From assembly GCA_037013685.1 (NCBI GenBank), contig JAQOXP010000056.1, positions 62,001 to 126,000 on the forward strand: 64,000 bases of DNA. The letters are read 5' to 3'. This document shows, in pieces, positions 1-64,000 of this stretch; positions within the stretch are counted from its first letter, which is position 1; every line of letters begins with the position of its first letter. Source of the stretch: Acridotheres tristis. Its lineage: Eukaryota > Chordata > Aves > Passeriformes > Sturnidae. The notes beneath the pieces were generated by a model. That model was given only the letters and a program-made list of their open reading frames with translations. It searched no databases and was not told the origin of the DNA. A program made the position numbers and the translations under genes.

Positions 1-950
1 AATATAAAAATATAAAAATATAAAAATGTAATCGAGGTTTGGGGGGAAAAAATGAAATTTTCGAAAAAAAATAAGGAGTTTGGGAAAAAAAATGGGAAAA
101 AACGGGGAAAAAATGGGGTGTTTTTGGGGTGAAGTTTTGGGATTTTTGGGGTGTGTTTTTGGGATTTTTTGGGGTGGATTTTCGGGATTCTGGGGTTGTA
201 TTTTTGGGGCATTTTAGGGTATTTGTGGGGCATTTTTGGGGTGAATTTTCGGGATGTTTTTGGGGTGTTTTTGGGGCATTTTTTGGGCATTTTTGGGGCA
301 TTTTGGGGGCATTTTTGGGGTATTTTTGGGGTGAATTTTTGGGGCATTTTTGGGGCAGATTTTGGGGCATTTTTGGGGCTTTTTTGGGGCATTTTTGGGG
401 TGTTTTTGGGCAGATTTTTGGGGCATTTTTGGGGTGTTTAGGGGTGACTTTTCGGGGCAGATTTTGGGATGTTTTGGGGCGTTTTTGGGCTGTATTTTTG
501 GGGCAGATTTTGGGGTATTTTTGGGGTGTTTAGGGATGAATTTTTGGGGCATTTTTGGGGTGAATTTTCGGGATGTTTTTGGGGTGGTTTTGGGGAGTTT
601 TTGGGGCATTTTTGGGGCAGATTTTGGGGCATTTTTGGGGCATTTTTGTGGCGTTTTTGGGGTGAATTTTTGGGGTGTTTTGGGGTATTTTGGGGTGTTT
701 TGGGGTGAATTTTTGGGGTGTTTTTGGGGTATTTTTAGGGCATTTTTGGGGTGTTTAGGGGTGAATTTTCGGGGCATTTTCGGGTGAATTTTTGGGGTGT
801 TTTGGGGTGTTTTTGGGGTATTTTTAGGGCATTTTTGGGGTGTTTAGGGGTGAATTTTCAGGGCATTTTTGGGGTGTTTTGGGGTAAATTTTTGGGGTGT
901 TTTGGGGTGTTTTTGGGGCATTTTTGGGGTGTTTCGGGGCGTTTTTGGGG
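1..950. repeat. G/T-rich minisatellite, PPP1R12C intron 7
   Basis: The first 120 bases are A/T-rich. From about 126 the plus strand is a degenerate 10-12 bp array built on GGGGCATTTTT, GGGGTGTTTTT and GGGGTGAATTTT. It forms the start of the intron that follows PPP1R12C exon 7 (minus-strand gene). No exon, RNA gene or mobile element is visible. Long reading frames here are low-complexity artefacts. Confidence 0.8.
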
Positions 951-955
951 CTCAC

Positions 956-3900
956 CGGCGGCTCCTGCCCCCCCCCGGCGCTGGGGGGGCTCCCTCGGGC
1001 TCCGGGGCCGGGGGTGGGGGAGGGGCCCCCGGGTCCTTCTGGCTGCGGAGCTGGGGGGGGGAGGGGGAGGGGGAGGGGCCGTCAGGACCCCCCAGGAACC
1101 CACCGGGGACCCCCGGAGTGGGGGGAGGGGTCCCTGGGGGGGGGGGAAATTTGGGGGTTTTTGGGTGAATTTTGGGGGAATTTTGTGGTTTTTGGGTGAA
1201 TTTTTGTGATTTTTGGGTGAATTTCGTGATTTTTGGGTGAATTTTGTGTTTTTTTGAGAGAATTTCGTGATTTTGGGGCTGAATTCTGTGGTTTTTGTGT
1301 GGATTTTGGTTTTTTTCGGTGAATTTTGCGTTTTTTGTGTGAATTTTCCATTTTTGGGGTGAATTTCTGTGTTTTTTGTGTGAATTTTCCATTTTTTGTG
1401 TGAATTTCTGATTTTTGGGGCAGATTTTGGGGGTTTTTTTGTGTGATTTTTCCATTTTTTGTGTGAATTTTCTGTTTTCTGTGTGAATTTTCCATTTTTG
1501 GGGTGAATATCTGTGTTTTTTGGGCGGATTTCGGGGTTTTTGGGTAGAATTTCAGTATTTTTTGTGTGAATTTTGTGGTTTTTGTGTGATTTTTGTAATT
1601 TTTGTGTGGATTTCTGCGTTTTTGGGGCGGATTTTGGGCGTTTTTTGTGTAAATTTTCCATTTTTTGTGTGGATTTCTGTGTTTTTTGTGTAAATTTTCC
1701 ATTTTTTGTGTGAATTTCTGATTTTTGGGGCGGATTTTGGAGTTTTTTTGTGTAAATTTTCCATTTTTTGTGTGAATTTCTGTATTTTTGGGGCGGGTTT
1801 TGGGGTTTTTTTGGGTCTCACGTGGTTCTGGCGTCGCTGCAGCTCCTCCAGCAGGGGCAGAGTCTCCTCGTCTGCCAAATCACAGGGCAGCTGCCCCTGG
1901 GCCAGGAACACCAAAAACACACCTGAGAACCCCCAAAATCACCTGAGAACCCCCAAAATCACCTGAGAACCCCCAAAATCACCCCAAAAAACCCCAAAAT
2001 CACCAAAAATCACCCCAAAAACCCCCAAAATCACCCCAAAAAACCCCAAAGTCACCAAAAACCACCCCCAAAAACACAAAAAAACACCTGAGAACCCCAA
2101 AATCACCCCAAAAACCCCAAAAATCACCAAAAATCACCCGAAAAAAACCCAAAAACCCCAAAATCACCCCAAAAACTCCAAAAATCCCAAAAATCACCCG
2201 AAAAAAAACCCAAAATCACACCAAAAACCCCAAAATCACCAAAAACCACCCCCAAAAACACAAAAAAACACCTGAGAACCCCCAAAATCACCCCAAAAAC
2301 CCCAAAAATCACCCCAAAAACCCTAAAAAAACCCCTGAGAACCTCCAGAAACGCCAAAAAACTCCCCAAAAACCCCAAAAATCACCCCAAAACCCCCAAA
2401 AATCACCCCAAAACCCCCAAAAACACCCCAAAATCACCAAAAACCGCCCCCAACCCCCCCCAAAACCTCCCCCCAATTCCTTTTCAAAAAAAAAAAAAAA
2501 TCCTTCAAAAAATCATCAAAAAAAAATTCAAAATCAATTTTAAAAAATCCCCAAAAATCTCAAATTCTCAAAAAAACCCCAAATCCCACCAGAATAAAAA
2601 ATAATCCTTCAAAAATCACAAAAAAATGATAAAAAATCACCCAAAAATTCAAAATAAATGGAAAAAATCGCGAAAAAAAATCGCGAAAAATCGAAAAAAA
2701 ATCGTAAAAAATCCCAAAAAATCATAAAAAATCCCCCAAAATCCCAAAAACCCTAAAAAACCCCAAATCCCACCGGAATAAAAAATAATCCTGAAAATAA
2801 TCTGAAAAAATCACCAAAAAATTCAAAATAAATGGAAAAAAATCGGGAAAAATCGAAAAAAAATCGTAAAAAATCCCAAAAAATCCCAAATTCTCAAAAA
2901 AACCCAAATCCCATCAGAATAAAAAATAATTCGAAAAAAAAATCGCACAAAAAATTCAAAATAAATGGAAAAAAAAAGGAAAAAAAAATGGCGAAAAATC
3001 GAAAAAAAATCGTAAAAAATCCAAATAAAATCGAAAAAAATCCCAAAAAAAGCCAGAAAAAATCGGGAAAAAATTCCTAAAATTCCCAAAATTCCCAAAT
3101 TTCGGTTACCACGTTGTTCTGGGGGCTCATGTCACACAGGTGCTCGGCCAGGAGCCTGCAGGCCTCCTGCACCCCCCTAAAAAACCCAAAAAAATCCCAA
3201 AAAAATCCCAAAAAATCCAAAAAAATCCCCAAAAAATCCCAAAAAATCCAAAAAAACCCCCAAAACCCCAAAAAACCCCAAATCCCACCAGAATAAAAAA
3301 TAATCCTTCAAAAACCACAAAAAAATGATAAAAAATCACCCAAAAATTCAAAATAAACAGAAAAAAATCGCGAAAAAAAATCGCGAAAAATCGAAAAAAA
3401 ATCGTAAAAAATCGAAAAAAAATCGAAAAAAAACCCCAAAAATTCCCAAAAAATTCCCAAAATTCCCCAAATTCCCAAATTTCGGTTACCACGTTGTTCT
3501 GGGGGCTCATGTCACACAGGTGCTCGGCCAGGAGCCTGCAGGCCTCCTGCACCCCCCTAAAAAACCCAAAAAATCCCAAAAAAATCCCCAAAAAATCCAA
3601 AAAAATCTCAAAAAATCTCAAAACCCCCAAAATCCCCAAGATAATAAAAATCCTTTAACAAATGTCCAAAAAATGCTAAAAAATCAGAAAAAAATCAAAA
3701 TAAATGTTAAAAAATCGCGAAAAAAAATGGCGAAAAATCGAAAAAAAAATCGTAAAAAATCCAAATAAAAAGCTAAAAAAAATCGGAAAAAAATCCCAAA
3801 ATTCCCCAAAAATCCCAAATTTCGGTTACCACGTTGTTCTGGGGGCTCATGTCACACAGGTGCTCGGCCAGGAGCCTGCAGGCCTCCTCCACCCCCCAGT

Positions 3901-6900
3901 GCGCGGCTGCGTGCAGCGGCGTCCAACCGTCCTTGTCCCGAACGTCGGGGTCGTACCCGGCGGCCAGCAGGAGCCTGGGGGGGAAAAAAATCAAATTTTT
4001 ATCGAAATTGTCCAAATTCAGCCTAAAATCGTGGAGAGGGGGAGGGTGGGGGTAAAAAAAGTGGGAAAAATAAAGTGAAAAATGCGAAATTTACATTAAA
4101 ATTGCCCAAATTGTAAAAAAATCCCCAAAAAATCCCAAAAAATCCCAAAAAAAATCCCAAAAAACCCCCAAAAAATCACGAAAAAAACCCCAAAAAATCG
4201 TAAAAAATTGTAAAAAAATCGCCAAAAAATCGCCAAAAATCACCAAAAAATCCCAAAAAATCCCCCAAAAAATCCCAAAAAACCCCCAAAAAATCACGAA
4301 AAAAACCCCAAAAAATCACGAAAAAAACCCCAAAAAATCGTAAAAAATTGTAAAAAAATCCCCAAAAAATCGCCAAAAAATCGCCAAAAAATCCCCCAAA
4401 AAATCCCAAAAAACCCCCAAAAAATCACGAAAAAAACCCAAAAAACCACGAAAAAAACCCAAAAAAATCGTAAAAAATTGTAAAAGAATCCCCAAGAAAT
4501 CGCCAAAAAATCGCCAAAAAATCCCAAAAAATCCCCCAAAAAATCCAAAAAACCCCCAAAAAACCATGAAAAAAAACCCAAAAAACCACGAAAAAATTGT
4601 AAAAAAATCCCCAAAAAATCGCCAAAAAATCGCCAAAAAATCCCAAAAAATCCCCCAAAAAATCCCAAAAAAACCCCAAAAAACCACGAAAAAATTGTAA
4701 AAAAATCCCCAAGAAATCGCCAAAAAATCGCCAAAAAATCCCCCAAAAAATCCCAAAAAAACCCCAAAAAACCACGAAAAAATTGTAAAAAAATCCCCCA
4801 AAAATCCCCCAAAAATCCCCCAAAACAATCCCCAGTGCCGCTCTCACCTCATGACCTCGATGTATCCCTTGGCGGCCGCCACGTGCAGGGCGCTGGCGCC
4901 CGTGGCCGGGTGGGGCCGGTCCCGGAGCTGCCCCGAGTCCAACCAGAGCCGCGAGTCCCGCAGCATCACCTGCTCCTCCGCACCTTTGGCCGCCGTGACA
5001 TCCACACCTGGGCACAGGTAACACACCTGGATACACCTGGGTACACCTGGGACACACCTGAGATACACCTGGATACACCTGGGTACACCTGACACTACAG
5101 AGCTGTGAGTCCCGCAGCATCACCTGCTCCTCCGCACCTTTGGCCGCCGTGACATCCACACCTGGGCACAGGTAACACACCTGGATACACCTGGGCACAC
5201 CTGGATACACCTGAGATACACCTGAGAGCACAGAGCCACATGTCCCGGAGCATCACCTGCTCCTCCGCACCTTTGGCCGCCGTGACATCCACACCTGGGC
5301 ACAGGTAACACACCTGAGACACAGGTAACACACCTGGATACACCCGGATACACCTGGGATACACCTGGGATACACCTGAGCTACACGTGGGATACACCTG
5401 AGAGCACAGAGCTGTGAGTCCCGCAGCATCACCTGCTCCTCCGCACCTTTGGCTGCTGTGACATCCACACCTGGGCACAGGTAACACACCTGAGCACACC
5501 TGGATACACCTGGGACACACCTGGGACACACCTGAGCACACCTGGGAACACCTGGATACACCTGAGCACACCTGGGACTCACCTGAGCACACCTGAGACA
5601 AATCTGAGATACACCTGAGCACACCTGGGCACACCTGGCCACGCCCTGAGCACCACTGGCCACACCCTGAGCACACCCTGAGCACACCTGGCTACACCTG
5701 AGCACACCTGGCTACACCTGAGCACACCTGGCCACACCCTGAGCACACCCTGTGCACACCTGGCCACACCTGAGCACACCTGAGCACACCTGAGCACACC
5801 TGGCCACACCCTGAGCACACCCTGTGCACACCTGGGAACACCCTGAGCACACCTGAGCACACCTGGCTACACCTGAGCACACCCTGTGCACACCTGGCCA
5901 CACCTGAGCACACCTGAGCACACCTGAGCACACCTGGCCACACCCTGAGCACACCCTGTGCACACCTGGGAACACCCTGAGCACACCTGAGCACACCTGA
6001 GCACACCTGAGCACACCTGGCCACACCTGAGCACACCTGAGCACACCTGGCCACACCCACCCCGTCGCTCCAGCTCCGCCCTCAGCAGCTCCTCCAGGGC
6101 CTCGTCCTCGGCCACCTCCAGGGGCAGCTCCAGGTCACAGGTGACGGCGGCGGCGTCGGCCCCGTGATCCAACAGGTACCTGCGGACAGGTGAGCGCTCA
6201 GGTGAGCTCCCACAGGGACAGGTGAGGGCTCAGGTGAGCTCCCACAGGGACAGGTGAGGGCTCAGGTGAGCTCCCACAGGGACAGGTGAGGGCTCAGGTG
6301 AGCTCCCACAGGGACAGGTGAGGGCTCAGGTGAGCTCCCACAGGGACAGGTGAGCGCTCAGGTGAGCTCCCACAGGGACAGGTGAGAGCTCAGGTGAGCT
6401 CCCACAGGGACAGGTGAGCGCTCAGGTGAGCTCCCACAGGGACAGGTGAGAGCTCAGGTGAGCTCCCACAGGGACAGGTGAGGGCTCAGGTGAGCTCCCA
6501 CAGGGACAGGTGAGGGCTCAGGTGAGCTCCCACAGGGACAGGTGAGGGCTCAGGTGAGCTCCCACAGGGACAGGTGAGAGCTCAGGTGAGCTCCAACAGG
6601 TACCTGCGGACAGGTGAGGGGGATTTGGGGATATTTTGGGTCATTTTGGGCCATTTTGGGATATTTCAGGATATTTTTGGGATATTTTTGGGGTTAATTT
6701 GGGTTTTTTTGGGGATTTTTTTGGGATATTTTAGGATATTTTGGATTATTTTGGGGATATTTTTGGGAATATTTTGGGGATATTTTGGGGATATTTTGGG
6801 GATATTTTGGGGATATTTTGGGGATATTTTGGGGATATTTTTGGGATATTTTGGGGATATTTTTGGGAATATTTTGGGGATATTTTGGGGATATTTTGGG

Positions 6901-9307
6901 GATATTTTGGGGATATTTTTGGGGATGTTTTAGGATTATTTTGGGATATTTTGGGATATTTACTGGGCGATGTTGAGGCAGCCACAGGCAGCAGCCACGT
7001 GCAGGGAGAGTTCAGGATATTCAGGATTATTTTAGGATAATTTAGGATAATTTTAGGATATTTTTGGGATATTTTTGGGATATTTTTGGGGATATTTTCA
7101 GGGTATTTTCAGGATATTTTCAGGATATTTTGGGGATGTTTTAGGATTATTTTGGGATATTTTGGGATATTTACTGGGCGATGTTGAGGCAGCCACAGGC
7201 AGCAGCCACGTGCAGGGATATCTGGGATTATTCAGGATTATTTTAGGATATTTTTGGGATAATTTAGGATAATTTATGATAATTTATGATAATTACTGAG
7301 CAATGTTGAGGCAGCCACAGGCAGCAGCCACGTGCAGGGATAGTTTAGATTATTCAGGATTATTTTAGGATATTTTTGGGATAATTTAGGATAATTTAGG
7401 ATAATTTATGATAATTACTGGGCGATGTTGAGGCAGCCACAGGCAGCAGCCACGTGCAGGGATATCTGGGATTATTCAGGATTATTTTAGGATATTTTTG
7501 GGATAATTAAGGATAATTTATGATAATTTATGATAATTACTGGGCGATGTTGAGGCAGCCACAGGCAGCAGCCACGTGCAGGGATAGTTCAGGATATTCA
7601 GGATTATTTTAGGATAATTTATGATAATTTATGATAATTTATGATAATTACTGGGCGATGTTGAGGCAGCCACAGGCAGCAGCCACGTGCAGGGGGGTCC
7701 AGCCCTCGTTGTCCGCCTGGTTCACGTCGGCGCCGCTTTCAACCAGGAACTGCACAACCTCCATGTTCTCATCAATGCACGCCTGGGGACAGTGGGGACA
7801 TTGGGGACACCCTGGGGACATCCCTGACACCCTGGGGACACCGTGGGGACACCCTGGGGACATCGGGGACACCCCCAGGGACAGCCCTGATCTCCATCAG
7901 GAACTGCACAACCTCCATGTTCTCATCAATGCACGCCTGGGGACAGTGGGGACACATTGGGGACATCGGGGACACCCTGGGGACATCCCTGACACCCTGG
8001 GGACACCCTGGGGACACCCCAAGGGATCCATCAGGAACTGCACAACCTCCATGTTCTCATCAATGCACGCCTGGGGACAGATTGGGGACATTGGGGACAC
8101 CCTGGGGACACCCCTGACACCCTGGGGACACCCTGGGGACATCGGGGACACCCTGGGGACATCCCTGACACCCTGGGGACACCCTGGGGACACCCTGGGG
8201 ACACCCTGGGGACATCCCTGACACCCTGGGGACACCCTGGGGAACATTAGTGACACCCTGGGGACACCAGGACAGAGTTGGGGACATTGGGGACACCCTG
8301 GGGACACCCTGGGGACACCCTGGGGACACCCTGGGGACATCCCTGACACCCTGGGGACACCCTGGGGAACATTAGTGACACCCTGGGGACACCAGGACAG
8401 GGTTGGGGACATTGGGGACACCCGCAGGGACACCTGGATGGGGTTGGGGACCCCCCAACCCCCCCAGGGCCTCATTGGGATCCCCCAAGCCCCGCCCCCT
8501 CCCGGCAGAGCTGTCAATCACAGCAGCCCCACCCAGGCCCCGCCCCTTTTCTCCAGACCACGCCTCTTTAATAGGCCCCGCCCATCTCACGAACGAGGCG
8601 GTTCCTTTAAGAACGACCCCGCCCTTTTATACCAGGCCCCGCCCACCTCAGAACCGCGGCGGCTCCTTTAAGAATGACCACGCCCCTCCCATAAGGCTCC
8701 GCCCACCTCAGAAGCGCGGCGGCGGCTCCTTTAAGGCCCCGCCCTTTGCACCCGGCCCCACCCACACAAACGCGGCGGCTCCTTTAAGTAAAGCCCCGCC
8801 CCTTTCTCCAGGCCCCGCCCACCTCAGAACGGCGGCGTTTCCTTTAGTTCAAGCCCCGCCCCTTTGCCCCTCAAGCCCCGCCCACCTCAGACCGGCGGCG
8901 TTTCCTTTAGGTCAAGCCCCGCCCCTTACTCCAGGCCCCGCCCACCTCAGACCGGCGGCGTTTCCTTTAGTTCAAGCCCCGCCCCTTACTCCAGCCCCCG
9001 CCCACCTCAGACCGGCGGCGTTTCCTTTAGGAAAGGCCCCGCCCCTTTCCCCCCTCAAGCCCCGCCCACCTGGTGCAGGGCGCTGATCCCGTCCGCGTTG
9101 GCCCCGCCCAGCAGCGCGCGCCCCCCCCCTTCGGGCGCCATCACCATGGCGCGCGCCTCGGCCAGCTCGGCGCCTGCGCACACGGCGCGGAACTCGGCCT
9201 GCCGCTCGAATCGAACCCGGCTCGGGCCCGGCCGAGCTTCGGGCGCGGCCGGAGCCGCCGCCGCCGCCTCCTCCCAGCGCCTCAGCTGCTCCCGGCGCCG
9301 CTCCCGA

Positions 9308-9338
<31 letters not shown>

Positions 9339-9393
9339 TCGCCGCTGCCGCGGGAGCGGGGCGGGGCCGGAAGCGCGGGGGCGTGGTCGCCAT
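956..9393 (-). CDS. PPP1R12C: PPP1R12C, myosin phosphatase targeting subunit, N-terminal part
   Basis: Regulatory/targeting subunit of protein phosphatase 1 (MYPT family; also called MBS85), expected on myosin and actin structures. Coding exons on the minus strand: 9070-9393, 7652-7782, 6061-6179, 4848-5007, 3830-3974, 1822-1896, 956-1050. All junctions are GT-AG and the phases chain without error, giving about 350 residues before the window ends. Visible parts are an Ala-rich N-terminus with RERRREQLRRW, the PP1-docking motif RVRF (RVxF type), then ankyrin repeats containing NADGISALHQ, ACIDENMEVVQFLVES, GWTPLHVAAACG, ALHVAAAKGYIEVMR and GWTPLHAAAHWG. GQLPCDLADEE and LEELQRRQNH follow, then a Pro-rich exon starting LRSQKDPG. 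NADGISALHQACIDEN and LRxQK favour the 12C paralogue over 12A or 12B. The start at 9393 has a good Kozak context (ACCATGG). The C-terminal half lies outside the window. Several exon borders are duplicated in the flanking repeats. Confidence 0.95.
1140..1815. repeat. TTTTTGTGTGAATTTT array, PPP1R12C intron 6
   Basis: T/G-rich array (plus strand) of 20-30 bp units that alternate TTTTTGTGTGAATTTTCC and TTTTTGGGGTGAATTTCTG types. It fills the intron between exons 6 and 7. No other feature is seen. Confidence 0.8.
1925..3100. repeat. C/A-rich arrays, PPP1R12C intron 5
   Basis: 1925-2470 is a CCCCAAAATCACC array. From about 2480 it becomes A-rich, with AAAAAATCGCGAAAAA and AAAAAATCGTAAAAAATCC words. 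A longer block containing CCCACCAGAATAAAAAATAA recurs near 2590, 2770, 2910 and 3285, so a larger period is laid over the short one. Confidence 0.75.
3101..3829 (-). repeat. Two extra copies of the PPP1R12C exon 5 donor edge
   Basis: A stretch of about 68 bp from the 3' end of exon 5, coding EACRLLAEHLCDMSPQNNV and followed by the donor GTAACC, occurs three times. The true exon edge is at 3830 and the extra edges are at 3110 and 3490, with A-rich intron sequence between them (periods 380 and 340 bp). The extra copies keep the donor but have no acceptor of their own, so each is an exon fragment rather than a full exon. Confidence 0.9.
3975..4847. repeat. C/A-rich array, PPP1R12C intron 4
   Basis: Tandem array of CCCCAAAAAA and AAAAAATCGCCAAAAAATC words. 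Blocks of roughly 110 bp that include AACCACGAAAAAATTGTAAA recur, indicating a higher-order unit. No exon is seen between 3974 and 4848. Confidence 0.75.
5008..5490 (-). repeat. Three extra copies of the PPP1R12C exon 4 acceptor edge
   Basis: The first 60 bp or so of exon 4 (GVDVTAAKGAEEQVMLRDS) plus the preceding acceptor ending CCCAG are repeated. The true edge is at 5007 and the extra edges are at 5161, 5294 and 5470. Each copy runs into a CACACCTGG-type array where the rest of the exon should be. Copies have drifted slightly, for example RDSR to RDSQ. Confidence 0.9.
5030..6060. repeat. CACACCTGAGCACACCTGG array, dense CACCTG E-boxes
   Basis: About 1 kb of PPP1R12C intron 3 consists of 9-10 bp units CACACCTGG, CACACCTGAG and CACACCCTGAG. 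Each CACCTG is an E-box of the ZEB/Snail/E-protein type and also reads CAGGTG on the other strand. Whether any is bound is unknown. Confidence 0.85.
6180..6610. repeat. 32-bp array with paired CAGGTGAG words, PPP1R12C intron 2
   Basis: About 13 nearly identical 32-bp units. Each holds GACAGGTGAG and CTCAGGTGAGCTCC. The array ends near 6592-6615 with a second copy of the exon 3 acceptor edge (AACAGGTACCTGCGGACAGG on plus). The true edge is at 6179. Confidence 0.9.
6611..6958. repeat. GGATATTTTGG array, PPP1R12C intron 2
   Basis: Tandem 11-bp units GGGGATATTTT with GGGATATTTTT variants. No gene signal. The same type of array occurs at 26090-26810 near TNNT1. Confidence 0.85.
6959..7651 (-). 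repeat. Five extra copies of the PPP1R12C exon 2 donor edge
   Basis: About 45 bp from the end of exon 2 (residues HVAAACGCLNIAQ) plus the donor GTAAT/GTAAA recurs with edges at 6964, 7175, 7296, 7419 and 7541. The true edge is at 7652. Spacers are ATTTAGGATAATTT-type repeat. One copy (7296) carries two substitutions in the coding part. All keep a GT donor. Confidence 0.92.
7783..8460. repeat. CCTGGGGACAC array with two extra exon 2 acceptor edges
   Basis: 11-bp units ACCCTGGGGAC and ACATCCCTGAC fill PPP1R12C intron 1 next to exon 2. Two extra copies of the first 38 bp or so of exon 2 with its acceptor have edges at 7936 and 8070 (true edge 7782). Exon 2 therefore has duplicated edges on both sides. 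Confidence 0.9.
8480..9065. repeat. GC-box minisatellite (CCCCGCCC), PPP1R12C intron 1
   Basis: About nine 55-65 bp units, each with CCCCGCCC(C/T)TT and CCCCGCCCACCTCAGA followed by GCGGCGT/CTTCCTTTA. Each unit carries two Sp1/KLF-type GC boxes, directly downstream of the PPP1R12C first exon. This could be promoter-proximal regulatory DNA or only an expanded repeat. Confidence 0.8.
9308..9340 (-). repeat. GCC trinucleotide repeat coding poly-alanine
   Basis: A run of about ten GCC triplets inside PPP1R12C exon 1 codes the alanine stretch before RERRREQ. Human PPP1R12C also has an alanine run here, but length is likely to vary. Confidence 0.9.
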
Positions 9394-9485
9394 GGTAACG
9401 GCGCGGGGAGCGCCGCGCGGGGGGCGACGGGAAAGCGGAAGTGAGCGGAAGTGAGCGGAAGTGAGCGGAAGGCGGAAGTGAGCGC
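9394..9485 (-). promoter_or_regulatory. PPP1R12C promoter with tandem ETS motifs
   Basis: 9434-9482 contains five closely spaced GCGGAAG/GGAAGTG words, the core of ETS-family sites (GABPA/ELK type), in a CpG-rich stretch just upstream of the PPP1R12C start codon. The start site cannot be placed exactly. The region overlaps the predicted end of the TNNT1 transcript. Confidence 0.7.
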
Positions 9486-9503
9486 GGTGCGATGCGGTGG
9501 TTT

Positions 9504-9509
9504 TTTATT
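9504..9509 (-). terminator. TNNT1 poly(A) signal AATAAA
   Basis: TTTATT on plus reads AATAAA on minus, 26 bp past the TNNT1 stop codon. Cleavage would fall near 9480-9495, inside the PPP1R12C promoter. Confidence 0.85.
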
Positions 9510-9534
9510 GGGTGTGACGTCAGAGGGGGCGGGG

Positions 9535-10536
9535 TCACTTCCAGCGCCCGCCCACGCGGCCCTTGGTGACCTTCTTGCTGTGGGGGAGGGGCGGTGGGGG
9601 AGGGGGGGGGGTCAGCGGGACCCTCCCCGAAATAAAACGAGAGACACAAAAAAAACCCCGAAATGCGCAAAAAAAGCGCAAAAATTCCCCCCGAAAACGC
9701 AAAAATCCACCCCAAAAAGCACAAAATTCGCACGAAAAACCCCAAAATCCGCATTAAAATACCCAACATCCACCTAAAAAACCCAAAATCCTCCCAAAAT
9801 TCCCACAAAAGACACAAAATCCCCCAAAATCCACCCCAAACCCCCCAAAATTCGCATTAAAAATCCCCAAATCCGCCCCAAAACCCCAAATTCCGCCCCA
9901 AAAAGTCCCAAATACGCCCCAAAACCACAAAAAACTCCCCAAATCCCCACAAAATCCTCAAAATCTCCACAAAAACCCCCAAATCCACCCCAAAAAACCC
10001 AAAATTCACCCCAAAAACCCCAAAATCCACATTAAAAAACCAAAAAACCCCCCAAATCCCCAGAAAAAAACCAAAATCCACCCTAAATCCACCCTAAAAA
10101 CCACAAAAAAACCCCAAAATCCACATTAAAAAGCCCAAAATCCACCCAAAATATCCCCAAAACCCCAAAATCCCCAAAATCTCCACAAAAAAACCAAAAA
10201 TGTCAAAAAAACCCCCCAAATCCACCCCAAAAAACCCCAAAATCCCAACAAAAAACACAAAAAAACCCCAAATCATCCCCAAAAAACCCAAAAATCCACA
10301 TTAAAAAACCCAAAAAAACCCCAAAATCCCCCCCAGGAAAACACCCCAAACCCCCAAAAAAAACCCCAAATTTCCCAAAATCCCCCAAATTTACCCCAAA
10401 TTTACAATTTCTGGGCGTGGCTGATCCGGTTGTACAGGACGTTGATCTGGGGGTGGGGGAGGGGCGGGGTCAGACCCCCCAAATTTGGGGACCCCTCCCC
10501 CCCCCCCCATAAAAAGGGGCGGGGGGAGGGGTCCCC

Positions 10537-10567
<31 letters not shown>

Positions 10568-13500
10568 GAAATTGGAATTGGGGAACCCCAAATTTGGGGT
10601 CGGGGGGGTCCCGAATCCCCCAAAATTTTGGGTCAGGGGGTTCCAAATCCCCCAAAATTTTGGGTCTGGGGTCCCGAATCCCCAAAATTTTGGGTCAGGG
10701 GGTTCCAAATCCCCCAAAATTTTGGGTCTGGGGTCCCGAACTGGGGTCTGGGGTCTCCTGGGGGTCCCAAATTTTGGGTCTGGGGGTCCCGAATCCCCAA
10801 AATTTTGGGTCTGGGGTCTCCTGGGGGTCCTGAATTTGGGTCTGGGGGTTTCTGAGCCCCCCCAATTTGGTTCTGGGGGTTTTTTAGGGTCCCCAATTTG
10901 GGTCTGGGGGCGGTTTTGGGGTCCTGAATTGGGTCTGGGGGTTTTTTGGGGTCCCGAATTTTAGCTGTGGGGGTTTTTGGGGGTCCCCAATTTGGGTCTG
11001 GGGGTTTTTTGGGGTCCCCAATTTGGGTCTGGGGGCGGTTTCGGGGTCCCCAATTGGGTCTGGGGGCGGTTTTCGGGTCCCGAATTGGGTCTGGGGGCAG
11101 TTTTGGGGTCCCGAATTGGGTCTGGGGGCGGTTTTGGGGTCCCCAATTTGGGTCTGGGGGCGGTTTTGGGGTCCCCAATTGGGTCTGGGGGCGGTTTTGG
11201 GGTCCCCAATTGGGTCTGGGGGCGTTGTTGGGGTCCCGAATTGGGTCTGGGGGCGGTTTTGGGGTCCCGATTTGGGTCTGGGGGCGGTTTTGGGGTCCCG
11301 ATTTGGGTCTGGGGGCGTTGTTGGGGTCCCCAATTTGGGTCTGGGGGCGTTGTTGGGGTCCCCAATTGGGTCTGGGGGCGGTTTTGGGGTCCCCAATTGG
11401 GTCTGGGGGCGGTGTTGGGGTCCCCAATTGGGTCTGGGGGTTTTTTGGGGTCCCCAATTGGGTCTGGGGGCGGTGTTGGGGTCCCCAATTGGGTCTGGGG
11501 GCGGTTTTGGGGTCCCCAATTGGGTCTGGGGGCGGTTCCGGGGTCCCCAATTGGGTCTGGGGGCGTTGTTGGGGTCCCCAATTTGGGTCTGGGGGTGGTT
11601 TTAGGGTCCCCAATTTGGGTCTGGGGGTTTTTTGGGGTCCGGAATTGGGTCTGGGGGCGGTTTTGGGGTCCCCAATTGGGTCTGGGGGCGGTTTTGGGGT
11701 CCCACCTCGTAGCGCTGCCGCCGCAGTTTCTCGCTGAGGTCGAACTTCTCCGACTCGAGCTGCTCGATCCAGGCGTGCAGCTCCTGCGCCTTGGCCCTGG
11801 GAATTCGGGAATTTGGGAATTTGGGAATTTGGGAATTTTGGGAATTTTGGGGGATTTTGGGGGGTCCCAGCTGGGATTTGAGGGGAATTTGGGGGGGATT
11901 TGAGGGGATTTTTGGGGGGTTTGGGGGATTTTTGGGGATTTTTGGGGGATTTTGGGGGATTTTTGGGGGATTTTTGGGGATTTTTGGGGGATTTTTGGGG
12001 GATTTTTGGGGGATTTTGGGGGATATTTTGGGGAATTTCAGGAGGATTTTGGGCAATTTTTGGGGGGATTTTTGGGGGGATTTTGGGGGAATTTTGGGGG
12101 ATTTTGGGGATTTTGGGGGGTCCCAGCTGGGATTTGAGGGGAATTTGGGGGGGATTTGAGGGGATTTTTGGGGGGTTTTGGGGATTTTTTGGGGATTTTT
12201 TGGGGGCATTTTGGGGGATTTTTTGGGGAATTTCAGGAGGATTTTGGGCATTTTTGGGGGGATTTTTGGGGGATTTTGGGGGAATTTTGGGGGATTTGGG
12301 GGATTTGGGGGATTTTGGGGGGTCCCAGCTGGGATTTGAGGGGAATTTGGGGGGGGATTTGAGGGGATTTTTGGGGGGTTTTGGGGATTTTTTGGGGATT
12401 TTTTGGGGGCATTTTGGGGGATTTTTTGGGGAGTTTCAGGAGGATTTTGGGCATTTTTTTGGGGATTTTTGGGGGGATTTTGGGGGATTTTTTGGGGATT
12501 TTGGGGGGATTTTGGGGGATTTTAGGGGAAATTTGGGGAATTTTGGGGATTTTGGGAAATTTGGGGGGTCCCAGCTGGGATTTGAGGGGATTTTTGGGGA
12601 TTTTTTTTGGGACTTTTGGGGGGATTTTGGGGGATTTTTTGGGTGAATTTCAGGAGGATTTTGGGCGATTTTTTAGGGAATTTTTGGGGGGATTTTTTGG
12701 GAATTTTTTGGGGGGATTTTGGGGGAAATTTGGGGAATTTTAGGAATATTTGGGGGGTCCCAGCTGGGATTTTGGGGGAATTTGGGGAGGATTTGGGGGG
12801 ATTTGGGGGATTTTTGCAGGAATTTCAGGAGAATTTTGGGCGATTTTTGGGGAATTTTGGGGAGACTTTTTAGATGTTTTTGGGTGTTTTTGATCCGGAT
12901 TTTTGGGTGTTTTTAGGATATTTTTGGGATATTTTTGGGATATTTTTGGGATATTTTGGGTGTTTTTGGGTGTTTTTGATCCGGATTTTTTGGGATATTT
13001 TCAGGATATTTTTGGGATATTTTTTAGATATTTTTGAGGTTTTTTTGGGTGTTTTTTGGGGTTTTGATCCAGGTTTTTTTGGGATATTTTCAGGATATTT
13101 TTGGAATATTTTTTAGATATTTTTGAGGGTTTTTTGGGTGTTTTTTGGGGTTTTGATCCAGGTTTTTTTTGGGATATTTTCAGGATATTTTTGGAATATT
13201 TTTTAGATATTTTTGGGGTTTTTTGGGTGTTTTTGGGGGTTTTGATCCAGGTTTTTTTGGGATATTTTCAGGATATTTTTGGGATATTTTTGGGATATTT
13301 TTGGGGTATTTTGGGGGTCTCACCTGAGCTCCTCCTCCCTCAGGTTCTCGATTTCCAGGGGCCTTTTTCTCTCTGCCAGGATCCTCAGCTTCATCTCCCG
13401 CCCCGTCTGGCGCCGGCCCCGGCGCTGCTCGGCCTGGGGGGGATTTGGGGGATTTTGGGGGTCCCAGGGGGGATTTGGGGGTCCCAGGGGGGGATTTGGG

Positions 13501-16500
13501 GGAAATTTGGGGGGTTTTGGGGGTCCCAGGGGGGATTTGGGGGAAATTTGGGGGATTTTGGGGGTCCCAGGGGGGATTTGGGGTGAATTCAGGGGGATTT
13601 GGGGAAAATTTGGGGGGGATTTGGGGGAATTTGGGGGAAATTTGGGGGTCCCAGGGGGGTTTTGGGGGAAATTTTGAGGGTTTTGGGGGTCCCAGGGGGG
13701 ATTTGGGGGTCCCAGGGGGAATTTGGGGGTCCCAGGGGGAAATTTGGGGGTCCCAGGGGGAAATTTGGGGGAAATTTTGGGGGGTTTTGGGGGTCCCAGG
13801 GGGGATTTGGGGGTCCCAGGGGGGATTTGGGGTGAATTCAGGGGGATTTGGGGGTCTTAGAGGGGATTTGGGGAAAATTTGGGGGGGATTTGGGGGAAAT
13901 TTGGGGGAAATTTGGGGGTCCCAGGGGGGTTTTGGGGGAAATTTTGAGGGTTTTGGGGGTCTTAGAGGGGATTTGGGGGAAATTTTGGGGGTTTTGGGGG
14001 TCCCAGGGGGAATTTGGGGTGAATTTGGAGGGATTTGGGGAGAATTTGAGAGATTTTGGGGGTCCCAGGGGGGATTTGGGGTGAATTCAGGGGGATTTGA
14101 GGGTCGCAGAGGGGGTTTGGGGAGAATTTGGGGAGAATTTGGGGGGATTTGAGGGGAATTTGGGGGTCCCAGAGGGGGATTTGGGGAAAATTTGGGGGAT
14201 TTTGGGGGTCCCAGGGGGAAATTTGGGGGTCCCAGGGGGGATTTGGGGGAAATTTGGGGAGATTTGGGTGGAATTTTGGGGATTTTGGGGGTCTTAGAGG
14301 GGATTTGGGGTGAATTCAGGGGGATTTGGGGAGAATTTGGGGGATTTTTGGGATCAATTTGGAATCCCGGGGACATTTTGGGGGTCCCAGGGCAGATTTT
14401 GGTGTGAATTTTGGATATTTTGGTGTGAATTTGGGGTATTTTAGTGGGGATTTTGGGTATTTCGAGATGACTTTGGGATATTTTGGTGTGAATTTTGGAT
14501 ATTTTGGGGTCCCAGGGCAGATTTTGGGGGTCCCAGGGGCCCACCTTGGCCAGGTAGCCCCCGAAGTGGGGCATGGCTGACAGAACTTTCTTCTTCTTGG
14601 CGTCGTCCTCCGCTCTCTTCTTGGCCTCCTCCTCCTCCTTGCGCAGCTTCTCCTCCTGGGGGGGATTGGGGGGGATTGGGGGGATTGGGGGGGTTTGGGG
14701 GGAAATTTGGGGGGGTTTGGGCGGATTTGAGGGGGATTTGGGGGGGATCTGGGGGGAAATTGGGAAAATTTGGGGAGATTTGGGGGCGTTTGGGGAGATT
14801 TGGGGGGGATTTGGGGGGAAATTTGGGGGGATTTGGGGGAAATTTGGGGGGAATTTGGGGGGAATTTGGGGGGATTGGGGGGATTGGGGGGAAATTTGGG
14901 GGAATTTGGGGGGGATTGGGGGGGTTTGGGGGGATTTGGGGGAAATTTGGGGGGATTTGGGGGGATTTGGGGGGGATTTGGGGGGATTTGGGGGGATTTG
15001 GGGGGGATCGGGGGGGTTTGGGAATCCCAGGGGGGATTTGGGGGGAAATTGGGAAAATTTGGGGGAAATTTGGGGAAAATTTTGGGAATTTGGGGGAAAA
15101 TTTGGGAATCCCAGGGGGGATTTGGGAGAAATTTGGGGAAATTTTGGGGATTTGGGGGAGATTTGGGGGAATTTGGAAATCCCAGGGGGGATTTGGGGGA
15201 AAATTTGGGGGATTTTGGGAATCCCAGGGGGGAATTTGGGGGGGATTTGGGGGAATTTGGGGGAAAATTTGGGAATCCCAGGGGGGGTTCTGGGGGAATT
15301 TTGGGGGAAATTTTGGGGCTTTGGGGGAAATTCTGGGGGGGATTTGGGGAGAATTTTGGGGGGATTTGGGGAAATTTGGGTCCAGTCTGGGCTGGGTTTC
15401 GCTGGATTTGGGGTTTTTTTCCCAGCAGCGATTTTGGGGTGAATTTTGCCATTTTTGGGGTTAATTCCCAGCATTAATTTTGGGGTGAATTTTGCCATTT
15501 TTGGGGTTATTTCCCAGCATTAATTTTGGGGTGAATTTTGCCATTTTTGGGCTGTTCCCAGCAGCCATTTTGGGGTGAATTTTGCCATTTTTGGGGTTAT
15601 TTCCCAGCAGTGATTTTGGGGTGAATTTTGCCATTTTTGGGCTGTTCCCAGCAGTGATTTTGGGGTGAATTTTGCCATTTTTGGGCTGTTCCCAGCAGCC
15701 ATTTTGGGGTGAATTTTGCCGTTTTTGGGGTTATTTCCCAGCATTAATTTTGGGGTGAATTGGGGCAGCTTTGGGCTGTTCCCAGCAGCGATTTTGGGGT
15801 GAATTTTGCCATTTTTGGGGTTATTTCCCAGCATTAATTTTGGGGTGAATTTTGCCATTTTTGGGGTTATTTCCCAGCATTAATTTTGGGGTGAATTTTG
15901 CCATTTTTGGGCTGTTCCCAGCAGCCATTTTGGGGTGAATTTTGCCATTTTTGGGGTTATTTCCCAGCAGCGATTTTGGGGTGAATTTTGCCATTTTTGG
16001 GGTTATTTCCCAGCAGTGATTTTGGGGTGAATTTTGCCATTTTTGGGCTGTTCCCAGCAGCCATTTTGGGGTGAATTTTGCCATTTTTGGGGTTATTTCC
16101 CAGCAGCGATTTTGGGGTGAATTTTGCCATTTTTGGGCTGTTCCCAGCAGCGATTTTGGGGTGAATTTTGCCGTTTTTGGGCTGTTCCCAGCATTGATTC
16201 TGGGGTGAATTTTGCCATTTTTGGGGTTATTTCCCAGCAGTGATTTTGGGGTGAATTGGGGCAGCTTTGGGCTGTTCCCAGCAGCGATTTTGGGGTGAAT
16301 TTTGCCATTTTTGGGGTTATTTCCCAGCAGCGATTTTGGGGTGAATTTTGCCGTTTTTGGGGTTATTTCCCAGCAGCGATTTTGGGGTGAATTTTGCCGT
16401 TTTTGGGCTGTTCCCAGCAGCGATTTTGGGGTGAATTTTGCCATTTTTGGGCTCTTTCCAGCATTAATTTTGGGGTGAAATTTGCCATTTTTGGGGTTAT

Positions 16501-19500
16501 TTCCCAGCAGCGATTTTGGGGTGAATTTTGCCATTTTGGGGTTATTTCCCAGCAGCCATTTTGGGGTGAATTTTGCCATTTTTGGGCTGTTCCCAGCAGC
16601 GATTTTGGGGTGAATTTTGCCGTTTTTGGGGTTATTTCCCAGCAGCGATTTTGGGGTGAATTTTGCCGTTTTTGGGGTTATTTCCCAGCAGCGATTTTGG
16701 GGTGAATTTTGCCATTTTTGGGGTTATTTCCCAGCATTAATTTTGGGGTGAATTTTGCCGTTTTTGGGGTTATTTCCCAGCAGCGATTTTGGGGTGAATT
16801 TTGCCATTTTTGGGTTTTTTTTCCCAGCAGCGATTTTGGGGTGAATTTTGCCATTTTTGGGGTTTTTTTCCCAGCAGCGATTTTGGGGTGAATTGGGGCA
16901 GTTTGGGGGTGACTCCAACATTAATTTTGGGGTGAATTTTGCCATTTTTGGGGTTATTTCCCAGCATTAATTTTGGGGTGAATTTTGCCATTTTTGGGGT
17001 TATTTCCCAGCAGCGATTTTGGGGTGAATTTTGCCATTTTTGGGCTGTTCCCAGCATTAATTTTGGGGTGAATTTTGCCATTTTTGGGTTGTTTTCAGCA
17101 GTCATTTTGGGGTGAAATTTGCCATTTTTGGGGTTATTTCCCAGCAGCGATTTTGGGGTGAATTGGGGCAGTTTGGGGGTGACTCCAACATTAATTTTGG
17201 GGTGATTTCAGTCATTTTTGGGCTGTTCCCAGCATTAATTTTGGGGTGAATTTTGCCATTTTTGGGCTGTTCCCAGCATTGATTTTGGGGTGAATTTTGC
17301 CATTTTTGGGCTGTTCCCAGCATTAATTTTGGGGTGAATTTTGCCGTTTTTGGGCTGTTCCCAGCAGCCATTTTGGGGTGAATTCAGGCATTTTTAGCCC
17401 CTCACAGCCAGCCTGGCCTGCCTCTCTCTCTCTTTCTCAGTTCTGCTCCTGAGCTGCTCGTTCCTCTCGGCGCGGCGCCGCTCCTGGGGGAGGGGAGGGC
17501 TCAGAAACCACCCAAAAAAACCAAAATTAAATCCCAAAAAAATCCCTGAAAATCGCAAAAGATCCCAAAGATCCCAAAAATAACAAAAAAACCAAAAAAA
17601 ACCCGAAAAAAATCCCCCCAAAAATGACAAAATCCCCCCCCAAAAAAACGAAAAAAAAACCCCAAAAATTACAAAAAACCCCCAAAATGCCCCCGAAAAA
17701 CCTCAAAAAATCCCCCCAAAAACCTGAAAAAAAAAAAAAAAAAAAAAAACCAAGATATCCCCTAAAAATACCCTCAAAAAAACCTCGGAAAAAAAAACCA
17801 AAAAAAAAACCAAAAAAACCCCAAAAAAATAAAAAAAAACCACAAAAATCCACAAAAAAATCCCAAAAAAGCTCCAAAAATCCCCCAAAAAACCGGAAAA
17901 AAAACCCCAAAACCCCCGAAAAAAATCAAAAATCCCCCAAAATCCCCAAAATTGCCCAAAATGGCCCCAAATTGCCCCAAATGCTCACGATTCTCTCCAT
18001 GAGCCCCTGCAGCTCCTCCTCCTCCCGGCGCCGCTGCTCGAAGTGCGCGTCGATGAGAGTCTGCAGCTCCAGCAGGTCCTTCTCCATCCTCTTCCTGTGG
18101 ATGTCCTGGCCCAAAAAACCCAGAATTTCACCCAAAATAATCCCGGGATAGCCACGAAAAAATCCCGGTTTAAAAATTCCCAAAAAAAGCAAAAAAATCC
18201 CCATTTAAATCCCATTAGAAATGACAAAAATCTGAATTTTTTCTCCTTTTTCCGTCCTTTTCCTGTAGATGTTCTGGCCCAAAAAATTCAAAATTTAACC
18301 CAAAATAATCCCGGGATAGCCACAAAAAAATCCCCGTTCAAAAAGTCCCAAGAATCCCCAAAAAAATCCCATTAAAATCCCATTAAAAATGACAAAAATC
18401 TGAATTTTTCCTCCCTTTTCCATCCTTTTCCTGTGGATGTCCTGGCCCAAAAAACCCAGAATTTCACCCAAAATAATCCCGGGATAGCCACAAAATAATC
18501 CCGGTTTAAAAAGTCCCCAAAAAACCAAAAAAAACCCCGTTAAAATCCCATTAAAAATGACAAAAATCTGAATTTTTTCTCCTTTTCCGTCCTTTTCCTG
18601 TGGATGTCCTGGCCCAAAAAATTCAAAATTTAACCCAAAGTAATCCCGGGATAGCCACAAAAAAATCCCCGTTCAAAAATTCCCAAAAAAAGCAAAAAAA
18701 ACCCCATTAAAATATCATTTAAAATGACAAAAATCTGAATTTTTTCTCCATTTTCCGTCGTTCTCCTGTGGATGTTCTGGCCCAAAAAATTCAAAATTTA
18801 CCCCAAAATAATCCCGGGATAGCCACAAAAAAATCCCCGTTCAAAAAGTCCCCAAAAATCACAAAAAAGATCCCATTAAAAACGACAAAAATCTGAATTT
18901 TTTCTCCCTTCTCCATCCTCTTCCTGTGGATGTCGTGGCCCAAAAAACCCAAAATTTCACCCAAAATAATCCCGGGATATCCATAAAAAATCCCCGTTCA
19001 AAAAGTCCCAAAAAAAGCAAAAAAAACCCCATTAAAATCCCATTAAAAATGACAAAAATCCGAATATTTCGCTCTTTTTTTCACTTTTTTCCTGTGGATG
19101 TCCTGGCCCAAAAAGTCCCAAATTTCACCCAAAATTCCCTCCCAAAAACCCCAAATTTCTCCCCCCCAAATCCCATTTTTTCCCCCAATTTTTCCCAAAA
19201 TCCCAATTTTTTTTTCCCCAAAATCCCATTTTTCCCCAAAATCCCATTTTTTTTCTGAATTTTTCCCCCAATTTTCCCAAAATCCCATTTTTTTCCCCAA
19301 GTCCCATTTTTTCCCCAATTTTCCCCCATTTTTCCCCCATTTTTCCCCAAAATCCCCATTTTTTCCCCCATTTATTTTCCCATTTTCCCCCATTTTTTTG
19401 CCCAAAATCCCCATTTTTTCCCCCATTATTTCCCCCATTTATTTTCCCATTTTCCCCATTTTTTCCCCAAAATCCCCATTTTTCCCCCATTATTTCCCCC

Positions 19501-22500
19501 ATTTATTTTCCCATTTCCCCCATTTTTTCCCCAAAATCCCCATTTTTTCCCCCATTATTTCCCCCATTTCTTTTCCCATTTTTTCCCCATTTTTCCCCAT
19601 TTTCCCCCATTATTTCCCCCATTTATTTCCCCATTTTTCCCCATTTTTTGCCCAAAATCCCGGTTTTTTTCCCCATTATTTCTCACATCAAAGTCCATTT
19701 TTCCCCATTTTTCCCCCATTATTTCCCCCATTTATTTTCCCATTTTTCCCCATTTTTTGCCCAAAATCCCGGTTTTTTTCCCCATAATTTCTCACATCAA
19801 AGTCCATTTTTCCCCCATTTTTTTCCCCATTTTTCCCCCATTATTTCCCCCATTTATTTCCCCATTTCTCCCCATTTTTTGCCCAAAATCCCGGTTTTTT
19901 CCCCCATAATTTCTCACATCAAAGTCCATTTTTCCCCCATTTTCCCCCATTATTTCCCCCATTTATTTCCCCATTTTTCCCCCATTTTTTCCCCAAAATC
20001 CCCATTTTTTCCCCCATTATTTCCCCCATTTATTTCCCCATTTTTCCCCCATTTTTTCCCCAAAATCCCCATTTTTTCCCCCATTATTTCCCCCATTTAT
20101 TTTCCCATTTTTCCCCATTTTTTGCCCAAAATCCCATTTTTTTCCCCCATAATTTCTCACATCAAAGTCCATTTTCCCCCATTTTTTCCCCAAAATCCCG
20201 GTTTTTTCCCCCATAATTTCTCACATCAAAGTCCATTTTCCCCCATTTTTTTGCCCAAAATCCCGGTTTTTTCCCCATAATTTCTCACATCAAAGTCCAT
20301 TTTTCCCCCATTTTTTTCCCCATTTTTCCCCCATTATTTCCCCCATTTATTTTCCCATTTTCCCCATTTTTTGCCCAAAATCCCCATTTTTTCCCCCATT
20401 ATTTCCCCCATTTATTTTCCCATTTTTCCCCATTTTTTGCCCAAAATCCCGGTTTTTCCCCCATAATTTCTCACATCAAAGTCCACTCTTTCTCCCTCGG
20501 GGATTTTGGGGGGGGCGAGCTGGGACACCATGTGACTGTGGGGGAGGGGGCACAGAAAACACACAATTAAAACCAAAAAATAAACCCAAAATAAACCAAA
20601 ATTAACCCCAAAAACCTCCCCCGAATTTACACAAAAAACCCCAAAATTATCCCCCCAAAATAAACCCAAAAAAGCCAAAATTAACCCAAAAAATCCCAAA
20701 ATTATCCCCAAAATAAACCCAAATTATCCCCAGAAAATCCAAAATTCTCCCCCCAAAATAAACCCAAAATTACCCAAAAAAACCCAAAATTAGCCCCAAA
20801 AACCTCCCCCGAATTTACACAAAAAAACCCAAAATTATCCTCCCAAAATAAACCCAAATTAGCCCCAAAAAATCCAAAATTAGCCCCAAAATAAACCCAA
20901 AATAAACCCAAATTATCCCCAGAAAATCCAAAATTATCCCCCCAAAACAAACCCAAAATTACCCAAAAAATCCAAAATTAGCCCCAAAATAAACCCAAAA
21001 AATTACAGAATTATCCCCCCAAAATAATCCCCAAATAGCCAAAATTAGCCCCAAAATAAACCCAAAAAATCCAAATTATCCCCAAAATTAGCCCCAAAAA
21101 ACCCAAAATTATCCCCCCAAAATAAACCCCAAAACCCCAAAATTATCCCCAGAAAACCCAAAATTAAACCCCCAAAATAAACCCAAAAAAACCCCCAAAT
21201 TACCCCCAAAATAAAACCAAAAAAACCAAAATTATCCCCAAAAAATCCAAAATTAAACCCCCAAAATTACCCAAAAAAGCCCCAAAATTATCCCCAAAAT
21301 AAACCCAAACAATCACAAAATTATCCCCCAAAACAAACCCAAAAACCCCAAAATTAGCCCCAAAATAAACCCAAAAAACCCCAAATTAGCCCCAAAAAAT
21401 TCCAAAATTATCCCCCCAAAATTCCCGAATTTCCTCCCAAAATTCCCAATTTTTCCCCCAAAATTCCCAAATTTTTCCCCCAAAATTCCCAAATTTTCCC
21501 CCCAAAATTCCCAATTTTTCCCCCCAAAATTCCCAATTTTCCCCCCAAAATTCCCAAATTTTCCCCCAAAATTCCCAAATTTTCCCCCAAAATTCCCAAA
21601 TTTCCCCCCAAAATTCCCAAATTTTCCCCCAAAATTCCCAAATTTTCCCCCCAAAATTCCCAAATTTCCCCCCAAAATTCCCAATTTTCCCCAAATCCTC
21701 ACCGGGGTCGGGGCCGCTCCTCCTCTGGGGGAAACAAAAATTCGGATTTTTTTGGGTCATTTTGGGGTTTTTTTCTTTTTTTAATTCTTGGGGATTTTTG
21801 GAGTTTTTTTAGGGATTTTTCGGGAATTTTTGGGGTTTTTTTGGGGAAGGAAATTTGGGATTTTTTGGGGAATTTTTGGGGGATTTTTAAGGGTTTTTTT
21901 GTTAATTTTTGGGTATTTTTTTGAGGGTTTTTTTAAGGATTTTTTGGGTTTTTTGGGGGGATTTTTTGTGGGGTTTTTTGTGGGTTTTCTTGGGTTATTT
22001 TGGGTTTTTTTGGGGAGGGAAATTTGGGATTTTTTGGGATTTTTTGGGGAATTTTGGGGGGATTTTTGGGGTTTTTTTTTAGGTTTTTTTTTAATTTTTG
22101 GGTATTTTTTGAGGCTTTTTTCAGGGATTTTTGGGGGTAAATTTGGGATTTTTGGGGTTTTTTTGGGGGGATTTTTGGGGTTTTTTTTAGGTTTTTTTTT
22201 TAATTTTTGGGTATTTTTTTAGGTTTTTTTCAGGGATTTTTGGGGGGAAATTTGGGATTTTTTGGGAATTTTTGGGGGATTTTTAAGGGTTTTTTGTTAA
22301 TTTTTGGGTATTTTTTTGAGGGTTTTTTTAAGGATTTTTTGGGGTTTTTGGGGGGATTTCTTGTGGGTTTTTTTGGGTTATTTTGGGGTTTTTTGGGGAG
22401 GGAAATTTGGGATTTTTGGGGAATTTTTGGGGAATTTTTGGGTTTTTTTTTAGGTTTTTTTTTAAATTTTTGGGTATTTTTTGAGGTTTTTTTCAGGGAT

Positions 22501-25500
22501 TTTTGGGGGGAAATTCGGGATTTTTGGGGGTTTTTTTGGGGGGATTTTTGGGTTTTTTTAAGGTTTTTTTTTAATTTTTGGGTATTTTTTGTGGTTTTTT
22601 TCAGGGATTTTTGGGGGGAAATTTGGGATTTTTGGGGAATTTTGGGGGGATTTTTGGGGGTTTTTTTAGGTTTTTTTTTTAATTTTTGGGTATTTTTTGA
22701 GGTTTTTTCCAGGGATTTTTGGGGGGAAATTTGGGATTTTTTGGGAATTTCTGGGGGATTTTTAAGGGTTTTTTGTTAATTTTTGGGTATTTTTTTGAGG
22801 GTTTTTTTAAGGATTTTTTGGGTTTTTTGGGGGATTTTTTGTGGGTTTTTTTGGGTTATTTTGGGTTTTTTTGGGGAGGGAAATTTGGGATTTTTTGGGA
22901 TTTTTTGGGGAATTTTGGGGGGATTTTTGGGGTTTTTTTTAGGTTTTTTTTTAATTTTTGAGTATTGTTTGAGGTTTTTTTCAGGGATTTTTGGGGGGAA
23001 ATTTGGGATTTTTTGGGAATTTTTGGGGGATTTTTAAGGGGTTTTTTTAAAATTTTGGGTATTTTTTTGAGGGTTTTTTTAAGGATTTTTTGGGTTTTTT
23101 GGGGGGATTTTTGGGGATTTTTTGGGGGATTTTTTGGGTTATTTTGGGGTTTTTTGGGCAGGGAAATTTGGGATTTTGGGGGAATTTTTGGGGAATTTTG
23201 GGGGGATTTTTGGGGTTTTTTTTAGGTTTTTTTTTTAATTTTTGGGTATTTTTTGAGGTTTTTTTCTGGGATTTTTGGGGGGAAATTCGGGATTTTTGGG
23301 GTTTTTTTTGGGGGGTTTTTTGGGGTTTTTTTTTGGGCTTTTTTTTAATTTTTGGGTATTTTTTGAGGTTTTTTTCAGGGATTTTTGGGGGGAAATTTGG
23401 GATTTTTTGGGAATTTCTGGGGGATTTTTAAGGGTTTTTTTTTTAATTTTTGGGGGTTTTTTTTGAGGGCATATTTAAGGATTTTTTGGGGTTTTTGGGG
23501 GGATTTTTTGGGATTTTTTGTGGGTTTTTTTGGGTTATTTTGGGTTTTTTTGGGGAGGAAAATTTGGGATTTTTGGGGAATTTTGGGGGGATTTTTGGGG
23601 TTTTATTTAGGTTTTTTTTTAATTTTTGGGTATTTTTTGAGGTTTTTTTCTGGGATTTTTGGGGGGAAATTCGGGATTTTTGGGGTTTTTTTGGGGGGTT
23701 TTTTGGGGTTTTTTTTAGGTTTTTTTTTTAATTTTTGAGTATTTTTTGAGATTTTTTTCAGGGATTTTTGGGGGTAAATTTGGGATTTTTGGGGGATTTT
23801 TTAGGATTTTTTGGGGGGGTTTTTTGAGGATTTTTGGGGATTTTTTAGGATTTTTTTTATTTTCTTTGGATTTTTAAGGATTTAGGGGAGAGAATTTGGG
23901 GCAGATTTGGGAGGAATTTGGGGTTTTTTTATGGGGAAATTTCGGGGTTTTGGGGTTTTTTTTTTAGGATTTTCCGGGGGGGAAATTTGGGATTTTTTTA
24001 GGAATCTTTGGGAATTTTTGGGGGGGAAAATTTGGGATTTTTTGGGAGTTTTTGAGGGATTTTTTGGGGTTTTTTTGGGATTTTCTTGAGGGATAATTTG
24101 AGGATTTTTTGGGCTTTTTTGGGGATTTTTTGAGGGATTTTTTTGGGATTTTGGGAATTTTTGGGGGATAATTTTAGGGGGGATTTTTGAGATTTTTTTG
24201 GGGAATTTTGGGATTTTTTTAGGATAATTTTAGGGGGGATTTTTTGAGATTTTTTTGGGGGTTTTTGGGAATTTTTGGGGGGGAAATCTTGGGATTTTTT
24301 TGGGTTATTTTGGGATTTTTTGGGGCTTTTGGGGCTTTTTTTGAGGGATTTTTTGGGATAATTTTAGGGGAATTTTTTGGGTTTTTTTGGGAGGATTTGG
24401 GGATAATTTTAGGGGAATTTTTTGGGTTTTTTGGGGGTTTTTTGGGGGGATTTGGGGATAACTTTAGGGGAATTTTTGGGGTTTTTTGGGATAATTTTAG
24501 GGGAATTTTTGGGGTTTTTTGGGGTGTCTTTGGGAGATTTTTGGGGGATTTTTTTTGGATTTTGGGGATTTTTTGGGGATAACTTTAAGGTGATTTTTGG
24601 GGATATTTTGGGATAATTTTGGGTTTTTTTGGGACAATTTTGGGGTTTTTTGGGGCTGGGGTCGTACCTGGCTCCTCAGGAGGTTTTGGGGGCTCCGAGG
24701 CTGCAGGGGGAGAAAATTTGGGGAATTTTAGGGAAATCCCCCAAAATTTGGGGAAATTTTTGGTTTTTTTTAATTCCCCCAAATTTTGGGGATTTTTCCT
24801 TTATGAATTCCCCCAAATTTGAGCAAATTTCCCCAAAATTTGGGGATTTTTTTCTTTGTGAGTTCCCCCAAATTTTAGAATTTTTTTTTTTTAATCACCC
24901 AAATTTTTTTTTTTTTTTTAATTTTCCCAGAATTTTGGGATTATTTGTTGTAAATTCCCCCAAATTTTGAGATTTTTTTTTTTTATTATTTTCCCAAAAT
25001 TTTTACGATTTTTTTTTTTTTTAATTCCCACAAATTTTGGATTTTTTTTTTTTTAATTCCCAAAATTTTGGGATTTTTTTTAAAATTTAATTTTCCCCAA
25101 ATTTTACGAATTTTTTTTTTTTTAATTCCCCAAATTTTATTTTATTTTTTTTTCTCACCTTCCTCCTCCTCTTCCTCCTCTGCTGCCTCCTCTGAGGGGG
25201 GGAAACGTTAATTAGTGAGAAATTAATGAGCTAATCAGGGCAATTAACGAGCTAATCACAGCAATTAACCCCCTCAAACACCCCCGTGTTAATTAATGAG
25301 AAATTAATGAGCTAATCGCGGTAATTAATGAGCTAATCACGGTAATTAATGAGGTAATCACGGCAATTAATGAGCTAATTACGGTAATTAACCCCCTCAA
25401 CCCATCCCGTGTTAATTAGTGAGGTGCTAATGATGTAATTATGTTAATTAATGAGATAATTACAGCAATTAGTGACATAATTATAGCAATTAATAAAATA

Positions 25501-26842
25501 AACTCCAAACTTTTCTCTGCTAATTAATAAAGCATTAATAGGCTAATTATGCTAATTAACACCCCGTGTCAATCAGGAAACTATTAACTAATTAATTAGG
25601 GTAATTAACCCTCACCAAACCCCTTTCCAGCTTAATTATAAATTAATTTAATTTAATTAACCCTTTGCTATACGGGCCCCGGGGGGGTTTAACGTTAATT
25701 AATCCCGGGTTAATTAACGATCTTGGGGTTAATTGAGGTGATTAGGGGTGGCTGAGGTGGTTAATTGGCGTTAATTAGCGTTAATTAGCGGGGTTAATTG
25801 AAGGGATTTGGGGTGGGTGCGGTGCCTGAGGTGGTTAATTAGCGTTAATTAGTGTTAATTAGCGTTAATTAGTGTTAACTAGCGTTAATTAGTGTTAATT
25901 AGTGGCGTTAATTGACGTCACTCACCCTCCTGCTGCTCCCTGGGGGGGGAGAGAGAAAGAAAAAAAGTGAGGGGGGGGCTCGGGGGGGGAAATTTTGGGG
26001 GAATTTTGGGGAATTTTTGGGGAATTTTGGGGGATTTTGGAGAATTTTGGGGGTCCCAGGTGTAAATTTTGGGGAATTCCTGGGGAATTTCTGGGATATT
26101 TTGGGATAATTTTGGGGATATTTTGGGATAATTTTGGGGATATTTTGGGATAATTTTGGGATAATTTTGGGGATATTTTAGGATAATTTCCGGGTTATTT
26201 TGGGATGATTTGGGGATATTTTGGGGTTATTTTGGATTATTTTAGGACAATTTTGGGATATTTGGGATAATTTTGGATTATTTTGGGTTATTTTTGGGAT
26301 ATTTTGGTGACGATTTTAGGATATTTTAGGGCTGACTTTGGGATATTTTTGGGCTATTTTGGGATATTTTTGGGATGTTTTGGGGATATTTTTGGGATAT
26401 TTTGGGATATTTTTGGGATATTTGGGATATTTTTGGGATATTTCAGGATATTTTGGGATGTTCTGGGATATTTTGGGATATTTTGGGCTATTTTGGGCTA
26501 TTTTTGGGATATTTTGGGATGTTTTGGGATATTTCAGGATATTTTGGGATATTTTTGGGATATTTTGGGGATATTTTTGGGATATTTTTGGGATATTTTA
26601 GGAATATTTTGGGATATTTTGGGGATATTTTGGGTTATTTTGGGATATTTTGGGGATATTTTGGGGATATTTTGGGATATTTTTGGGATGTTTTGGGGAT
26701 ATTTTGGGGATATTTTGGAATATTTTTGGGGATATTTTTGGGGATATTTTGGGATATTTTGGGATATTTTTGGGGATATTTTTTGGGATATTTTGGGATA
26801 TTTTGGGGTCACTCACTCGATCTCCTCCTCAGGCTCCGACAT
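9535..26842 (-). CDS. TNNT1: TNNT1, slow skeletal troponin T
   Basis: Tropomyosin-binding subunit of the troponin complex on slow muscle thin filaments. Thirteen coding exons on minus: 26817-26842, 25926-25939, 25159-25191, 24668-24700, 21703-21724, 20475-20535, 17989-18105, 17406-17483, 14545-14655, 13324-13433, 11706-11796, 10406-10446, 9535-9577. All junctions are GT-AG and the phases chain to 780 nt, 259 aa. The start is MSEPEEEIE in a GCCGCCATG context. An acidic N-terminal region leads to EEERPRPR, then [19 protein letters not shown], the coiled coil with [51 protein letters not shown] and the C-terminus [22 protein letters not shown] and GRVGGRWK identify the slow isoform. Length fits slow TnT. 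Introns hold nearly 16 kb of tandem repeats. Two exon borders are duplicated (see 18106-19125 and 19672-20474). Confidence 0.96.
9590..10400. repeat. CCCCAAAATCCAC array, last TNNT1 intron
   Basis: C/A-rich 12-18 bp units (CCCCAAAATCCACCCC, CACATTAAAAAACCC). No exon lies between 9577 and 10406. Confidence 0.8.
10447..11700. repeat. 31-bp array GGGTCTGGGGGCGGTTTT, TNNT1 intron
   Basis: About 35 units with core GGTCTGGGGGCGGTTTTGGG joined by CCCCAATT. Several quadruplex-compatible G runs occur per unit on plus. A 27-bp poly-A run lies at about 10537-10562. The same 20-bp core reappears in DNAAF3 intron 9. Confidence 0.9.
11797..13318. repeat. GGGGGATTTTTGGG array with higher-order unit, TNNT1 intron
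   Basis: 11797-12870 is a GGGGGATTTTT array. A block holding GGGGGGTCCCAGCTGGGATT recurs near 11865, 12115, 12317, 12564 and 12753, a period of about 190-250 bp. 12870-13318 switches to GGATATTTTTGGG units with GTTTTGATCCAGGTTTTTTT repeated four to five times. Confidence 0.8.
13437..14540. repeat. GGGGGTCCCAGGGGGGATTT array, TNNT1 intron
   Basis: 30-45 bp units of GGGGGTCCCAGGGGGGATTT and GGGGGAAATTTGGG. No exon is seen inside. Confidence 0.8.
14660..15405. repeat. GGGGGGATTTGGGGG array, TNNT1 intron
   Basis: Simple G-rich array with GGGGGAAATTTGGGG variants. From 15015 it gains GGGAATCCCAGG blocks. No coding signal. Confidence 0.8.
15410..17394. repeat. 43-47 bp satellite-like array, TNNT1 intron
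   Basis: About 43 head-to-tail units, the cleanest long-unit array in this gene. Each unit has TTTTGGGGTGAATTTTGCC followed by ATTTTTGGGGTTATTTCCCA or ATTTTTGGGCTGTTCCCA and GCAGCGA/GCATTAA. Two main variants (GGTTATTTCCCAG and GCTGTTCCCAG) are interspersed, suggesting past unequal exchange. Confidence 0.92.
17487..17985. repeat. A/C-rich low-complexity intron, TNNT1
   Basis: AAAAAAACCCC and AAAAATCCCCCC words with a 21-bp A run near 17728. Nothing else is seen. Confidence 0.75.
18106..19125 (-). repeat. Six extra copies of a TNNT1 exon acceptor edge
   Basis: The start of the DIHRKRMEK exon (about 25-30 bp) with its acceptor GGGCCAG is repeated at about 165-bp intervals. The true edge is at 18105 and the extra edges are at 18273, 18441, 18608, 18776, 18934 and 19102. 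In the copy at 18934 the AG has changed to AC, so that acceptor is dead. The copies at 18273 and 18776 have C to T at the first exon base. The spacer contains AATCCCGGGATAGCCAC. Confidence 0.93.
19130..20470. repeat. C/T-rich array CCCCCATTATTTCCCCCATT, TNNT1 intron
   Basis: Pyrimidine-rich array of CCCCATTTATTTTCCCATTT units with CCCAAAATCC inserts. On the sense (minus) strand it is purine-rich. It hosts the duplicated donor edges described in the 19672-20474 entry. Confidence 0.85.
19672..20474 (-). repeat. Six extra copies of the TNNT1 GERVDFD exon donor edge
   Basis: The last nine or so exon bases (coding DFD) plus donor and intron start, TTTGATGTGAGAAATTATGG on minus, recur with edges at 19687, 19796, 19918, 20161, 20225 and 20289. 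The true edge is at 20475. The same intron has six extra acceptor edges at its other end, so one 2.4-kb intron holds seven donors and six usable acceptors. Confidence 0.92.
20540..21700. repeat. CCCAAAATTATCCCC and AAATTTCCCCC arrays, TNNT1 intron
   Basis: 20540-21400 is built from CCCCAAAATAAACCCAAAA units. 21410-21700 is a 19-20 bp array of CCCCCAAAATTCCCAAATT. No exon is seen inside. Confidence 0.85.
21730..24660. repeat. 2.9-kb T/G-rich array, TNNT1 intron 4
   Basis: The longest TNNT1 intron. Units of about 30 bp (TTTTTGGGGGGAAATTTGGG, TTTTTTAGGTTTTTTTTTAA) are arranged in roughly 200-bp blocks containing TTAATTTTTGGGTATTTTTT, which repeat about ten times to 23750 and then decay. No coding signal. 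Confidence 0.85.
24710..25155. repeat. AAATTTTGGGGATTTTTTTT array, TNNT1 intron 3
   Basis: T-rich units with CCCCAAATTTT inserts and several T runs over 10 bp. No other feature is seen. Confidence 0.75.
25195..25912. repeat. AT-rich TTAATTA array, TNNT1 intron 2
   Basis: About 700 bp of GCTAATTA, AATTAATGAGCTAATCAC and GTTAATTAGC words, an abrupt AT-rich island in G/C-rich flanks. It holds dozens of TAAT/ATTA homeodomain cores. A perfect TGACGTCA lies at its edge (25913-25920). Confidence 0.85.
25926..25939 (-). CDS. TNNT1: TNNT1 14-nt microexon
   Basis: Fourteen bases between CCCCCCAG and GTGAGTG that supply EQQE in the acidic N-terminus. It is needed to keep phase between MSEPEEEIE and EAAEEEE, since skipping it alone would shift the frame. 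Short N-terminal exons are usual in troponin T genes. Confidence 0.75.
25945..26812. repeat. GGGATATTTTGGGATAATTT array, TNNT1 intron 1
   Basis: 11-12 bp GGGATATTTTT units occupy the intron directly after the start-codon exon. The first 150 bp are GGGGAATTTT-type. No other feature. Confidence 0.85.
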
Positions 26843-26869
26843 GGCGGCGAATTTTTTTGGGGGGTCCTG

Positions 26870-27545
26870 GGGAGGGGGGGGGTCAGGAGGGGGCTCCACC
26901 CCCCCAAAAAAATCCCAAAATCCACCCCAAAAAAACCCCAAATTTCTCCCCCAAAAAAACCCCAAAATTCCCCCCAAAAACCCCAAAATTTCCCCCAAAA
27001 CCTCCCAAAAATTCCGAAACCCCCCCAAAAAACCCCAAATTTCCCCCCAAAACCCCAAAATTTCCCCCCCAAAACCCCCCAAAAATCCCCAAACCCCCCA
27101 AACCCCCCCAAGTTTCCCCCCAAAACCCCAAAATTTCCCCCAACCCCCCGAAAATTCCCCCAGAAACCCCAAAATTTCCCTCAAAAACCCCAAAATTTCC
27201 CCCCAAAATCCCCCCCAAAAATCCCCAAACCCCCAAAAAACCCCAAAATTTCCTCCAATAATTCCCAATTTTCCCCCTAAAACCCCAAAATTTCCCCCAA
27301 CCCCCCCAAAATTCCCCCAGAAACCCCAAAATTTCCCCCAAAAACCCCAAAATTTCCCCCCAAAACCCCAGATTTCCCCCAAAAAACCCAAAGACCCCCC
27401 AAAATCCCCCCCAAAAATCCCCAAACCCCCAAAAAACCCCAAAATTTCCCCCAAAATTCCCAATTTTCCCCCCAAAACCCCAAAATTTCCCCCCAAAATT
27501 CCCAATTTTCCCCCCAAAACCCCAAAATTTCCCCCCAACCCCCCC
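26870..27545. repeat. CCCCAAAATTTCCCCC array upstream of TNNT1 start codon
   Basis: C/A-rich 15-20 bp units. A possible acceptor (CCCCTCCCCAG on minus) near 26866 would make this an intron between an unseen 5' untranslated exon and the start-codon exon. The base skew reverses exactly across the first coding exon (26817-26842). Confidence 0.75.
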
Positions 27546-27549
27546 GGGT

Positions 27550-27835
27550 TTCCCCTCCCCCACCGCTGCTCCTCTCCCGGGGGGTCCCTCTCGCGCCCCT
27601 CCCCCCCCTTTGGGCCTTTTGGGGTCCCTTTATGTCCGCCCGCCCCTCCCCCCCCGCCGATGACGTCACCGCCCCATTGTTCCCCAAAATGTCGCGACAT
27701 GGGGGAAGGGGGGAGGGGCCGGGACCCCCCCAGGGCCAAATTTGGGTGAAAAAACAAAAGGGGGAGGGGCGGGGGGCGGGCGGTGACGTCATCGGAGGAG
27801 ATTGCGCCCCTCCCCCACCCCGCACCTGTCGCGGT
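27550..27835 (-). promoter_or_regulatory. Candidate TNNT1 upstream region with two CREs
   Basis: The only non-repetitive, CpG-containing stretch between TNNT1 and KMT5C. It has perfect TGACGTCA sites at 27661-27668 and 27784-27791 and the 10-bp palindrome TGTCGCGACA at 27689. No convincing TATA box or muscle-type MCAT/MEF2 site is seen. Assignment as the TNNT1 promoter rests on position. Confidence 0.4.
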
Positions 27836-28019
27836 TTTTTTTTTTTTTTTTTTTTTTTTGGGATTTCCCCCCCCCCCAGAATAATAAAAAACAAAGGTGG
27901 GGGAGGGGAGGGGTCACCTTCACCCCTCCCCCACCCTCCCGAAATTCTCCGCGGTTTTTTTTTTTGTTTTTTTGAATTTTTTTGTTGTTTTTTTTTTGTT
28001 TTTTTTGTTGCAAATTTCT

Positions 28020-28025
28020 TTTATT
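28020..28025 (-). terminator. Candidate KMT5C poly(A) signal AATAAA
   Basis: First canonical AATAAA on minus after the KMT5C stop codon, 1.36 kb downstream. The intervening 3' region is repeat. Confidence 0.55.
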
Positions 28026-28054
28026 TCGGTACAAAAGAAAATCCCCCAAAATTT

Positions 28055-28088
<34 letters not shown>

Positions 28089-28189
28089 AAAGCACCAAGG
28101 GCCGCCCCTCCCCCACCCCCCCCAAAAAAAAGGAGGGGGGGGAGGGGAGGAGGGGGATGAGCACCCAAAAATGAAGGAAAAGGGGGGGG

Positions 28190-29300
28190 GGGGGGGTGAG
28201 AACCCCAAAATTTGGGTGTGGTCCCGAAATTTGGATCCAAACCCCAAAATTTGGGTCCGGGGATAAAGGGGGGGGTCTGAGATCCCCAAAATTGGGGGGA
28301 GGGGGGGGTTGAGAACCCCGAAATTTGGGTCTGGTCCTAAAATTTGGATCCAAACTCCCCCAAAATTTGGATCCAGAGCCCAAAAGGAGGGGCCTGAACC
28401 CCAAAATTTGGGTCCAGGGATAAAGGTGGGGCTGGGAACCCCAAAATTTGGGTCTGGTCCCATAAAGGGAGAACCCAAACCCCAAATTTTGGGTCCAGGT
28501 CCCCAAATTTGGGTCCAGACCCCAAAATTTGGGTCCAGGGATAAAAGGGGGGGGGTCTGAGACCCCCAAAATTTGGGTCTGGTGCCAAAAAGGGGGAACC
28601 TAAACCCCAAAATTCGGGTCCAAACCCCAAAATTCGGGTCCAAACCCCCAAATTTGGATCCAAACCCGAAAATTTGGATCCAGAGCCCAAAAGGAGGAGC
28701 CTGAACCCCAAAATTTGGGTCCAGGGATAAAGGGGGGGCTGGGAACCCCAAAATTTGGGTCTGGTCCCATAAAGGGAGAACCCAAACCCCAAATTTTGGG
28801 TCCAGGTCCCCAAATTTGGGTCCAGACCCCAAAATTTGGATCCAAACCCCAAAATTCGGGTCCAAGCCCCAAAATTCGGGTCCAAACCCCAAAATTTGGA
28901 TCCAAACCCCAAAATTCGGATCCAAACCCCAAAATTCGGGTCCAAGCCCCAAAATTCGGGTCCAAACCCCAAAATTTGGATCCAAACCCCAAAATTCGGG
29001 TCCAAGCCCCAAAATTCGGGTCCAAGCCCCAAAATTTGGATCCAAACCCCAAAATTCGGATCCAAACCCCAAAATTCGGGTCCAAGCCCCAAAATTCGGG
29101 TCCAAACCCCAAAATTCGGGTCCAAACCCCAAAATTCGGGTCCAAGCCCCAAAATTTGGATCCAAACCCCAAATTTTGGGTCCAGGGACGAAGGGGGAGA
29201 TCTGAGACCCCCAAAATTCATTCCCAGGGGTAACGGGGGGGGTCGCAGCCCCTTCCCAAAATTTGAGTCCAGACCCCAAAATTCGGGTTCCAGCCCCCCC
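28190..29300 (-). repeat. CCAAAATTTGGGTCC array in the KMT5C 3' region
   Basis: 18-20 bp units CCCCAAAATTCGGGTCCAAA with CCCCAAAATTTGGATCCAAA variants, the cleanest part being 28820-29170. Two 300-bp blocks (about 28370-28560 and 28670-28840) repeat each other. If the poly(A) signal at 28020 is used, most of the 3' untranslated region is this array. Confidence 0.85.
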
Positions 29301-29382
29301 CCCATTTAAATTCATACGTCTCCCCCCCCCCCCCCCCCTCCCCAAATTTGGGGGGTTCCAGTCCCCCCAAAACGCGCGAGGG

Positions 29383-30006
29383 TCAGGGCTCGGGGAGGGG
29401 GGGCAGGGCCAGGGCCAGCCCCACCTGGGTGACCACCAGCCTCAGGCGGGGGGTGGCCCCCCCATCCCCATCCCCCACCCCCACCCCACCCCCCTCCCGC
29501 CCCTCCCCCACCCCCAATTTCGCCCGTTCTCTCCCCGCCCCTCCCCCCCCCAGGCGCACGTGGGCGTACAGCGACAGTTTGGGGTCGCGGGGGGGAGGGG
29601 CGGGAGGTTTCGGGGGTGTTTTGGGGGGCGCCGGGACCCCCAAACGCACCACGGGGACCCCCCCGCCGAGGAGGCAGCCGCGGCCGCAGGAAAAACAATC
29701 ATGGAGGGACACGCGGGGCTGGGGGGGCGCGAGATGGCGGCCGCCGTGACGGAGGCGGCCATGTTGGATTCCAAGATGGCGGCCGCCGTGACGAAGGCGT
29801 TTCCGGGATGACGATGATGGCGGCCGGGGGCGTTTCCGGCGGGCGGGTTTTTTGGGGGGGGTGGTCCCGGCCTGAGCCCCTCCCCCCGCCCCCCGGCGCA
29901 GCCTCACGTCCGTCTCGCGCAGTTCGTATTTCGGGGGGGGGTCCCGGGCGGGGGGGGCGGCTCCGCCATCTTGGAGCGCAGGTGACGGAAAGCGCCTTCG
30001 CCTCGT
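29383..30006 (-). CDS. KMT5C: KMT5C last coding exon with apparent frameshift
   Basis: The exon starts with RRGEGAF, in phase with the SET exon (CE-AG|A). Reading on gives [15 protein letters not shown], while [13 protein letters not shown] and everything to the stop at 29383 is one frame away. The switch falls between poly-C runs at 29950-29957 and 29933-29940. Adding one C restores agreement with the family. The exon also holds an internal repeat (RLRHGGRHL twice) caused by duplicated GGCGGCCGCCATCTTGG-type DNA. Confidence 0.85.
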   Translation of the reverse strand, partial: TRRRRFPSPALQDGGAAPPARDPPPKYELRETDVRLRRGAGGGAQAGTTPPKKPARRKRPRPPSSSSRKRLRHGGRHLGIQHGRLRHGGRHLAPPQPRVSLHDCFSCGRGCLLGGGVPVVRLGVPAPPKTPPKPPAPPPRDPKLSLYAHVRLGGGGAGRERAKLGVGEGREGGGVGVGDGDGGATPRLRLVVTQVGLALALPPLPEP

Positions 30007-33000
30007 CTGCGGGGGGGGGGGGACGGGACACCCCGAAATTAGGGACCCCCGCCCTGAAATTTGGGGGTGGCATCCCAAAATTTGGGTGTCCTCACAAAAT
30101 TAGGGACCCCCATCCCAAAATTAGGGTGTGTCACCCTGTAATTAGGGACCCCTGCCCCAAAATTAGGGTGTGTCACCCTGAAATTTGGGCGTCCTCACAA
30201 AATTAGGGACTCCCATCCCAAAATTAAGGACCCCCATCCCAAAATTGGGGTGTGTCACCCTGAAATCTGGATGTGTCATCCCCAAATTTGGGTGTGTCAC
30301 CCTGAAATTAGGGACGCCTGCCCCAAAATTCGGGTGTGTAACCCTCAAACTGGGGAGTGTCACCCCAAAACTAGGGTGTCCCTCCCTCCAAATTAGGTTC
30401 CTTTGGACTCCCTCCCAGGTTTTTTTTGGGGTCCCTTTCAGGATTTTTGGTCTCCCTCTCATTTTTTTTTGGGCTCCCTCTCAGGAGTTTTGGTCTCCCT
30501 CTCATTTTTTTTTGGGGGTCCCTCTCAGGTTTTTTTTGGGAGTCCCTCTCAGGATTTTTTTTGGTCTCCCTCTCAGGTTTTCTTTGGGTCCCTCCCAGGT
30601 TTTTTTGGGGGGATCCCTCTCGGTTTTTTTTTGGGGGTCCCTCTCAGGTTTTTTTTGGGGGTCCCTCCCAGATTTTTGGGTCCCTCTCAGGTTTTTGGCT
30701 CCCTCCCAGGTTCTTTTTGGGGATCCCTCTCAGGATTTTTTTTGGTCTCCCTCTCAGGTTTTCTTTGGGTCCCTCTCAGGTTTTTTTGGGGGGATCCCTC
30801 TCAGTTTTTTTTTGGGGATCCCTCTCAGGATTTTTGGTCTCCCTCTCAGTTTTTTTTTGGGGATCCCTGTCAGGTTTTTTGGTCTCCCTCCCGTTTCCCC
30901 GTTACCTCTCGCAGGTGCGGCACTCGCAGCCGTGGTTGCCCTCTCCGAAGAAGCCGTCGCCATAAAAGCAGGTGATCTCTGCCCGGGGGGGGATGTCCCG
31001 CAGCGCCTGCACCCGAGCCCCGCCCGGGGCCGACACGAACTGCGCCCCAAAATCCCCAAAATGGCCCCGTGAGCCCCGAAACACGGCCCCCAAAATGGAG
31101 GCAGCCCCTTCCTCCCTCACGTTTTCCTGTCCTTTCCCCCCCTCCCCTCACGCTTTCCCGCCCTTTTTCCTCCCCTCACGTTTTCCCGCCCTTTTTCCTC
31201 CCCTCACGTTTTCCCGCCCTTTTTCCTCCCCTCACGTTTTCCCGCCCTTTTTCCCTCACGTTTTCCCGCCCTTTTTCTCCCCTCACGTTTTCCCGCCCTT
31301 TTCTCCCCTCACGTTTTCCTGCCCTTTTTCTCCCCTCACGTCTTCCCGCCCTTTTTCCTCCTCACATTTTCTTTCATTTTTCTCCTCACATTTCCCTTCA
31401 TTTTTCCCCTCATGTTCTTTGCATTTTTCCCTCACATTTCCCTTCATTTTCCCCTCGCATTTCCCTTCATTTTTCCCCTCATGTTCTTTGCATTTTCCCT
31501 CACATTTTCCTTCATTTTTATCCTCACGTTTCCTTTCATTTTCCTACTCACATTTCCCTTCATTTTTCCCCTCATGTTCTTTGCATTTTCCCTTCACGTT
31601 TATCTTCATTTTTCTCCTCACGTTTCCCTTCATTTTTCCCCTCGTGTTTTTTGCATTTTCCCCTCGCATTTCCCCAAATTTTCCTCTCACATTTCCTGCC
31701 ATCTTTCTCACTTGCATTTCTGTTTTTTCCCCTCACGTTTCCTGCCCTTTTTCCTCCTTCATTTTTCCACCATTTTCTCCTCACATTCCCCATCCTTTTC
31801 CCCTCACATTTAATACCAATTTTCTCACTTTTCTCCTCACACTCCCCACCCTTTTCCCCTCACGTTTAACACCAATTTTCTCACTTTTCCCCTCACGTTT
31901 TCCCACCCTTTTCCCCTCACGTTTAATACCAATTTTCTCACTTTTCCCCTCACACTCCCCACCCTTTTCCCCTCACATTTAACACCAATTTTCTCACTTT
32001 TCTCCTCACATTTCCCACCCTTTTCCCCTCACCTTTAATGCAAATTTTCTCACTTTTCCCCTCACGTTTTCCCACCCTTTTCCCTTCACGTTTAATACCA
32101 ATTTTCTCACTTTTCCCCTCACACTCCCCACCCTTTTCCCCTCACATTTAATACCAATTTTCTCACTTTTCTCCTCACGTTTTCCCACCCTTTTCCCCTC
32201 ACGTTTAATACCAATTTTCTCACTTTTCCCCTCACATTCCCCACCGCAAACCACACCCCAAAACCCCCAAATTTCCACCCCAAAACCACACAACCCCCCC
32301 CTTCCCCAAACTCACCCTGCAGTTCGGATGACAATCTGAGAAAACAAAAAAACAACAATTAACACCCACTCAAAAAATCCCTAAAACACCCAGGTAAATC
32401 CTGAGGGGAATTTTGGCCGGGGAGGAGGTTACCAAGGTGGGATTTTCGGGGTTTATGGCTGGAATGATGGGATGTTTTAGGGTCTCACCGTGGTTGATGA
32501 AGGCGGCGGGGCCCAGCCAGAGCTGGGTGCTCCTGCGGCGTGTGGAGTACATGAGGCTGAAATCGTTGTCCCCCGCCCTGAGCAGGGCCCGGTCCGAGCC
32601 CCTCAGCTCCACCCCGCAGCCCCCCAGCAGCTCCAGCGTCTCGTGCTTGCGCCTGCACAACCCCCCCACCCCCCCAAAAAAAAAAAAAAAAAAAAACAGG
32701 TTAAAACATTTTGAGCCGTTTTGGGGGAAGCCAGGAGCGGTCACGAAAGGGGGTGGTTCTGGCGTTCTCGGGGATGCCGTGAGGATTTGAGGGGAGTTTT
32801 TTGGGGTCTCACCAGGTGCGGGTGGAGACCACCCTGGCCCCGTTGGTGTCGCGGCTGTAGCGGGTGCAGCGCTGGATGCTGAAGCCGCTCTCGGGCAGGA
32901 GAGTCCGCAGGTAACGGAACACCTGGATGGGACAGAAAGGGTGGGGGGCGAGGGGGTCGAGACCCCCCCCAGACCCTTCCCCAACCCCTCAATGGCTCCT

Positions 33001-33580
33001 CCACCCCACAGACCCCACAAAGACTCCTCAAAATCCCTCCCTGCGACCCCACAGGGATCCCCAAAAATCTCGTCCGTGGGGACTCCCCTCACTCCCCACG
33101 CCCCCGTGGGGACCCCAAAACCTCCCCAGAACTGCCCCAGCCGCCCGTACGTGGCTCTTGAGCGCTGCCCGCTGCACCGGGCGCCTCCGGCGGAAAAAAG
33201 CCGGGGCCCAAGCCCCGCTCAGCGTCCTCCAGGCCGCCTCCAGGTCCCGGCGCTGCCGGAAGGCCTCGATGGCCGCTCTCAGCTGGGCCCGGCGTCTCAG
33301 GGCGGGCAGGGGGCTGTGAGGGGGACAGAGACTCCATGACCCGGCTGCGTCCCGAACCCCTCACGGGGGGTCCCGTATCCCCCCCGTCACGGCCCCGGTG
33401 CCTCCCGGTTCCCCCTCTCCGCGGTCTCGGTGCCCCCCACGGTGCTCCCCACCTTTACCTGACCCCCATCTTGTGCGTGCGGAAGCCGAGCACCGAGTCC
33501 AGCACGAGGCTCGTGGCCAGGTCGTCGTTCTCGCACAGCTCCCGCGCCGTCACGGCCGTCCCCGCCGCCCGCGGCCGCAT
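29383..33580 (-). CDS. KMT5C: KMT5C (SUV420H2), histone H4K20 methyltransferase
   Basis: Adds second and third methyl groups to H4 lysine 20 at heterochromatin. Coding exons on minus: 33459-33580, 33151-33313, 32813-32922, 32489-32652, 32316-32335, 30906-31039, 29383-30006. The start is in exon 33459-33580 (ATG at 33580). Conserved blocks are [91 protein letters not shown] in a 20-nt exon, [13 protein letters not shown], and the post-SET Cys motif CECRTC. The tail has [18 protein letters not shown] and PRLRLVV, as in SUV420H2. Phases chain through exon 6. In the last exon [10 protein letters not shown] and KYELRET lie in different frames across a poly-C run, and one extra C would give 445 aa (human about 462). 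The paralogue KMT5B is less likely because the SET-to-end part is short. Confidence 0.93.
30010..30400. repeat. CCCCAAAATTAGGGTGTGTC array, KMT5C intron 6
   Basis: 16-30 bp units of AAATTAGGGACCCCCATCCC and TGTGTCACCCTGAAATTTGG. No exon. Confidence 0.8.
30400..30895. repeat. GGTCCCTCTCAGGTTTTTTT array, KMT5C intron 6
   Basis: 20-24 bp units. Each unit resembles a splice-acceptor tract on plus (CCCTCTCAGG), but the gene is on minus. The repeat stops about 10 bp from the SET exon donor. Confidence 0.85.
31100..32265. repeat. CCCTCACGTTTTCCCGCCCT array, KMT5C intron 5
   Basis: Begins as a regular 23-bp TTTTCCTCCCCTCACGTTTT array (31140-31360), drifts through CTCACATTTCCCTTCATTTT (31370-31790), and ends as CACATTTAATACCAATTTTC units of about 60 bp (31795-32245). 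This graded divergence suggests growth from one end. Confidence 0.85.
32316..32335 (-). CDS. KMT5C: KMT5C 20-nt microexon carrying the SET DCHPNC motif
   Basis: Bases between TTTTCTCAG and GTGAGTTTG on minus. With one base from the previous exon it encodes DCHPNCR, completing NH-DCHPNC, the conserved SET-domain signature next to the methyl-donor site. It keeps phase exactly (1 base in, 0 out). Without it the enzyme would lose its core motif and frame. Confidence 0.88.
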
Positions 33581-33615
33581 GGGCTGCCGCCGCCTCCTCC
33601 ACCGCCGCCGCGCCT

Positions 33616-34321
33616 GCAGCACCGGGAGCGTCACCGGGGGTTCCACGGCGCGGGATCACCAGCCCCGAGAGCCCCGTCCCGGCCGTACCGCAGCGCTGCG
33701 GGCGCGGGACCGGCCCGGGCCGCCGCCGGTACCGGGCTCGGCCCGGCGCCGCCGCCGCCGCCCGCCCGCTCCCGCCGCCCGCTCCGCCATGCCCATTGGC
33801 CGCCCGCCCCCCGCGCCGCCGCTCCTATTGGCCGCCCGCGGGCAGTCCCGCCTGCCCCGCTGAGGCGCTCGGCGATCTGATTGGTTGAGGAGGCTGCTCC
33901 ACGCCATTGGTCCGCGGCGTTGAGAGCCTGCTATTGGTCCAGAGGGAGGCCGGTCACGCCGCTCTGTCTTTTCATTGGATGAAACCGAGACGGTCCCTCC
34001 CCTCTCCTTCTACTGGCTAAACCCCACCGCCTTCCTCGCTTTCTATTGGCCCCCTCCTTTCCACGCTTTGTTCCCATTGGCCGAACGCGCTGTCACTCAT
34101 CCCCCTCCGGCTCACAATGAGCTCAGCGTGTGGCCGGCCATAAACAATACACGCTTGGCCACGCCCACTTCCGCCGCCGGCCCGCGCCTCTTCCGCCATT
34201 TTCCCCCGCCCAGCCCAAGATGGCGGCACCCAGGCACGCCGGGCCGCGTTAGGCTCTGCCCGCGCTCCCGGATCGGCCCTGAGGGGTCGCGGGGCGGCGT
34301 CTCCGGTTCTGTGACACAGCC
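33616..34321. promoter_or_regulatory. Shared KMT5C/HSPBP1 promoter with eight ATTGG boxes
   Basis: Head-to-head CpG-rich region. ATTGG (inverted CCAAT, NF-Y core) occurs at 33795, 33827, 33880, 33906, 33933, 33974, 34045 and 34076, all in the same orientation, within 290 bp. A YY1-type AAGATGGCGGC is at 34217-34227, about 100 bp before the HSPBP1 start. A plausible KMT5C 5' exon ends near 33689 (GCTGCG|GTACGG on minus), leaving a 73-bp intron to 33616. Confidence 0.8.
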
Positions 34322-37300
34322 ATGGCGGCACCGGCGGGCGGCGGATCCGGCGGGGCCCCGCGGGACCCTCCCCACACGCTGCAGGGGCTGCTGGAGATGG
34401 CGGTGGTGGCCGGCCAGGCTCAGCCCGAGCCCCGCGAGCCCATGGGCGAGGAGGTGAGGGGAGCTGGTCCGTGGGCTTGGGGCGGTGCCCGGGGGTTGAT
34501 TTCGCGGTAATTCCGCGCGGTTTCCGGCCGCAGAGGCAGCAGTGGCTCCGCGCCGCCATGTCCGAGGCTCTGGGCAATACCGGCGGCGATCACGGCGAGC
34601 TCCAGCGGTGCCTGGCGGTGCTGGCCCAGCCCTGCCCGGGAGAGGAGGCGGCCGAGAGGGGCCCGGGCGACACCGAGGCTCACGAGCAGGCCCTGGACGA
34701 GCTGGCCGAGCTGTGCGAGAGCCTGGACAACGCCACAGGTACGGCACGGGTGGTCACTGAGGGGTTTGGGGTGGTCACTGAGGGTTTGGGGTGGTCACTG
34801 AGGGGTTTGGGGTGGTCACTGAGGGTTTGGGGTGGTCACTGAGGGGTTTGGGGTGGTCACTGAGGGGTTTGGGGTGGTCACTGAGGGGTTTGGGGTGGTC
34901 ACTGAGGGTTTGGGGTGGTCACTGAGGGTTTGGGGTGGTCACTGAGGGGTCACTGAGGGGTTTGGGGTGGTCACTGAGGGTTTGGGGTGGTCACTGAGGG
35001 GTTTGGGGTGGTCACTGAGGGGTTTGGGGTGGTCAGTGAGGGTTTGGGGTGGTCACTGAGGGTTTGGGGTGGTCACTGAGGGTTTGGGGTGGTCACTGAG
35101 GGGTTTGGGGTGGTCACTGAGGGTTTGGGGTGGTCACTGAGGGTTTGGGGTGGTCACTGAGGGGTCACTGAGGGGTTTGGGGTGGTCACTGAGGGGTTTG
35201 GGGTGGTCACTGAGGGTTTGGGGTGGTCACTGAGGGTTTGGGGTGGTCACTGAGGGTTTGGGGTGGTCACTGAGGGGTTTGGGGTGGTCACTGAGGGGTT
35301 TGGGGTGGTCACTGAGGGGTCACTGAGGGGTTTGGGGTGGTCACTGAGGGGTTTGGGGTGGTCACTGAGGGTTTAGGGTGGATTTTGAGGTGGATTTTGG
35401 GATGGATATTCGGGTGGATTTTGGGATGGATTTTGGAACGTTCCCAGTAAATTCCTGCCCATTCCCACCCCATAACCCCAATTTTCTCCTTTTTCCCCCC
35501 CAGATTTCTGCTCCATGGGGGGTCTGGAGGTGATTTTGGGGCTGCTGGGTCACCCCTGGCCCCCCCTGCGAGCCGGGGCCAGCCGAGTGTTGGGGGCTTG
35601 TGCCCAGAACCTTCCAGAAGCCCAGAGCCGGGCCCTGGCCCTGGGGGCTCTGCCCACCCTGCTGGGGGGGCTCCGGGGGGACCCCGACCCCCGGGTGCCT
35701 CCTGCTGCTCTCTTTGCCATCTCCTGTGAGTCTGGGGGGGCTGGGGGACATTTGGGGGGTTTGGGGATTTTTTGGGGATTTTTTGGGATTTTTTTGAGGA
35801 TTTTTTGAGAATTTTTGGGATATTTTGGGGGGATTTTTTGAGGATTTTTTGGGATTTTTTTGTATTTTTGGGGGGGTGTTGGGGGATTTTCTTCTTTGAG
35901 CAATTTCTGGGAATTTTTTGAGATTTTTTAGGAATTTTTTTGGATTTTTGGGGGATTTTATTGGATTTTTTTTCTTCGTTTTTTGGAGGTGTTTTGGGGA
36001 TTTTTTGTGATTATTTTGTATTTTTAGGAGGTTTTTTTTGGGATTTCTTTTCAGCATTTTCTGGGATTTTTGGGGGGATTTTTTTAGGATTTTTTTTGGT
36101 TTTTTGGGTGTTCTTGGGGATTTTTTGGGGGATTTTTTTTTTAATTTTTGGGATTTTTGGGGGAGGTTTTTGGGGATTTGGGGGGGGGATTTTTTAGGAA
36201 TTCCTTTTTGCTTTTTGGGTGTTTTTGGGGATTTTTGGGGGGATTTTTTTCTGCATTTTTTGGGGGGATTTTTGGGGATTTTTTTGGGGGATTTTTGGGG
36301 GAATTTTTTAGGGTTTTTTGGAGGATTTTTTTTTGCATTTTTTGGGGGATTTTTTGAGAATCTTTTGGGCATTTTTGGGTGGATTTTTCTCATTTTTGGG
36401 TGGATTTTCCCCATTTTTGGGTGGATTTTTCTCATTTTTGGGTGGATTTTTCTCATTTTTGGGTGGATTTTTCCCATTTTTGGGTTGGCTTATCTCTGTT
36501 TTTTGCCATTTTTGTGTTGATTTTCCCCATTTTTCCCCGTTTTAACCCCGGATTTTCTCTCCCCAGGCCTGGTCCGTGCCCAGCCCCAGGGGCTGCAGCA
36601 GCTCGAGGCTTTGGGGGGTCTCGAGGTTTTGGGGGGGTCCCTGCAGAGCCCCCACCCCCCCCTGAGGGCCAGGGCAGCGTTCCTGGTGCATTGTCTGCTC
36701 AGGGAGCACCCCCGCCTGCAAGGTGAGCCCAAAAACACCCCAATTCACCCCAAAAACCACCCCAAAATACCCTGAATTCACCCCAAAAATCATCCCAAAA
36801 TCCCCTGAATCCACCCCAAAATTCACCCCAAAAACCATCCCAAAATACCCTGAATTCACCCCAAAAATGAGCCCCAAAATCCCCTGAATTCGCCCCAAAA
36901 AAACCCTGAATCCACCCCAATATTCACCCCAAAATTCACCCCAAAATTCACCCCAAAAACCACAAAATTCACCCCAAAAATCCACCCCAAAAATCATCCC
37001 AAAATCCCCTGAATCCACCCCAAAATTCACCCCAAAAACCACCCCAAAATACCCTGAATTCACCCCAAAAAAAAACCCTGAATCCACCCCAAAATTCACT
37101 CCAAAATCCACCCCAAGAATGGACCCCCAAAACCCCAAAATTCACCCCATAAATGAGCCCCAAAAACCCCAAAAATGAGCCCCAAAAACCCAAAAATTCA
37201 CCCCAAAAATGAGCCCCAAAATTCACCCCTAAATCCCCAAAACTCACCCCAAAAATGAGTCCCAAAAAATGAGCCCCAAATCCCCCCGAATTTCCCCCAA

Positions 37301-40300
37301 TCCCCCCAATTTTCCCAAATCCCCCCGAATTTCCCCCAAATTTCCCCGAATTTTCCCAATTTCCCCCAAACCCCCCAAAATTTCCCCAGAATCCCCCAAA
37401 ACTGATCCCAAATTTCCCCCAAACCCCCCGAATTTGCCCCAAATTTCCCCCCAAATCCCCCCAAATTTTCCCAAATCCCCCCAATTTTCCCAATTTCCCC
37501 CAAATTTCCCCGAATCCCTCCCAAAACCCCCAAATTTTCCCGGATTTCCCCCAAATCCCCCCAGATTTTCCCAAATCCCCCCGAATTTCCCCCCAAACCC
37601 CCCAAATTTCCCCAGAATCCCCCAAAACTGATCCCAAATTTCCCCCCAGATCCCCCCGAATTTGCCCCAAATTTCCCCCCAAATCCCCCCGAATTTCACC
37701 CAAATTCCCCCAAACTTCCCCCCCAAACCCCCGGAATTTCACCCAAATCCCCCCCGGATTTTCCCAAACCCCCCAATTTTCCCAATTTTCCCGTTTTTCC
37801 CCGTTTTTTCCCCAATTTTTGCCCCCAGGGCCGCTGCTCCGTCTCGGGTTCGTTCCCCGCCTGGTGGCGCTGCTGAGCTCGGAGCACGACGGCGCCCACG
37901 AGCACGGCCTGGGGGCGCTCTGCAGGTGCGTGACACCCCCAAAAAATAAAATTAAAATAAAATAAAATAAATTAAAAACACGAAAAATAACAAGATACTA
38001 AAATCCGGGGGAATGGCAGAAGAAATCCCGCGAAAAAAGCAAAAAATTTCGGGAAAAAATGGTGACATTTGGGGGGAAAGGGGAGGGGCTGGGGGCTCTC
38101 GGCAGGTGGGTGACACCCCCAAAAAAACAATAAAATAAAAAGATTTTCAGGTTGGTATTTATTGATTTTGGGGCTGATTTTCCCCCATTTTTCACTGGTT
38201 TTGGGCCGATTTTTGTCCATTTTTTGCCCATTTTTGGGCCGATTTTTGTCCATTTTTTTCCATTTTCGAGCTGATTTTTCCCCAATTTTTTATCCATTTT
38301 TGATCCATTTTTGGGCTGGTTTTTGGCCATTTTGGGCCGATGTTTGTCCATTTTTTTCCATTTTCGAGCCGATTTTCACTGATTTTTCACCGATTTTTGT
38401 CCATTTTTTGTCCATTTTTGGGCCAATTTTTGTTCATTTTTAATCCATTTTTGGGCTGATTTTTGGCCATTTTCGGGCTGATTTTCCCCGATTTTTCACT
38501 GATTTTTGGGCCGATTTTTGTCCATTTTTTGTCCATTTTTGGGCCGAGTTTTGTCCATTTTTTGTCCATTTTTGGGCCGAGTTTTGTCCATTTTTGGGCT
38601 GATTTTTGTCCAATTTTTGTCCATTTTTGTCCATTTTTTTCCATTTTCGAGCCAATTTTCACTAATTTTTGGGCCAATTTTTGCCCATTTTTTGTCTATT
38701 TTTGGGCCAATTTTTTGTCCATTTTTGGGCTGATTTTTGTCCAGTTTTGGGCCGAGTTTTGTCCAGTTTTGGGCCGAGTTTTGTCCATTTTTTGTCCATT
38801 TTTGGGCCGAGTTTTGTCCATTTTTTGTCCATTTTGGGCCGATTTTTGTCCAATTTTTGTCCAATTTTTGTCCATTTTTTGTCCATTTTCGAGCCGATTT
38901 TCACTAATTTTTGGGCCGATTTTTGCCCATTTTTTGTCTATTTTTTGTCCATTTTTTGTCCATTTTTGGGCTGATTTTTGTCCATTTTGGGTCGATTTTT
39001 GTCCATTTTTTATCCATTTTTGGGCTGATTATCCCTGATTTTTCACTGATTTTCACTGATTTTTGTCCATTTTTTGTCCATTTTTGGGCCGATTTTTGTC
39101 CATTTTTGGGCCGAATTTTGTCCATTTTTTGTCCATTTTTGGGCCGAGTTTTGTCCATTTTTTGTCCATTTTGGGCCGAGTTTTGTCCATTTTTTGTCCA
39201 TTTTTGGGCCGATTTTTGTCCATTTTTTGTCCATTTTTGGGCTGATTTTTGTCCAATTTTTGTCCTTTTTTTTCCATTTTCGAGCCGATTTTCACTAATT
39301 TTTGGGCCGATTTTTGCCCATTTTTTGTCTATTTTTGGGCCAATTTTTGTCCATTTTTTGTCCATTTTTTGTCCATTTTTGGGCCGATTTTTGTCCATTT
39401 TTGGGCCGAATTTTGTCCATTTTTTGTCCATTTTTGGGCCGAATTTTGTCCATTTTTTGTCCATTTTTGGGCCGAATTTTGTCCATTTTTTGTCCATTTT
39501 TGGGCCGATTTTTGCCCATTTTTTGTCCATTTTTGGGCCGATTTTTGTCCATTTTTTGTCCATTTTCGAGCCGATTTTTCCCCGATTTTTGCCGGTTTCC
39601 CCCCGATTTCCCCCACCCCGTTTCCCCCCGTTTTCCCCCCCAATTCCCGCTATTTTAGTTAATTAAATTTGATTTAATTCCCCCCAGCCTGGCCCGGGGC
39701 TGTCCCGAGGCCGTCCGGGAGCTCCGGGCTCTGGGCTCGGAGTCGCTGCGGCGCCGCCGCCGGGAGCTGCTCCGGGACCCCCAACGATTCCGGGTGAGAT
39801 CCTGGGCTGAAATCACGGCAATTCGGGAAAAAATAAAATATATTAAATGGGGGGGGGGGGAGTGAAAAATCCGGGGGGAAAGCAAAAAAAATTTGGGGGA
39901 AAAAAGTCAAAAATCCGGAGAAGAAACGCAAAAATTTGGGGGAAAAATATAAAAAATCCGGGGAAAGAAACAAAAAAGAATTGGGGGAAAAAATGAAAAA
40001 TACAGGGAAAAAACAAAAAAAAAATTGGGGGAAAAAAGTCAAAAATCCGGGGAAAAAACCAAAAAGATTTGGAGGAAAAATATAAAAAATCCGGGGAAAA
40101 AAACAAAAAAAAATTGGGGGAAAAAATGAAAAATACGGGGAAAAAACAAAAAAAATTTGGGGGAAAAAAGTCAAAAAAATCCGGGGGAAAAGCAAAAAAA
40201 AATTGGGGGAAAAAATGAAAAAAATCCGGGAAAAAAATCAAAAAAAGTTTGGGGGAAAAAATTCAGAAATCCGGGGAAAAAACGCAAAAATTTGGGGGAA

Positions 40301-41606
40301 AAAATGAAAAATCCGGGGGAAAAAAGAAAAAAAGTTTGGGGGGAAAAATGTAAAAAATCCGGGGAAAAAAAACAAAAAAAAATTGGGGGAAAAAATGAAA
40401 AATACGGGGAAAAAACAAAAAAAATTTGGGGGAAAAAATGAAAAATACGGGGAAAAAACAAAAAAAATTTGGGGGAAAAAATGAAAAATACGGGGAAAAA
40501 ACAAAAAAAATTTGGGGGAAAAAATGAAAAATACGGGGAAAAAACAAAAAAAATTTGGGGGAAAAAATGAAAAATACGGGGAAAAAACAAAAAAAAATTG
40601 GGGGAAAAAAGTCAAAAATCCGGGGGAAAAGCAAAAAAAATTGGGGGGAAAAATGAAAAAAATCCGGGGAAAAATCAAAAAAAGTTTGGGGGGAAAAAGT
40701 CAAAAATCCGGGGAAAAAAACCAAAAAATTTTGGGGGAAATAATGAAAAATCCGGGGGAAAAAAAGAAAATTTGGGGGGAAAAATGTAAAAAATCCGGGG
40801 CAAAAACAAAAAAGAATTGGGGGAAAAAATGAAAAATACGGGGAAAAAACCGCAAAAATTCGGGGGAAAAATGAAAAATATGGGAAAAAATCCGCAAAAA
40901 TTCGGGGGAAAAAAAGACAAATCAGAGGAAAAAACCACAAAAATTTAGGGGAAAAATAGTCAAAATCTGGGGGAAAAAAACCCAGAAATGTAGGGAAAAA
41001 AACAAAAGAAATGCGGCGGAAAAAAATAAAAAATCTAGGGGGAAAGTTAAAAATAGTTTAAAAAGTTAAAAAAAAATTAAGAATAGGGTGGGAAAATGTT
41101 AAAGTTTGTGGGGAAAAACCCGAGAAATACAGGGGAAAAAAGTCAAAATCTGGGGCAAAAACAAAAAATCCCGGGGAAAAAACTCCCAAAATCTGGAGGA
41201 AAGAACCCAAAAATCTGGGGGAAAATGTCAAAAATTGGGGGGAAAACGCTCCGGAAAAGGGATTTTGGGTGGGGAGAAATTCTTGGGATTTGTGGGAAAT
41301 TCCTGGGATTTTGGGGGAAATTTGGGGTCTTGGGGAGGGGGAGTTACAGGAATTTCGAGGTAAATCCCAGGGATTTGGGGGGAGAAGAAATTGCTGGGAT
41401 TTTGGGGGGAAATGCCGTGGGGTTTTAGGGTGGAAAATCAGGATTTTGGGGATTTTGGGGTTACAAACCCTGGAGGTTTTTGGGGTGAATTTTGGGGATT
41501 TTGGGGCTGACCGAGTTTCCCCCCCCAGGAGGAGCTGGAATTCTGCGAGCAGCTCCTGCAGCTCTGCTTCGAGACCCCCCCCGAGGAATCCGCCATGGAC
41601 CGGTGA
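34322..41606 (+). CDS. HSPBP1: HSPBP1, HSP70 nucleotide-exchange factor
   Basis: Cytosolic co-chaperone of the Fes1/HspBP1 family. Its armadillo-like repeats bind the HSP70 ATPase domain and release ADP, and it also inhibits CHIP. Coding exons: 34322-34453, 34534-34738, 35504-35725, 36567-36722, 37829-37925, 39688-39793, 41529-41606, all GT-AG and phase-consistent. Total 996 nt, 331 aa (human 359). Diagnostic blocks are RQQWLRAAMSEAL, LAELCESLDNATDFCSMGG, ASRVLGACAQN, ALFAISCLVR, HEHGLGALCSLARG and the C-terminus EELEFCEQLLQLCFE ending AMDR. The start is in good context (CAGCCATGG) after a CpG-rich 5' region. The N-terminal Gly run seen in mammals is short here. A poly(A) signal lies only 20 bp after the stop. 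Confidence 0.96.
34745..35375. repeat. GGTCACTGAGGGGTTTGGGG array, HSPBP1 intron 2
   Basis: About 31 units of 20-21 bp (GGGTTTGGGGTGGTCACTGA) start ten bases past the exon 2 donor. They alternate one-base length variants (GAGGG/GAGGGG). A GGTCACTGAGGGGTCACTGA double occurs three times at intervals of about 200 bp, so part of the array was duplicated as a block. Confidence 0.92.
35735..36550. repeat. GGGGATTTTTTGGG array, HSPBP1 intron 3
   Basis: T/G-rich degenerate array that ends with about seven clean 20-bp units TTTTTGGGTGGATTTTTCTCA (36370-36490). No exon. Confidence 0.8.
36723..37815. repeat. CACCCCAAAAATCA and CCCCCGAATTTCCCC arrays, HSPBP1 intron 4
   Basis: 36730-37260 is a 10-14 bp CACCCCAAAATTC array. 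37260-37800 is CCCCCAAATTTCCCC. Both are C/A-rich on the sense strand, opposite to the skew of intron 3. Confidence 0.8.
37926..39680. repeat. TTTTTGTCCATTTTTGGGCC array, HSPBP1 intron 5
   Basis: 38160-39590 is made of TTTTTGTCCATTTTTGGGCCGA units and shorter TTTTGTCCATT units. Larger blocks beginning CATTTTCGAGCC repeat at about 38260, 38640, 38880, 39270 and 39560. The first 230 bp are A-rich with little structure. Confidence 0.88.
39795..41100. repeat. TTTGGGGGAAAAAATGAAAAA array, HSPBP1 intron 6
   Basis: About 30 units of about 40 bp built from AAATTTGGGGGAAAAAA and TGAAAAATACGGGGAAAAAA, most regular at 40390-40600. 41100-41520 is degenerate G/A-rich sequence with no feature. Confidence 0.88.
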
Positions 41607-41625
41607 CCCCAAAACGCCCCCAAAA

Positions 41626-41631
41626 AATAAA
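41626..41631 (+). terminator. HSPBP1 poly(A) signal AATAAA
   Basis: AATAAA lies 20 bp after the stop codon, followed by a second AATAAA and an A run. It implies a 3' untranslated region of only about 40-50 nt. Confidence 0.85.
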
Positions 41632-41699
41632 ATAAAAAAAAAATTTAAAAATTCCCTAAAATTCCCCAAATTCAGCACTGGAAGCGCGGACAGCGAGGG

Positions 41700-41897
41700 G
41701 GCGTGGTTATGTAAATCTGGGGCGTGGTTATGCTAATGAAGCGTTGTGTTAGCGCCATGGCAACCGCGTCGCTGGGGGCGGGACTCCCCGCCTCCCTCGC
41801 ATCTGATTGGCCATCCTCTCATTCCCGCCGCCGTTCTCTCTCCTGATTGGCCGCCGCCCGTCACCGGCGGTTACCGGCGCTCCGTGAGGGCTCCGCC
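41700..41897 (+). promoter_or_regulatory. DNAAF3 promoter with candidate RFX X-box
   Basis: AGCGCCATGGCAAC at 41751-41764 resembles an RFX X-box (GTTRCCATGGYAAC): perfect right half, imperfect left half. RFX control is typical of motile-cilium genes. Two ATTGG boxes follow (TGATTGGCC near 41805 and 41846). GGCGTGGTTATGTAAAT and GGCGTGGTTATGCTAAT near 41700-41738 are a direct duplication with octamer-like cores. Confidence 0.6.
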
Positions 41898-44800
41898 ATG
41901 GCGGCCGAGCTGGAGGAGGCCGCGGGCACCGTGTGCTGGTGGGGGCTGTCCCCGGCCATCGATCTCCGCCTGCACCGTGAGCCCGCGGCCCCCGGGGAGC
42001 CCCTCCCGGTGCCCTCCGCCCTTGCCGGTGCTCCCGGTGACCGCGCTCCCCCTCACGTTCCCCGCAGTCCCGCCGGAGCCGGACCCCGCGGCCGAGGCCT
42101 CGGTGCTGTTGGTGGGGGCGGCCGAGGGTCGCCATTTGTTGATGACGGCGGCTCGGGCCCGCCGGGGACCTCCGCAATCCATCACCGTACGGACCGGAAC
42201 CGGCACGGGGCGGGGGGGGGGGGGCGAGGTCACGGTACCGAGTTCGGTACCGAGGTCCGGTTGGGTCCGTCCCGGTTTTACCGGAGATCTCCCGGTGCTT
42301 CCCTCAGCTGTTCGTGGCCGAGCAGAGCCCCGAGCCCGTGGCCCGCCAGCTCCTGTTCCTGCTGCTGGCTCTGGAATCCCCGAACCGGCCCAGACCCGCA
42401 GGTACCGGAACCGGCCCGGTGACCCCTCCCGGTGACCCCTCCCGGTGACCCCTCCCGGTGACATCCCCGGTGTCCCCAGCCCGCGCCGCCGCCATCCTGG
42501 AGCTGCTGGGCTCCGGGAGGCTCCGGGCCAGCACGGCCGAGCTGCTGCGCGGGGCCGCGGGGCGACTGCGCCGCTGGGTCAGCTCGGAGCGGCACCGGGA
42601 GCCGAACCCGCACCGGGACGGGCCCGCTGAGCTCGGCCTCATGAAGGTCAGAAACGGGGCCGGGCGGCACCGGGATGGGAGCGGCCGGTACCGGGTGTGG
42701 GGACACCGGGATGGCCGGTACCGGGTTCCCGGTGACCAGGACCGGCCGGTACCGGGTTCCCGGTGACCAGGACCGGCCGGTACCGGGTTCCCAGTGACCA
42801 GGACCGGCCGGTACCGGGTTCCCGGTGACCAGGGCAGGCCGGTACCGGGTTCCCGGTGACCAGGACCGGCCGGTACCGGGTTCCCGGTGACCAGGGCAGG
42901 CCGGTACCGGGTTCCCAGTGACCAGGACCGGCCAGTACCGGGTTCCGGTGACCAGGACCGGCCGGTACCGGGTTCCGGTGACCAGGACAGGCCGGTACCG
43001 GGAGCCGCTCTCGCAGTGCCGGGACCGGGACGCTCTGGAGGCGGTTCTGCGGCGCTGGGAGCGGGCGCTGCCGGGCCCGGAGTACCGGGGGCCGCTCCCC
43101 GGCTCAGAAGCGGAGGCGGGACCGGGACCCCCGGGCTGGGACCGGCGGCTGCGGCGGCGCCTCGGGGCCCGTTACGAGAGCCGGGCGGCGGTGGCGGATT
43201 GGGAGCTGCGGATGGCGCTGCAGCCCCGGGGGGTAACGGGGGGACACCGGGGGGGACGGGGGGGAGGGGACCCGGGGACACCGGGCAAGGCCTGGGGACA
43301 CCCCCAGGGGACACCGGGGGAGGTGCGGATTGCGTGATCGATTGATCGGCGCTCGATTGTGCATGCCTGTCGATCGGTGGCATCGGAGATCGATCGATAA
43401 TGCCTGCCGATCGATTAGCTCGGCGATCGATTGCTCATGCCTGCCGATCGATCAGATCGGCGATCGATTGATCGCGCCTGCCGATCGATTAGATCGGCGA
43501 TCGATTGCTCATGCCTGCCGATCGATTAGATCGGCGATCGATTGCTCATGCCTGCCGATCGATCAATCGGCGATCGATTGCTCATGCCTGCCGATCGATT
43601 AGATCGGCGATCGATTGCTCATGCCTGCGGATCGATCAGATCGGCGATCGATTGCTCATACCTGCCGATCGATTAGATCGGCGATCGATTGATCGAGTCT
43701 GCCGATCGATTAGCTCGGCGATCGATTGCTCATGCCTGCCGATCGATTAACTCGGCGATCGATTGCTCACGCCTGCCGATCGAGTACATCGGCGATTGAT
43801 TGCTCATGCCTGCCGATCGATTAGCTCGGCGATCGATTGATCGAGCCTGCCGATCGATTAGATCGGCGATCGATTGCTCATGCCTGCCGAGCGATTAGCT
43901 CGGCGATCGATTGATCGCGCCTGCCGATCGATTAGCTCGGCGATCGATTGCTCATGCCTGCCGATCGATTAGATCGGCGATCGATTGATCGAGTCTGCCG
44001 ATCGATTACATCGGCGATCGATTGCTCATGCCTGCCGATCGATTACATCGGCGATCGATTGATCGAGTCTGCCGATCGATTACATCGGCGATCGATTGCT
44101 CATGCCTGACGATCGATTAGCTCGGTGATCGATTGCTCATGCCTGCCGATCGATTAGCTCGGCGATCGATTGCTCATGCCTGCCGATCGATTAGATCGGC
44201 GATCGATTACTCATGCCTGGCGATCGATTACTCATTCCTGGCGATCGATTAGATCGGCGATCGATTGCTCACGCCTGCCGATCGATTAGCTCGGCGATCG
44301 ATTGCTCATGCCTGCCGAACGATCCGCTCGGCGATCGATTAGCTCGGCGAGACTTCCGATCGATTGATCACCGATCGATCGCTAATGGCCGCCGATCGAT
44401 TGATCGCCGATCGATCACGCCTGCTGATCAATTGCTTGGAGATCGATTTTTCATGCACCCTCATTACACGCTAAGTGCACACTCATGTACACTAATTACA
44501 CACTGATTTACACTAATTACACCCTCACACTAATTACACACTGGTTTGCACTCATTTACTGGTTACACACCAATTACACTCTCATTACACCGATTACACT
44601 CTCATTACACTGATTACACTCTCATTACACTAATGACACTCTCATTACACCAATGACACTCTCATTACACTGATTACACTCTCATTACACCGATTACACT
44701 CTCATTACAGTGATTACACTCTCATTACACCGATTACACTCTCATTACACTAATGACACTCTCATTACACCGATTACACTCTCATTACACTGATTACACT

Positions 44801-47800
44801 CTCATTACACCGATTACACTCTCATTACACTGATTACACTCTCATTACACTGATTACACTCTCATTACACTAATGACACTCTCATTACACCGATTACACT
44901 CTCATTACACTGATTACACTCTCATTACACTGATTACACTCTCATTACACTAATGACACTCATTACACCGATTACACTCTCATTACACCGATTACACTCT
45001 CATTACACCGATTACACTCTCATTACACTAATGACACTCTCATTACACCGATTACACTCTCATTACACTAATGACACTCTCATTACACCAATGACACTCT
45101 CATTACACCAATGACACTCTCATTACACCGATTACACTCTCATTACACTGATTACACTCTCATTACACCGATTACACTCTCATTACACCGATTACACTCT
45201 CATTACACTAATGACACTCTCATTACACCGATTACACTCTTATTACACCGATTACACTCTCATTACACCGATTACACTCTCATTACACTGATTACACTCT
45301 CATTACACTAATGACACTCTCATTACACTGATTACACTCTCATTACACTAATGACACTCATTACACTAATGACACTCTCATTACACTGATTACACTCTCA
45401 TTACACTGATTACACTCTCATTACACTAATGACACTCTCATTACACTGATTACACTCTCATTACACTGATTACACTTTCATTACACTAATGACACTCTCA
45501 TTACACTGATTACACTCTCATTACACTGATTACACTCTCATTACACCGATTACACTCTCATTACACCGATTACACTCTCATTACACTGATTACACTCTCA
45601 TTACACCGATTACACTCTTATTACACCGATTACACTCTCATTACACCGATTACACTCTCATTACACTGATTACACTCTCATTACACTAATGACACTCTCA
45701 TTACACCGATTACACTCTCATTACACCGATTACACTCTCATTACACCGATTACACTCTCATTACACCGATTACACTCTTATTACACCGATTACACTCTCA
45801 TTACACCGATTACACTCTCATTACACTGATTACACTCTCATTACACTAATGACACTCTCATTACACCGATTACACTCTCATTACACCGATTACACTCTCA
45901 TTACACTGATTACACTCTCATTACACCGATTACACTCTCATTACACCGATTACACTCTCATTACACTGATTACACTCTCATTACACCGATTACACTCTCA
46001 TTACACTGATTACACTCTCATTACACTAATGACACTCTCATTACACTAATGACACTCTCATTACACTGATTACACTCTCATTACACCGATTACACTCTCA
46101 TTACACCAATGACACTCTCATTACACTGATTACACTCTCATTACACTGATTCCACTCTCATTACACTGATTACAGTCTCATTACACTAATCACACTCTCA
46201 TTACACTGACTACACTCTCATTACACTGATTACACTCTCATTACACCGATTACACTCTCATTACACTGATTACACTTTCATTACACTAATGACACTCTCA
46301 TTACACTGATTACAGTCTCATTACACTGATTACACTCTCATTACACTGATTACACTCTCATTACACTAATGACAATCTCATTACACTGATTACAGTCTCA
46401 TTACACTAATTACACTCTCATTACACTAATGACGCGCTCATCAGCCCTCATTACAACGGGAACAATGGGAGAGCGGGGGGGGGCAAAGGGGGGACACGGG
46501 GGGGTTTGGGGTCACCCCGGGGGGGGGTCTGGGGTCACCCCGGGGGGGGATTTGGGGTCACCCCGGGGGGGGTCCCTGGGTGTGTTTTGGGGTCCCTGGG
46601 TGTGTTTTGGGGTCCCCCCGGGGTGTGTTTTGGGGTCCCCCCGGGGGTGTTTTGGGGTCCCTGACCCCTCCCCCGCTGTCCCCAAGGCCACCGCGCTGTC
46701 CCCCGCCGAGTTCGGGCTCTGGCGCGAGAGCGGCGACGCCTTCGGGGGAGGGGGGGGAGGGGGCGCGACCCCCAACCCGACCCTGCTGAGCGACCCCCGG
46801 CCCCGAGCCGTGAGTGGGGGAGGGGACGCGGGGGGAGGGGACGGCGGTGACGTCACGGGTCACGCTGAGTGTCCCCTCCCCCCCCCCCCCAGGACGGGCG
46901 GTCGCTGGGCCCCCCCCAGTTCTGGGGGGACATCGCCACGGGACCCTTCCTCACCTTCGGCCTCGCCCCCCGCGGGGCCGCCACGGTGCGGGGGGGGGCT
47001 GGGGAGGGGGGATTTTGGGGAGGGGGGATTTTGGGGAGGGGGGATTTTGGGGAGGGGGGATTTTGTTTGGGGGTTTTGGGAGTTTTGGGGAGGGGGTTTG
47101 GGTTTTTGGGGTTTTTTGGGGATTTGGGCTTTGGGGGGTTTTGGGGAGGGGGTTTTTGGGTTTTTTGGGGGTTTTTTTGGGGAGGGGGCGGGTTTGGTTT
47201 TTTGGGGAGTTTTGGTTTTGGGGGTTTTTTGGGGAGGGGGATTCGGGTTTTGGGATTTTTTTGGGGAGGGGGCGGATTTGGATTTTTGGGGAGGGGAGTT
47301 TTGGTTTGGGGGTTTTTTGGGGAGGGGGATTCGGGTTTTGGGGGTTTTTTGGGGGGGTCGCTTTGGGTTTTGGGGATTTTTTTTGTTTTTTTTTTTTGTG
47401 AGTGGGGGTCTCTAAAGGCACCTCCCCCTCCCCACCCCCAGACGGCCACCGAGGTGTCCCTGGGGGTCGTCACGGCGCTGCTGCACGAGCTGCTCACGGG
47501 GGAGCCCCCCGGGGACCCCTCCCCCCAAAACCGGGACCCCTCCCCCCAAAACCGGGACCCCCCCGGGGACGATTCCAGCCCGCTGGGTGAGTGACCCCCG
47601 AGCCCCCCAAAAACTCCCTCAGGACCCCCCCCAGGACCCCCCCGATCTCCCCCAGACCCCCAGGACCCCCCAAAATTCCATACAGACCCCCCCCCAAATC
47701 CCCCCCAGACCCCCAGGACCCCCCAAATGTCCCCCAGACCCCCCCCCCCAATCTCCCCCAGACCCCCAAGACCCCCCAAAATTCCATACAGACCCCCCCC

Positions 47801-49811
47801 CAAATCCCCCCCAGACCCCCAGGACCCCCCAAATCTTTCCTTGATCCCCCCCAGACCCCCCAAACCTCCCCAGGACCCCCCAAAATTCCATACAGACCCC
47901 CCCCCCAAATCCCCCCCAGACCCCCAGGACCCCCCAAATGTCCCCCAGACCCCCCCCCAAATCCCCCCCAGACCCCCAGGACCCCCCAAATCTTTCCTTG
48001 ATCCCCCCCCCAATCCCCCCCAGACCCCCAGGACCCCCCAAATGTCCCCCAGACCCCCCCCCAGACCCCCCATTAACCCCCCCGTGCCCCCCCCAGGGTC
48101 CCTGGCCCCTCTCCCGGTCCGGGTTCGGTTCCTGCCCTTGGGGGACCCCCCCGCGACCCCCGCCCGCCTCGGGGGGCTCTGCCGGCTGCTGGTGCTGGGC
48201 TGGAGGTGGGCGGGGGTCCTGGGGGGAGGTTTTGGGGGTCTGGGGGCGGTTTTGGGGAGAGGTTTGGGAGTCTGGGGGCGGTTTTGGGGGGAGATTTCGG
48301 GGGTCCTGGGGGCGGTTTGGGGGGTCTGGGGGCGGCTTTGGGAGAGATTTTTGGCGTCTGGGGGCGGTTTGGGGGGAAGATTTTGGGGGTCTGGGGGCGG
48401 TTTTGGGGGGCGGGTTTGAGGGTCTGGGGGCGGTTTTGGGGGTCTGGGGACGGTTTGGGGGTCTGGGGGCGGTTTTGGGGGGTCTGGGGGCGGTTTTTGG
48501 GGGTCTGGGGGCCGGTTTTGGGGGTCTGGGGGCGGTTTTGGGGGTCTGGGGGCGGTTTTGGGGGGAGAATTGGGGGTCTGAGGGCGGTTTTTGGGGGTCT
48601 GGGGGCGGTTTTTGGGGGTCTGAGGGCGGTTTTGGGGGGAGATTTCGAGGGTCCGGGGGGCGGTTTTGGGGGTCTGGGGGCGGTTTTGGGGGGAGATTTC
48701 GGGGGTCCTGGGGGCGGTTTTGGGGGTCTGGGGCGGTTTTGGGGGGAGATTTCGGGGGTCCTGGGGGCGGTTTTGGGGGTCTGGGGGCGGTTTTGGGAGA
48801 GATTTTTGGCGTCTGGGGGCGGTTTGGGGGGAAGATTTTGGGGGTCTGGGGGCGGGTTTTGGGGGGCGGGTTTGAGGGTCTGGGGGCGGTTTTGGGGGTC
48901 TGGGGACGGTTTGGGGGTCTGGGGGCGGTTTTGGGGGGGTCTGGGGGCGGTTTTGGGGGTCTGGGGGCCGGTTTTGGGGGTCTGGGGGCGGTTTTGGGGG
49001 TCTGGGGGCGGTTTTGGGGGGAGAATTGGGGGTCTGAGGGCGGTTTTTGGGGGTCTGGGGGCGGTTTTTGGGGGTCTGAGGGCGGTTTTGGGGGGAGATT
49101 TCGAGGGTCCGGGGGGCGGTTTTGGGGGTCTGGGGGCGGTTTTGGGGGCAGGGGGCCGGTTTTGGGGGTCTGGGGGCGGTTTTGGGGGCAGGGGGCCGGT
49201 TTTGGGGGGCGGTTTTGGGGGTCTGGGGGCGGTTTTGGGGGTCTGGGGGCCGGTTTTGGGGGTCTGGGGGCGGTTTTGGGGGCAGGGGGCCGGTTTTGGG
49301 GGGCGGTTTTGGGGGTCTGGGGGCGGTTTTGGGGGGCGGTTTTGGGGGTCTGGGGGCGGTTTTTGGGGGTCTGGGGGCGGTTTTGGGGGGAGATTTTGGG
49401 GGTCTGGGGGCGTTTTTGCGATGCCCCAAAATTCCCCAGACCCCTCCCGAAATGAGTCTGGGGTCTCGGTTCCCCCCGCCCAGGTCGCTGCCGGCTCTGA
49501 GCCCCTCGCTGGGGGCTCTGGCGGCCCCCGGGGCCACGCTGCTGCTGGAGCTGCCCACGTGGGTGCCGCGCCCCCTCCCCACAATTGCCCCGAAAACGCC
49601 CCCAGACCCACAATAACCCCTCCCCCCCTCTCCCCTCCCCCCCCCCAGGTTCGTGCCCACCCTGCGCCCCCCCCAGCTGGGGGCGCTGCGGGCCCGGGCG
49701 GCGGCGCTGGCCAGGGGAGGGGGCTTCGAGCCCTGGGGGGGGCCCGGGGAGCCCCCCGGACACGCCCGCTTCCGGAGGGTGCCCCTCCCCCCCCCGCCGC
49801 CGCCGCAGTGA
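41898..49811 (+). CDS. DNAAF3: DNAAF3, dynein axonemal assembly factor 3
   Basis: Cytoplasmic factor needed to preassemble outer and inner dynein arms of motile cilia. Coding exons: 41898-41976, 42068-42186, 42308-42401, 42480-42646, 43017-43232, 46687-46809, 46893-46985, 47442-47586, 48097-48205, 49484-49558, 49649-49811. Junctions are GT-AG and phases chain to 1383 nt, 460 aa. Family blocks are WWGLSPAIDLRLH, VGAAEGRHLL, LFVAEQSPEPVARQLL, CRDRDALEAVLRRWE, RLGARYESRAAVADW, LSPAEFGLWRESGDAF, FWGDIATGPFLTFG, TEVSLGVVTALLHELL, VRFLPLGD, LLLELPTFV and GGFEPWG. It is shorter than human (about 541 aa), mainly at the C-terminus, which ends soon after GHARFRRVPLPPP. Exon 8 has a small in-frame duplication (DPSPQNR twice). 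Neighbour TNNI3 follows on the same strand, as in human. Confidence 0.95.
42655..43005. repeat. 31-bp array GGTACCGGGTTCCCGGTGAC, DNAAF3 intron 4
   Basis: About ten units of 29-31 bp containing GGCCGGTACCGGGTTCC and GGTGACCAGGAC. It is highly GC-rich with a GGTACC palindrome per unit, and ends just before the exon 5 acceptor. Confidence 0.92.
43326..44455. repeat. 37-bp GATC/CGATCGAT satellite, DNAAF3 intron 5
   Basis: About 30 units of about 37 bp, each with CGGCGATCGATTGCTCATGC and CTGCCGATCGATTAGAT, giving two CGATCGAT-type palindromes per unit. Variants TTGCTCATGCC, TTGATCGCGCC and TTGATCGAGTC are interspersed. It is unlike the skewed G or C arrays elsewhere in the window: nearly strand-symmetric and CpG-rich. 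Confidence 0.95.
44460..46440. repeat. 20-bp satellite CTCATTACACCGATTACACT, DNAAF3 intron 5
   Basis: Roughly 95 near-perfect copies of a 20-bp unit that is itself two related 10-mers. Variants differ at the CGATTAC, TGATTAC, AATGACA and CAATGAC position. The rare word CTTATTACACC recurs at 45239, 45617 and 45777, marking segmental duplication of multi-unit blocks. It is AT-rich, in sharp contrast to its surroundings. Long reading frames through it are repeat artefacts. Confidence 0.95.
46445..46680. repeat. GGGGTCACCCCGGGGGGGG array, DNAAF3 intron 5 end
   Basis: Short G-rich array of 25-30 bp units leading to the exon 6 acceptor CCCCAAG. Confidence 0.75.
46990..47400. repeat. GGGGAGGGGGGATTTTGG array, DNAAF3 intron 7
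   Basis: G/T-rich units of 17-30 bp, quadruplex-compatible on the sense strand. No exon. Confidence 0.8.
47590..48090. repeat. CCCCCAGACCCCCAGGACCC array, DNAAF3 intron 8
   Basis: C-rich units. A block of about 120 bp with AAAATTCCATACAGACCCCC repeats at about 47665, 47778 and 47880. The C-rich sense strand is the opposite of introns 7 and 9. Confidence 0.85.
48210..49425. repeat. GGTCTGGGGGCGGTTTTGGG array, DNAAF3 intron 9
   Basis: About 55 units of about 20 bp. Two blocks of about 450 bp (roughly 48290-48660 and 48690-49115) repeat each other closely, including GAGATTTTTGGCGTCTGGGG. The core is shared with the TNNT1 intron array at 10447-11700. Confidence 0.9.
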
Positions 49812-50630
49812 GACCCCTCCTCAAATTTGTGACGTCATGGAGAGACACCCCCCCCCCCCCAAAATCTGCCCAAAATCAGCCCCAAAATAACCCCAGGACC
49901 CCCAAAAGCGGCCCCAAATCCCCCCTCAAATCAGCCCCAAATCACCCCCCGGCAAGGAGACCCCTCCTCAAATTTGTGACGTCATGGAGAGACACCCCCC
50001 CCCCCACCAAAATCAGCCCAAAATTTTCTCCAAATAACCCCAAATCAGCCCAAAATACCCCCAGGACCCCCAAAATCAGCCCCAAATCCCCCCTCAAATC
50101 ACCCCCCGGCAAGGAGACCCCTCCTCAAATTTGTGACGTCATGGAGAGAACCCAAAAATCAGCCCCAAATCCCCCCAAAATCATCCCTGCAAATTGAGAC
50201 CCCTCCTCAAATTTGTGACGTCATGGAGAGACCCCCCCCCCCAAAATCAGCCCCAAATTCAGCCCAAAATCCCACCGGGACCCCCGAAATCAGCCCCAAA
50301 TCCCCCCCAGAATCACCCCACGGCAAGGAGACCCCTCCTCAAATTTGTGACGTCACGGAGAGACCCCAAAAATCAGCCCCAAATCCCCTCAGGACCCCCC
50401 AAAATCGGCCCCAAATCCCCTCAGGAACCCCCAAAATCAGCCCCAAATCCCCCCCAGAATCAGCCCAAAATAACCCCAAAATCAGCCCCCAGCAAGGAGA
50501 CCCCTCCTCAAATTTGTGACGCCATGGAGAGAACCCAAAAATCAGCCCCAAATCCCCCCAAAATCACCCCTGCAAATTGAGACCCCTCCTCAAATTAGTT
50601 ACTTAGACAGACCCCCAAAAATCAGCCCAA
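49806..50630. repeat. DNAAF3-TNNI3 spacer array with five perfect CREs
   Basis: Seven units of 80-150 bp, each with GAGACCCCTCCTCAAATTTG followed by TGACGTCATGGAGAGA. TGACGTCA is intact at 49830, 49978, 50134, 50216 and 50348, changed to TGACGCCA at 50517, and lost in the last unit. The first unit begins in the DNAAF3 stop codon (CAGTGAGACCCC). No AATAAA for DNAAF3 is visible before 51000. Confidence 0.9.
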
Positions 50631-50639
50631 AAATCCCCC

Positions 50640-50885
50640 CAGGATCCCCCAAAATCCCCTCAGGACGCCCAAACCCCCTCAGACCCCCCCCAAAATCCCC
50701 TCAGGGACCCCCAAAATCTCCCCAAACCCCCCCAAATTCCCCTCAGGACCCCCCCAAAATCCCCCCAGAGACCCCCAAAACCCCCCCAGGGACCCCCAAA
50801 ACTTCCCAGGACCCCCCAAATCCCCCCCGGACCCCCCAAAATCCCCTCAGAACCCCCCAAAACCCCCCCAGGGACCCTCCCCGAA
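50640..50885. repeat. CCCCTCAGGACCCCCCAAAA array
   Basis: C-rich low-complexity sequence between the CRE array and the GC-box region. No gene signal. Confidence 0.7.
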
Positions 50886-50889
50886 TTCC

Positions 50890-51024
50890 CCCGCCCCGGC
50901 CCCTTTAAGCCCCGCCCCTCCCGCCCTGGCCCCGCCCCCTGTTCGAGGCCCCGCCCCCTGTTCGAGGCCCCGCCCCCTCCCATTCATAAAGCGCCGCCGC
51001 TTTCCCACGGCTCCGCTCCCGCAG
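50890..51024 (+). promoter_or_regulatory. GC-box/TATA-like candidate promoter upstream of TNNI3
   Basis: Four CCCCGCCC boxes in short direct repeats (CCCCGCCCCCTGTTCGAGG twice), then TTCATAAA at 50983-50990 and a good splice donor CCCGCAG|GTACCG at 51024/51025. This could be a short noncoding first exon of TNNI3 spliced to 52812. The GATA/MEF2 element at 51931 is an alternative promoter. Confidence 0.5.
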
Positions 51025-51880
51025 GTACCGGGGGGGAGATTTTGGGGGGTCCTGGGGAGATTTTGGGGGGTCCCGGGGGGTCCCGGGGGGATTTTGGGGG
51101 GTCCTGGGGGGGTCCCCTGGGTGTTCCAAAACCCCGGGAAGGATTTTGGGGGGATGTCCCAAAGTAAAGGGAATTTCTGGGGGTCCCGGGGGGATTTTGG
51201 AGGTGATTTTGTTTTTGGGGAGGGGTCTCAGGGGTCGGGGGGGGTCTCTGGGTGCTTGGGGAAGGGTCCCCGAGAGGTTTTTTTGGGGGGGGGGGGTGTC
51301 TCAGGGTTCTGGGGGAATTTTGGGGGGTTTGGGGTGTCCCGAGAGGTTTGGGGGGATATGTTTTGGGGAGGGGTCGCAGGAATTTTGGGATGATTCGAGG
51401 AATTTTTGGGTGGGGGGGTCGCAGGAATTTTGAGCTGATTCGAGGAAATTTTGGGGATTTTTTTGGGTGGGGAGTCGCAGGAATTTTGGGATAATCCGAG
51501 GAAATTTTGGGGTTTTTTGGGGGTGATTTTGGGTGGGGGGTCCCAGCAATTTTGGGATAATTTGAGTAACTTTGGGGATTTTTTTTGAGGTGGGGGGTCG
51601 CAGGAATTTTGGGATAATCCGAGGAAATTTTGGGGTTTTTTGGGGGGTGATTTTGGGTGGGGGGGTCCCAGTAATTCTGGGCTGATTCGAGGAAATTTTG
51701 GGGATTTTTTGGGATGATTTTGGGATGATTTGAATAATTTGGGGAACTTTTTTTGGGTGGGGGGTCCAGCAATTTTGGGACGATTTGATGGATGTTTCTA
51801 TTTAATTTTTGAATTTTTTTGGGGGGGGGTTTGTCCTGGGTGTCCTTGGGGTTGTTTATTTTATTTTATTTTTAATTTTT
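51025..51880. repeat. G-rich array, TNNI3 upstream intron
   Basis: 51025-51300 is GGGGGGTCCCGGGGGGATTT-like. 51360-51800 has 60-65 bp units with GTCGCAGGAATTTTGGGATG and GATTCGAGGAAATTTTGGGG. No exon. Confidence 0.8.
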
Positions 51881-51930
51881 TTTTGGGGGGGGGGGGGGGG
51901 GGCGGCTGAGTCCCCGCGGGGTGGGGGAGG

Positions 51931-51993
51931 GGCTGATAAGGGGCTATTTTTAGCCCCCCTCCCCCTCCCTTATCAGCCCCGGCCCCAAATAGG
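51931..51993 (+). promoter_or_regulatory. Nested GATA-MEF2-GATA palindrome, candidate cardiac TNNI3 element
   Basis: GGCTGATAAGG at 51931-51941 and its exact reverse complement at 51968-51978 flank CTATTTTTAG (51944-51953), a perfect MEF2 consensus that is itself inside GGGGCTA-TTTT-TAGCCCC. A CArG-like CCAAATAGG follows at 51985-51993. GATA4 and MEF2 sites are known features of cardiac troponin I promoters, so this is probably the heart-specific promoter or enhancer. Confidence 0.75.
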
Positions 51994-52149
51994 GGCAGAT
52001 TTTGGGGGGGGTGGAATTTTTGGAATTTTTTTGGGGGGGTCCCGTGACCCCCCCGTGGCTTCCAGAGGGGCCCGAATGGGCCAGGAGTGGGGGGGGGGCT
52101 CGGGGGGGGGGGAGGGGGTTTTTTGGGGGGGGGTCTCAGCCAAATTTGG

Positions 52150-52795
52150 GATTTCCCGCCCCGTTTTTGGGAATCTTCACCCAGATTTGGGGTCCCCCAC
52201 TCAAATTTGGGATCGCCCACCGCCCCATTTTTGGGATCCCCCCACCCCATTTCTGGGACCCCTCACCCAAATTTGCGACCCCTCACCCCATTTTTTTGGG
52301 ATTCTCCCACTCAAATTTGGGACCCCCCACCCAAATTTGGGCTTCCCCCACCCCATTTTGGGGTCCCCCCCCATTTTGGATCCTCCCACCCCATTCTGGG
52401 ACCCCCCACCCCATTTTTTGGGATTCTCCCACCCAAATTTGGGACCCCTCACCCAAATCTGGGACCCCTCACCCCATTCTGGGATCCCCCACCCAAATTT
52501 GGGATCCCCCCACCCCATTTTGGGGTCCCCCGCCCAAATTTGGGACCCCTCATCCCATTCTGGGACCCCCCACCCCATTTTTTGGGCTTCTCCCACACAA
52601 TTTTGGGATCCCCCCCACCCAATTTCGGGGTCCCCCCACCCTATTTTGAGTTCCCCCCACCCCATTTTTTGGGATGCCCCCACCCCATTTTTGGGTCCCC
52701 CCGCCCCATTTTTGGGTCCCCCCACCCCATTTTTGGGTCCCCCCACCCCATTTTTGGGTCCCCCCACCCCATTTTTGGGGTCTCTAACCATTCTC
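52150..52795. repeat. CCCCACCCCATTTTTGGGAT array, TNNI3 upstream intron
   Basis: 17-27 bp units TTTGGGACCCCTCACCCAAA and CCCCACCCCATTTTTGGGTC up to the acceptor at 52811. No exon. Confidence 0.85.
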
Positions 52796-52906
52796 TCCCC
52801 CCCCTTCCCAGGGAGGACAACTCGCTGAGACCCCTCCCCGATTTTTGGCCCCCCTGCCTTTTTTGGGGACCCTCCCCCCCCCGCCCGTGCCTCAGCGACC
52901 CCCGAG

Positions 52907-55900
52907 ATGGAGGAGGAGGAGGGGGAGGGGCTCGGGGAGACCCCCCAGGACCCCCCCCCGCAGCCCCCCCCCCCTGCGCCGCAAATCCTCGGCCAATTAC
53001 CGCAGCTACGCCGTGGAGCCGCACGCCAAGGTGGGCAAAAAACCCCGAAACTGGCCCAAAAATCGGCCTGGGAACCCCAAAAATCGGCCTGGGAACCCCG
53101 AAACTGACCCAAAAATCGGCCTGGGAACCCCAAAAATCGGCCTGGGAACCCCAAAAATCAGCCTGGGAACCCCAAAAAACGGCCTGGGAACCCCAAAAAT
53201 CAGCCTGGGAACCCTGAAAACACCAAAAAAACACCTTGGAAAACCCAAAAATCAGCCTGGGAACCCCGAAACTGACCCCAAAAACAGCCTGGGAACCCTG
53301 GAAAACCCAAAAACCAGCCTGTGAACGCTGGAAAACCAAAAAATCGGCCTGGGAACCCTGAAAACACCAAAACTGCCCCAAAAATCAGCCTGGGAACCCC
53401 AAAAATCAGCCTGGGAACCCCCAAAACCCCCAAAAATCAGCCTGGGAACCACCAAAACCCCCCAAAAAAACAGCCTGGGAATCCTGAAAACCCAAAAATC
53501 AGCCTGGGAACCCCAAAACCGCCCCAAAAATCAGCCTGGAAAACCCAAAAATCAGCCTGGAAACCCCAAAAATCAGCCTGGGAACCCCCAAAACTGACCC
53601 AAAAATCAGCCTGGGAACCCCAAAAATCAGCCTGGGAACCCTGAAAACACCAAAAAACCACCCTGGAAACCCCAAAAAATCAGCCTGGGAACCCCCAAAA
53701 CTGCCCCAAAAATCAGCCTGGGAACCCTGAAAACACCAAAACCGCCCCAAAAAACAGCCTGGAAACCCCAAAACCGCCCCAAAAATCACCCTGGGAACCC
53801 CGGAAACCCCCCAAAATCAGCCTGGGAACCCTGAAACCCCAAAAAAAAACACCCTGAAAAACCCAAAAATCATCCTGAGAACCCCGAAAACCAAAAAAAA
53901 CCACCTCAAAAATCACCCTGAAAATCCCAAAAAACCACTCCCAAAAAAACCCCAAAACCACCCTGAAAACCCCACAAAACCACCCCAAAATAATCCCAAA
54001 AATCACCCCACAAAAAAACCCCAGCCCTAAAAATCCCAAAAACAACTCCTGGTCCCCAAAATCCCTTCAATTCCCCACCCAAAATCTTCACCTCGAATTT
54101 CTCCCCCTGCAGAGAAAATCCAAAATTTCGGCGTCTCGCAAGCTCCAGCTGAAGGTGAGGGGGGGTCCCCAAATTTTGGGGGAGGCCAAAATCTCCATTT
54201 TTTTACCTAAATTTGAGGGATTTGTCCCCAAATTTGGGGGTTTGCCAAAAATGGGGGGGGGTCCCCAAATTTCTCCCCCAGACGCTGCTGCTGCAGAGGG
54301 CGAAGAAGGAGCTGGAGAAGGAGGAGCAGGAGAGGGCGGCCGAAAAAATTCGGGTTTTGGGGGAGCTGTGCCCACCCCTGGCCCAGCTGGAGGGGATGGG
54401 GGTGACAGAGCTGCAGGTGAGGGGACATTGGGGACAAGGGGTGGGGAAAGTGAGGGGGAAATGGGGGAAAATGTGAGGGGAAATGGGGGAAAATGTGAGG
54501 GGAAAATGGGGGAAATGTGAGAGGGAAATGGGGGAAATGTGAGGGGGAAATGGGGGAAAATGTGAGGGGAAATGGGGGAAATGTGAGGGGGAAATGTGAG
54601 GGGGAAATGGGGGAAAATGTGAGGGGGAAATGGGGGGAATGTGAGGGGGAAATGGGGGAAAATGTGAGGAGGAAATGGGGGAAAATGTGAGGGGGAAATG
54701 GGGGGGAAGGTGAGGGGAAAATGGGGGAAAATGTGAGGGGGAAATGGGGGAAAATGTGAGGGGAAAACGGGGGAAAATGTGAGGGGGGAATGGGGGAAAA
54801 TGTGAGGGGGAAATGCGGGGAATGTGAGGGGGAAATGGGGAAAATGTGAGGGGGAAATGGGGGAAATGTGAGGGGAAAACGGGGGAAAATGTGAGGGGAA
54901 AATGGGGGAAATGTGAGGGGGAAATGGGGGAAATGTGAGGGGGAAATGGGGGAAAATGTGAGGGGAAAACGGGGGAAAATGTGAGGGGAAAACGGGGGAA
55001 AATGTGAGGGGGAAATGGGGGAAATGTGAGGGGGAAATGGGGGAAAATGTGAGGGGGAAATGGGGGAAAATGTGAGGGGAAAACGGGGGAAAATGTGAGG
55101 GGGGAATGGGGGAAAATGTGAGGGGGAAATGGGGGAAAATGTGAGGGGGAAATGGGGGAAAATGTGAGGGGGGAATGGGGGAAAATGTGAGGGGGAAATG
55201 CGGGGAATGTGAGGGGGAAATGCGGGGAATGTGAGGGGAAAATGGGGGAAATGTGAGGGAGGAATGGGGAAAATGTGAGGGGGAAATGGTGAAATGTGAG
55301 GGGAAAATGGGGGAAATGTGAGGGGGAAATGGCGGGAAACATGAGGGGACAAAATGGCGGCAAAGGTGACAGAGCTGCAGGTGAGGGGACAGAGAAGGGA
55401 CACTGAGGACAAGGGGTGAGAAAAGGGAGGGGAAAATGAGGGAAATGTGAAGGGAAAATGGGGGGAATATGAGGGGAAAATAGGGGGAATGTGAAGGGAG
55501 AAAAGGGAGAAAATGTGAGGGGAAATGGGGAGAAATGTGAGGAGAAAATTGAGAGAAATATGAGGGGGAAATGGTGGCACATATGAAGGGAGAAAAGTGG
55601 GGGAACGGGAGGGGGAAATGGAGGAAAATGTGAGGGGGAAATGGAGGGGAATGTGAGGGCAAAAGAGGGCGGGAAAACGTGAGGGGACAAAATGGCTGAG
55701 GGGGGTGGGGTGACAGAGCTGCAGGTGAGGGGACATCGGGGACACAGCGGGGACATCACGGGGCACCCCGGGGTGACATCGCTGTCCCCTCCGTGTCCCC
55801 CCCGTGTCCCCCCCGTGTCCCCCCCGTGTCCCCCCCGTGTCCCCCCCGTGTCCCCCTCGTGTCCCCCCCGCGTCCCCAGGAGCTGTGCCGGGAGCTCCAC

Positions 55901-58129
55901 GCCCGCATCGGCCGCGTGGACGAGGAGCGCTACGACATGGGGACACGGGTCAGCAAGAACGTCACCGAGGTGGGCGCGGAAACGGGGACAGGGAGACGCC
56001 CCCGGGCTGGGCGTGAGGGGACAAAAACGCGTCCTGACCGTCCCCGGTGATGTCCCCGAAGCTGGAGGAGCTGCGGCGCCGCGTGGCCGCCGGGAGGTTC
56101 GTGCGGCCCAACCTGAGGCGGGTGAGGCTCTCGGCCGACGCCATGATGGCGGCGCTGCTGGGCACGAAGCCGCGCGTGGGCACCGACCTGAGGGCAGGGC
56201 TGAGGCAGGTGCGCAAGGACGACGCCGAGAAGGTGAGGAGAGAAAATGGTGGGGAATGGGGGGAAAGGTGAGGGGGGAATGGGGGAAAGGTGAGGGGGGA
56301 ATGGGGAAAAAGGTGAGGGGGAATGGGGGAATTGTGAGGGGGGAATGGGGGAATTGTGAGGGGGGAATGGGGGAAAGGTGAGGGGGGAATGGGGAGGGGG
56401 GAATGGGGGAAAGGGGAGGGGGGAATGGGGGAAAGGTGAGGGGGAATGGAGGAAAGGTGAGGGGGAAACGGGGGAGAAGTGAGGGGGAAATGGGGGAAAA
56501 TGTGAGGGGGAAATGGGGGAAAATGAGAATGGAGGAAAGGTGAGGGGGAATGGGGGAAAGGTGAGGGGGAATGGCGGGGAGTGAAATGTGAGGGAATGTG
56601 AGGAGAAAATGGCGGGAATCGTGAGGGGGAAAATGGCGGGAATCGTGAGGGGGAAAATGGCGGGAATCGTGAGGGGGAAAATGGCGGCAAACGTGAGGGG
56701 AATGTGAGGGGAAAATGGGGAGGAATGTAAGAGAGAAATATTGGAAATGTGAGGGGAAAATTATGGGAAATGTGAGAGGAAAATTATGGGAAATGTGAGG
56801 GGAAAATTCTGGGAAATGTGAGGAGATAAAGGAGGAGAAATGTGAGGACAGAAATGAGGGAAAATGTGAGGGGGAAATGGGGGAAAGGTGAGGGGGAAAT
56901 GGGCGGTGTTCCGTGGGTGTTTTTAGGGTTTTTTTTGTGGGTGTATTTAGGATTTTTTGTGGGTGTTTTTAATGATGTTTTTTTAGGGGCTTTTTAGGGG
57001 ATTTTTAGTGGTGTTTTGCGGGGATTTTTAGCGAAGTTTTGGGGTAGTTTTTGGGATTTTTGGGAGGATTTTTGGGCGGGTCAAAGTGACGACTTCAGGG
57101 GTTTTTGGGGTGTTTTGGGATGATTTTTGGGGAGTTTTGGGGGTGTTTTGCGGGGATTTTTGGGGTATTTTAGGGTGTTTTGGGGTGATTTTTTGGGGTG
57201 TTTTGGGGCCATTTTTGGGGGGATTTTTTTGATAATTTTTGGGGTATTTTGGGGTGATTTTTGGGGGTATTTTAGGTCGATTTTTGGGGTGTTCTGGGGC
57301 GATTTTTGGGGTGTTTTGGGTGGATTTTTGGAGGTGTTCTGGGGCGATTTTTTGGATAATTTTTGGGGTGTTTTGGGGCGGTTTTTGTGGGTGTTTGGGG
57401 GCGATTTTTGGGATAATTTTGGGGTGTTTTGGGCGATTTTTGGGGTGATTTTTGGGGTATTTTGTGGCGATTTTTGGGGAGTTTTTGGGGGTGTTTTGCG
57501 GGGATTTTTGGGGTATTTTGGGGTGATTTTTAAGGTGTTTTGGGTGATTTTTTGGGGTGTTTGGGGCGATTTGGGGTGTTTTGGGGCGATTTTTTGGGAG
57601 TTTTGGGGCGATTTTTGCGGTATTTTGGGGAGATTTTGGGGGGTATTTTAGGTTGATTTTTGGGGTGTTTTGGGACGATTTTTGGGGTAATTTTTAGGGT
57701 GTTTTGGGGTGATTTTTGGGGGAGTTTTGGGGCGAGTTTTGGGGCGATTTTGGGGTCTTTTGGGTCGATTTTTGGGGGTATTTTAAGTTGATTTTTGGGG
57801 GTGTTTTGGGATGATTTTGGGGGGTGTTTTGGGTGGATTTTGGGGGGTATTTTAGGTTGATTTTTGGGGTGTTTTGGGACGATTTTTGCGGTATTTTGGG
57901 GCGATTTTTGGGGGTATTTTAGGTTGATTTTTGGGGTGTTCTGGGGCGATTTTTGCGGTATTTTGGGGAGATTTTGGGGGGTATTTTAGGTTGATTTTTG
58001 GGGTGTTCTGGGACGATTTTTGGGGACACTTTGCAGGAGAGTTACGAGGTCGGGGACTGGCGCAAGAACGTGGACGCCATGAGCGGCATGGAGGGGCGCA
58101 AGAAAAAATTCGAGGGGGCGGCGGCCTGA
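52907..58129 (+). CDS. TNNI3: TNNI3, cardiac troponin I
   Basis: Inhibitory subunit of cardiac troponin. Exons: 52812-53030 (ATG at 52907), 54113-54154, 54282-54416, 55880-55969, 56062-56232, 58037-58129. The heart-specific N-terminal extension has the PKA site [18 protein letters not shown]. Then come [50 protein letters not shown], the inhibitory region [38 protein letters not shown] and [20 protein letters not shown]. Exons 2-6 are phase-perfect. In exon 1 the acidic start [15 protein letters not shown] and [10 protein letters not shown] are in different frames across an 11-C run; one C fewer gives 217 aa (human 210). The RRKSS extension excludes the skeletal TnI genes. A donor (GG|GTGAGG) just after the stop suggests splicing to a 3' untranslated exon at 59272. 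The exon 3 donor edge is duplicated twice downstream. Confidence 0.94.
53031..54110. repeat. AAAATCAGCCTGGGAACCCC array, TNNI3 intron
   Basis: About 45 units of 20-22 bp with CGGCCTGGGAACCCC variants, degenerating to AAAATCACCCTGAAAACCCC after 53780. No exon. Confidence 0.9.
54417..55370. repeat. AAATGTGAGGGGGAAATGGG array, TNNI3 intron 3
   Basis: About 42 units of 21-23 bp. Each unit carries GTGAGGGG, copying the exon 3 donor GTGAGGGG at 54417, so the array may have grown from the donor itself. Confidence 0.9.
55365..55730 (+). repeat. Two extra copies of the TNNI3 exon 3 donor edge
   Basis: GGTGACAGAGCTGCAG followed by GTGAGGGGACA (true edge 54416) recurs with edges at 55380 and 55724. 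Each copy is followed by a short GGGACA stretch like the true intron start. Exon part is about 16 bp. Diverged GTGAGGGG units lie between. Confidence 0.88.
56233..56905. repeat. GGTGAGGGGGGAATGGGGGAA array, TNNI3 intron 5
   Basis: 19-23 bp units again built on GTGAGGGG (donor-like), then AAAATGGCGGGAATCGTGAG units (56600-56700). No exon. Confidence 0.85.
56930..58030. repeat. GGGGTGTTTTGGGGCGATTT array, TNNI3 intron 5
   Basis: Degenerate array of GGGGCGATTTTTGGGGTATT units, G/T-rich, ending about 10 bp before the last coding exon. No exon. Confidence 0.85.
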
Positions 58130-58131
58130 GG

Positions 58132-59271
58132 GTGAGGAACAAACCCCAAAACCTCCCAGAAATCACCAGAAAGTCCCCAAAAAATCACCCCAAAAAAAGC
58201 CCAACTCGCCCCCAAAAAACCGTGAATTAACGCCCTCAAAAAACGGGGTTTTCACCCCAAAAAATCCGAATTTTCACCTAAAAAAACCCTCGAATTTTTC
58301 CACCGAAAAGCCCCAAATTTCCCTCCTAAAAAACACCGAATTTCCCTTTAAAAACCATGAATTCCCCCTAAAAAATCCCTTGAATTTCCCCCCAGAAATC
58401 CCCAAAATTCACCCTCTAAAAAACCTGAATTTTCCCCCAAAAAACCTCAAAATTTTCCTGTAAAAAAACCCTGCATTTTCCCCCCAAAAACCCAAATTTT
58501 CCCCCTAAAAACCCCAAAATTTACCCTCAAAAAAACCTGAATTTCCCCCCCCAAAGGCCCCAAATATCCCCCCAAAAATCTGAATTTTTCCCCCCCAAAA
58601 TCCATAAATTTCCCCTAAAAACCCCCCTGCATGTTCCCCCAAAAACCCGAATTTTGCCCCCCAAAGAACCCTGATTTTCCCCCCAACAAAAACCTGAATT
58701 TTCCCCTAAAAAAACCCCCTGCATATTCCCCCCAAAAACCCGAATTTTCGCCCCAAAAAATCCAAATTTCTCCACCAAAAAACTTGATTTTCCCCCCAAC
58801 AAAACCCTGAATTTCCCCCCCCAAAAGCCCCAAATATCCCCCCAATAACCTGAATTTTTCCCCCCCATAGTCCATAATTTTCCCATAAAAAACCCCCTGC
58901 ATGTTCCCCCCAAAAACCCGAATTTTCCCCCCAAAAAAATCCAAATTTTTCCCCTAAAACCCTGAATTTCCCCCCCCAAAAACCCGAATTTTCCCCCCCC
59001 AAAAATCCAAATTTTTCCCCCCAAAAAATCCAAATTTCTCCCCAAAAAATCCGAATTTCCCCCCCAAAAATCCGAATTTTTCCCACCAAAAAATCCAAAT
59101 TTCTCCCCCCAAAAATCCAAATTTCCCCCCCCCAAAAATCCGAATTTTCCCCCCCAAAAAATCCAAATTTTCCCCCCCAAAAAATCCAAATTTCCCCCCC
59201 CAAAAAATCCAAATTTCTCCCCAAAAAAATCCGAATTTTTCCCCCCAAAAAACCCCCAAAATTTCCCGCAG
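58132..59271. repeat. CCCCCCAAAAATCCAAATTT array after the TNNI3 stop
   Basis: C/A-rich 18-25 bp units. It is either a long 3' untranslated region or, more likely, an intron, given GTGAGG at 58132 and TTTCCCGCAG at 59262-59271. Confidence 0.75.
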
Positions 59272-59415
59272 GAGGAGCCCCCGCGGAGCCCCCCCCTTCC
59301 TTCATCATCATCATCCTCACCTTCATCATCATCATCATCATCATCACGGGCACGACCCCTCCCCCACCCCAAATCCACGCCCCCTCCCCAAATAAACACC
59401 CCTCCCCCACCCCCC
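59272..59415 (+). other. Candidate TNNI3 3' untranslated exon with poly(A) signal
   Basis: Non-repetitive stretch after CCCGCAG, with a TCATCA microsatellite (59301-59345) and AATAAA at 59391-59396. If used, the TNNI3 stop codon sits 2 nt before the last exon junction, too close to trigger nonsense-mediated decay. Confidence 0.6.
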
Positions 59416-59455
59416 CAATTATTTCAGCATCAATTAATTAATCCTTGATTGGCGT

Positions 59456-59461
59456 TTTATT
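59456..59461 (-). terminator. Sulfotransferase poly(A) signal AATAAA
   Basis: TTTATT on plus. It lies 350 bp beyond the predicted stop at 59806 and 60 bp from the opposing TNNI3 signal, so the two genes end tail to tail. Confidence 0.75.
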
Positions 59462-59805
59462 GATTAGCACGATTTGGGGAGGGGGGGTCGTGGGTGAATT
59501 TGGGGGGTCCCTGGGGGTCTCCTCCCCATTTTTGGGGGGTCCCGGGGGGGTTTTGGGGTCCCCTGCGGGTTTTTTGGGGGGGTCTCCCCCAGTTTTTGGG
59601 GGTCCCGGTTGGTTTTTGGGATCCCCTGATGGTTTTTTTAGGGGGTCTCCTTCTGTTTTTGGGGGTCCCGGGCCGTTTTCTGGGGGTCCTGAGGGATTTT
59701 TTTGGGGTCCTGGTTGGTTTTTGGGGCGTCCTGGGGGATTTTTTGGGGGTCGTGGTTGGTTTTTGGGGGGTCCCGGGCCGTTTTCTGGGGCTCCTGAGGG
59801 ATTTC

Positions 59806-60317
59806 TTAGGGTTCCTCCCCCAGTTTTTGGGGGTCCTGGGGGATTTTTTGGGGGTCCCGGGCCATTTCCGGGGCTTCCTGGGGGATATTTTGGGGGTCCT
59901 GGTTGGTTTTTGGGGGTTCCTGGTTGGTTTTTTGGGGGTCCCGGGCCGTTTCCGGGGGTTCTTGGGGGATTTTTTGGGGTTCCTCCCCCAGTTTTTGGGG
60001 GTCCCGGGCCGTTTCCGGGGTGTCCTGGTTGTTTTTTTGGGGGTCCTCGTTGTTTTTTTGGGGGTCCCGGGCCGTTTCTGGGGGGTCCAGGTTGTTTTTT
60101 TGGGGTTCCTGGTTGTTTTTTTGGGGGTCCTCGTTGTTTTTTTGGGGGTCCTCGTTGTTTTTTTGGGGGTCCTGGTTGTTTTTTTGGGGGTCCTCGTTGT
60201 TTTTTTGGGGGTCCTCGTTGTTTTTTTGGGGGTCCCGGGCCGTTTCCGGGGGTTCCTGGTTGTTTTTCTGGGGGTCCCGGTTGTTTTTTTGGGGGTCCCG
60301 GGCGGGTTTTGGGGGGT
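59806..60317 (-). repeat. 21-bp coding array, heptad C-terminal tail of the sulfotransferase
   Basis: GTTGTTTTTTTGGGGGTCCT-type units on plus, 21 bp long, translate on minus into seven-residue repeats (RDPQKNN, EDPQKNN, QDPQKNN, QEPPETA, RDPQKLG). About 24 heptads come before TAA at 59806. Because 21 is divisible by three, copy-number change would not break the frame. Human SULT2B1 also has a Pro/Ser-rich extension, but of different sequence. Confidence 0.7.
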
Positions 60318-62234
60318 CCCAGGGGAAGGTCACCCCCAGCCCCTCCATCCGTTCCCGGTACACGAGCTCGAAGCGCCGGCTCTGCTCGGGGCTCAGGTGA
60401 TTCCTCCAGTCCCCCGAAATTCCTAGCCCAAAAAACAACAAAAATGGGAAAAAAAATAAAAATTAAAATATCCCAAAAATCCCCCAAAAATCCCCCCAAA
60501 ATTCCGCCCAAAAATCCCCAAAAAATCCCGTGAAAAACACCGAAAATGGACAAAAAACCCCCGAAATTCCTGACCCAGAAAACAGCAAAAATGGGAAAAA
60601 AAATAAAAATTAAAATCACCCAAAGATCCCCCAAAAAATCCCCCCAAAATTCCGCCCAAAAATCCCAAAAAAATCCCGTGAAAAACACCAAAAATGGGCA
60701 AAAAAACCCCGAAATTCCTGACCAAAAAACCAACAAAAATGGGCAAAGAAAAAAGTTGAAATCACCCAAAGATCCTCGAAAAAAATTCCCCAAAATTCCC
60801 CCCAAAAATCCCGTAATAAACACCAAAAATGGGCAGAAAAAAAAAAATAAAATACCCCAAAGATCCCCCCAAAAATTCCCCAAAATTACCCCCAAAATCC
60901 TCCAAAAAATCCCCAAAAAATTCCTCCAAAAAATCCCCCAAAAATCCCATGAAAACCACAAAAAATGGACAAAAAACCCCCGAAATTCCTGACCGAAAAA
61001 CCACCAAAAATGGGCAAAAAAATCGAAATTTAAAATACCCCAAAGAGATCCCCAAAATCCCCCCAAAATTCCCCAGAAATCCCGTAAGAAACGCCAAAAA
61101 TGGGCAAAACAAAAAAAATTAAAATACCCCAAAGATCCCCCAAAAAACCCCAAAATTCCGCCCAAAAAATCCCATGAAAAACACCAGAAATGGGCAAAAA
61201 ACGCCCGAAATTGCTGTGAAAAAACTGTCACTGTCCCCAATGTCCCTGTCACTGTCCCCAATGTCCCCATTGATGTCCCCAGTGTCCCCAATGTCCCTGT
61301 CAGTGTCCCCAGTGTCCCCAATGTCCCCACTGATGTCCCCAGTGTCCCCAGTGTCACTGTCAGTGTCCCTGTCACTGTCCCCATTATCCCCAGTGTCCCC
61401 TGAGTGTCCCAAATGTCCCCAGTGTCCCCAATGTCCCTGTCAGTGTCCCCTGAGTGTCCCCAGTGTCTCTGTCAGTGTCCCCAGTGGTGCCCCAGTGTCC
61501 CCAATGATGTCCCCAGTGTCCCCAGTGTCTCTGTCACTGTCCCCAGTGTCCCCAGTGTCCCCACCTTTCCGGAGGAAGGGTCCCCGTGCCGTGTCCAGGA
61601 TGAAGGCGGGGCTGTGTCACTGTCACTGTCCCCAATGTCCCTGTCACTGTCCCCAGTGTCCCCAATGTCACTGTCACTGTCCCCAATGATGTCCCCAGCG
61701 TCAGTGTCACTGTCCCCACCTTTCCTGAGGAAGGGTCCCCGTGCCGTGTCCAGGATGAAGGCGGGGCTGTGTCACTGTCACTGTCCCCAATGTCACTGTC
61801 ACTGTCCCCAGTGTCCCCAATGTCACTGTCACTGTCCCCAATGTCACTGTCACTGTCCCCAGTGTCACTGTCACTGTCCCCAATGTCCCCAATGTCCCCA
61901 GTGTCACTGTCCCCAGTGTCCCCACCTTTCCGGAGGAAGGGTCCCCGTGCCGTGTCCAGGATGAAGGCGGGGCTGTGTCACTGTCACTGTCACTGTCCCC
62001 AATGATGTCCCCAATGTCCCCAATGTCCCCAGTGTCAGTGTCACTGTCCCCACCTTTCCGGAGGAAGGGTCCCCGTGCCGTGTCCAGGATGAAGGCGGGG
62101 CTGAGGCTGAAGTTGCTCATGGGGTTGTGGCTCATGGCCCCGAAGGAGGCGTTGGCCACCACGGCGTCCAGGGCGGCCGGGGACAGCGGGTGGCCCAGGA
62201 ACGAGCACAGGCGCTGCACGCTGCCACGGAGGTC
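59806..62234 (-). CDS. SULT2B1-like cytosolic sulfotransferase, last two coding exons
   Basis: Sulfotransferases move sulfate from PAPS to hydroxyl groups, and SULT2 members prefer sterols. Exons on minus: 62054-62234 (181 nt, the usual size of the penultimate SULT exon) and 59806-60422. The first codes LRGSVQRLCSFLGHPLSP, FGAMSHNPMSNFSLSP and TARGPFLRK. The junction G|GA completes RKGISGDWRNHL, the conserved RKGxxGDWKNxF PAPS-binding and dimer region, then SRRFELVYRERMEGLG and FPWD. FPWD and ILDTARGPFLRKG resemble SULT2B1 more than SULT1 or SULT2A. After FPWD the frame stays open for 169 codons of heptad repeat (RDPQKNN type). Earlier exons lie right of the window. Both borders of the 181-nt exon, and the start of the last exon, are copied in the surrounding array. 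Confidence 0.85.
60423..61220 (-). repeat. A/C-rich intron with repeated last-exon acceptor edges, SULT
   Basis: About 150-bp units include CCCCGAAATTCCTGACC, the first 12 bp of the last exon plus acceptor. Extra edges are at 60569, 60717 and 60988, with a mutated one near 61213 (true edge 60422). The rest is CCCAAAAATTCCCCAAAATT repeat. Confidence 0.85.
61225..62053 (-). repeat. GTCCCCAATGTCACTGTCAC array with three extra exon donor edges, SULT
   Basis: 10-16 bp GTCCCCAGT and GTCACTGTCAC units. Three extra copies of the last 55 bp or so of the 181-nt exon with its GTGGGG donor have edges at 61565, 61720 and 61926 (true edge 62054). The copy at 61720 has a G to A change in the Arg-Lys codon region (TTCCTGAGG for TTCCGGAGG). 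Confidence 0.92.
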
Positions 62235-63640
62235 CTGGGGACAGCAGGGGACATTGGGGACACTGAGGGGACACTGGGGACAGCGGGTGGCCCAGGAACG
62301 AGCACAGGCGCTGCACGCTGCCACGGAGGTCCTGGGGACACATTGGGGACACTGGGGACACATTGGGGACACTGGGGACACTGGGGACACAGTGGGGACA
62401 TTGGGGACACATTGGGGACACTGGGGACACATTGGGGACATTGGGGACACTCAGGGGACATTGGGGACATTGGGGACAGCGGGTGGCCCAGGAACGAGCA
62501 CAGGCGCTGCACGCTGCCACGGAGGTCCTGGGGACACAGTGGGGACATTGGGGACACATTGGGGACACTGGGGACACATTGGGGACATTGGGGACACGTT
62601 GGGGACAGTGACAGTGACATTGGGGACATTGGGGACACTGAGGGGACACTGGGGACACACTGGGGACACATTGGGGACAGTGACAGTGACATTGGGGACA
62701 CATTGGGGACAGCGGGTGGCCCAGGAACGAGCACAGGCGCTGCACGCTGCCACGGAGGTCCTGGGGACAGCGGGGACACTGGGGACACATTGGGGACACT
62801 GGGGACATTGGGGACATTGGGGACACTGGGGACACATTGGGGACACTGAGGGGACACTGGGGACAGCGGGTGGCCCAGGAACGAGCACAGGCGCTGCACG
62901 CTGCCACGGAGGTCCTGGGGACACATTGGGGACATTGGGGACACATTGGGGACACAGTGGGGACACTGGGGACACTCAGGGGACATTGGGGACACTGGGG
63001 ACAGCGGGTGGCCCAGGAACGAGCACAGGCGCTGCACGCTGCCACGGAGGTCCTGGGGACACAGTGGGGACAGTGACAGTGACATTGGGGACACATTGGG
63101 GACATTGGGGACACTGAGGGGACATTGGGGACAGTGACAGTGACATTGGGGACACTGGGGACACATTGGGGACATTGGGGACAGCGGGTGGCCCAGGAAC
63201 GAGCACAGGCGCTGCACGCTGCCACGGAGGTCCTGGGGACACAGTGGGGACACATTGGGGACACTGAGGGGACACATTGGGGACACATTGGGGACATTGG
63301 GGACACTGAGGGGACATTGGGGACACTGGGGACAGTGACAGTGACACTGGGGACACATTGGGGACAGCGGGTGGCCCAGGAACGAGCACAGGCGCTGCAC
63401 GCTGCCACGGAGGTCCTGGGGACACAGTGGGGACACATTGGGGACACTGGGGACACATTGGGGACATTGGGGACACTGGGGACAGTGACAGTGACATTGG
63501 GGATACTGGGGACACATTGGGGACACTGGGGACACATTGGGGACATTGGGGACACATTGGGGACACTCAGGGGATTTGGAGACATTTGGGGGATTTGGGA
63601 CACTTGGGACATTTGGGGACATTGAGGTGACCCTGAACTG
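62235..63640 (-). repeat. GGGGACACATT array with seven extra exon acceptor edges, SULT
   Basis: 9-11 bp GGGGACATT and GGGGACACT units host seven extra copies of the first 56 bp or so of the 181-nt exon (LRGSVQRLCSFLGHPLS) with acceptor CCCCAG. Edges are at 62331, 62527, 62760, 62914, 63052, 63232 and 63415 (true 62234). The exon parts are essentially identical, so the expansion is recent or kept uniform by gene conversion. Confidence 0.95.
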
Positions 63641-64000
63641 ACACTGGGGACACTGGGGGTGATACTGAGGTGTCCCCACCTGTCCCCAGGTGTGTTTTAG
63701 GGGTCCCCAGGTGTGTTTTAGGTGTCCCCAGGTGTCCCCAGGTGTGTTTTAGGGGTCCCCAGGTGTGTCCCCACCTGTCCCCAGGTGTCCCCAGGTGTCC
63801 CCACCTGTCCCCAGGTGTCCCCAGGTGTGTCCCCAGGTGTCCCCAGGTGTCCCCAGGTGTGTTTTAGGGGTCCCCAGGTGTGTCCCCAGGTGTCCCCAGG
63901 TGTCCCCAGGTGTGTTTTAGGGGTCCCCAGGTGTGTCCCCAGGTGTCCCCAGGTGTCCCCAGGTGTGTTTTAGGGGTCCCCAGGTGTGTCCCCAGGTGTC
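63640..64000. repeat. GTCCCCAGGTGTGTTTTAGG array
   Basis: 10-bp CCCCAGGTGT units with GTGTGTTTTAGGGGTCCCCA inserts at about every 60-80 bp, running off the end of the window. Presumably an upstream SULT intron. No exon is visible. Confidence 0.85.

Follow-up and report, generated by a model that had tools for sequence, protein, structure and literature searches.

Exon Stuttering in a Passerine Gene Region: Copies of Exon Edges with Splice Sites Inside Intronic Tandem Arrays

Introduction

Why should the edge of a coding exon, together with its splice site, recur inside the intron that adjoins it? This question is raised by a stretch of bird DNA of 64,000 nucleotides (the window), in which such copies lie within intronic repeats. 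Intronic minisatellite or VNTR arrays are thought to turn over through slippage or unequal exchange. The arrays in the window resemble these in being tandem, with periods of a few to a few hundred bp as called by TRF, and differ from them in that their units hold unique coding sequence and splice sites.

A first-pass annotation of the window knew of no named class for these copies. A name exists, however. Hron et al. (2026, Genome Biol Evol, PMC12954441) described sequence stuttering in introns of chicken dot chromosomes and named it exon stuttering when an exon edge and its splice site are included. The association with dot chromosomes is strong, with 46 of the 236 published introns lying off them. 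The published ranges are 1–44 copies and 20–187 bp, some instances of repeat expansions in other birds are reported, and the mechanism is left undecided by the authors in the text of that paper. Our literature search on stuttering and dot-chromosome intron repeats returned no description beyond it. A further relevant system is the AGGT model of intron gain by tandem genomic duplication, in which, as outlined in a review (PMC3443670), a duplicated exonic segment gives rise to a new intron.

Results and Discussion

Gene Content of the Window

The window holds seven bird genes, with PPP1R12C, TNNT1, KMT5C, and a SULT2B1-like gene on the minus strand and TNNI3, HSPBP1, and DNAAF3 on the plus strand. 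PPP1R12C matched a jay protein with 94% identity over 93% of the part searched. The best match of TNNI3 was to sparrow (Ammospiza), with 96% identity over 94% of the query, and a Lonchura fragment was 98% identical with 55% of the query covered, whereas identity to crane, pigeon, cuckoo, and cormorant was at most 90%. Based on this result, the window was taken as passerine. SUV420H2 was the best PDB match of KMT5C, and the sulfotransferase gene was identified as SULT2B1-like by sequence comparison. The other three names are putative and follow domain matches: a gene with a troponin domain match, which we take to be TNNT1; one with Fes1 and HEAT matches, presumably HSPBP1; and one with a DUF4471 match and a DUF4470 match just under the cutoff, presumably DNAAF3. 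In exon I2 of TNNI3 there is an 11-C run, and an upstream ATG lies in a different frame from the conserved part. This frame mismatch looks like a homopolymer length error.

Exon-Edge Copies at Twelve Borders

Exon borders were placed manually, guided by the translation, GT/AG, and reading phase, giving a total of 92 (47 donors and 45 acceptors). This denominator is incomplete, as TNNT1 has one or more unannotated exons ahead of its last one and the annotation of DNAAF3, TNNI3, and SULT lacks several 5' or 3' edges. A 30-mer centered on each border was searched on the same strand within 8 kb, allowing up to 6 mismatches. By this test, extra copies of the edge were found at 12 of the 92 borders, distributed over five genes, with 1–7 copies per border and 40 copies overall (Table 1). 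GT or AG was intact in 39 of the 40. When the window was shuffled (2-mers, 200-base blocks), 0 of the 92 borders were matched. The exon-edge copies are real.

All 11 borders listed in the first-pass annotation were recovered in the four genes it had named, and the donor of HSPBP1 exon H4 was added as a twelfth. Its count of 1–7 extra copies per border was reproduced, both donor and acceptor edges were indeed hit, and two exons, PPP1R12C E2 and SULT S1, were flanked on both sides as it had described. The exon portion, given there as 9–68 bp, was correct at the upper end, while the shortest measured portion was 11 bp. Isolated single-window 24-mer exon matches elsewhere, belonging to PPP1R12C E7, TNNT1 Ec, DNAAF3 D6, and TNNI3 I2, were excluded.

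Table 1. Exon-Edge Copies in the Window, with Their Positions and Source Exons
Border	Copies	Span	Strand	Copied exon part	Copy positions	Source exon	Remarks
PPP1R12C E5 donor	2	3110..3829	-	68 bp + GTAACC	exon parts ~3490-3557, 3110-3177	3830-3974	intron after E5
PPP1R12C E4 acceptor	3	5008..5470	-	53-64 bp	first exon bases 5470, 5294, 5161	4848-5007	intron before E4
PPP1R12C E3 acceptor	1	6592..6603	-	12 bp		6061-6179	
PPP1R12C E2 donor	5	6964..7651	-	43 bp + GTAAWT	first intron bases 7540, 7418, 7296, 7174, 6963	7652-7782	intron after E2
PPP1R12C E2 acceptor	2	7783..8070	-	39 bp	first exon bases 8070, 7936		intron before E2
TNNT1 exon g acceptor	6, degenerate	18106..19102	-	13-29 bp		17989-18105	168-bp tandem unit; one copy without AG
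TNNT1 exon f donor	6	19686..20474	-	11 bp		20475-20535	intron shared with exon g acceptor copies
HSPBP1 H4 donor	1	38089..38105	+	17 bp, 2 mismatches		37829-37925	weakest case
TNNI3 I4 donor	2	55365..55724	+	16 and 18 bp	first intron bases 55381, 55725	54282-54416	
SULT2B1-like S2 acceptor	2	60558..60988	-	12 bp	first exon bases 60988, 60569	starts 60422	
SULT2B1-like S1 donor	3	61565..62053	-	50 bp	first intron bases 61925, 61719, 61564	62054-62234	
SULT2B1-like S1 acceptor	7	62276..63415	-	56 bp, same in all 8 including source	first exon bases 63415, 63232, 63052, 62914, 62760, 62527, 62331		

An assembly artifact, in which array length or copies are inflated, would be a natural suspicion in regions this hard to sequence, and the 11-C run of TNNI3 I2 carries an apparent homopolymer error. 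Against this, substitutions and indels distinguish the intron parts from copy to copy at all 12 borders, and for PHF8, one such gene of the chicken, raw nanopore reads were used to check the repeat structure (PMC12954441). We regard inflation by assembly as extremely unlikely.

Assignment to Exon Stuttering

As published, exon stuttering consists of direct repeats, in the adjoining intron, of one side of a coding exon plus the splice donor or acceptor found there, and the same is seen here. The published combination of an intact exon and repeat-filled introns is also seen in the window. The PPP1R12C exons joined in frame and aligned with the jay protein at 93%, and the other affected exons with both borders annotated had an open frame. 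The published screen, which uses blastn-short and requires a match of 20 bp or more with a bit score of 42.1 or higher, in excess of shuffled introns, was rerun with our own script on our own annotation of 43 exons and 44 introns. It passed 23 proximal matches in 7 of the 44 introns, with 0 distal matches and 0 matches in one shuffle of the introns. All but one of the 23 were flush with the border; in the remaining one, two mismatches ended the match 6 bases before it. Seven borders passed, with 1–7 matches each and 28–68 bp of exon, which lies within the published copy and length ranges; TNNT1 exon g was among them with only one of its six copies. The other five borders failed because their captures were too short.

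The host here is a passerine rather than chicken, and the captures of 11–18 bp counted here are shorter than published stuttering. The 7 of 44 introns found here and the 190 of 5,572 dot-chromosome introns that stutter in chicken (PMC12954441) are not comparable as rates, as the window is small and was chosen for the feature. PPP1R12C, TNNT1, TNNI3, SULT, HSPBP1, KMT5C, and DNAAF3 are absent from the main text of that paper. The AGGT model is alike in that a tandem duplication involving an exon yields additional splice sites, but the segment in the window straddles an existing border and merely lengthens the intron. In PPP1R12C, the sole gene tested in this respect, no new intron had arisen from a duplicated exonic segment: exons E2–E6, once joined, aligned without inserts to jay, pheasant, and turtle, and the copies lay inside introns. 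The copies in the window are exon stuttering, an already named class described from chicken in 2026 and now found, dense and recent, in a passerine lineage. They are not a new kind of feature.

Exon Borders Are Sheltered Rather Than Targeted

A duplication process that prefers exon–intron junctions, for example through splice-site-like motifs or transcription- or splicing-linked breaks, had been suggested in the first-pass annotation, and hits at 12 borders in five genes, with two exons struck on both sides, would fit it. That annotation had also named a genome-wide control, the frequency with which exon edges are duplicated relative to intron sequence. Applied within the window, this comparison ran against junction preference. 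At up to 6 mismatches, 12 of the 92 borders were duplicated versus 1211 of 1371 sampled intron positions, and at up to 3 mismatches the counts were 11 of 92 and 932 of 1371. Annotated exons were left out of the intron sample, which may still contain unannotated ones; in the shuffled window, 54 of the 1371 positions matched at 6 mismatches and 0 at 3. The duplicated share was 13% at the border itself, had reached 57% at a depth of 30 bp in the intron, and was 75% at 300 bp. This contrast between borders and introns shows that, in the window, exon borders are sheltered from duplication rather than targeted by it. On the evidence of the window, a junction-preferring process is very unlikely.

Repeat content followed the same division. 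TRF arrays covered 89% of 45,085 intron bases (58–97% of the intron by gene) versus 4% of 4,707 exon bases. Two narrower candidates were rejected. A general seeding of arrays at splice sites did not hold, as 30-mers lying 5–15 bp into the intron were less duplicated than deeper ones. G4 structures were dropped as a local cause, as predicted G4 cover was in no excess at affected borders (0.128 versus 0.217 at other borders, P 0.20).

Probable Origin by Tandem Duplication Filtered by Selection

We favor, with a probability of roughly 0.83, an account in which passerine exon stuttering results from hypermutable tandem duplication filtered by selection. On this account, the introns are hypermutable tandem arrays, and occasionally a tandem duplication would begin or end inside the adjoining exon, with its second breakpoint in the array. 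Its product would be the outer part of the exon followed by two rounds of exon edge, splice site, and intron piece. The exon would thus be left whole, and the intron would gain an extra edge with its splice site, on the proper side of the exon and oriented like it. This unit could then multiply along with the array. Selection presumably removes whole-exon copies or out-of-frame lengthening of the exon, so that, of the duplications touching an exon, mainly single-edge cases would remain. We infer both this filter and the molecular process, which may be slippage or unequal exchange and may act at short homologies.

The placement of the copies is what single-edge tandem duplication would leave. 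All 40 copies are direct and on the intron side, with donor copies downstream and acceptor copies upstream of their source, and the same 30-mer test gave a single match in total on the opposite strand. TRF periods over the copies were about 122, 134, 133/176, 168, and 380 bp and 155/206 bp. These long periods cover part of the borders only, none being established at E3, f, H4, I4, and S2. Over the seven SULT S1 acceptor copies, which are spaced 97–233 bp apart, TRF called no long period, and for this irregular spacing later turnover of the array must be assumed. At 7 of the 10 multi-copy borders, all copies share the same exonic end, the exceptions being the E4 acceptor, TNNT1 g, and TNNI3 I4. 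This observation suggested that there was probably one capture per border, followed by growth of the array. The exonic ends and the array had short exact matches averaging 5.25 bp (combined P 0.005). Relative to other positions of the same exon, and with the TNNT1 g breakpoint set by hand, this microhomology was weak at most borders, with P <0.05 at 2 of 12 and P ≥0.2 at 7 of 12.

The first-pass annotation had argued that a breakpoint lying repeatedly inside the exon calls for more than simple intronic slippage. Its description of the breakpoints was sound, as duplications do cross exon–intron junctions on donor and acceptor sides with the inner breakpoint within the exon. The need for a special explanation was not borne out. 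When duplications with periods equal to the observed copy distances were placed at random, 77% were purely intronic, 14.7% straddled a single exon edge and kept the exon whole, and 7.2% covered a whole exon. Among simulated duplications that touched an exon, 63.6% were single-edge and 31.5% whole-exon. In the window, no whole-exon copy was found for the 41 exons searched; the probability of seeing none in 12 was 0.008 (0.003 or 0.14 with other length ranges). The single case of tandem duplication within an exon, 21 bp in DNAAF3 D8, is in frame, as expected under a selective filter.

These results yield testable rules for exon stuttering: the copies are direct, lie on the intron side, mostly have one exonic breakpoint per border, never comprise a whole exon, and arise at borders that are less duplicated than introns. 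Taken together, the rules favor ordinary tandem duplication with selection over a junction-seeking process, and ordinary tandem duplication under a selective filter is the most likely mechanism.

Age and Divergence of the Copies

Copies at three borders carry residues that are private to the exons of this bird. The three copies of the PPP1R12C E4 edge have T, G, Q, and V; the corresponding residues in jay, pheasant, and turtle are A, R, E, and R or L. The five copies of the E2 donor edge have L and N where others have R/H, R/D, and K/E. Both copies of the TNNI3 I4 edge have T where sparrow, munia, and zebra finch have M, I, or A. Sharing of this kind points to copying from exon to intron that is recent or recently homogenized, and it indicates that capture or homogenization is recent at these three borders. 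At PPP1R12C E5, both copies have a Q in common, while the exon in the window and the four compared proteins have E.

Pairwise substitutions between copies, with TNNT1 g included, amounted to 117 of 4,078 positions in exon parts versus 841 of 10,148 in intron parts. Without TNNT1 g, the counts were 26 of 3,496 versus 567 of 7,535. TNNT1 g itself had the opposite trend, with 91 of 582 in exon parts versus 274 of 2,613 in intron parts. The lower divergence of exon parts needs faster mutation of the array, misalignment of the array, or conversion. As a measure of selection, the comparison was dropped and is kept as description only, because arrays of low complexity give poor alignments and also change through slippage.

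Gene conversion between the exon and its copies, rather than young age, could keep the exon parts alike. It would produce near-identical exon parts with differing spacers, as observed at most borders, and lineage-private residues of the source exon in the copies, as observed at three. Recent duplication combined with fast array mutation predicts the same pattern, however. In addition, conversion should also reach the intron bases adjoining the border, yet these are only partly alike, and the TNNT1 g copies have diverged in their exon part. Conversion as the cause of this likeness is unlikely.

Consequences for Splicing

Copies were scored with a splice-site matrix built from the window's own sites. 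Their mean score was 6.8 versus 6.6 for the true sites, and 33 of the 40 scored at least as well. Under a replacement model, in which a copy takes over from the true site and the intervening sequence is retained, 29 of the 40 introduced an in-frame stop and 11 of the 40 a frame shift, leaving 0 of 40 harmless. As any copy used in this way would be harmful, all are probably passive and excluded through exon definition. The window thus raises the question of how the true site is chosen among as many as seven copies of equal strength when each wrong pick damages the frame.

Substitutions in the exon parts do not fit this expectation entirely. Of 16 distinct changes, 10 were synonymous, where about 30% are expected (nominal P 0.003–0.01), as were 6 of the 8 changes present in just one copy (nominal P 0.007–0.014); these P values are uncorrected and come from a small number of changes that are not entirely independent. 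The synonymous excess is contrary to what is expected of passive copies and is unexplained by tandem duplication with a selective filter. Small as it is, it may leave room for selection that keeps extra splice sites.

Selected use, in which copies serve as alternative donors, as alternative acceptors, or as cassette exons, would accord with this excess, with the nearly complete retention of GT/AG, and with splice scores equal to those of the true sites. Recent copying, however, already predicts intact sites, and the few dependent changes carry the caveat given above. Because stops and frame shifts cover every copy used in place of the true site, the roles left would be regulatory, transcript-lowering, or that of a cassette. 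We consider selected use decidedly unlikely. A broader proposal, that the captured edges are not passive, with some selected as alternative exon ends or exchanging sequence with the true exon by conversion, is quite unlikely as well. Since each copy would add a stop or frame shift, any selected alternative ends would act as a brake on expression. If this proposal were true, the arrays would be reservoirs of exon-edge variants. In a milder version of it, captured exon fragments would serve as unique-sequence time stamps for measuring the turnover of hypermutable bird introns.

Protein records were also searched for five peptides (from the PPP1R12C E2 acceptor, E2 donor, E4, and E5 edges and the start of TNNI3 I5). 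No bird protein with a repeated peptide was found among the 240 records, a result of little weight as the records are mostly predictions or cluster representatives. One of the 240, the sturgeon protein P0009, has a peptide twice; it is that of TNNI3 I5, the exon that follows the affected I4.

Additional Sequence Features

TNNT1 and PPP1R12C share a strand, and fewer than 200 bp separate the final TNNT1 exon, which starts at 9577 and ends in the residues GRVGGRWK, from a candidate start codon of PPP1R12C downstream of it (9393). PPP1R12C intron 1 opens with an array whose units include GAGGTGGGCGGGG, similar to the donor of E1, the first exon; this donor failed the test for copies of a 30-mer centered on the exon border (up to 6 mismatches, same strand, within 8 kb). 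Intron 3 of this gene, itself an array, carries 68 AGGT motifs on its sense strand in 1,053 bp. These make up a dense series of candidate dual-specific splice sites, similar in kind to those described in PMC10809524.

The duplication in DNAAF3 exon D8 lies inside coding sequence and was the sole in-exon tandem repeat among 41 exons by the exact-run criterion. In TNNI3 exon I2, the upstream ATG is out of frame with the conserved part, possibly reflecting a homopolymer length error. The closest protein match, from sparrow (Ammospiza), likewise carries the label LOW QUALITY.

Coordinates of the additional features
Feature	Position	Basis
TNNT1 last exon to candidate PPP1R12C start codon	9393-9577	both genes on one strand
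PPP1R12C intron 1, GC-rich array, ~60-bp period	8573-9070	
PPP1R12C intron 3, AGGT-rich array	5007-6060	sense-strand count, 68 AGGT
DNAAF3 exon D8, in-frame 21-bp tandem duplication (PSPQNRD twice)	47442-47586	exact-run criterion
TNNI3 exon I2, 11-C run from 52964	52928-53007	base run and frame of upstream ATG
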